DNA of 31,704 nt, taken from positions 1 through 31,704 of the IMG/VR virus record IMGVR_UViG_3300031111_000030. One strand, given 5' to 3'. The notes beneath the pieces are model-generated. The model worked only from the letters and a program-made list of their open reading frames with translations. It did no database searches and had not been told where the DNA came from. The DNA comes from a virus. Numbering within the stretch: position 1 is the stretch's first letter; every line of letters begins with the position of its first letter. Made by a program: the position numbers and the translations under genes. Below are positions 1 through 31,704 of this stretch, piece by piece.

Positions 1-123
1 CCACAATATATCTTGACGCTGTTTTCTGTTTTCAGTCAGGATGATGGTGAATTATTATTTTTTATTCTTGAATACTTCCGGTGGGGAAAATGTCAGCCAA
101 AGACCGACATAGAGTTAAGTTAA
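1..123 (+). CDS. Possible 3' end of an upstream gene (partial)
   Basis: The reading frame starting at base 1 is open from the window edge to a TAA at 121-123, giving about 40 residues beginning PQYILTLF and ending KTDIELS. The other two forward frames stop within the first 45 bases. If real, it overlaps the small terminase gene by about 34 bases, which matches the tight packing elsewhere. No family is recognisable from this fragment and the open frame could be chance. The sequence to the left of the window would settle it. Confidence 0.3.
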   Translation, partial: PQYILTLFSVFSQDDGELLFFILEYFRWGKCQPKTDIELS

Positions 124-530
124 TAGAATACTTGGCAAATCCTAAAAATGATTTTATGTCGCGGGAAGATTTGGCGGTAAATATTTTAAAAGTCAAGCCG
201 AGGACGCTTTACGCTCATTTTACCGGCGTGGATCTGGATGAAATCGAGGCTGAAGCTCACGAATTACGCCGAAAACGGTTTGCTTCTGAAATCGCCATGG
301 TTGATAAAGCGCTGCTGAAAAACGCCCAGGAAAACGGAAACGCGGCGGAATGCAAGCTCGTTTATCAACGCCTGGAAGGTTGGAGTGAAAAGCAGATCAA
401 GGAACACACCGGCAAAGACGGTGGTCCGATTGAACACGCAACCAAACTTGAGGTAGCCAAGGAATTATTGGATGAAGTCGCTGGAAGTACCAGACAGTTA
501 CCAGAATCTCCAGGAAAATCTGAAGGATAA
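90..530 (+). CDS. terS: Terminase small subunit
   Basis: Predicted 146-residue DNA-recognition subunit of the packaging motor, which binds the packaging site and hands DNA to the large subunit. The N-terminal third holds a helix-turn-helix-like stretch (MSREDLAVNILK...RTLYAHF, about residues 24-45), followed by a charged helical segment rich in Glu, Arg and Lys. The part around KEHTGKDGGPIEH, ahead of the C-terminus, is typical of small terminases of this type. The ATG at 90 is preferred over an in-frame GTG at 81 because GGTGGGG lies just upstream of it. The 3' end overlaps the large subunit gene by 59 bases. Assignment rests on size, HTH, tail motif and position directly before terL; the family is too divergent for certainty. 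Confidence 0.75.
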   Translation: MSAKDRHRVKLIEYLANPKNDFMSREDLAVNILKVKPRTLYAHFTGVDLDEIEAEAHELRRKRFASEIAMVDKALLKNAQENGNAAECKLVYQRLEGWSEKQIKEHTGKDGGPIEHATKLEVAKELLDEVAGSTRQLPESPGKSEG

Positions 531-2007
531 GTGGTGGCGGCTCAATAATTTATACTGGATTATCGATCGTCACGGCAAACGGGTTAAATTCCGGTGCAAC
601 ACAGCTCAAAAGTATTTATGGGATAACCGATGGTTTCTTAATATTATTCTTAAAGCCCGGCAGTTGGGATTTACGACATTTATTGATCTGAATTTACTTG
701 ATGATTGTCTGTTTTATCCCAATATTGAGTCCGGGATCTCGGCGCACACAAAAGACGACGCTGGGAAAATCTTTCGCCGGAAGGTGAAATATCCATACGA
801 TAACCTTCCTGATTGGATCAAGGAGCAACGGCCTTTGATCACTGATTCAAAAACAGAACTTGCCTTTAACAACAACAGTATTTTGTCTGTCGGTGTTTCT
901 ATGCGGTCAGGCACATTTCAAAATCTTCATGTCTCCGAATTCGGTAAATTATGCGCTCGTTTCCCTGAAAAAGCCAGGGAAGTAGTGGCTGGATCTCTTG
1001 AGACGGTTGTCCCTGGTGAAATAATCTATATCGAATCCACCGCCGAAGGAAAATACGGAAAGTTTTACGAATATTGCAAGATTGCCGAGGATATGAAGAA
1101 GGCTGGTATCCAGCTTTCCAAGATGGATTACAAGTTTTTCTTTTTCCCCTGGTATATGAACCCGGATAATATTGTCGATGATATTGACGATATGCCGATT
1201 CCAACGGATATGGGCGCCTATTTTGAGAAAATTGAGACGTCCGAAGGGACCGTCTTACAACCGCAACAGCGCTTCTGGTATCTGAAAAAACAATCGATTC
1301 TCGGGCTTGATATGAAACGGGAACATCCATCCACGCCGGATGAAGCGTTTGAAATGTCAGTTATGGGCTCGTATTTCGCAAATGAGTTTACCAAAGTCCG
1401 GAAGGACGGGCGTATTTGCAGTGTGCCGGCCGAGGATGGGGTTGTTGTTGATACATGGTGGGACCTGGGAATATCCAAAAACAATCAAATGGCTGTCTGG
1501 TTTTCCCAAACGGTTGGCCGGGAAGTGCATTTAATAAATTATTACGAGGCGGAAGATGAAAGCCTGCTGCATTTTTCCAATGTGATCGACGAATACGGCC
1601 AGAAATACGGCTATCGATACCGGAATCACCTGGCGCCTCACGATATTGAAGTCCGGGAGCTTGGGACCGGAAAGACAAGAAAGACGATCGCTGCGGAATA
1701 CGGGTTGAATTTTCAGACAATTCCACGCTGCACAAGTAAGCAGGATTCCATTGAAGCTGCCCGGAAAATGCTCGGAGTCTGCTGGTTTGATGAAGAAAAA
1801 TGCGCGGTCGGGGTTGAGCGCCTGGAGAATTACCGCCGGCAGTGGAATGAATCTCGGCAGGTTTACAGCTCAGAACCACTTCACGATGCGAATTCTAATG
1901 GCGCTGATGCGTTTCAGACCGGCGCCCTTGGCCAGAACTTTTTATACGGATCTCGTCGGGCGGTTGCCCATAATCCGGAAGATGTCAACGCACAAGGATG
2001 GACATGA
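472..2007 (+). CDS. terL: Terminase large subunit (ATPase-nuclease)
   Basis: 511-residue packaging motor protein that pumps DNA into the prohead using ATP and cuts the concatemer. The N-terminal ATPase shows an adenine-motif-like segment (KFRCNTAQKYLW, 39-50), a variant Walker A with early Lys/Arg (KARQLGFTT, 61-69), Walker B ending in an acidic pair region (NLHVSEFGK, 151-159) and a coupling motif (IESTAEG, 188-193). The C-terminal RNase H-like nuclease shows DTWWDLG (Asp327/Asp331), PHD (Asp391) and NSNGADAFQTG (Asp479), the expected metal-binding acidic residues. Length is normal for the family. The start overlaps terS by 59 bases, with AAGGAA about ten bases upstream. The stop overlaps the next start as ATGA. 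All catalytic motifs look intact. Confidence 0.95.
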   Translation: MKSLEVPDSYQNLQENLKDKWWRLNNLYWIIDRHGKRVKFRCNTAQKYLWDNRWFLNIILKARQLGFTTFIDLNLLDDCLFYPNIESGISAHTKDDAGKIFRRKVKYPYDNLPDWIKEQRPLITDSKTELAFNNNSILSVGVSMRSGTFQNLHVSEFGKLCARFPEKAREVVAGSLETVVPGEIIYIESTAEGKYGKFYEYCKIAEDMKKAGIQLSKMDYKFFFFPWYMNPDNIVDDIDDMPIPTDMGAYFEKIETSEGTVLQPQQRFWYLKKQSILGLDMKREHPSTPDEAFEMSVMGSYFANEFTKVRKDGRICSVPAEDGVVVDTWWDLGISKNNQMAVWFSQTVGREVHLINYYEAEDESLLHFSNVIDEYGQKYGYRYRNHLAPHDIEVRELGTGKTRKTIAAEYGLNFQTIPRCTSKQDSIEAARKMLGVCWFDEEKCAVGVERLENYRRQWNESRQVYSSEPLHDANSNGADAFQTGALGQNFLYGSRRAVAHNPEDVNAQGWT

Positions 2008-2405
2008 TGAAAAAATTTTACTTAATACTTGGGGTTTTTGTTTTTGCAATTACTTTTCTGTCTTATGCGATTTGTATGGCCGGATCGGTTACGAAGAAAT
2101 GTACGGCAGAGAACCAATACACTACAGCTTTTCAGCCGGCAAGCCTGGCAACGCCTGGAAATAGCCCCCAAAATACAGGATATGGCCAGTTTAATGTATC
2201 GGTTTATGGCTATGGGACAGCTTTCACAAGCGGGAAAGTCAGCCTTTTAAAATCTTACGACGGAACGACTTATTATCAGGTTGTGGAATATACGAGCGCA
2301 ACACAGGCCCAGCGATATGACTATGAGCCCGGGGTTTATTACAAGATCGGAGTGGACACCGGAGAATATGGATTCGGATCTTTTGATGTGAGGTTGAGTC
2401 AATAA
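2004..2405 (+). CDS. Small exported beta-rich phage protein
   Basis: 133-residue protein with an N-terminal signal peptide: MMKKFYL basic start, hydrophobic core through about residue 20, and a plausible cleavage near ICMAG. The mature part is beta-rich (FNVSVYGYG, GKVSLLKSYDG, PGVYYKIGVDTG, FDVRLSQ). It resembles a small beta-sandwich family I know from many phage genomes, in which a Gly-Thr-Val/Leu-Arg-Ser-Phe-Asp-Gly strand and an RLSQ C-terminus recur; those are presumed minor structural proteins. The start is taken at 2004, in an ATGA overlap with terL and with AAGGA at 1994-1998; 1998 and 2007 are alternative ATGs. The odd point is the signal peptide on a gene between terminase and portal. 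Function unproven. Confidence 0.65.
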   Translation: MMKKFYLILGVFVFAITFLSYAICMAGSVTKKCTAENQYTTAFQPASLATPGNSPQNTGYGQFNVSVYGYGTAFTSGKVSLLKSYDGTTYYQVVEYTSATQAQRYDYEPGVYYKIGVDTGEYGFGSFDVRLSQ

Positions 2406-2425
2406 TCACTAAATAAGGCGTAATC

Positions 2426-4501
2426 ATGCTTTCATTTACATCAAACGAGGAACTTCAAGCCCAGGAACAAGCCGAATACGACGAGCGGGAACGCCTGGAA
2501 AGCGGAGCGCTGTCGGATCAGGAATATGTAATCGGCATTGTTGCGTATATTAAGCAATGTTGGGAAGCCGCGAAACGGGCAAAGCAGCCTCACGAAGAAA
2601 TCATGCTGGACAATCTGCGGCGAAAAGTCGGGGAATACGGTCCGGATAAACTCGCTGCGATCAGGGAGCAGGGCGGATCAGAAGCGTTTATGATGCTGAC
2701 GGAAGAAAAGCTGTCAGCTTTTGAGTCATGGGTTGATGAAATTCTTTTCCCGGCGGATTCCAAACCCTGGGGCATTCGACACACACCGAAACCGGAACTG
2801 TCCCCGGAAATCATCGGGCAGATCAAGCAGCAGCTCTTTAACGAGGTTTTACAGCAATATCGGCAGGCCGGCGTTATTCCGACGCCCCAGGATTTTCTGG
2901 CCAGGGCGAATGAAATTATGGAAGATGTGGAGTCTGAAGTTGAAAAGACCGCCAAAAAGAACGCGGATAAGACGGAAAAGTACCTTGAGGATATTGTCGT
3001 TGAGTCAAAATGGCGCCAAGCACTCAGGGATGCGATCTCAGACGTCGGGCTTTATCCGGCCGGATTTTTAAAAGGGCCATTACGGAGAATTCGGAACGAG
3101 CTGCAATGGGGTGAAGGTGGCAATCCGGTTGTCGGGCCTATCGAAAAATGGGAATGGGAATCACCGTCACCATGGGATATTTACCCGTCTCCCAGCTCAA
3201 AGGATATCGGAGACGGATATTTAATTGAGAAAATGAACTTTACCCGTCAGGATTTACAAAGCCTGATCGGCGTTGAAGGGTATAATCAGGAAGAAATTGA
3301 AGAAGTGTTGTCTGCGGCCACGAACGGCAGCTCAAGCCTGAATAACTGGCTCGGATTGTATAATCAGACCGAGCGGAACGAGCTTGAAGGCCGTGAAAAC
3401 GAATGGGAAGATCCAGAAGGTAAAATCGATGGCCTGCAATTTTGGGGATATATTCAGGGTTTGAAGTTAATCGAATACGGCTATCCTGGGGATGCGATCA
3501 AGCCGTTTGACGAGTATTTCTGCGAAACCATATTGATCCATAATTGGGTTATCAAGTGCGAGATTAACGGCGATCCGTTGGGTAGACCGCCCTATTTTAA
3601 GGCCAGCTTCAGGGAAAAGAAGGGCTCTTTTTGGGGGATGGGGTTACCGGAAACCATGCCGGACAGTCAGGACGCTTGTAACGCAACCGTCCGGGCGCTT
3701 TTAAATAACCTAGCGGTCGGGTCCGGTCCCCAGGTTGGTGTTGATATCGGGAAATTTGCCACTGGCGAAAAAGTGACCAAGCTGCGGCCATGGAAAATAT
3801 GGCAGTTTGACTTGGAAAGTCAACCGCAACAGCGAGATCCGATGTGGTTTTTCCAGCCGAAATCACTGGCAAATGAGCTGCTTGGCGTTTATGAGAAGTT
3901 TTCCCAGGAAGCCGACAATAAAACCGGCGTCCCGAGATATTCTTATGGCGCTCAGACGACCGGCGGAGCGATTAATACCGCGTCTGGAATGTCGATGATG
4001 ATGGCGAACGCTGCCCGGAGTATTAAAAAAGTGATCGGGAATATCGATGGCGGGATGATTGAACCGAGTATTGACCGGGTATATCAATGGGCCATGATTT
4101 ACAAACCGATACAATCAATGCTGGCCGGTGATATTAAAGTTGTGGCGCGGGGATCCTCGGCGCTGATCAGTAAGGAAATGCGTCAGGTCCGGAGAAATGA
4201 GGCCGTTCAGACGGTTCTTAACCCGATGGTCCATGGGATTATTGGTAACCACGGTATCGCTGTTATTCTCAGGGAATGGTTTAAAGGCCTTGATTTTGAC
4301 GCGGACGATATTATTCCGAGTGAAGCGGAAATGACACAGATTGAAGCGCTTCAGATGCAGATTCAACAATTATTGCAATATATCCAGGGTGGCGGCGGAC
4401 AGCCGGGTCAGGGGCAGATTGCCGGTCCGGGGAACGCCGAGCAACCGAGAGAAACGGCGCCGGATGGAAGTGTCTCCGGTGATGCGAGGATGGCGGGATA
4501 A
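2426..4501 (+). CDS. Portal protein (podovirus-type)
   Basis: 691-residue protein expected to form the dodecameric ring at the unique capsid vertex, serving as DNA channel, terminase dock and tail attachment. Length, position after terL and ahead of scaffold and coat, and overall style fit the large portals of short-tailed phages. Visible marks are an acidic helical N-terminus, a conserved-looking start of the core (WVDEILFPADSKPWGIRHTP, about 102-121), a central region with WEWESPSPWDIYPSP, the segment KGSFWGMGLPETMPDSQDA, and a C-terminal helix-rich barrel ending in a Gln/Gly-rich tail (QIQQLLQYIQGGGGQPGQGQ). The AAGG upstream of the ATG is modest. It abuts the next gene directly (TAA then ATG). 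I am confident in portal identity but not in the exact subfamily. Confidence 0.88.
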   Translation: MLSFTSNEELQAQEQAEYDERERLESGALSDQEYVIGIVAYIKQCWEAAKRAKQPHEEIMLDNLRRKVGEYGPDKLAAIREQGGSEAFMMLTEEKLSAFESWVDEILFPADSKPWGIRHTPKPELSPEIIGQIKQQLFNEVLQQYRQAGVIPTPQDFLARANEIMEDVESEVEKTAKKNADKTEKYLEDIVVESKWRQALRDAISDVGLYPAGFLKGPLRRIRNELQWGEGGNPVVGPIEKWEWESPSPWDIYPSPSSKDIGDGYLIEKMNFTRQDLQSLIGVEGYNQEEIEEVLSAATNGSSSLNNWLGLYNQTERNELEGRENEWEDPEGKIDGLQFWGYIQGLKLIEYGYPGDAIKPFDEYFCETILIHNWVIKCEINGDPLGRPPYFKASFREKKGSFWGMGLPETMPDSQDACNATVRALLNNLAVGSGPQVGVDIGKFATGEKVTKLRPWKIWQFDLESQPQQRDPMWFFQPKSLANELLGVYEKFSQEADNKTGVPRYSYGAQTTGGAINTASGMSMMMANAARSIKKVIGNIDGGMIEPSIDRVYQWAMIYKPIQSMLAGDIKVVARGSSALISKEMRQVRRNEAVQTVLNPMVHGIIGNHGIAVILREWFKGLDFDADDIIPSEAEMTQIEALQMQIQQLLQYIQGGGGQPGQGQIAGPGNAEQPRETAPDGSVSGDARMAG

Positions 4502-4693
4502 ATGACTCCATCTGAATTAATAGATATGTGCTTAAAAGAAGTTAATGATATTTATCAGGCCGCCGGATTGGATGGGACCAAATACACAGAAGCGGATATC
4601 ATTAAGTTTATAAATAAGGCGCAGTATGACTTAATACTGCATTTAAAACGAAAAGAAATTTTAAAAAGACGGTTTAATGACCTGGCTTCTTAA
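4502..4693 (+). CDS. Short protein resembling the N-terminus of a phage adaptor
   Basis: 63-residue protein starting immediately after the portal stop. The pattern MCLKEVNDIYQAAGLDGTKY followed by EADIIKFINKAQYDLILHL lines up by eye with the first 50 residues of the 225-residue adaptor at 10816-11493 (ILQDTTNVRWASTELLQWLN then DGQREVVLLKP). It could be a truncated duplicate of that adaptor or an independent short member of the same helical fold. It ends in a basic helix (KRKEILKRRFND). The tail overlaps the next small reading frame by 17 bases. Being small, it may bind portal or adaptor, but this is inference. Confidence 0.6.
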   Translation: MTPSELIDMCLKEVNDIYQAAGLDGTKYTEADIIKFINKAQYDLILHLKRKEILKRRFNDLAS

Positions 4694-4811
4694 CTTCATA
4701 AAAGACTTGTGTTCGTCAAAATATTTTGGCGAAGTTACAATAAAATTCACCGACGGGAAGCCGGTGCATATTGAGAAAAAGATAAGTATTAAACCGCCAA
4801 GTGGGGAATAA
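4677..4811 (+). CDS. Small hypothetical protein (44 aa)
   Basis: A 44-codon frame lies between two better-sized genes: MTWLLNFIKDLCSSKYFG, then EVTIKFTDGKPVHIEKKIS, ending KPPSGE. It overlaps the upstream gene by 17 bases and ends TAATG, sharing one base with the next ATG. This coupling is the main reason to believe it. The strand pattern (Y-x-G-x-V-x-I-x-F-x-D-G-K) resembles tiny phage proteins of the DUF2292 sort, but the match is by eye only. The ribosome site (AAAAGACGG) is weak. Confidence 0.5.
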   Translation: MTWLLNFIKDLCSSKYFGEVTIKFTDGKPVHIEKKISIKPPSGE

Positions 4812-5065
4812 TGGAAAAACGCAAGTTCCAAGCAATAGTAAAGTTCGATGGATGGGAAAAAACAACAAACGTGGAATGTGTTTTTAATAACTTTGGCTGG
4901 TTTCCTCCTGAGTATATCAAAATATGTGCACCAATGAAATTAGCTATGAATTTTAAAAACGGTGAACATAAACAGGATACCACCTTCATAGAGCTTATGG
5001 CGGAAATAGTTAATTTTGGACCAGCAGGGAAAAATACTCCGTTTATTTACAGGGTGGTTGATTAA
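4811..5065 (+). CDS. Hypothetical protein (84 aa)
   Basis: 84-residue protein with start coupled to the preceding frame (TAATG) and a GGGG ribosome site at 4803-4806. It looks like a single small globular, beta-containing domain with several aromatic residues (FNNFGWFPPEYIKICAP) and no signal peptide or membrane segment. I recognise no family. It is the last gene before the strong terminator at 5136-5180, so it probably closes the packaging/portal transcript. The 70 bases after its stop hold AT-rich sequence with no gene. Confidence 0.6.
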   Translation: MEKRKFQAIVKFDGWEKTTNVECVFNNFGWFPPEYIKICAPMKLAMNFKNGEHKQDTTFIELMAEIVNFGPAGKNTPFIYRVVD

Positions 5066-5135
5066 ATAATTTTAACACTAAACATTCGGAATAACAGGCG
5101 TTAACAACTAAATAAGACCGGGTATTGAAAAAATC

Positions 5136-5180
5136 AAGCCCCATTGACTGCAAATCGCAGTTGGTGGGGCTTTTTTATTT
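5136..5180 (+). terminator. Strong intrinsic terminator after the portal block
   Basis: AAGCCCCA at 5136 pairs with TGGGGCTT at 5164-5171, and the inner arms ACTGC and GCAGT close on the loop AAATC, making a long, nearly perfect hairpin. It is followed by TTTTTTATTT. On the opposite strand the hairpin is also followed by a T-rich stretch (GATTTTTTC), so it may act in both directions. It lies 70 bases after the 84-residue gene and directly abuts the ribosome site of the next gene. Confidence 0.85.
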
Positions 5181-5188
5181 GGAGTGAA

Positions 5189-5428
5189 ATGAGAATCACG
5201 GACAAACAAACAGCTTACGGGATCACGGTTTTAGAAGGCAATCCGCATTGGGAACGGTTTGTTGAAATGCTGGAAGCGGATTTGAAACGGGAACACGAAG
5301 GCCGTGATTACGATCCGGACCCGAATAACGGAATGATCAGAACCGGCCGATGCCAGAAAGTCCGTGAAATTCTTAATGCGATTAAAAAAGCTCCTGAAAT
5401 CTATGAATCGTTAAAGGGAGACAAGTAA
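5189..5428 (+). CDS. Hypothetical small phage protein (79 aa)
   Basis: 79-residue hydrophilic, helix-rich protein (LEGNPHWERFVEMLEADLKR, GRCQKVREILNAIKKAPEIY). The true start is ATG at 5189, with GGAG four bases ahead; an upstream in-frame TTG at 5144 falls inside the terminator stem and is not credible. Small proteins of this size and helical pattern are common just after the portal in short-tailed phages, but I know no assigned role. The stop overlaps the next start (TAATG), so the two are translationally coupled. Confidence 0.7.
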   Translation: MRITDKQTAYGITVLEGNPHWERFVEMLEADLKREHEGRDYDPDPNNGMIRTGRCQKVREILNAIKKAPEIYESLKGDK

Positions 5429-5874
5429 TGGAAGGAACCTGGAAGGACGACAGAACCCTTGATGAAATGGCAACCACGGACGCGGAGATGCTGGAACGCT
5501 GCTACAAACAGTCGGATTCGTTTGATTTTCGATCGGTCCGGGAATGTCAAAGGTTTATCGCGGAATGTATGAAGGCCACGCTGTCTAAATTCGGGGTGGA
5601 TTTGAGCGCCGGGGCAGACCCGAACGAGGTCGATGCGGCTATGAAAAAGAACGGTGTGAAAGTCGAACACCGCACCAAATATCCGCCGGCGGAAGCATGG
5701 AAAGCCGGTATTTACATTTATAAAAACAGTGAGCTTGTTGCCTTCATCAGCCATCCGGCGGTGAGGGAAAAACAAAAACTCATATCTTTAACCGGGCAAA
5801 CAACCAACCCGGCTCACGCGCCGTTTCATGTCCGAACGAATTGTAAGGTCATTGCGTCGCGGTTGATCATTTAA
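5428..5874 (+). CDS. Hypothetical protein (148 aa)
   Basis: 148-residue soluble protein coupled to the preceding gene through TAATG, with AAAGGGAG upstream. The N-terminal half is acidic and helical (TTDAEMLERCYKQSD, RECQRFIAECMKATLSKFGV); the C-terminal half has strand-like segments (AGIYIYKNSELVAFISHPAV, TNCKVIASRLII). There are four cysteines but no metal-binding spacing that I can defend. It sits between the portal block and the scaffold, where short-tailed phages often carry unassigned head-assembly genes. About 86 bases without a gene follow; apart from the ribosome site of the scaffold gene I see nothing clear there. Confidence 0.7.
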   Translation: MEGTWKDDRTLDEMATTDAEMLERCYKQSDSFDFRSVRECQRFIAECMKATLSKFGVDLSAGADPNEVDAAMKKNGVKVEHRTKYPPAEAWKAGIYIYKNSELVAFISHPAVREKQKLISLTGQTTNPAHAPFHVRTNCKVIASRLII

Positions 5875-5960
5875 TCGGCTGACCCGAATATCCGGGCAAT
5901 TCGGTCCGGACTCGGCAAAGTCAGTGAACACCCGAAAGGGCTCGCAGAAGGAGAACCATT

Positions 5961-7001
5961 ATGGCTGAAGCAGCAGAAAAACACGAACCCGATTACAGCT
6001 ATCTTCCCAAGAAGGTAGCGGAACAGGCCAAGGCCTCAGATGATTTAATGAAGGGGCCAGAGAAGACCGAACCGACAACACCGGAAACCCCGGCTGGCGA
6101 ACACGGCTCAGAATCCAAACACGAAAGGAAAGTTTCCGAACCACTGCAAAGCTCGGATTTACCGCCGGAGACGAATAAAGAAACACCGCCCGGAGATAAA
6201 ACCGAAAACTTTGAAGCAAAGTACAAAGTGCTGAAAGGGAAATACGATCAGGAAGTCCCGCGTTTAGCGGCAGAAATCCGGCAGTTAAAAGGCTTTAATG
6301 AGCAATTAACCGCCCAAATTTCTCAGTTGCAGAAGGCGAAACCGACGTCTGACCCGAATGCCGGGTTTGAATCTGACAGTTTATCGGATGAAGACCTGGA
6401 GATGATGGAACCGGAAGTCGTGGCTGTTTACAAGGACAATAAACGGCTCCGGGAAATGGTTCAGGATTTAAAAACCGAGTTGACAAATTCGGTAACTCAG
6501 ATCCGGAACGAAGTCGGACAGACCAGGCAGACCAGCACCCGTAATGTACTTTACAGTCAATTGGACGCTGACCAGCGCGTTAAGGATTCATGGCGGCAGC
6601 AAAACCAAGATCCTGAATTTGTAGGATGGTTGCAAGGAACCGATCCGATTCACGGCATTAAATATATTGATTCATTGCAAAATGCCGAGAAAATTGGCGA
6701 TTCCAACCGGGTTATCGGGATTTTTCTAAAGTTTCAGCAGGAAACCGGCAAAACGTATTCCGATTCGCCGAGTCAACCCAGCACCGGACAGCCGACTATT
6801 CCAAAACCTTCGACGGCTCCCCCTCGGTCACGATCAGAAGGGGCGCCGCCGAAGCAGCCGGAAGGTAAGATTTACACCCGGAAAGAGATCGAGCGGTTTT
6901 ATAACGATCAGGCTGCGGGTAAATATTTCGGGAAAGGCGACGAAGCGAAGCGGATTGAAGCAGATATTATGAAAGCGCAGCACGATGGAAGAATCCGTTA
7001 A
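5961..7001 (+). CDS. Putative scaffolding protein
   Basis: 346-residue protein placed immediately before the coat gene, the usual place for the scaffold that guides prohead assembly and then leaves. It is highly charged and low in hydrophobic residues. The N-terminus is a disordered Pro/Glu/Thr-rich stretch (residues 1-75), followed by a clear coiled coil (GKYDQEVPRLAAEIRQLKGF and ENKRLREM-type heptads, about 85-185), a Pro/Ser/Thr linker (PSQPSTGQPTIPKPSTAPPR, about 270-290) and a basic C-terminal helix (KIYTRKEIERFYNDQAAGKY) likely to bind coat protein. A strong AGAAGGAG ribosome site is present. Identity rests on composition and position rather than a sequence motif. Confidence 0.8.
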   Translation: MAEAAEKHEPDYSYLPKKVAEQAKASDDLMKGPEKTEPTTPETPAGEHGSESKHERKVSEPLQSSDLPPETNKETPPGDKTENFEAKYKVLKGKYDQEVPRLAAEIRQLKGFNEQLTAQISQLQKAKPTSDPNAGFESDSLSDEDLEMMEPEVVAVYKDNKRLREMVQDLKTELTNSVTQIRNEVGQTRQTSTRNVLYSQLDADQRVKDSWRQQNQDPEFVGWLQGTDPIHGIKYIDSLQNAEKIGDSNRVIGIFLKFQQETGKTYSDSPSQPSTGQPTIPKPSTAPPRSRSEGAPPKQPEGKIYTRKEIERFYNDQAAGKYFGKGDEAKRIEADIMKAQHDGRIR

Positions 7002-7023
7002 TTTCGATAAGACGTTTCTCCCG

Positions 7024-7042
7024 TCGGTTGTCGCTTAACCGA
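7024..7042 (+). promoter_or_regulatory. Small leader hairpin before the coat gene
   Basis: TCGGTT (7024-7029) and AACCGA (7037-7042) can pair over a 7-base loop. The AAGGAG ribosome site of the coat gene follows at 7044-7049. It has no T-run, so it is not a terminator. It might stabilise or expose the 5' end of the highly expressed coat message; the stem is short and may be chance. Confidence 0.25.
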
Positions 7043-7058
7043 TAAGGAGAATTAAATC

Positions 7059-7991
7059 ATGTCAACACCAAGCTCATACGTTGCGGCTTCGTCAGGATAC
7101 CCGCAGCACAGTGATAATTTTATTCCGCAGATATGGTCCGGGAAGCTGTTGGTCAAGTTTTATACGGCCACTGTTTTCGCGGCTATTTCTAACACCGACT
7201 ACGAGGGTGAAATCAAATCCCAGGGGGATACGATCTTCATTCGAACCGTCCCGGATATCACGATTCGCGATTACACCAAAGGTCAGGAAATGACCATTGA
7301 ATTCCCGGACAGCGCCAAAGTCGAATTAAACATCGATAGAGCCAAGTATTTCTTTTTCGGTGTGGACGATATTGACGCCATGCAGTCCGATCTCCGCTTG
7401 CTGGACGATTGGTCAAATGACGCCGGGGAACAAATGGGAATCACGATCGATTCAGGTGTTCTGTCTGATGTTTATTCTGATGCGGATTCCAATAACACCG
7501 GCACGACCGCCGGAAAAATATCTTCCAGTTACGATATGGGAACCACTTCCGACGCCGTTCAGCTCACCAAGGCCAATATCCTGGAGTATATGGTGGATGC
7601 GGCTTCAGTTCTTGACGAACAGGATATCCCGAATTCCAACCGCTGGTTTGTTATGCCAATGTGGGCAACCGGAATGATAAAAAAGTCGGATCTCAAGGAC
7701 GCCTCCCTGACCGGGGACGGTAAATCCATCCTGAGAAATGGCCGGATCGGCATGATCGATCGATGGGAAATCTTTGGGTCCAACCAGGTAGCCAGCGCCA
7801 CGGACGGCGGAAACACTTGTTATCATGCCATTTTCGGGCAGAAATCAGCCTTATCTTTTGCTGCACAGATGACCAAAATGAAACCTGTTTCTCTTGAGAA
7901 ATATTTCATGGACGCCATCAAGGGCCTGAATGTTTACGGCTACAAAGTGTTGAAAGGCGAGGCCATGGGCGATCTGTACTGTCGGAAATAA
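7059..7991 (+). CDS. Major capsid protein (HK97-fold type)
   Basis: 310-residue coat protein forming the icosahedral shell. The N-terminus (QHSDNFIPQIWSGKLLVKFY, about 16-35) and the following AISNTDYEGEIKSQGDTIFI and RTVPDITIRDYTKGQEM match the pattern seen in coat proteins of many short-tailed phages, where these form the N-arm/E-loop region. Later segments such as DEQDIPNSNRWFVMPMWATG and the C-terminal KGLNVYGYKVLKGEAMGDLY fit the A and P domains. Length is normal. AAGGAG at 7044-7049 gives ideal spacing to the ATG. No signal peptide, in contrast to the decoration-type genes around it. Confidence 0.92.
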   Translation: MSTPSSYVAASSGYPQHSDNFIPQIWSGKLLVKFYTATVFAAISNTDYEGEIKSQGDTIFIRTVPDITIRDYTKGQEMTIEFPDSAKVELNIDRAKYFFFGVDDIDAMQSDLRLLDDWSNDAGEQMGITIDSGVLSDVYSDADSNNTGTTAGKISSSYDMGTTSDAVQLTKANILEYMVDAASVLDEQDIPNSNRWFVMPMWATGMIKKSDLKDASLTGDGKSILRNGRIGMIDRWEIFGSNQVASATDGGNTCYHAIFGQKSALSFAAQMTKMKPVSLEKYFMDAIKGLNVYGYKVLKGEAMGDLYCRK

Positions 7992-8017
7992 TCAGCAGTT
8001 AATTGTTTATTTGTAAC

Positions 8018-8058
8018 GAAAAATAAAAATCGCCCTGGTTGAAAGGCCCAGGGCGATT
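8018..8058 (-). terminator. Perfect hairpin with T-run on the minus strand
   Basis: AATCGCCCTGG (8028-8038) and CCAGGGCGATT (8048-8058) form a perfect 11-base-pair stem with a 9-base loop. Read on the + strand the stem is followed by AACCGC, not a T-run. Read on the minus strand it is followed by TTTTTATTTTTCG, so it is built as an intrinsic terminator against leftward transcription. It sits between coat and the next gene, ending 10 bases before AAGGAG. On the + strand RNA it could alternatively serve as a stabilising or processing stem. Confidence 0.65.
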
Positions 8059-8083
8059 AACCGCAAACAAGGAGAAACAAGTC

Positions 8084-8620
8084 ATGAAGAAACTTGCACT
8101 TTTTATATCACTTTTGATTGTCGCAATGATGATCCCCTGCACCGCGTTTGGCGCAGCCGCGACCCATAGCGACCTTCTGGTCGGAAGCAGTTCCGGCGGA
8201 TTATCCATCGGACCGGGCGTGAAGCTGGTCTATCTGGTTATCGATCTTGATGAAGCAGCCACGGACATTAAAACCGGAAACGTCTTTGAAGCCGGAGACG
8301 TTCTTCAGGCCTTGCAAATTCCCGCATATACGATGGTGCTGAACGCCGGCCTGATCTGTACGGAAGCTGAAAGCACAACGCTTACGCTGGACGTTGGCGA
8401 TGGGGACCAGGCGGACGGGTATGTGGATGGGTATGATGCTGAATCTACGGGCGGTTCAGGTACGGCGATTGCCGAAGCCTACGGGCCTGATAACGCCTTT
8501 GGGAGACTTTACACTTCCGCCGATACGATTGACTTAAAAATCGTAACAATCGGCGCTCAGACCGCCAATAACGCTGTTGTGACAGTTTGGGCGATCTGTG
8601 TCCAGGTCCCGACGGAATAA
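8084..8620 (+). CDS. Exported capsid-associated/decoration-type protein
   Basis: 178-residue protein directly after the coat gene. It opens with a clear signal peptide (MKKLALFISLLIVAMMIPCT, cleavage likely at AFG-A around residues 23-25). The mature part is beta-rich and acidic, with LDLDE-like strands and the segment STTLTLDVGDGDQADGYVDG, a pattern I associate with phage head-fibre or decoration proteins encoded next to the coat gene. Such proteins are normally cytoplasmic. The ATG at 8084 has AAGGAG nine bases ahead; an in-frame TTG at 8039 lies in the hairpin loop and is rejected. Role inferred from position and style. Confidence 0.7.
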   Translation: MKKLALFISLLIVAMMIPCTAFGAAATHSDLLVGSSSGGLSIGPGVKLVYLVIDLDEAATDIKTGNVFEAGDVLQALQIPAYTMVLNAGLICTEAESTTLTLDVGDGDQADGYVDGYDAESTGGSGTAIAEAYGPDNAFGRLYTSADTIDLKIVTIGAQTANNAVVTVWAICVQVPTE

Positions 8621-8660
8621 TAACCGCAATCGAATTTAAAAGGGAATTGGAGGTTTAATA

Positions 8661-8867
8661 ATGCCTAAAGAAACCGGGAAAGCACCGGAAACCAAAGAGG
8701 CCCCGAAGGCTGAGAAAAAGGTGAAAGGAATTCGGGATAAGTATCTGGTTCAGGAAAAAACGAATCGGATCTATATCCGCACCGACGCCTTGGCCAAACG
8801 GACCGATATGACCGAGTTGCCGGCGGAAGAAGCGCTGAAACGACTTGGGAAGGATGGCCAGAAATGA
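8661..8867 (+). CDS. Small basic/acidic virion-associated protein (68 aa)
   Basis: 68-residue hydrophilic protein. It begins with a Lys/Glu/Pro-rich, probably disordered arm (residues 1-23), then a compact segment YLVQEKTNRIYIRTDALAKR and a helical tail TELPAEEALKRLGKDG. Short proteins like this often follow coat or decoration genes in phages and may be minor head components, but no function is assigned. GGAGG lies ten bases upstream of the ATG. The stop overlaps the next gene as ATGA, so the two are coupled. Confidence 0.7.
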   Translation: MPKETGKAPETKEAPKAEKKVKGIRDKYLVQEKTNRIYIRTDALAKRTDMTELPAEEALKRLGKDGQK

Positions 8868-10069
8868 AAATGAATAAACTTTTTATAGCTTTAATCCTGG
8901 TTGTTTGTGCTGCGACCTGGGCGGTTGCCGCAAGATATGAGCAGCTCACGGTCGGAGAATTGACCGTCACGACCAGCACGACAAACTCCGGGACAATATC
9001 TGCGGAGCAATTGACATCAACAGGCGATGCTACCGTTACCGGAACAATCAATACCGGCGTCGGGATTGACGGCGTGGGTGCGGTTGATCTGGATTACGGA
9101 TCTGCCGATATTACCGATCATACGTTCACTACCAACGATTGCACCGTTGTAATTGATGGAGGTGTGACTATTTCGACCGGGGATAATGTTGTTTTGGGGA
9201 CAACGACCTGGAACAGCGGAGACGGTATTGACGGTGAAGTGATTGGAAATGACACCATCGACGAGGACGCCTTTGATTGGGGTACGGGAACCGACCAGGT
9301 TAGCGGTGCAGACTTCCCGGATGAAGATTTAGGGGATGTTGTGGTGTCTTCTGGTACGTGGTCCCTTGATTCGGACGTTGTGGACGAAGCGCATATCGCT
9401 GACGACGGGATTGATAGTGAGCATTACAACGATGATTCGATTGACGATGCCCATATGAATTTCGGGACCGCAACAAATCAGATATCCGCGTCTGATTTAC
9501 CGGACGAAGACCTGGGCGATATGTCGGTTGCTACCGGCGCATGGACCATTGACGAGGATGTACTCGATAAAGCCAATCTTAAAGACGAGGATTGGGGAGA
9601 TGTCAGTGTCTCCAGTAATTCAGTTACCCTTGATACCGGAGTCGTTGGTGACAACGAGATTGATTATACCGCCGTGACGGGCGCCGATCTGACTTTGACG
9701 GATTGCGGGGCTATTACCGGAACTGCGATTAACGCGTCAACGTCAATGCAGATCGCAAGTGGCGGGACGTTTGCCGTGTATCGTTTTGCTACTGCGGCCT
9801 TAGCAGACGATGGAACTTACACTTTTGCGTCTGCCAATCTTGGGTCTGGCGGCGTAATGTATGTTTTTGCGACAAAAGGCTCCGGTTATGGCGGGACGTT
9901 TGGAATTGGTTCGGATGCTTCCTCTGTTTTATTTGGCGATGCGACTAATGCCGATGATGCGGATACCGATGGCGATCTTTGCGTTTTTGATGGTGGTACG
10001 GATGTTACCATTAAAAACCGAACCGGCGGCGTGACTGACATTTCTGGATGGTATTTATACCAGCCATAA
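8864..10069 (+). CDS. Exported fibre-like repeat protein
   Basis: 401-residue protein with a signal peptide (MKMNKLFIALILVVCAATWA, cleavage likely AVA-A near residue 23). The mature part is very acidic and Thr/Ser/Gly rich and is made of degenerate repeats: FDWGTGTDQVSGADFPDEDL, NFGTATNQISASDLPDEDLG and DEDWGDVSVSSNSVTLDTG, each preceded by Asp/Ile-rich spacers (ADDGIDSEHYNDDSIDDAH). Such repeats are typical of trimeric phage fibres. The C-terminal 100 residues (YRFATAALADDGTYTFASAN to GWYLYQP) look like a compact head domain. It starts in an ATGA overlap with the previous gene. It shares repeat modules with the 913-residue fibre at 11511. Confidence 0.75.
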   Translation: MKMNKLFIALILVVCAATWAVAARYEQLTVGELTVTTSTTNSGTISAEQLTSTGDATVTGTINTGVGIDGVGAVDLDYGSADITDHTFTTNDCTVVIDGGVTISTGDNVVLGTTTWNSGDGIDGEVIGNDTIDEDAFDWGTGTDQVSGADFPDEDLGDVVVSSGTWSLDSDVVDEAHIADDGIDSEHYNDDSIDDAHMNFGTATNQISASDLPDEDLGDMSVATGAWTIDEDVLDKANLKDEDWGDVSVSSNSVTLDTGVVGDNEIDYTAVTGADLTLTDCGAITGTAINASTSMQIASGGTFAVYRFATAALADDGTYTFASANLGSGGVMYVFATKGSGYGGTFGIGSDASSVLFGDATNADDADTDGDLCVFDGGTDVTIKNRTGGVTDISGWYLYQP

Positions 10070-10085
10070 TAAGGCGTTAATTATT

Positions 10086-10120
10086 TAATTTCTAAAATGG
10101 GGGCATACAAAGCCCCCATT
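10086..10120 (-). terminator. Second leader hairpin with T-run on the minus strand
   Basis: AATGGGGGC (10096-10104) and GCCCCCATT (10112-10120) form a perfect 9-base-pair stem with loop ATACAAA. On the + strand it runs straight into the GGAGG ribosome site of the next gene. On the minus strand it is followed by TTAGAAATTAAAT, moderately T-rich. It has the same layout as the hairpin at 8018-8058: intergenic, just before a ribosome site. Either a weak leftward terminator or a stem that protects or insulates the downstream message. Confidence 0.5.
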
Positions 10121-10131
10121 ATGGAGGCATT

Positions 10132-10797
10132 ATGACTACCGCCTTATCCACCTGGCACGACTTTATCCTTCCTGACGTTTACGGATGCCCGAAGTTTGTA
10201 ATGAACCGGGCGATCGTTAAGGCCATTATCGATTTTTGTCAGCAGACTGAAATATTAACTTACGGCATTAACCATACCGTTTATAACAGCGAGCCGGATT
10301 CATATAAAAATAACATCATTACTTACTCGACGATCAGCACCGATAAAAAGCCATGGAAAATTAAAAAGCTGTTTATCGACGGCGGGGAGTACCGGATCAG
10401 TTTTAAACGTCTTTACAACGATATTTCAGAGCTTGCCAGCATTTTAAGTACATCCGGCCAGAAGTTTTATTATTTCCCGGACCGCCGACTAATTAACATT
10501 TTTCCATTCGAGGATTCCGATTTTTCTGATTCCAGTATCGAGCTTTATATGGATGTTGTTTTTATCCCGTTGTCCGCCATTACCGAGATTGACGATGAAA
10601 TCTATTATGATTGGCGGGAAGCGATAACGAATGGCGCCAAGGCCATTTTGATGCTCCAGAACGACATGAATTGGTACGAACCGAAAAAAGCGGCTTATCA
10701 CCAAAGCAAGTTTAACAAAGATATCAATAATTATTTACGGCGCCGGAACCTTATCGAGAATAACGGGGAGCTACGCGTCGAAATTCCATCCATTTAG
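10132..10797 (+). CDS. Neck/tail connector-type protein (221 aa)
   Basis: 221-residue protein whose opening (WHDFILPDVYGCPKFVMNRA then IVKAIIDFCQQTEI) matches a recurring pattern in short-tailed phages, W-x-x-F-x-x-P-x-V-x-GCP followed by an amphipathic helix with FC-x-x-T. Those proteins are encoded beside the adaptor and are taken as neck or tail-tube components. The middle is beta-rich (KFYYFPDRRLINIFPFEDSD, IELYMDVVFIPLSA). The C-terminal helical half (YYDWREAITNGAKAILMLQN) resembles the end of connector proteins. No signal peptide. GGAGG lies four bases before the ATG. Pairs with the next gene 18 bases downstream. Confidence 0.75.
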   Translation: MTTALSTWHDFILPDVYGCPKFVMNRAIVKAIIDFCQQTEILTYGINHTVYNSEPDSYKNNIITYSTISTDKKPWKIKKLFIDGGEYRISFKRLYNDISELASILSTSGQKFYYFPDRRLINIFPFEDSDFSDSSIELYMDVVFIPLSAITEIDDEIYYDWREAITNGAKAILMLQNDMNWYEPKKAAYHQSKFNKDINNYLRRRNLIENNGELRVEIPSI

Positions 10798-10815
10798 GAT
10801 AGGAGGATTTTATAA

Positions 10816-11493
10816 ATGTCAGTTTTAACAGCTCAAAACATAGTAGACAGAGCGGAAACGATCCTGCAGGACACGACCAATGTCCGATGGGCGTCAACCG
10901 AACTCTTGCAATGGCTGAATGACGGCCAGCGGGAAGTCGTTCTTTTAAAACCGGACGCCAACCCGGTCAATGAATCTGTCCAGATGACCGCCGGAACCAA
11001 GCAAACCATTCCGGCAACCGGCGTACAGCTAATCGATGTGGTCAGAAATATGGGCGATAACGGAACAACCGTGGGGGATGTCATTACATTTTTAAAGCGG
11101 AATGTTTTGGATTCCGGCAACCGGGATTGGCACGCTGAATCTCAAGACTCTGCGCATGATCATTTCTGTTTTGACGAACGGGACCCGAAGCATTTTTATG
11201 TGTATCCGCCTTCCGACGGCGCGAATTATGTTGAGATTGTGTATTCGGCTGCCCCGGCGGATATCGCGATAGACGCGACCATTACACTTGATGATGTTTA
11301 CGCTAATGCGCTGCTGGATTATATTCTTTACCGGGCTTACAGCAAAGATGCTGAATTTGCAGCCAACGCCCAAAGAGCGGCCATGGCTTATGCGGCGTTT
11401 TTAAGAAGCCTGGGTATGCGCGAGGAAGCTGAAAAGATTTATGACCCGGCCAAACAGCCGGTGAATGTCGCGTCCAACACAACTCAGGGATAA
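10816..11493 (+). CDS. Phage adaptor (head-tail connector) protein, DUF6682-like
   Basis: 225-residue protein of the phage adaptor family that docks under the portal and links head to tail. The N-terminal signature reads AETILQDTTNVRWASTELLQ, then WLNDGQREVVLLKPDANP, with TKQTIPATGVQLIDVVRNMG further on; a strand segment DPKHFYVYPPSDG, the conserved YSAAP, and a C-terminal helical bundle (NALLDYILYRAYSKDAEFAA) complete it. This order is characteristic. AGGAGG lies ahead of the ATG. A shorter lookalike of its N-terminus is encoded at 4502-4693. Confidence 0.88.
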   Translation: MSVLTAQNIVDRAETILQDTTNVRWASTELLQWLNDGQREVVLLKPDANPVNESVQMTAGTKQTIPATGVQLIDVVRNMGDNGTTVGDVITFLKRNVLDSGNRDWHAESQDSAHDHFCFDERDPKHFYVYPPSDGANYVEIVYSAAPADIAIDATITLDDVYANALLDYILYRAYSKDAEFAANAQRAAMAYAAFLRSLGMREEAEKIYDPAKQPVNVASNTTQG

Positions 11494-11510
11494 CAAAAAG
11501 GGCTGGTGAA

Positions 11511-14252
11511 ATGAGAAATTTTATCTTTTGCGCCTTAATTATCATTGTAACCGTTATTGGTTTTACTCCAAGCGCGCAGGCGGCTCAAGTATATGCGGAT
11601 ATGGTCAAGGAATCGTCCACAACGACCGGGACCGGGACATTTTCACTTGGGGGCGCTGTGACCGGGTATCAGACTTTTGTTGATGGCATCGGAGACGGCA
11701 ACACCTGCACTTATCAAATTAAAAACGCAACGGATTGGGAAGTCGGCCTCGGAACCGTCACTGACGACAATCCAGACACATTAAGCCGGGATACGGTGTA
11801 TGCGAGTTCAAATTCCGGATCAAAAGTCAACTGGCCGATCGGGAGCAAAACGGTTACCTGCGTTCTAACGGCCCATAATATTGATTCTTTTTCCAGTGCC
11901 GGATCTCCGATCACTTTAGATATTGGGGATGACGGCGGCAATGACTCAACGGCGGTTAATGAAATCGCCACAAACGGGGACACGAATAACGCCATCACCA
12001 TGCCGAGCGCTGATAAGGTCTATATTGATTTTAGCCAGAATTGGCCAACAGCGGACACGGCAGAAGTGATTAGCGACGGGACTAACACCAAAACAGCCGC
12101 CCAGGTCAAATCTCATATTGACAGCACCAGCAATCCGCACAGCGTAACCGCGTCTCAAGCCGGAGCGGTGGCTTTAACCGGGGATGAAACCGTGGCCGGC
12201 GTGAAAACCTTTTCGTCTTTTCCGGTGACGCCTTCTTCTTCTCCGTCAACCGATTACCAGGTAGCCAACCGAAAATTTGTAACGGATCAGATTGCTATAA
12301 CGTCTGGTACGATTAATACCATCGAGGAAGGGGATTCTCAAACCGGTGGCTCTGATATCGTAACGATTGATTTTAACGGGGATGATTTTAATTTATCTGA
12401 ATCACCGGATACCGAAATTAATATCACCATTAATGACGGTGGAGTTGACCATGATTCCACTTTAAATTATTCGGCTGATGAACATTTTACACAGGCTGCG
12501 ATATCGATTACAAATTCTCAGATAAGTGATACAAACGCCGGGACGGACCCGACCGCAGACCTTGAAGAAGAAACCCATGCGTCTGAGCATCAATCAGGCG
12601 GAACCGACGAAATTAAGCTGGATGATTTGGGCGCTCCGGATGATAACACGGATCTTAATGTCTCAATCACCAAACACGGATTGACGCCAAAAGCGCCGAA
12701 TGATGCGAGTAAGTTTTTAGACGGAACCGGAAGCTGGTCAACACCGTCCGGATCAGGGTCGGCCATTACGCTTGACCTTGGAGACGACGGCGGAGACGAC
12801 AGCACAGATTTGACGGAAATTGCGACTTCCGGAGATACAAACAATATTATTACGATGCCGAGCGCCGATAAGGCGCATATCGACATGGGGCAAAACTGGC
12901 CGACTTCCGATACCGCCAATTCAGGCGATTCCGCCACAGGTTTTTTTTCGACCGGCACTATTGAGCATGAACGGGGCGGCCTTGAAGCCAATGTGTCCGC
13001 CTATGACGGGCTTGTAAAAATATCCGGAGGGTCAACGTCTCAAGCAGTGGCCGGGACAGATTATCTGGCGCCTGATGGCGTCGGGACCGCTCTTACCGCG
13101 TTGAATGGAGAAAATATTCAGGACGATACCATTGATGATGACTCCATCGATTTTGGAGACGTCACCCTTAACGACCTGACATTTGATGTCGGTGGTGTGT
13201 CAAAGACAGAATTTGCATATGGATCTACTGTTACAAGTAATATTCAGGACCAAATTGACGCCCAGGAGGCTGAATTAAATAATTCGGCAGGCCTGGCGGC
13301 GGCCCTATCCGATGAAACGGGAACCGGATCAGCCGTCTTTTCCAATTCTCCAACCTTGGTATCTCCATCTTTAGGGACGATTAATTCAGGGGTAGGGACT
13401 GCTTTAACCGCTTTGAACGGCGAAAACATTCAAAATGACACGATTGACGACGATGCGTTTGACTTTGGAACCGGGACGGACCAGGTATCGGCTGCGGATA
13501 TCCCGATTGCTGACGCCGGGAATTTAATTACCGGGACCGAAGTTGAAACCGCTTTACAGGAGAATAGATCAGCCATCGACTCGCTTGAGGCTGTTGATAA
13601 TATAACTGAAACCGAATTATCTGACGAGTCTGAATTAGAGGGGCAATTGACCGATGTTTCAGACGTCTATACCGACAATGATTTCGCATACGGAACCGCC
13701 GTTACAAACGGTGATGCCAACATTCCTGATGCGGATTCAGTTTATGATTTCGCCACGGCTAATTTTGTTGAAAAAACAGATTATACTTTTGGGACCGCCG
13801 TTACAAACGGGGAAGCAGGGTTGACCACAGGGGATGATGTTTATGATTTTTGCGAAACTTCGCAGGATTATTTAAAGACATCAGAAAACGACGATTTTTC
13901 ATTTGCCACGGCCAACGCCACCAAAACATTTAACGCATCTGAATTAACCGGACGCATTGAACTGCGGCACTCCGGTACGACAACATATGCTTTTGGAACG
14001 GCTCAAACCGTTTACGAATTAGAACAATCCGCTGCTGTGTTCGTGTTTGCGACAACTGATGGTGCGTATTTTGATGCCCAGGCAACCGATAAATTTATCA
14101 GAAACGGGGCAACCCAGGCAGACGGGTATAAAGTGAGTGCGTTATCTCCATCAGTCGGTGATTGTTTTGTTTTAACCCCGATTAAAGTCGGATCAGATTA
14201 CCAATATATGTTTAGTCCAGTTTTAGGAACCTATGAAGATGGAGGCCCATAA
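11511..14252 (+). CDS. Large exported tail-fibre protein
   Basis: 913-residue fibre. After a signal peptide (MRNFIFCALIIIVTVIGFTP, cleavage likely AQA-A near residue 25) comes a well-known phage fibre attachment-type domain: VKESSTTTGTGTFSLGGAVT, then GYQTFVDGIGDGNTCTY, then TLSRDTVYASSNSGSKVNW (about residues 33-125). The shaft is built of repeats: a 51-residue unit at 134-184 and 419-469, a 27-residue unit at 523-549 and 627-653, and a 33-residue tandem unit starting at 724 and 757. HGLTPKAPNDASKFLDGTGS (about 393-412) is also typical of phage fibres. The C-terminus (RIELRHSGTTTYAFGTAQTV onward) is a compact domain. The attachment domain normally starts cytoplasmic fibres, so the signal peptide ahead of it is unusual. 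Confidence 0.85.
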   Translation: MRNFIFCALIIIVTVIGFTPSAQAAQVYADMVKESSTTTGTGTFSLGGAVTGYQTFVDGIGDGNTCTYQIKNATDWEVGLGTVTDDNPDTLSRDTVYASSNSGSKVNWPIGSKTVTCVLTAHNIDSFSSAGSPITLDIGDDGGNDSTAVNEIATNGDTNNAITMPSADKVYIDFSQNWPTADTAEVISDGTNTKTAAQVKSHIDSTSNPHSVTASQAGAVALTGDETVAGVKTFSSFPVTPSSSPSTDYQVANRKFVTDQIAITSGTINTIEEGDSQTGGSDIVTIDFNGDDFNLSESPDTEINITINDGGVDHDSTLNYSADEHFTQAAISITNSQISDTNAGTDPTADLEEETHASEHQSGGTDEIKLDDLGAPDDNTDLNVSITKHGLTPKAPNDASKFLDGTGSWSTPSGSGSAITLDLGDDGGDDSTDLTEIATSGDTNNIITMPSADKAHIDMGQNWPTSDTANSGDSATGFFSTGTIEHERGGLEANVSAYDGLVKISGGSTSQAVAGTDYLAPDGVGTALTALNGENIQDDTIDDDSIDFGDVTLNDLTFDVGGVSKTEFAYGSTVTSNIQDQIDAQEAELNNSAGLAAALSDETGTGSAVFSNSPTLVSPSLGTINSGVGTALTALNGENIQNDTIDDDAFDFGTGTDQVSAADIPIADAGNLITGTEVETALQENRSAIDSLEAVDNITETELSDESELEGQLTDVSDVYTDNDFAYGTAVTNGDANIPDADSVYDFATANFVEKTDYTFGTAVTNGEAGLTTGDDVYDFCETSQDYLKTSENDDFSFATANATKTFNASELTGRIELRHSGTTTYAFGTAQTVYELEQSAAVFVFATTDGAYFDAQATDKFIRNGATQADGYKVSALSPSVGDCFVLTPIKVGSDYQYMFSPVLGTYEDGGP
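11910..12917 (+). repeat. 51-residue direct repeat in the fibre gene
   Basis: Copy 1 is at 11910-12062 and copy 2 at 12765-12917, in the same frame 285 codons apart. Both encode ITLD(I/L)GDDGG, then an EIAT-x-GDTNN-x-ITMPSADK core and end QNWPT(A/S)DTA. Most differences are conservative. They look like duplicated shaft modules and could mediate recombination between fibre genes. Confidence 0.8.
13077..13469 (+). repeat. 27-residue direct repeat in the fibre gene
   Basis: Copy 1 at 13077-13157 and copy 2 at 13389-13469 both encode GVGTALTALNGENIQ followed by (D/N)DTIDDD and an FG end. The second copy continues into TGTDQVSAADIP, which matches a repeat of the separate fibre-like protein at 8864-10069 (there TGTDQVSGADFP). 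Confidence 0.8.
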
Positions 14253-14669
14253 ATGAAAAAAATTATTTTAATTTTAGCATTAATCTTTTTTGCATCCCCG
14301 GCGCTGGCAGACGGCCCGGTTTGCGTGGATGCGGTGTACGATGCGGCGCTGGCGTATTTTGAGAATGCGGACCGGATTTTCATCGGCCCGAATTATCAAT
14401 ACGGCAGCAAGCTGGGCGAAGTGACGATTGACGGTGACGACGTATCGCCTGTCAACGGCGGGACGGACGGCAGGGCGTTGCAGATTGAAGCGCAGAGCAT
14501 TACCGCGTCCGGAACCGGAACGGCGGACACAATGGGTATTTATGACGTGGACACGACTACCGTGTGGGCGTACTGGCCGATCACGGAAAAGTCCATCACC
14601 AGCGGCGCGGTTTACACGTTCGCCACAGCATCCCCCATTACCATCAGGGACATCACGGAAACGCCATAA
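14253..14669 (+). CDS. Exported hypothetical virion-type protein (138 aa)
   Basis: 138-residue protein with a model signal peptide (MKKIILILALIFFASPALAD, cleavage ALA-D at 19/20). The mature part is beta-rich and acidic; two cysteines are close to the mature N-terminus or within it, and the C-terminal half has alternating Thr/Ser-Ile/Val patterns (SITSGAVYTFATASPITIRD). It starts immediately after the fibre stop and is followed within 16 bases by the next secreted-type gene. Codon use looks richer in G and C than the flanking fibre gene, hinting at separate acquisition. No family recognised; an accessory fibre or surface protein is the best guess. Confidence 0.65.
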   Translation: MKKIILILALIFFASPALADGPVCVDAVYDAALAYFENADRIFIGPNYQYGSKLGEVTIDGDDVSPVNGGTDGRALQIEAQSITASGTGTADTMGIYDVDTTTVWAYWPITEKSITSGAVYTFATASPITIRDITETP

Positions 14670-14685
14670 AGTGAGGGCCATATTT

Positions 14686-15321
14686 ATGAAACGAATATTT
14701 TTTGCCCTGATTTATCTGGCAATGACAGCCACCAGTGCATGGGCAACAAATCCGTATGACGGCACACAGCAATATACCTTCGGGTCGTTTACCGGCGGAA
14801 CGGACAACGCGCTGGACTCGGTGGACACGACCGCTCTGGCCGACGGGTACACGGCAACCGTCTATAATAACGGGCATACATACAATTATGTACTGGATAT
14901 TGATTCGGAGGCATCAGAGGGCAGCCAGACCGTTCCCGACCCGATAGAACCGGACACCGGCCCCGGTGCGTGGGATCTTTACCATACGTCCAGCGCGAAG
15001 GAATATACCATCACCACCATGCACACATCATGGGCGGACGGCCTGTCTGACACGGAAATCTGGCGGACCGACCTGTCTGCTGGTGAGGTTTTAACACCAA
15101 CACGGCTTGAAATTATGTATAAATTCGGCACGACTTCCAGCTCGGACTTTAATATTGATGTGTACGATGACACCACAAGCACCGAACTATGGTCAACCTA
15201 TACGTTTGGCACAGGGTCGCCGTCATCGTCCGGGGCCGGAAACCAAGTAATTTTACGAATCACCAATGATACCGGCGCAGCCGTCGAGGGGTGTGTGAAT
15301 TTTAGTTATGAGATTCAATAA
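14686..15321 (+). CDS. Exported hypothetical protein with beta-rich C-terminal domain
   Basis: 211-residue protein with a signal peptide (MKRIFFALIYLAMTATSAWA, cleavage AWA-T at 20/21). The middle (SQTVPDPIEPDTGPGAWDLY) is Pro-rich and may be a linker. The C-terminal part (LEIMYKFGTTSSSDFNIDVY to NDTGAAVEGCVNFSYEIQ) looks like one beta-sandwich, as in carbohydrate-binding or fibre head domains, but I cannot name a family. The ATG at 14686 is chosen because GTGAGGG lies just upstream and the signal peptide begins there; the frame is open further upstream but only as a shadow. The end overlaps the next gene by 14 bases. Confidence 0.65.
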   Translation: MKRIFFALIYLAMTATSAWATNPYDGTQQYTFGSFTGGTDNALDSVDTTALADGYTATVYNNGHTYNYVLDIDSEASEGSQTVPDPIEPDTGPGAWDLYHTSSAKEYTITTMHTSWADGLSDTEIWRTDLSAGEVLTPTRLEIMYKFGTTSSSDFNIDVYDDTTSTELWSTYTFGTGSPSSSGAGNQVILRITNDTGAAVEGCVNFSYEIQ

Positions 15322-16201
15322 ATTTTTTATTATTTTTCTTTTTTTAATAGCACCGGCGGTTTGCTTCGGCAGTCAGACCGTCCGGCAGGTGACGCCGACC
15401 GGAGTGCTGAAAACGTCCGCCACCGGTGTGACCCGCAATTATGACCATGAATATCATTTGTTTACCCGGCATGGGCAGTCAAATTCGATGGGCAGAGGCT
15501 ATGCGGAAGATTCTCCGACTGCGGTTGGGATTGAAATCGAAGACGACGACACGATAAAATACACCATTGCCGATCCATTAGGGACGGACTCCGGTTCATG
15601 GCAGGAGGCGATCACCGGATGCGCTGGTCCGTCATTTGCTAAAAAATATTATGAATTGACTGGTCGGAAGGTTGCGCTTTTTAATGCGTCTAAAGGGGGA
15701 ACTTGTGTGTCAGATTGGAACAGTTCTCTATATTCTGAGGCACATTTAGATATTGATGCCGCTTTATCAGCCCTGACAACAGCAGGGATTGACTATACAT
15801 ATATGGGAGTTATTTGGTTCCAAGGGGAATGTGAAACGGTTTGTATAACCGGAGAAACTTGCACAAAAGCAAATTATATAACATGGACAGAAACATTAAT
15901 AGCGAGTTTCAAGTCTGACTTTCCGCAAGAAACATATCCGAACTTTAGATTTCATATTGTTCAGATAGGCATTTGCACGACAAACGGATATGCGTCCGGG
16001 GCGGCGGAGGTTAGGGCGGCACAGGAAGAAATCTGTAATGATGATGCAGACGTTTATCTTGCATATGAAAACCCATACACCACCATGCTGAATGTTCACT
16101 ATGACCACTTAAATGATGATATGGACGATCATTCAGAGGGCAATACTCAATATAATGCCATCGGCGAGGGTATCGCCGAAACATTGGCAGCAGAGAGGTA
16201 G
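15308..16201 (+). CDS. Exported SGNH-type carbohydrate acetylesterase (SASA-like)
   Basis: 297-residue predicted O-acetylesterase. After a signal peptide (MRFNKFFIIFLFLIAPAVCF, cleavage near CFG-S) the protein shows block I HGQSNSMGRG with the likely nucleophile Ser58, a block III-like segment GVIWFQGECE (168-176) in which WFQGE matches the sialate O-acetylesterase/DUF303 group, and a C-terminal DDHSEGNTQYNAIGEGIA (273-290) that should carry the catalytic Asp-His pair. In phages such enzymes strip acetyl groups from host surface polysaccharide to expose or modify the receptor. The start lies within the end of the previous gene and lacks a strong ribosome site, suggesting coupled translation. 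Substrate unknown. Confidence 0.82.
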   Translation: MRFNKFFIIFLFLIAPAVCFGSQTVRQVTPTGVLKTSATGVTRNYDHEYHLFTRHGQSNSMGRGYAEDSPTAVGIEIEDDDTIKYTIADPLGTDSGSWQEAITGCAGPSFAKKYYELTGRKVALFNASKGGTCVSDWNSSLYSEAHLDIDAALSALTTAGIDYTYMGVIWFQGECETVCITGETCTKANYITWTETLIASFKSDFPQETYPNFRFHIVQIGICTTNGYASGAAEVRAAQEEICNDDADVYLAYENPYTTMLNVHYDHLNDDMDDHSEGNTQYNAIGEGIAETLAAER

Positions 16202-16203
16202 GC

Positions 16204-17334
16204 ATGAAAAAAGTTTTTTACATTTTTCTTTTTTTGGCATTTTCAGCCATTTCCGCATACGCAGCCGTCGGTTTTAACCCGGCGGACAAATCCTCTGACA
16301 TTACCCTGTCAAACGGGAATAAAACCGCAACCTGTACCGGATCAAACTGGGTTTCGGTGCGCGGGGTCACGTCCCACGCCAGCGGGAAATACTATGCAGA
16401 GTTTAAAGTCACTGACTGTCAGTCATCGTCGATTATCTGCGGAGTAGGCACGTCGTCAGCGACCTTGGCCAGCTATCCCGGCAATGATAATGCAGGATGG
16501 GGTTGGATGGGCGTAAACGACGCGTCAACATCTTGCCCTAAATATCATCAGGGCTCTGGCGTAACCCTCGGAACAGAAGGTGATGAAGGGGATACTATCA
16601 TGGTAGCAATATGGTTTGAGGCGGATATTATTACCGGGGACCATGTATGGTTCGGGCGCAATGGGGTCTGGATGGAGTCAGGAGATCCGGCTAACAATAC
16701 TGATTTTCATTTTTCAATACCCCCTAACGAGAATCCGACATTATTTTTAATGGGGGGACTCCATGTCAACGGGCAAGATGTTGTTTTACAGTCGGAGGCG
16801 TCTGAATTTACATATACGCCACCGAACGGATTTAGCGCGTGGGAACAGTCGTTTTCTGTGTCCGGCACCCTGAAAGAAAAAGAAGCTGACGCTTCGGGCG
16901 CAGCCTATCAATATTTGCTGTTATCTGCAACACAGCACAGTGTCTACGCACATGGAACGGCTGCATCTAACGGTACGTGGTCTGAAACTGTCGAAGACAC
17001 TGACGATGAATACTGCGGCATCCTGATTGACAATATCGGCGGGGCGGTTCAAGACTATAACTACGGGACGGACACCACAGCATCCGGTACGTGGTCGATC
17101 ACCAACGCGGGATGGGCGGACGGGGATACGGTGTGGGCGTTTTTTGTTGACCCGGACAAAGTTTATAAAACAATCGCGGACGCATTTTATGCGACATCAT
17201 ACGGCACGATTTCCGGCACCCACCAGGAGAACGGCGTCAACGCCACCGGCACGCTGGTATATGCGGCTGGGTTTGGTACGACATCTGGCACATATGATCC
17301 AAAGCCGATCTTTGATTTTGCGACAGGTGATTAA
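16204..17334 (+). CDS. Exported SPRY-domain receptor-binding-type protein
   Basis: 376-residue protein. Signal peptide MKKVFYIFLFLAFSAISAYA is cleaved likely at AYA-A (20/21). Residues about 30-212 read as a SPRY/B30.2-like concanavalin fold: SGKYYAEFKVTDCQSSSIIC, then CGVGTSS, GWMGVN, GDTIMVAIWFEAD, VWFGRNGVW and the closing EFTYTPPNGFSAW. SPRY domains occur in phage and bacterial surface-binding proteins. The rest (220-376) is a beta-rich Gly/Thr/Ala domain with repeating GTW and ADGDTVWAFFVDPDKVY segments. AGAGAGG precedes the ATG. It lies between the esterase and the Cys-repeat protein in a run of secreted-type genes, consistent with glycan recognition. Confidence 0.72.
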   Translation: MKKVFYIFLFLAFSAISAYAAVGFNPADKSSDITLSNGNKTATCTGSNWVSVRGVTSHASGKYYAEFKVTDCQSSSIICGVGTSSATLASYPGNDNAGWGWMGVNDASTSCPKYHQGSGVTLGTEGDEGDTIMVAIWFEADIITGDHVWFGRNGVWMESGDPANNTDFHFSIPPNENPTLFLMGGLHVNGQDVVLQSEASEFTYTPPNGFSAWEQSFSVSGTLKEKEADASGAAYQYLLLSATQHSVYAHGTAASNGTWSETVEDTDDEYCGILIDNIGGAVQDYNYGTDTTASGTWSITNAGWADGDTVWAFFVDPDKVYKTIADAFYATSYGTISGTHQENGVNATGTLVYAAGFGTTSGTYDPKPIFDFATGD

Positions 17335-17898
17335 ATGCGGTTTTTTACTTTTTTATTAATAGCGTGGGCAGTTATTTTTACAAGTGTCGGTCTTTGTTTT
17401 GCCAGCAATGCGACCCGGCTGATTGATTCTGCTCCCGCTTACAATGCCTGCAACGGTGAGTTTGTGGAAACGGTCACGATCACAGATTGTCAATGTTTCG
17501 TGTATGCCTCAAACATATTAATCACCGGCGGCCCGGAATTGGAAATAACAGATTGCCAGTGTTTAGTTTATAGCTCAGGAACGGAGTTGTCAAAATTAAC
17601 AAACGTCACACCGCTGATCGTGGCCGCACCGACATATGACGCCTGCGACGGGTCGTTTGTGGAGAGTGTGACGATAACGCCCTGTCAATGTTTGATATAT
17701 GCGTCTGATGTGACGCTGACAATATCACCCCTTTATATTGAGATAATCGATTGTCAGTCCCTTGTCAAGTCGGCCCGGTTCGGGAATCAACGCGAATACC
17801 GACAATTTCGCACATGGGGAAATAACCGGACGTGGAGCGGAAATTCCGGGGTTGAATGGAAATCAAACAATGCAATACTAATACAGGTAGGCCAATAA
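17335..17898 (+). CDS. Exported cysteine-repeat protein
   Basis: 187-residue protein with a signal peptide (MRFFTFLLIAWAVIFTSVGL, cleavage near CFA-S). The mature part has a four-fold motif: ITDCQCFVYAS, ITDCQCLVYSS, ITPCQCLIYAS and, degenerate, IIDCQSLVKSA. A larger duplication pairs APAYNACNGEFVETVTITDC with APTYDACDGSFVESVTITPC. The even spacing of CxC pairs and the signal peptide suggest an extracytoplasmic fold held by disulfides or binding metal. The C-terminus turns basic and aromatic (EYRQFRTWGNNRTWSGNSGV). It directly abuts the SPRY gene with no gap. I know no family with this repeat. Confidence 0.65.
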   Translation: MRFFTFLLIAWAVIFTSVGLCFASNATRLIDSAPAYNACNGEFVETVTITDCQCFVYASNILITGGPELEITDCQCLVYSSGTELSKLTNVTPLIVAAPTYDACDGSFVESVTITPCQCLIYASDVTLTISPLYIEIIDCQSLVKSARFGNQREYRQFRTWGNNRTWSGNSGVEWKSNNAILIQVGQ

Positions 17899-18021
17899 AT
17901 GGGCGATCATGCAAAATTAACGAAGCGGCGAACCGGCAACCGCAATTACCGGCCCGCCTGAACCAGAAACTTGAAATGGAGTAGAAAATGACGGCAGACA
18001 ATCCAATAGGCGATCATGCAA
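17892..18021 (+). repeat. Imperfect direct repeat of about 20 bases
   Basis: Copy 1 at 17892-17914 and copy 2 at 18003-18021 differ mainly by a small insertion: CCAATA, then GGCGATCATGCAA. In both cases the repeat is translated as GDHA in the local reading frame. It suggests a partial duplication of the start of the 67-residue gene, or a recombination scar at the end of the secreted-protein cassette. Confidence 0.6.
17899..17961 (+). pseudogene. 20-codon frame, possible remnant
   Basis: ATG at 17899 follows the previous stop directly and gives MGDHAKLTKRRTGNRNYRPA before TGA at 17959-17961. It shares the GDHA repeat with the gene at 17988 and no other recognisable content; the basic tail is unlike its acidic neighbour. 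It may be a broken duplicate or just untranslated spacer. The rest of 17962-17987 holds only the ribosome site (GGAG) of the next gene. Confidence 0.25.
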
Positions 18022-18191
18022 TCGGAGATTCGGACGACGATGATTTTGAATACTGGACCGAGGCGGATTTTGAATTTACATCAGACCGCATTCCGGTTGT
18101 CGCCCAGGCCCGGCAGGTTGGATGCCAGGCAGGAATAAGGGTTACAGGTGCAGTCGCAACCCCTCGTTTAATAGGGGTTTCGGCCCCGTAA
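17988..18191 (+). CDS. Small acidic hypothetical protein (67 aa)
   Basis: 67-residue protein. The N-terminal half is strongly acidic (GDSDDDDFEYWTEADFEFTS); the C-terminal half is different in character (QARQVGCQAGIRVTGAVATP) and overlaps a GC-rich hairpin at 18158-18179. TGGAGTAG before the ATG serves as ribosome site. No family recognised. The acidic aromatic part could bind a basic partner in the tail. It is separated from the next gene by seven bases, so expression is probably coupled. Confidence 0.55.
   Translation: MTADNPIGDHAIGDSDDDDFEYWTEADFEFTSDRIPVVAQARQVGCQAGIRVTGAVATPRLIGVSAP
18151..18184 (+). other. GC-rich hairpin with CRISPR-repeat-like layout
   Basis: AACCCCT (18158-18164) and AGGGGTT (18173-18179) form a 7-base-pair stem with loop CGTTTAAT, flanked by GTCGC on the left and TCGGCCCCG on the right. 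The order GTCGCAA, C-rich arm, short AT-rich loop, G-rich arm resembles a single CRISPR repeat. Only one copy exists, it lies inside the end of a small gene, and there is no spacer array. It may simply be a translational or processing hairpin ahead of the next ribosome site. Confidence 0.35.
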
Positions 18192-18198
18192 GGAAAGG

Positions 18199-18528
18199 AT
18201 GGCTATGCAAACAATCGGGTCAAAACAACCATGGGAAGCATTTCGGCAGCCGTTTGATTTTGAGGGCTTTCTCGGTGCGGACGAAACTATCAATTCAATT
18301 TATGAGGTTGTCGTGGAGTCGCTGGATAGTGACGGCGCGGTTGACGAAGATGTTTCAAGTACAATGGCGGACGTAACGAAAAACACCATTTCCAGCGATG
18401 CCTACACAGCTAATATCTGGATTCAAGGTGGGACAGACGGCATATTATATAAAATAACGTGCCGGATTATCGGGACGCTTGGGTCCCAATATGAGCTGGA
18501 ATGTATTTTGCCGGTAAAGGAAGTTTAA
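18199..18528 (+). CDS. Tail-associated small protein (109 aa)
   Basis: 109-residue beta-rich protein beginning AMQTIGSKQPWEAFRQPFDF and containing VTKNTISSDAYTANIWIQGG, then DGILYKITCRIIGTLGSQYE, ending ELECILPVKEV. Phages often carry a protein of this size and strand pattern (a domain ending in a GG-x-x-G-x-x-Y-x-I-x-x hairpin and L-P-V-K-E) just before tail or baseplate genes, probably an immunoglobulin-like subunit. No signal peptide. The AAGGAAAGG ribosome site fits. The stop overlaps the next ATG (TTTAATG). Confidence 0.65.
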   Translation: MAMQTIGSKQPWEAFRQPFDFEGFLGADETINSIYEVVVESLDSDGAVDEDVSSTMADVTKNTISSDAYTANIWIQGGTDGILYKITCRIIGTLGSQYELECILPVKEV

Positions 18529-20249
18529 TGATTATCCCGATCATCAATTTTAAAGGCGAGTTGCCCATTCTTCACGCAAAGAAGCTCCCGGAGGGGTACG
18601 CCAAACTGGCAGAGAATTGTAACCTCGAAGAAAATGCAATCGCGCCGTTAAAAAATCCTACGTTGACACAATCAATCGCCAAGTCAGGGACAATTAAGAC
18701 AATCTATCTGCTGGACGATACATGGATTTACTGGACAGATATTGTCAATGTGGTCGAGGCGCCGGTCGAAAACGGGGATCATCGGATTTTTTTCACCGGG
18801 ACCGGTTCGTATCCGATGCAAACAGACAAAACAAACGCAACTTCCGGGGCGGCATCAACATATCCAACCGTGTCAAGGCGGTTCGGGGTATTAAAGCCGG
18901 ACCCGTCCGGAGAGTCAGCGTTAACACTTGAACCTCAAGGGACCGGAACCGGGACCGCAAAACGAACAGTTTCATATTTTTACACTTGTGTCGACGAGTT
19001 CGGCAACGAGTCTCAGCCGTCTACGCCGACCGCCACAGTAACGATTGAAGAAAATCAGTATGTCCGATTGAAAAATTTTAAAAAGCATGTTCTTGCGTCA
19101 ACTGGCAACGATATCGAATATTTTCGCCTATATCGTGTTGTAACCGGGGAGTCAGTCGACTCGTCCGATTGGAATAATATCTATGGCCGTCCGGCAAATC
19201 TCAGCGCGACGGGCGTTTTAGACCTGCCGGTTACAACCGTATCGTCAGCCGAGGTCTATGTCTATGACGCTAATGATGGAGTTTCCCCGACCGATGTAGC
19301 CATGGAATACGGAAGTGCTTGCCCGTCCGGCGGAGATAGCGATCGGGAAACATGGTATCCGCCCGACGATGACATGGAGGGCCTGATTGAGTTTCAGCAT
19401 TCAGTTTTAGCGGGGTTTGTTGATAATGTTCTGTATATGTCCGAGCCCTATTATTATCATGCGTTTCCGTATGATCGGAAAGTCGGGCATAATATTGTCG
19501 CCATGGGCGCATTTTACGAGATGCTGGTTGTTGCGACGGAAGGGTTTCCGTATGTTTTTATCGGGACGCACCCGGCGTCAATGGAGCGCCGGAAACTTGA
19601 CTACAAAAAGCCCTGCCTTGCTGCCCGCGGCCTGGTTTCAACCAATATCGGCGTGATCTGGCCGACATACGACGGCTTGTTCTGGACAGACGGAACGACG
19701 GCAGATGTTATCACTAAAAACGTGATTTCACAAACCGATTGGCAGGCTATCGGAACGCTGGCCAATATGATCTCCGCGTACTGGAAAAATTGGTATATTG
19801 CGTTTTTCTACGGAGACGACGCCGGATTTATTTTTGACCTGGAATCTCGCAGCCTGATCCGGTTTGATTTGGCCTTTAATGTTTACGGGATTCACACGAC
19901 GACAGCCGGGAACCTGTATATTATCGGATATGATTCAGGATATAAAATTTACCAATGGGGGGCCGGCAGCAATATGACATTTGAATATGATTCGCGGATT
20001 TTTGAGCTTTCGCCAATCAATATCCCGTTTTTAAAATTAGTGGGGGATTTCCCTGTATCATCGTCGGTCACGGCGGAAGTGTATGCCGATGGCGTAAAAA
20101 AAGATACCAAAACATTCTCGGCATCAGGTGTCCAGCGATTATCTTCAGGATTTCGGGCCAGGGATTGGTATGTGAAACTTAAGTCCTCTACGGCGACCGT
20201 CACCTCGGCGGCGCTCGGGACATCGAACGACGAATTGAAAGGCGTATAA
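18528..20249 (+). CDS. Tail hub/stabilisation-type protein with propeller-like repeats
   Basis: 573-residue structural protein. The opening IIPIINFKGELPILHAKKLP and EGYAKLAENCNLEENAIAPL is characteristic of a tail protein found in many short-tailed phages. It is followed by WD/YWTD-like strand repeats, a fibronectin-like segment (VSYFYTCVDEFGNESQPSTP, about 147-166) and more propeller-like blades (GLVSTNIGVIWPTYDGLFWT, NVYGIHTTTAGNLYIIGYDS). The C-terminus (VYADGVKKDTKTFSASGVQR to LGTSNDELKGV) is beta-rich. ATG at 18528 is preferred to 18501 because AAAGGAAG precedes it and it is coupled to the previous stop. Likely a ring or hub below the adaptor that holds fibres; exact role inferred. Confidence 0.7.
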   Translation: MIIPIINFKGELPILHAKKLPEGYAKLAENCNLEENAIAPLKNPTLTQSIAKSGTIKTIYLLDDTWIYWTDIVNVVEAPVENGDHRIFFTGTGSYPMQTDKTNATSGAASTYPTVSRRFGVLKPDPSGESALTLEPQGTGTGTAKRTVSYFYTCVDEFGNESQPSTPTATVTIEENQYVRLKNFKKHVLASTGNDIEYFRLYRVVTGESVDSSDWNNIYGRPANLSATGVLDLPVTTVSSAEVYVYDANDGVSPTDVAMEYGSACPSGGDSDRETWYPPDDDMEGLIEFQHSVLAGFVDNVLYMSEPYYYHAFPYDRKVGHNIVAMGAFYEMLVVATEGFPYVFIGTHPASMERRKLDYKKPCLAARGLVSTNIGVIWPTYDGLFWTDGTTADVITKNVISQTDWQAIGTLANMISAYWKNWYIAFFYGDDAGFIFDLESRSLIRFDLAFNVYGIHTTTAGNLYIIGYDSGYKIYQWGAGSNMTFEYDSRIFELSPINIPFLKLVGDFPVSSSVTAEVYADGVKKDTKTFSASGVQRLSSGFRARDWYVKLKSSTATVTSAALGTSNDELKGV

Positions 20250-22709
20250 ATGACAGTAGTGCCTGAAATACCGTCTCCGCCAGGGCAGGCGAAATGCCCC
20301 GCGCACCGATCCATCATGGCGCTCAAGAATTATGTGGGTGTGCGGAGCGGAGGGACTGCCGGGCAGGACCATCAGTTTGTGACGTTTGCTGACCTTGCGG
20401 ATTATGACCTCCTTAATGACGCCGGTTTTTCATTCCAGGGATTAAAAAGCTCTGATGCCAACGGGCCGTCTCCGCCGACGAATTTTTCTGTAGAACCAAG
20501 TATTTGGTGTAATAAGCTATCGTGGATCAATCCGATTGATGATGATCTTTCCCATATAGAAGTATGGGTCCATACCAGCAATGACAGATCATCGGCAGAA
20601 CTTGCGGCGATTGTTACCATCCCTGAAAAGAGTCGCGGGGATACATACTTCTATAATCATTATCCATCCAACTTGACGTCAGACCATTATTACTGGATTC
20701 GGGCGGTGGATTATGCGGGAAACTATTCGACTTGGGTCCCGACCGACGCCATGGGCGGGGAGCTGGTTGAAGGGCATGAAACCATCGGTCAAATTATTGA
20801 CAGCGTACTGGATATTTTAAATGAGCAAAAAGGTGTTGCCCCTGCGTATGCAGGCGGAACGACCTATTATACAGGCGCGATCGTAGCGTATGACAGCAAG
20901 GAATATGTCTGTTTTTACGATAATGACGGTTCAGGCGTTTCCGGCGTGGCCCCGGACGATCCGACCGGAAACACCTATTGGAGAAGAACGGGTATTCTGG
21001 TTCAGGGTGACGTTGACAACGTGGCCACGGTGGGGATCAATGGCGCATTGGTGGTTGACAGCACAATCCATGCCCGATCCATCGCAACGGACGAACTGAT
21101 CGTCGGGAGCAATATTACCATATCTGACGGAGCGATTACAATCGCAGCCTTGGCTGAAGAAACAGATGATTGGATTTCAGGGATTGAGGAAGATACAGCG
21201 CAAGCGCTGGCCGATGCAGCGACAGCACTAGCAACGGCAGACGGGAAAATTGTTTCTTATTATCAAGGCACAGAGCCCGTAGGCGATATTGGGCATGGTG
21301 ACCTTTGGTTTGATACGGGTGATAACAACCAGTTATATGTATATAACAGTGACCTTTCAATGTGGTATGGGGCAGACGACTTAAGAATTGCAACAGCCCT
21401 TTCCGATGCAGCAACAGCACAAGCAACCGCCGATGGAAAGGTAACGACGTTTTTCGCTGCTTTAGCTTCTATCCCGACGGCGGAAGCCATTGGCGACTTA
21501 TGGTACAATACCACGGATTCTATATTATACCGGGCCGCCGCCGCCGGGGCAGATGAAATAAAAGCCGGGGAATGGGTGGCTACGGTGGATAAAACCTCCG
21601 AGCATACCGCCGCTGAAATTTTGCATATGCCGGCCACGCCAACCGGGGTCCAGGGATTTTTTAACAACGGTACATATATGGGATTCCATGATGGTTCAAA
21701 CTGGAAGGTTTATTTTGAAAATGATGGCAGTTTTTATTTTTCCGGGGATGCCAATAACTATTTTCAATGGAACGGATCTGCCCTGGCGCTGGCAACCAAT
21801 GGTGGATTAGATATTTTAAAAGGCGGGAATATCACGTTTTACGCAGACGCTTCAAGCCTGGCAAAGATTGTATGGGATGGCGCGTCCAAAGATTTTTATA
21901 TGGGGGTCGATACTGTCAATGGCGTACTTGGTTTTTGGGCGGATACGGCCAACTATGTTGATGTTGGTTTCGGATGGGACGCTGCCAATCGCTCACAATG
22001 CAATATTAATAAGTTTTATGTTTACGCTAACGATGTTGTCTCTATAAATTACGGGTCATATTATCTGAATCTTCAAGGCACGACTGACCTCGTAACCAAC
22101 TGCACCGACATACTCCCGGCGTCGGACAATGCAACGTCGATAGGGTCTACCTCTAAGAAGATCAAAAAAGTATGGGCATACGATATTGGACTCGGCGCCA
22201 CAGCGACTCTAACCGCAGCGACGTCGCTCACAATTAGCGCCGGGTCTAGCAGTTACGTTTTTAACGCCACTCATTTTTATTCGGAAGAAACCGCCGGAAC
22301 AATATATTGCGGACACTATGACAAGCGATGGGCAGCGGTTTACACGGACGATATTTATTACACCGGGACGCCTTCTTATGATGCGTGGAAAAATCCGAAA
22401 ACCGGCGAAGTGGAAGACCTGGACGATCTGGCCATTATTGAGGCTATCGACCATACCGGAGAATTTAACAAAGATGGCGGATTAATTACTGACGTTAATA
22501 CGCTGCATGGCAGCTTGTTCGCAAGACACTCGGACACCGGGGATATTATGTGCGATTCGGACGAGAATCCGTATATTTCAGACCGGGCGATTCGTGGTTT
22601 GTTGTTGGGCGGGATGAAAAAAGTAATCCAGACAGTCAAGGGCTTGGAGCAAAAAGTTGAAACAATCAATCAGACAATGGCCGGCAGGGGAGGCGCGCCT
22701 GCTGGTTAA
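20250..22709 (+). CDS. Central tail fibre / host-specificity protein
   Basis: 819-residue multidomain protein. Order: N-terminal Pro-rich arm (1-40), fibronectin type III-like domain (about 75-165, NKLSWINPIDDDLSHIEVWV to YYWIRAVDYAGNYSTW), a carbohydrate-binding-like module (197-247, YYTGAIVAYDSKEYVCFYDN with TYWRR), a J-like core (GINGALVVDSTIHARSIATD, 262-281), two 64-residue helix-plus-strand repeats from 319 and 383 (DAATA-x-ATADGK then GDLW), and a beta-rich region. The C-terminal part has NATSIGSTSKKIKKVWAYDI, a conserved-looking DTGDIMCDSDENPYISDRAI and a final coiled coil. It starts right after the previous stop. It likely recognises host glycans, with the tail-tip J protein of siphoviruses as partial analogue. 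Confidence 0.8.
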   Translation: MTVVPEIPSPPGQAKCPAHRSIMALKNYVGVRSGGTAGQDHQFVTFADLADYDLLNDAGFSFQGLKSSDANGPSPPTNFSVEPSIWCNKLSWINPIDDDLSHIEVWVHTSNDRSSAELAAIVTIPEKSRGDTYFYNHYPSNLTSDHYYWIRAVDYAGNYSTWVPTDAMGGELVEGHETIGQIIDSVLDILNEQKGVAPAYAGGTTYYTGAIVAYDSKEYVCFYDNDGSGVSGVAPDDPTGNTYWRRTGILVQGDVDNVATVGINGALVVDSTIHARSIATDELIVGSNITISDGAITIAALAEETDDWISGIEEDTAQALADAATALATADGKIVSYYQGTEPVGDIGHGDLWFDTGDNNQLYVYNSDLSMWYGADDLRIATALSDAATAQATADGKVTTFFAALASIPTAEAIGDLWYNTTDSILYRAAAAGADEIKAGEWVATVDKTSEHTAAEILHMPATPTGVQGFFNNGTYMGFHDGSNWKVYFENDGSFYFSGDANNYFQWNGSALALATNGGLDILKGGNITFYADASSLAKIVWDGASKDFYMGVDTVNGVLGFWADTANYVDVGFGWDAANRSQCNINKFYVYANDVVSINYGSYYLNLQGTTDLVTNCTDILPASDNATSIGSTSKKIKKVWAYDIGLGATATLTAATSLTISAGSSSYVFNATHFYSEETAGTIYCGHYDKRWAAVYTDDIYYTGTPSYDAWKNPKTGEVEDLDDLAIIEAIDHTGEFNKDGGLITDVNTLHGSLFARHSDTGDIMCDSDENPYISDRAIRGLLLGGMKKVIQTVKGLEQKVETINQTMAGRGGAPAG
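21204..21587 (+). repeat. 64-residue tandem repeat in the central fibre
   Basis: Two units of 192 bases begin at 21204 and 21396. Each encodes AL(A/S)DAATA then ATADGK, followed by a linker and GDLW(F/Y) with a Tyr-rich end. The type is common in phage tail-tip proteins, where a helix forms a trimeric coiled coil and the GDLW part a small beta module. Confidence 0.75.
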
Positions 22710-23133
22710 AGGTGTTATTTTAATCATTTGCCTGATGTTTTCATCGAAATCAGAGGCGTTTGACGTATCTGAACAAGTGTTATTAGGGGCGATTATATCC
22801 GCGCAAACCCTGGACGTACTGCAAACGCACAAAATGACAACAGGACATTTTGAGGCCAATGGAAAAACAAATTTTAAAGAAGAGGATTGGTTTACAAAAC
22901 GTATTACCGGGGACCGGGCCGCCTGGTACGAGACAACGGCGATTAAAGCGGCAGTGCTTATTCCGACTATATATATGATTCAAAAGATTCAAAACAGCCG
23001 ATTGCGAAAATTGGCACTGGCAACGGTTTTGGCTATTTCGTCAGCGCCGGTAGTCCATAACGCCCGGGAAGCTGACAGCTCTTTATTTATGCGAGTGCAA
23101 TTTACAATACCCTTTACCCTGAAAGGATTTTAA
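22657..23133 (+). CDS. Predicted membrane protein (158 aa), TTG start
   Basis: 158-residue protein with an N-terminal hydrophobic segment (KGVILIICLMFSSKSEAF, about 18-35, signal peptide or anchor) and one or two further hydrophobic helices (AIKAAVLIPTIYMIQKI, LALATVLAISSAPVVHNA). The first in-frame start is TTG at 22657, with GGAG eight bases ahead, giving a 53-base overlap with the fibre gene. The segment TLDVLQTHKMTTGHFEANGK vaguely recalls DUF5658-type membrane proteins (Asp/Thr helix then Glu-x-Asn). A role in lysis or in the membrane step of DNA entry would fit its place before the ejection-type genes, but neither is shown. Confidence 0.6.
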   Translation: MKQSIRQWPAGEARLLVKGVILIICLMFSSKSEAFDVSEQVLLGAIISAQTLDVLQTHKMTTGHFEANGKTNFKEEDWFTKRITGDRAAWYETTAIKAAVLIPTIYMIQKIQNSRLRKLALATVLAISSAPVVHNAREADSSLFMRVQFTIPFTLKGF

Positions 23134-23135
23134 TT

Positions 23136-23351
23136 ATGGAAAAAGGAAATACTCAAGCGCCGGCGCAGAATTCAAACCAGCAGCTCGATGGGGATCTGAT
23201 GTTTAAAATTATCGGCCAGCAGCAATATGCGATTACGGATCTTCAAATCCGGTTAACGCAAATGGTTCAGCAAAATCAAACGCAGAACGCCAAACTCCAG
23301 GAATTGACGGAAAAGTTGAAAAATCTAAACGAGAAAAAAGACAAAAAATAA
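23136..23351 (+). CDS. Small coiled-coil protein (71 aa)
   Basis: 71-residue, Gln/Asn/Lys-rich protein. After a disordered N-terminus, residues 23-68 form a continuous coiled coil (QQYAITDLQIRLTQMVQQNQ and LQELTEKLKNLNEKKDKK). AAAGGA lies in the end of the preceding gene. No membrane segment. It could be a tail-needle-like or spacer component or a chaperone for the ejection-type proteins that follow; no family can be assigned. The stop is followed by a strong AAGGAGG for the next gene. Confidence 0.65.
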   Translation: MEKGNTQAPAQNSNQQLDGDLMFKIIGQQQYAITDLQIRLTQMVQQNQTQNAKLQELTEKLKNLNEKKDKK

Positions 23352-23369
23352 ACAAGGAGGAAATATATC

Positions 23370-24404
23370 ATGGGTCTCGGAGATAGCGCAACATCAGAAG
23401 GTGCTTCATCAGCAACCAATGCCGCGCTGGCTGCCGGAACAGGGGCATTGGCCGCTGGATCTGCCGCAATGAGTTTTATCAACAACCCAAATCCGCATCT
23501 TTCCCCCAAAGAAATGGAGTATAACACGCTCCTACTGCAAAGCGCGGGAGAAGACGCAGAGACATTCGGATGGATGCAGGACCTTTTTCAATACGGGGAT
23601 ATCACCCCATATGGTGATACTCCGGTCCCGGTTTACGAATCCAGCGAATTTTCAGGAAAGGGATATTTTTTCGATCATAAAAAGGGAATCGCGGTCACGG
23701 AATCCAAGCATTTAAAAAGGTCGAACAATAATAAGATAGCGGTTACGGGTAAGCAAAAGGTTCGGGATGAAAATGGAAACAAGATCGAAAGGTTTGAGTG
23801 GATACCGGCAGAGTTAAAGACAGGCGTAAGCGAAGATACTGGATTGGCTGCCATTGAAAAGCAAAAAGCGCAGACATATAATGAATTATTTCCGAAGATA
23901 GCGCACCTGGAAGAACTCGGGTTAGACGCTGCAGTTGAAATAATGCCATATCAAACCGAGGCGCAGATTGCTCAAAATCAATATTCGATTGATGTGCTGC
24001 CGGAGAAAGCGGCTGCGGATATCGCCGGGTACAAATATACACAGGAAATAATGCCTGAGAAAACCGCGGCGGAAAAAGCGATGTACGGCGAACAGCAAAT
24101 GAAAATCGAGGAAAGGGCGCCGATTTATTCTCAGTTTTATAATCAGGCATTGAACGGCATAGATGTCCGAGAAGCTATGAGCGGCGCGTCCCAGGAGGTA
24201 GCGCATCAGTTTAACACAAATAAGGACGTTACCCTTCAGAATTTAAGGGCGCTCGGTGTAGACCCATCTTCCGGAACCGCAATAAGGGCGCTTGGAAATC
24301 TCGGGCTTGATCGGGCCAAGGCAATGGCAACCGCTTCAAATTTTGCCAAAAAAGAAGCGGAAGATACAAACTTTAACAGGATGCAAACAGCTCTTACGAT
24401 ATAA
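23370..24404 (+). CDS. Putative internal virion / DNA-ejection protein 1
   Basis: 344-residue protein. The N-terminus is an Ala/Gly/Ser-rich hydrophobic helix (ATNAALAAGTGALAAGSAAM, about residues 15-34), typical of ejected virion proteins that enter the host membrane. The centre has two short repeats, QIAQNQYSIDVLPEKAAADI and AGYKYTQEIMPEKTAAEKAM, in long helices. The C-terminus (QFNTNKDVTLQNLRALGVDP then SSGTAIRALGNLGLDRAKAM) resembles a conserved tail of podovirus internal proteins. AAGGAGG precedes the ATG. It is the first of three ejection-type genes with strong ribosome sites, in the place that gp14-like proteins occupy in T7-like phages. Homology to T7 gp14 is not claimed. Confidence 0.7.
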   Translation: MGLGDSATSEGASSATNAALAAGTGALAAGSAAMSFINNPNPHLSPKEMEYNTLLLQSAGEDAETFGWMQDLFQYGDITPYGDTPVPVYESSEFSGKGYFFDHKKGIAVTESKHLKRSNNNKIAVTGKQKVRDENGNKIERFEWIPAELKTGVSEDTGLAAIEKQKAQTYNELFPKIAHLEELGLDAAVEIMPYQTEAQIAQNQYSIDVLPEKAAADIAGYKYTQEIMPEKTAAEKAMYGEQQMKIEERAPIYSQFYNQALNGIDVREAMSGASQEVAHQFNTNKDVTLQNLRALGVDPSSGTAIRALGNLGLDRAKAMATASNFAKKEAEDTNFNRMQTALTI

Positions 24405-24418
24405 AGGAGGATTCGGCA

Positions 24419-24811
24419 ATGTTAACATTAAATGATCTGCCTTCCATAAATCCGTTACAATATGCCATGCAGGCGTCTGGATTACAGGGGCAGAAGATTT
24501 CTCAATTACAAACATCGTCTGCAGCCCAACCGTTTGATAAAGGGACAGAGGCGATCAAGGGCGCCCTCGGAGGCGCTTTGACCGGATTGTCCTTATACAG
24601 CGCTGCCGGCGGCGGATCTCCGACTCCACGCCAGCGACAGCAACTGTCAACACCGCCTCCATCCGGGATGACCGGTGCATATTCAAATCCTGACGGGACA
24701 TATGGCGTTAACCCGAACACGGCGATCGGGGGTAATATGGACGACAGCTTACCTCAACCTGAAAGCAATTGGGATATGGATTCCATTTTCAAATATTTTA
24801 ATTTTTTTTAA
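24419..24811 (+). CDS. Putative small internal virion protein (130 aa)
   Basis: 130-residue low-complexity protein rich in Gln, Ser, Gly and Pro, with one hydrophobic stretch (IKGALGGALTGLSLYSAAGG, about 47-66) and a flexible tail (SPTPRQRQQLSTPPPSGMTG). Its end is aromatic (MDSIFKYFNFF). Such short, Gly-rich proteins often sit between the larger ejection proteins. AAAGGAGG ends eight bases before the ATG, predicting strong translation. No family recognised. Confidence 0.6.
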   Translation: MLTLNDLPSINPLQYAMQASGLQGQKISQLQTSSAAQPFDKGTEAIKGALGGALTGLSLYSAAGGGSPTPRQRQQLSTPPPSGMTGAYSNPDGTYGVNPNTAIGGNMDDSLPQPESNWDMDSIFKYFNFF

Positions 24812-24823
24812 GGGAGCAAGACC

Positions 24824-26542
24824 ATGACGATTGGCATCAACGATTGGCTGAATATCAGTAATCAGGCGTTAAGAATCGGTCAGGATATGCGCCGGAATGA
24901 TGAAATCGGTCGGCAAAAAAACCTGGAGCATCAGGCGGGGGAGATGACTAATTACTTCATTGAAAATCCGGACGCCTTGGTTGGGATGGGGCCTCAAGGG
25001 TCAGACCCGAACGCCATCGGGGAGAAGCCGGCGCAGGGGCTACCATTCGCCAGCGCTGACCCGCAGGCATTAGCGGCAGCCAGGTTAAACGCGATTGATT
25101 TCTTTAACAAAAAAATGCTGAACGATGAACGGTCCCGAAAAGCCCTTTTTGAAAAAACCGCAATGGCGAGGCGAGAATGGCGGAACAACATAACGATGGC
25201 TAATTCCGTTGCCGAGTCAGGCGATAATATGGCGGCGTTGAGCCTGGTGGCGGACGCGAATAATCAATTTTTTAAAGACAATAAGAAGTGGGGAGTTGAC
25301 GCAGACGGTTCGATGGTAGTTAAAGATCCGACCGGTCGGTCAAAAAAGTTGAACATTGATGCAAAAAAATTAATTAGTTCAATTATGAATTCCTCGCCCT
25401 TTCAGGACCAAAAAGAATACGACAAGGCAATGGTGGCGGCGGCATCTTACCGCCAAAAGATGAACCGCAAGTCCCTTAGCAAATACGAAGTCGTTCAAGA
25501 TGACGATGGCAATACCTTATATGTGACTGATCCGATGATCGATGAATACGGAAATGTATCTCGCACCGTATGGACGTCGATACCGTTTGCACCCGGATCG
25601 AAAAAAGTCAAAGAATTGCCGGTTAGCGCAAAATCCGTCGAGGAACGAAAAGTCGAAACGGATGTTCGTTCAGGGAACGATACGAAATATGTCGAATTGG
25701 TTGAAAAATCTCTGAATTTAGGTTCGTCTGAAAATCAATACACAGGGCAAACAACTGGAATGTCGGGTGAGCAAAAACAGGAAATCTTTCAAACAATGCT
25801 GTCTCTTGGGGCAGTTATCCAGGAGATTCGAGGGAAGAAGCTGTCTCCCATGGAAAAGTTTTCCATTGCGTCCAATTTAATGAAAGAGGCCGCTAATAGC
25901 GCGGAAAAAGCGTGGCTGGAAGCGCAAAAAAGCAAGACCCCTCCGAAGGACCATGACAGCTTTGTCCATGCTCAAAAAATGCGGATTTTAAGCGACGGAA
26001 TTAATAAGATCCTGGGTGATATTAAACAAAAATCCGGCGGCGGTCAACGGGGCGCGGCACAAGATCCGGCGCTCCGTGATGTTCCGGGCGCGGCACAGGG
26101 GCTTTTAGAAGGTGGCGGCGGGAGTACCGGAGCTGATTCAGGACAAAGCCGGGCCGGAGGGATGGATTCAAACTTGTCGGCGTTGGGGGCTGAACCTGAA
26201 AAGCCGAATGAACAAACTGCCGCCTCAATGGATACCTTTTTAAATAATAAATATCCGCCACAGCAACAGCAACCGAATGAAATGGGCGCCTTGGGTGGAC
26301 AAGGGGCTTCTCCGGCCATGGACTCATATTTAAACAGCAATTATCCTTCAAATGGACTGACGCCGTTGCAACAGGAAATTCAGTTTTTAACGGGTGAAGA
26401 AGATATCATGGCGATTCAAGAACAAGAATACACACTCAAACAGCAATATCCGAATGCCAGCGAAGAAGAACTGACTCAGATGTTGAATGACCGAAGATAT
26501 AATCCGCCGGACACGGCCATAGGCCAGGTCCAGGCTCGATAA
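24824..26542 (+). CDS. Putative internal virion / DNA-ejection protein 2
   Basis: 572-residue mostly helical, hydrophilic protein. The N-terminus (NDWLNISNQALRIGQDMRRN, 6-25) is an amphipathic helix of the kind seen in podoviral internal proteins. The centre contains long helices with DPTGRSKKLNIDAKKLISSI and a beta-like insertion (YEVVQDDDGNTLYVTDPMID). The C-terminal 170 residues are Gly/Gln/Pro-rich linker with a short duplicated motif (MDTFLNNKYPP and MDSYLNSNYPS). The very end (LKQQYPNASEEELTQMLNDR) has the Lys-x-x-Tyr-Pro-x-x-x-x-x-x-Leu pattern also present at the start of the next, giant protein. AGGGAG precedes the ATG. Likely packaged and ejected with the DNA. Confidence 0.65.
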   Translation: MTIGINDWLNISNQALRIGQDMRRNDEIGRQKNLEHQAGEMTNYFIENPDALVGMGPQGSDPNAIGEKPAQGLPFASADPQALAAARLNAIDFFNKKMLNDERSRKALFEKTAMARREWRNNITMANSVAESGDNMAALSLVADANNQFFKDNKKWGVDADGSMVVKDPTGRSKKLNIDAKKLISSIMNSSPFQDQKEYDKAMVAAASYRQKMNRKSLSKYEVVQDDDGNTLYVTDPMIDEYGNVSRTVWTSIPFAPGSKKVKELPVSAKSVEERKVETDVRSGNDTKYVELVEKSLNLGSSENQYTGQTTGMSGEQKQEIFQTMLSLGAVIQEIRGKKLSPMEKFSIASNLMKEAANSAEKAWLEAQKSKTPPKDHDSFVHAQKMRILSDGINKILGDIKQKSGGGQRGAAQDPALRDVPGAAQGLLEGGGGSTGADSGQSRAGGMDSNLSALGAEPEKPNEQTAASMDTFLNNKYPPQQQQPNEMGALGGQGASPAMDSYLNSNYPSNGLTPLQQEIQFLTGEEDIMAIQEQEYTLKQQYPNASEEELTQMLNDRRYNPPDTAIGQVQAR

Positions 26543-26555
26543 AAAGGATTTCTTA

Positions 26556-29500
26556 ATGCCTGTTCAAAACCTGACGGAATTCCGAAATAAATACCCGCAG
26601 TACGCAGACGTTCCTCCTGTTGATCTTGCTAAAATGATGTATGACGCCAATCCGGAGTTTCAGCAAAAAGGGGTTGATTTTGATCGATTCGCTGATGCTG
26701 TTGGCGTTCGTCAAGATATGGAGACATTTACGCAACCGTCCGCGCCAGCACAGCAAACAGCGCTTGGGGGCTTTGATTCACCTACTGGAAGCCAAAGCGC
26801 TCTCGGTCCTGTCCAGACAGCGATTCTTTCCAGTGCGGACATGATGGCCAATCAGGCGCAGGCAGATTATCGTTCAGCGTTGCAGGCAGGGGAGCCGGAT
26901 GCAGAACCGCCGGGGCTTATATCTGATAGTTGGAACCGTGGCGTAAATCAATTACAGGCAACCGGGTATGGGGCGTTAGGTCTTACGGGCTCGGCAATCG
27001 GGTCAGATAAATTACGAGATTACGGGTTTGAAGGATACCAGCGTAATATTGAAGAAGCGCAACAATATCCGAAGCGAGTTGAATCTTTCAGGGATATTGA
27101 TTCAGTCGGAAAAGCGGGGACATGGGCAGGGGAAACATTGGTTGAGCTTGCCCCGTCAATGCTTGAAGCTGGCGTTACATCGATGGCCGGAGCGGCTTTA
27201 GGAACGGCATTATCCCCTGGAGCCGGAACAGTCTCCGGAGGCCTTTCCGGTTTTATCGGGAAGCGAGCGATTAAAAAACTGATTGAAAAGACAGCCGCTC
27301 AATATGTGAAGAAAAATGCGAAGAAAAAAATAACCAAAGAGGCCGCTGAAGAACTAGCCAAGGCTGAAGTTAAAAAAATCGGGGAGCATTTAATCACCAA
27401 GAAAGCGATGCAAAAACTCGGAGCGCAAGCCGGTATCGTTGCCGGGGTTGCTCCTGTTGAAGCCGGCGGAAATTGGGCAGAGCTTTTAGAAGAACATGGG
27501 ATAGACAATCCGGTGTCTGCGCTCGCCACAGGTATCGCGGCTGGTTTTGTTGAACTCGCTGGTGGTAATGCTCGACTGATAGGTAAGGTGTTAGGGGAAC
27601 CGGCGAAAGAAGTTTTTGACAAAGCGGTCAAAGCTGGAAACCGGCATATAATTTCAAGGATGGCAATCGAAGCGGCGAAACAGGCGCCGGGCGAATTCGC
27701 ACAGGAAAGCACTCAAGAATTCTTATCAATGGCAAATATCGCCTGGAATGACCCTGATTTTGAATTATTCACAAAAGAAAACGGGGAGCGAATTCTTGAA
27801 TCAGGGATGGCCGGCGGTTTGGCTGGTTTAGCTGGCGGTTTTGCTGGTGGGGTCAAAGCGTCTCCTGACCATTCAGGCGGCGGGGATAGCACTAAACCTC
27901 AAACCGCACTCGGTCAGGCGCTATCAGATCCTTCCAATTTTGAGAAAAAAGAGCCTGAGATTATCATTCCAGAAAGGGATATTTCCATGTCGTCCAGCAC
28001 TGACGCCATGGCGGATCACGTTCATATATCTAAGGCGACAGCGATCGACACGAAAGCGCAGGAAGCGGCAACGTCTCAGCAGAACGATAAACCGCAGCCG
28101 ACAGATGAACAGATCAAGGCAGGGAATTACGAAAAAGCGCCGATTATGATGCGCGGGTTGCAGATCACCATCGAAAACCCGGACGGATCGATCCGACAGG
28201 AAACGAAACCGGACGATGCGCCGGATGATTGGCAGCCGTCATGGCAAACGAAAATGAACGGCCATTACGGATATTTCAACCGGACCGAGGGGAAAGACGG
28301 GGATCAGGTGGATGTATTCATCCGGACCCGACCGGACACTGAAACCGACAAAGCGTATATTGTTGATCAGGTGAATCCGGAAACCGGCGATTTTGACGAG
28401 CATAAAGTTATCATGGGCGCCTCAAATGAGGCCGAAGCAGAACAATTATATCTGTCAAATTACGAGGACGGCTGGCAGGGGTTAGGGGCGATTACCGAAG
28501 TCCCGATCGATAAATTGAAAAGATGGTTGAAAAAAGGGAAGCAGAAAACTTCATACAGTAAAGTTTTAAAAAAACCCGGGGAAACAAATATTTTCGACGA
28601 CGAAACTTTAGATCAGGATATTAATCTCCCTGAAGATGAAACGGCAGGGATCATCGAGCCAGCGATCGGCGCACCGATCGACCAGGCAGCCCAAGCCAGA
28701 GCCGCAAATCAGGAAGAAATGGACCTGATGGACGAGGAAGGCGAGGGGGAGCCTTCTCAAACCGCACTTGGCGGGGCTTCACAGCCCGGCGCCGTCATTT
28801 CGTCAGAATCGGGAGAAGTCGGGCCGGGGCAAGCTGAGGCATTACCGGAAGCGGAGGATTATGAGCAAAGATATGAAAACCGGATGAAACAAATTGAATT
28901 GGCAATGTCGGCCGCCGAGATTGATTCGATAATTAATGAAGAACACGCCGATAAAGAACGCCATTTCCATGGAACTTCCAGAATTGAAAGCGCTGCAAAA
29001 AAAGCAAAGGAAGAAATCAAGGAGAAAGAAATCCTTGAACAATACAAGCAAGATTATCACGCCGGCAAATGGGTGATGTGGAACAGGGCGGCTTCAACTT
29101 CTTCAAAAGGCGCTGACCAGGAAGCGGCAAAGTTAAATAAAGAAGATCCGAAACACGAATACAGGGCCGAGAATTGGCAAGACGGGTTTGGTTCTTTTTG
29201 GGCAATCCGGAGGCGGAAGAAACCCGATGCAAAAAGCGAAAAAACTCCTGGAATTCCTGGTCAAGATGTGGTGGCTGGTGGTGTTGATAGTGAGCCTGGC
29301 GGCGTTGTGGGTGATGGTGAGAAGAAAAAGCCAGCAATAACAAAAAGAGGGAAGGCGTTACAGGAATATAACGAATATCTCCAAACCCTGACCGATGAAC
29401 AGAAGCAGCAGGCGGGGGATCTTATTGTCGAGAATCCGAAGTCTCCGTCGATACAGAAGGTTAAAATCCAGAAGGCATTGCAGGAAAAGCCGGCGGAGAA

Positions 29501-31704
29501 ACCAAAGACACCCGAGAAACCTATCGGTCCTAACTTTGTCGGTAAAAATCCGGACGGAGAAACGCTTTACCAAGACGAAAACGGCGTCCGGTATAAATAC
29601 GAGCGAGGCCTCAAAGTCTCCGAGCCGGTTGCTATGATCCCGACCAGGGAAGGAATCAAGACGGAAGTGGATCGGTCCGGGTCAACAATCTGGCGGACCG
29701 TTGAGGAAGTTGAGGCCGAGGAAGGGGTTAAGACCCCTGAAAAGCCAAAAATGACATTCGAAGAATTTGAAAAGGAATACAGAACCGCCTTTGAAAATTC
29801 AATGAAATATTCACCCGATCAGGCCGGGTCCACACATTACACGGAGAAAATGGCGGAGCTGGCCGAGGCTTATCCGGAATGGGCGGAGAAGGCTGAGAAT
29901 AATAGAAAAGCTGACCTGGAAACCAAAATCAAAAACTTTTTCAAAGCTGACAAACTTCCGGCCATGAAAAAAGCCCTTGAAAAAGGGGAAATGCCGAATG
30001 GGCGGAAGCTGACCGATACCGACAAAAAGATGCTCCGGGAAGAAATTGAAAAGATTGAAGGGGAGCTGAAGAAACCAGCAACAGAACCAAAAGTCAAAGA
30101 CCCCGCAGAAAACGCCTGGCGGAATGAATTAACAGGATCGGGGAGATATGATGTAGCCAAGGCCGCCGGGTTTAATGATAAAGACGCCGGGAGAATTTCA
30201 AAGACCTTATGGCGCCATATCGATGATGCGGTGAAGGAAAAGCTGACTCCGCATTTAACCCAAGAAGCAGTTAAAAACGAAGTAATCCCCCATGACGGAT
30301 GGGAAACCCATCTTATTAAAGCCCGGTCCTATGCAAAAGACCTTGGAGTTGATTTTGACGGTAGCGATAACCTTGAAACTGTTGTCGGGAAAATCAAAAA
30401 GCATTTATCCGGCGAGACAAAAACCGAGAAACCAGCCGACGAATTTTCCCCTGACAACCTTCTGGCCGAGTGGGACAAGCAGGCCGAAACCGTATCAGCC
30501 AAAGAAAAAGCCCAGGAAGTGAAACAGCATTTGTCCAATGCCATGGATAAATTCAAACAGATCAATGACATCCTGGGCAATAAGGGCAATTTATCAAACC
30601 AACCGATTGATGAAAATAAATATCAACAAATTAAGCCGTTATTACAAGCAGCTTTAGACGATATTCTTCAAGCCGGAAAATCGGCTGCGGAATTTGTAAA
30701 ACTGGCGCTGGAAAATCTTAGCACGAACGGCAAGCCATATTTTAAGCGATTTGTTAAGAATGATATGAAAATTGTTGCAAAATCTGGTGAAAATGATTAT
30801 ATTAATAACAGGGAAGAATCCCCTAAAAAGGAGTCCGATAATGGCACTACCGATAACATTAGAGGGCAAAAACCATCAAAGCCAACGGCGGAAGATGATC
30901 GAGGAAGCGCTGAAAGCCAAAGCGCCGAAGATGTTTCAGGAAATGAAAAAGTCCAAGAGACTACCGAAGTTTCTGAAGGATCAGGAACAAATGCTGATGT
31001 CAGCGTACAACCAGGAAGCAAACCGGATAATTCTCGATCAAGCCAAAAATCAGAATCAAAACCCGATCAGTCAGAATCAACAGCTGGAAATGAACCTGAA
31101 ACAGGCCTGGAAGGAAACTCAGGCAACGTATCTCGATTTCAGCGATCAGACTACACAATAAAACCGGGGACCCTCGACCGAGAAGGTGGATGGAAAAAAG
31201 CAGCAGAAAACAATCTGGATGCTGTTGAACTTCTCAAAAAAATCAATTCAGAAAACCGCAAAGCCACCCAAAAAGAACAAGAAACCCTTGCAAAATATGT
31301 CGGATGGGGATCGTCTGAACTGGCAAACAAGATGTTCCCAGGCTATTCGCAGCAGGGCGAAGTTATGGAAAATTGGGCGGATAGTGAGTGGAAGCCTCTT
31401 GTCGTTCGACTGAAAGAACTCCTTACTCCAGAAGAAATCAAAACCGCAGCCAAAAGTACCCAATACGCTCATTACACCAGCGAGCCGATTGTCCGGTCTA
31501 TTTATAAAGCATTAAGCCGTATGGGATTTGAAGGTGGTAAAATCCTTGAGCCCGGTATGGGTATCGGGAATTTTATCGGCTTACTCCCGGCAAAAATGAG
31601 GAAAAATAGTGTTTATACCGGCGTTGAAATGGATCATGTTTCGGCTGGTATCGCAAAACTTTTATATCCAAATCAAAATATCTTACAGGCTGATTTTACA
31701 AAAC
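26556..31704 (+). CDS. Giant polyvalent protein: ejection-like N-terminus, pyrophosphatase-like domain, DarB-like DNA methylase (partial, runs off window)
   Basis: The frame from ATG 26556 (AAAAAGGA upstream) stays open to the last base, at least 1716 codons. N-terminus: LTEFRNKYPQYADVPPVDLA, a motif seen at the start of phage ejection/polyvalent proteins; then a hydrophobic Gly/Ala-rich region (about 190-430, including GMAGGLAGLAGGFAGG). Residues about 525-663 match the inorganic-pyrophosphatase-like domain of polyvalent proteins: LQITIENPDGSIR, YGYFNRTEGKDGDQVDVF (571-588), VDQ (603-605), FDEHK (613-617). A long charged, coiled segment follows, then a Ser/Glu linker (about 1425-1530). The final part is the start of a DarB-type antirestriction methylase-helicase: YVGWG (1581-1585), AHYTS (1638-1642), AdoMet motif LEPGMGIGNF (1664-1673) and GVEMD (1689-1693). 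Expected downstream: the NPPF/NPPY-type catalytic motif and a helicase. Confidence 0.88.
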   Translation, partial: MPVQNLTEFRNKYPQYADVPPVDLAKMMYDANPEFQQKGVDFDRFADAVGVRQDMETFTQPSAPAQQTALGGFDSPTGSQSALGPVQTAILSSADMMANQAQADYRSALQAGEPDAEPPGLISDSWNRGVNQLQATGYGALGLTGSAIGSDKLRDYGFEGYQRNIEEAQQYPKRVESFRDIDSVGKAGTWAGETLVELAPSMLEAGVTSMAGAALGTALSPGAGTVSGGLSGFIGKRAIKKLIEKTAAQYVKKNAKKKITKEAAEELAKAEVKKIGEHLITKKAMQKLGAQAGIVAGVAPVEAGGNWAELLEEHGIDNPVSALATGIAAGFVELAGGNARLIGKVLGEPAKEVFDKAVKAGNRHIISRMAIEAAKQAPGEFAQESTQEFLSMANIAWNDPDFELFTKENGERILESGMAGGLAGLAGGFAGGVKASPDHSGGGDSTKPQTALGQALSDPSNFEKKEPEIIIPERDISMSSSTDAMADHVHISKATAIDTKAQEAATSQQNDKPQPTDEQIKAGNYEKAPIMMRGLQITIENPDGSIRQETKPDDAPDDWQPSWQTKMNGHYGYFNRTEGKDGDQVDVFIRTRPDTETDKAYIVDQVNPETGDFDEHKVIMGASNEAEAEQLYLSNYEDGWQGLGAITEVPIDKLKRWLKKGKQKTSYSKVLKKPGETNIFDDETLDQDINLPEDETAGIIEPAIGAPIDQAAQARAANQEEMDLMDEEGEGEPSQTALGGASQPGAVISSESGEVGPGQAEALPEAEDYEQRYENRMKQIELAMSAAEIDSIINEEHADKERHFHGTSRIESAAKKAKEEIKEKEILEQYKQDYHAGKWVMWNRAASTSSKGADQEAAKLNKEDPKHEYRAENWQDGFGSFWAIRRRKKPDAKSEKTPGIPGQDVVAGGVDSEPGGVVGDGEKKKPAITKRGKALQEYNEYLQTLTDEQKQQAGDLIVENPKSPSIQKVKIQKALQEKPAEKPKTPEKPIGPNFVGKNPDGETLYQDENGVRYKYERGLKVSEPVAMIPTREGIKTEVDRSGSTIWRTVEEVEAEEGVKTPEKPKMTFEEFEKEYRTAFENSMKYSPDQAGSTHYTEKMAELAEAYPEWAEKAENNRKADLETKIKNFFKADKLPAMKKALEKGEMPNGRKLTDTDKKMLREEIEKIEGELKKPATEPKVKDPAENAWRNELTGSGRYDVAKAAGFNDKDAGRISKTLWRHIDDAVKEKLTPHLTQEAVKNEVIPHDGWETHLIKARSYAKDLGVDFDGSDNLETVVGKIKKHLSGETKTEKPADEFSPDNLLAEWDKQAETVSAKEKAQEVKQHLSNAMDKFKQINDILGNKGNLSNQPIDENKYQQIKPLLQAALDDILQAGKSAAEFVKLALENLSTNGKPYFKRFVKNDMKIVAKSGENDYINNREESPKKESDNGTTDNIRGQKPSKPTAEDDRGSAESQSAEDVSGNEKVQETTEVSEGSGTNADVSVQPGSKPDNSRSSQKSESKPDQSESTAGNEPETGLEGNSGNVSRFQRSDYTIKPGTLDREGGWKKAAENNLDAVELLKKINSENRKATQKEQETLAKYVGWGSSELANKMFPGYSQQGEVMENWADSEWKPLVVRLKELLTPEEIKTAAKSTQYAHYTSEPIVRSIYKALSRMGFEGGKILEPGMGIGNFIGLLPAKMRKNSVYTGVEMDHVSAGIAKLLYPNQNILQADFTK

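Follow-up and report, generated by a model that had tools for sequence, protein, structure and literature searches.

Tailed phages are held to assemble wholly in the cytoplasm. The locus described here raises the question why nine genes within one structural module of such a phage begin with export signals, and where their products would meet the particle. The stretch analysed, referred to as the window, is the whole 31,704-nt IMG/VR record IMGVR_UViG_3300031111_000030, a fragment of an SU10-like podovirus. Its main features are listed in the table, and genes are named by their start positions.

An earlier note on this DNA had claimed signal peptides for nine genes and had listed other genes of the same block as lacking them. 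Both claims were examined with a purpose-built scorer, which combines the charge of the n-region, the hydrophobic core and a matrix for positions -3, -1 and +1. At its calibration threshold of 4.2, this scorer passes 11 of 11 annotated exported proteins of E. coli, but also 1 of 81 cytosolic and 4 of 35 inner-membrane proteins, and by itself it cannot tell cleaved signals and N-terminal membrane anchors apart. Signals of the Sec/signal peptidase I type are predicted at all nine gene starts, with scores between 4.05 (17335) and 7.3. None of the remaining 22 of the 31 window genes tested reaches the threshold, all scoring below 3.5, and the list of signal-less genes was correct. The nine leaders pass as having a basic n-region and a hydrophobic core, with small residues at -3 and -1 in most of them; a lipobox with Cys at +1 (lipoprotein/SPII type) was flagged in none of them. 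After shuffling of the first 45 residues, 1.4% of sequences still pass, and in structural loci of related phages 14 of 1573 genes are signal-positive. The nine of 31 genes in the window exceed this background with a binomial p of about 6e-12, which confirms the claimed signals. The nine start positions also proved correct. Each signal-bearing gene has its own start codon, and at least an AGG/GAGG-type ribosome site lies 5-9 bases upstream of 2004, 8084, 8864, 11511, 14253, 14686, 16204 and 17335; gene 15308, whose first 14 bases still belong to the preceding gene, has no such site. The leaders of 2004 and 17335 have long cores, with uncharged runs of 22-23 residues, and could be anchors rather than cleaved signals. 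Cysteine is not clearly enriched in the exported parts (8.5 versus 7.2 per 1000 aa), and disulphide folding was therefore rejected as a general motive for export.

Table. Features of the window, with predicted signals, their scores and the predicted cut (^) after residues -3 to -1.
Feature	Position	Strand	Predicted signal	Family matches and remarks
Terminase large subunit	472..2007	+	none (score -7)	phrog_2, E 3e-20
133-aa secreted-type protein	2004..2405	+	2004-2069; 5.1; SYA^I	possible anchor
Portal	2426..4501	+	none	PF23899 SU10_portal, E 2e-14
Scaffold-type protein	5961..7001	+	none	position; homologues upstream of coat gene; phrog_13678
Major capsid protein	7059..7991	+	none	PF25209, phrog_267
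178-aa decoration-type protein	8084..8620	+	8084-8152; 6.0; AFG^A	after coat gene
401-aa fibre-type protein	8864..10069	+	8864-8929; 7.3; AVA^ARYEQLTVGELTV	
Tail adaptor	10816..11493	+	none	PF24175 SU10_adaptor, E 8e-34
913-aa tail fibre	11511..14252	+	11511-11582; 6.4; AQA^A	
138-aa protein	14253..14669	+	14253-14309; 7.2; ALA^D	
211-aa protein	14686..15321	+	14686-14745; 5.4; AWA^T	
297-aa SASA-type carbohydrate esterase	15308..16201	+	about 15308-15370; 6.4; APA (or CFG)	
376-aa protein	16204..17334	+	16204-16263; 6.1; AYA^A	
187-aa cysteine-rich repeat protein	17335..17898	+	17335-17403; 4.05; CFA^S	weakest of the nine; 9 Cys in mature part
Tail-hub/internal virion type protein	18528..20249	+	none	phrog_511, E 2e-94
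819-aa central-fibre type protein	20250..22709	+	none (score -3.9)	phrog_33754, E 2e-9
Possible tenth exported or membrane protein	22657..23133	+	3.4, below threshold	TTG start

The portal, adaptor and capsid families are common to the window and the SU10/phiEco32-like podovirus module, but unlike that module the window has signal peptides in the fibre genes lying between adaptor and tail hub. A portal-based scan yielded no relatives, and close relatives of the window's own signal-bearing genes were not found either. The C-terminal half of the 14686 protein (residues 107-210) is 45.8% identical to a tail-module protein of Halorubrum virus HRTV-2. The 15308 protein matches PF03629 (E 2e-14) and the tail fibre family phrog_4201 (E 3e-6), with no match among cultured phages. 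The 16204 protein contains a domain of phage virion proteins (phrog_10080, E 5e-16) and shows 35% identity to a virion structural protein of Xanthomonas phage DoCa1. No family match was found for the 2004 protein; its assignment to a Nitrospirota family of 134-aa proteins was rejected, as profile comparison shows no relation.

For the 913-aa fibre, an attachment domain had been claimed straight after the signal, and this is upheld. Directly behind the signal lies a fibre N-terminal domain of standard type (residues 25-115), with residue 25 corresponding to residue 2 of signal-less fibres from cultured phages and 58% identity over the domain. This 'VKDRVKETTTTTGTGT' N-domain is shared with the fibres Venkman gp58, HTVC023P gp58, CRP-6 gp61 and that of ctXG6705, with 59-75% identity of the domain to the ctXG6705 member; these fibres, too, open the fibre block. 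These fibres start at the domain, whereas the window fibre has an extra 24-residue signal in front. Gene order around the slot after the adaptor is similar in ctXG6705 and Venkman; the signal-less fibres of cultured phages begin 10-20 bases past the preceding gene, which in these two phages comes after tail-tube/adaptor genes. In a coordinate-based leader count of the nearest 80 relatives of the fibre domain, the protein begins with the domain in 79, and 0 of 80 have a signal. Since most phages with the same domains lack a signal, export is not required for domain function.

Signal-bearing and signal-less counterparts are also found for 8864 and 8084. Homologues of 8864 lack the signal in L165 ('MRYEQLSVGELTV') and in L073 ('MRYEELTIG'), and the homologue in L202 is signal-bearing. 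For 11511, 8864 and the L202 protein, the predicted cut site coincides with the natural N-terminus of the homologues or lies one residue away from it. Signal-less homologues of 8084 are located in or near the coat-adjacent slot in L039, L033, L083 and L023, and in relatives this family lies directly downstream of the coat gene, as expected for a decoration protein. The putative decoration role of 8084 rests on this gene position and on homology; its structure model is weak (pLDDT 54) and matches almost exclusively unnamed or uncharacterised phage proteins, and the relative from L033, used as query, had no match among cultured phages. Judged by these alignments, the predicted signals are clean additions before ordinary virion modules. 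The earlier note had regarded homologues starting downstream of the hydrophobic segments as evidence against the signals. Such homologues do exist, but they do not imply wrong starts, because the segment is present in nine genes of a single module and because the same domain occurs with and without a signal across related phages. We therefore regard the signal as genuine and as an addition that has recurred.

The signal-bearing pattern is found again on independent contigs and also within host chromosomes. In a phage with a coat protein 53% identical to that of the window (L151), six genes of the fibre block are signal-bearing, and one of them encodes a tail-collar domain (PF07484, E 1e-11; phrog_523, E 8e-27). 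A second classic fibre N-domain is preceded by a signal in 4 of 56 IMG/VR loci, representing three lineages, and in one further phage. Independently of the window, signals precede canonical fibre domains in L345, L354, L358 and the L084 phage, and over almost its whole length the mature protein of L354 can be aligned with a tail fibre annotated in Bradyrhizobium phage ppBeUSDA76-2. The mature proteins of L345, L354 and L358 match the phrog_30879 N-domain tail-collar fibres of Mae-JY35 and ppBeUSDA76-2 in this domain and in the C-terminal tail families, but unlike these fibres they have a signal of about 24-31 residues. In a two-gene cassette of Nitrospirota prophages, all 11 of the 11 loci with a callable gene retain the signal, with identities of 26-71% in the signal peptide versus 49-80% in the mature part; the signal thus persists while its sequence drifts. 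These cassettes occur in two prophage types, either flanked by the portal and scaffold genes or within a Mu-like tail module. They lie outside the usual fibre position and in this resemble cargo genes.

Clusters of signal-bearing genes are present in L074, L091 and L093, too. They have few or no fibre-family matches and are therefore regarded as supporting only.

Our preferred reading, held tentatively and with somewhat less than even confidence, is that the nine proteins, which would be of virion-appendage type (a head-surface protein, tail fibres, a carbohydrate esterase and members of unknown families), are made as precursors with cleavable Sec signals and that the virion is finished outside the inner membrane. 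They would be produced late from the structural operon and translocated by SecYEG; a cut by signal peptidase I would restore the normal N-terminus of the domain, and the mature proteins would fold in the periplasm. Less certainly, fibre and decoration subunits would bind cytoplasm-assembled particles via their conserved attachment domains, with lysis bringing particles and exported subunits together and the virion being completed outside the inner membrane. For the tail hub and the 819-aa fibre, neither of which has a signal, assembly would follow the ordinary route. What the sequence establishes is the presence of the signals, their excess over background, their placement before canonical phage domains and their independent recurrence. 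Export of the proteins is very likely, and the conserved attachment domain favours their joining virions over an action in the envelope; a domain serving attachment only would hardly be retained in a protein that had no contact with virions. Against this reading stand the many phages that have the same domains without a signal and the cargo-like position of the Nitrospirota cassettes.

Somewhat less probable, as the main rival, is that the nine proteins are exported and cleaved without joining virions and act in the envelope of the host or once they have been released. Phage domains would have been recruited for roles such as receptor masking, superinfection exclusion, glycan modification that frees progeny, or adhesion in lysogenic conversion. 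T5 Llp and lambda Lom are exported accessory proteins that are phage-encoded, have a signal peptide and act in the envelope, but both come from single accessory genes without virion-attachment domains, unlike the window set. Lom nevertheless provides a precedent, as this exported protein is encoded between lambda tail genes (PMC12309495). Glycan work would suit the SASA esterase and the lectin-type domains, the Nitrospirota cassettes are placed like cargo, and the window phage retains a signal-less fibre. The conservation of canonical fibre N-domains and of the coat-adjacent family behind the signal, however, makes little sense unless these proteins have a partner in the virion, and nine genes in one structural module far exceed exclusion systems; we know of none with nearly that many.

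An uncleaved signal anchor, by which fibre and decoration subunits would be tethered to the inner membrane and particles completed there, is unlikely. The long cores of 2004 and 17335 would fit such an anchor, and the scorer passes some true anchors, for example GspG and TolA, but most of the nine have small -3/-1 residues and an anchored attachment domain would face the periplasm, away from cytoplasmic particle assembly. The earlier note had offered virion addition outside the inner membrane, coating or modification of the host surface, and a membrane anchor. This was the right set, with the anchor weakened because the cleavage site coincides with the natural N-terminus of the homologues of 11511, 8864 and the L202 protein.

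Some phage fibres dock through short N-terminal peptides, and the hydrophobic peptide might similarly be a structural part of the virion that is never exported and docks, for instance, trimers to capsid or tail. This is very improbable, since the leaders of nine proteins from several families share charge, core and an AxA-like pattern but not sequence, homologues manage without the peptide, and the Nitrospirota signals diverge faster than the mature parts, as signal peptides do. An artefact, with wrong start codons or secreted host genes captured in a mis-assembled contig, is scarcely credible: although the window is a single uncultured contig and some homologues start further downstream, its structural gene families and their order are those of SU10-like phages, 11511 and 8084, at least, belong to phage virion-type families, recurrence in independent contigs and host chromosomes already refutes it for the most part, and wrong starts were rejected given ribosome-site-like sequence in 8 of 9 cases, the nine genes concerned and the recurrence.

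Virion proteins with type I signal sequences are known from Ff phage, whose coat proteins pIII and pVIII are exported via SecYEG (PMC4823517). Ff phage assembles in the inner membrane around ssDNA, whereas capsid, portal and terminase of the window phage are of the type that assembles in the cytoplasm. Export-coupled assembly as in filamentous phages was rejected because terminase, portal and tailed-phage capsid families are encoded. Targets of phage DGRs have been stated to lack signal peptides (PMC6199706). The open-access literature searched contained no description of tailed-phage fibres with signal peptides, and the claim that any of the options would be new for such a phage is supported to that extent.

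These findings suggest that in some phages part of the coat is first exported across the inner membrane. As a generalisation, held a little more loosely than the reading for the window, morphogenesis of some tailed dsDNA phages may be split across the inner membrane, with signals gained several times by addition before standard fibre domains: capsid and tail would be cytoplasmic, and fibres and head-surface proteins would pass via the periplasm as Sec precursors and join only at lysis. If this is true, the recurrent acquisition of export signals by precisely those subunits that are exposed on the surface would imply that virions can mature late, outside the inner membrane; alternatively, phages would deploy fibre-type proteins as secreted agents. 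A leader in front of a fibre domain offers an easy way of recognising such phages from sequence, and prophage genes annotated as bacterial secreted proteins may encode phage fibres.

Nine genes of the window, named here by start coordinate (2004, 8084, 8864, 11511, 14253, 14686, 15308, 16204 and 17335), carry predicted Sec-type signal peptides. A custom scorer was calibrated with E. coli K-12 proteins whose localisation is known (150 kb of sequence); a threshold of 4.2 passes 11 of 11 exported, 1 of 81 cytosolic and 4 of 35 inner-membrane proteins. The nine signals claimed in an earlier note were borne out with scores of 4.05-7.3 versus none above 3.5 for the remaining window genes, although the scorer cannot tell a signal from an anchor, a distinction on which 2004 and 17335 are weakest. 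With shuffled N-termini the pass rate is 1.4%. In structural loci of related phages 14 of 1573 genes pass, a background against which 9 of 31 window genes gives a binomial p of ~6e-12. A ribosome-site-like sequence precedes the start codon in eight of the nine; it is lacking upstream of 15308, which overlaps its predecessor.

The window, a linear 31.7-kb fragment from IMG/VR, carries the structural module of an SU10-like podovirus on the + strand; its genes encode terminase, SU10-type portal, scaffold-type protein, coat (Phage_capsid_4), SU10-type adaptor, phrog_511 hub, an 819-aa fibre and a large open-ended polyvalent protein. Giant proteins (2000-4000 aa) like the latter have a comparable position in the phages of L015, L151, L073 and L039.

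Coordinates of individual features in the window and in compared loci
Location	Feature	Details
Window 15308	SASA esterase	
Window 17335-17898	Two cysteine-rich repeats (AC.G.FVE.VTIT.CQC..YAS)	Mature part, 9 Cys in 164 residues
Window 22657-23133	Candidate tenth exported or membrane protein; TTG start within preceding gene	Core GVILIICLMFSS, then KSEA^F; score 3.4
Window 26556-31703	Open-ended polyvalent protein, at least 1716 aa	Inorganic-pyrophosphatase-type domain (PF18823, E 1e-45)
L345 4441-6222	Second fibre-type gene	Likely signal MPLLRKVIIGALLALLSSPA (score 5.0) ahead of LGAGQVLGNSTAAQRPA
L091 1382-5772; L093; L074 17031-21441	2-5 clustered signal-bearing genes	Adjoining other phage structural modules
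L074 20464	Likeness to fibre N-terminus	^ANTKTTDLPATTDIQGTDIFYIVDGG after predicted cut
G001:C1:31026-32981; G009:C1:12845-14734	phrog_511 homologues	Match with one internal stop codon or in two pieces; candidate causes frameshift, recoding or end effect

The predicted signals stand ahead of ordinary virion modules. In the 913-aa fibre 11511, the match to cultured-phage fibres (58% domain identity) begins at residue 25, whereas the same domain starts at residue 2 in the phages HTVC023P, CRP-6, Venkman and ctXG6705. The predicted cut (AQA^A, 24|25) would place the mature start at the equivalent of homologue residue 2, with the domain directly following the predicted signal. The fibre-type protein 8864 has the predicted mature N-terminus ARYEQLTVGELTV, matching MRYEQLSVGELTV, with which a signal-less protein of the locus L165 begins; a signal-less counterpart in L073 starts MRYEELTIG, and L202 has a signal-bearing form. 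Signal-less homologues of 8084 follow the coat gene in L039, L033, L083 and L023. Shared domains link 16204 to a Xanthomonas phage virion protein and 14686 to a tail-module protein of Halorubrum virus HRTV-2.

A check proposed earlier, whether the signals are conserved in related phages, turned up signal-bearing and signal-less versions of the same domains. The 80 nearest relatives of the 11511 fibre domain all lack a signal, 79 of them beginning with the domain itself; thus, judged from these sequences, the trait is rare and lineage-specific. In most of 132 loci gathered by coat-protein alignment, the module is free of signal-bearing genes. Signals recur in L151 (coat 53% identical), with five signal-bearing genes in the fibre block and a sixth following (L235), a tail-collar fibre among them. 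In L015 and L084, a protein adjoining the coat gene and later genes, fibre-type or without family assignment, carry signals. A second, common fibre N-domain forms the very start of the protein in 48 of 56 IMG/VR loci, while a signal precedes it in L345, L354 and L358/L359 and also in the L084 phage. The phrog_30879 match spans residues 25-65, 33-83 and 32-82 in the signal-bearing L345/L354/L358 group and 4-54 in signal-less L355. In L354, the residue after AKA corresponds to homologue residue 2 (AFWQWSKTA vs M-AFWSWSKTA); the scorer favours an earlier site.

In L323 and three prophages of Nitrospirota assemblies (L181, L182, L199), a signal-bearing protein of 134-168 aa, followed by large signal-bearing proteins, mostly lectin-containing or tail-related, is encoded between the portal and the scaffold or coat genes. 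A search of 396 Nitrospirota genomes revealed more cassette loci; the signal is present in 11 of 11 callable loci (best of alternative starts counted). In this Nitrospirota family, identity is lower for the signal (26-71%) than for the mature part (49-80%). This two-gene signal-bearing cassette is found in L386, L387, L388, L390 and L380-L385. The prophage modules of Nitrospirota genomes that carry it are podovirus-like in some cases and Mu-like in others, which suggests transfer between phage types.

In the open-access literature, to which the search extended, no earlier account was found of fibres or decoration proteins of tailed phages bearing signal peptides; this means not found rather than absent. 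Filamentous phages supply the known virion proteins with signals (PMC4823517), and for tailed phages the exported proteins in the papers covered are lysis or accessory proteins (PMC3765740, PMC12309495). For leaders apparently gained repeatedly ahead of domains that work without them, export is the natural reading. A close alternative is that the exported proteins are secreted for a role outside the virion, which comes nearest for the esterase 15308 and the cassettes of Nitrospirota prophages; the attachment domain, however, stays conserved. Its retention speaks for mature subunits that still come into contact with a virion, and the exported subunits would thus join the particle at or after lysis.
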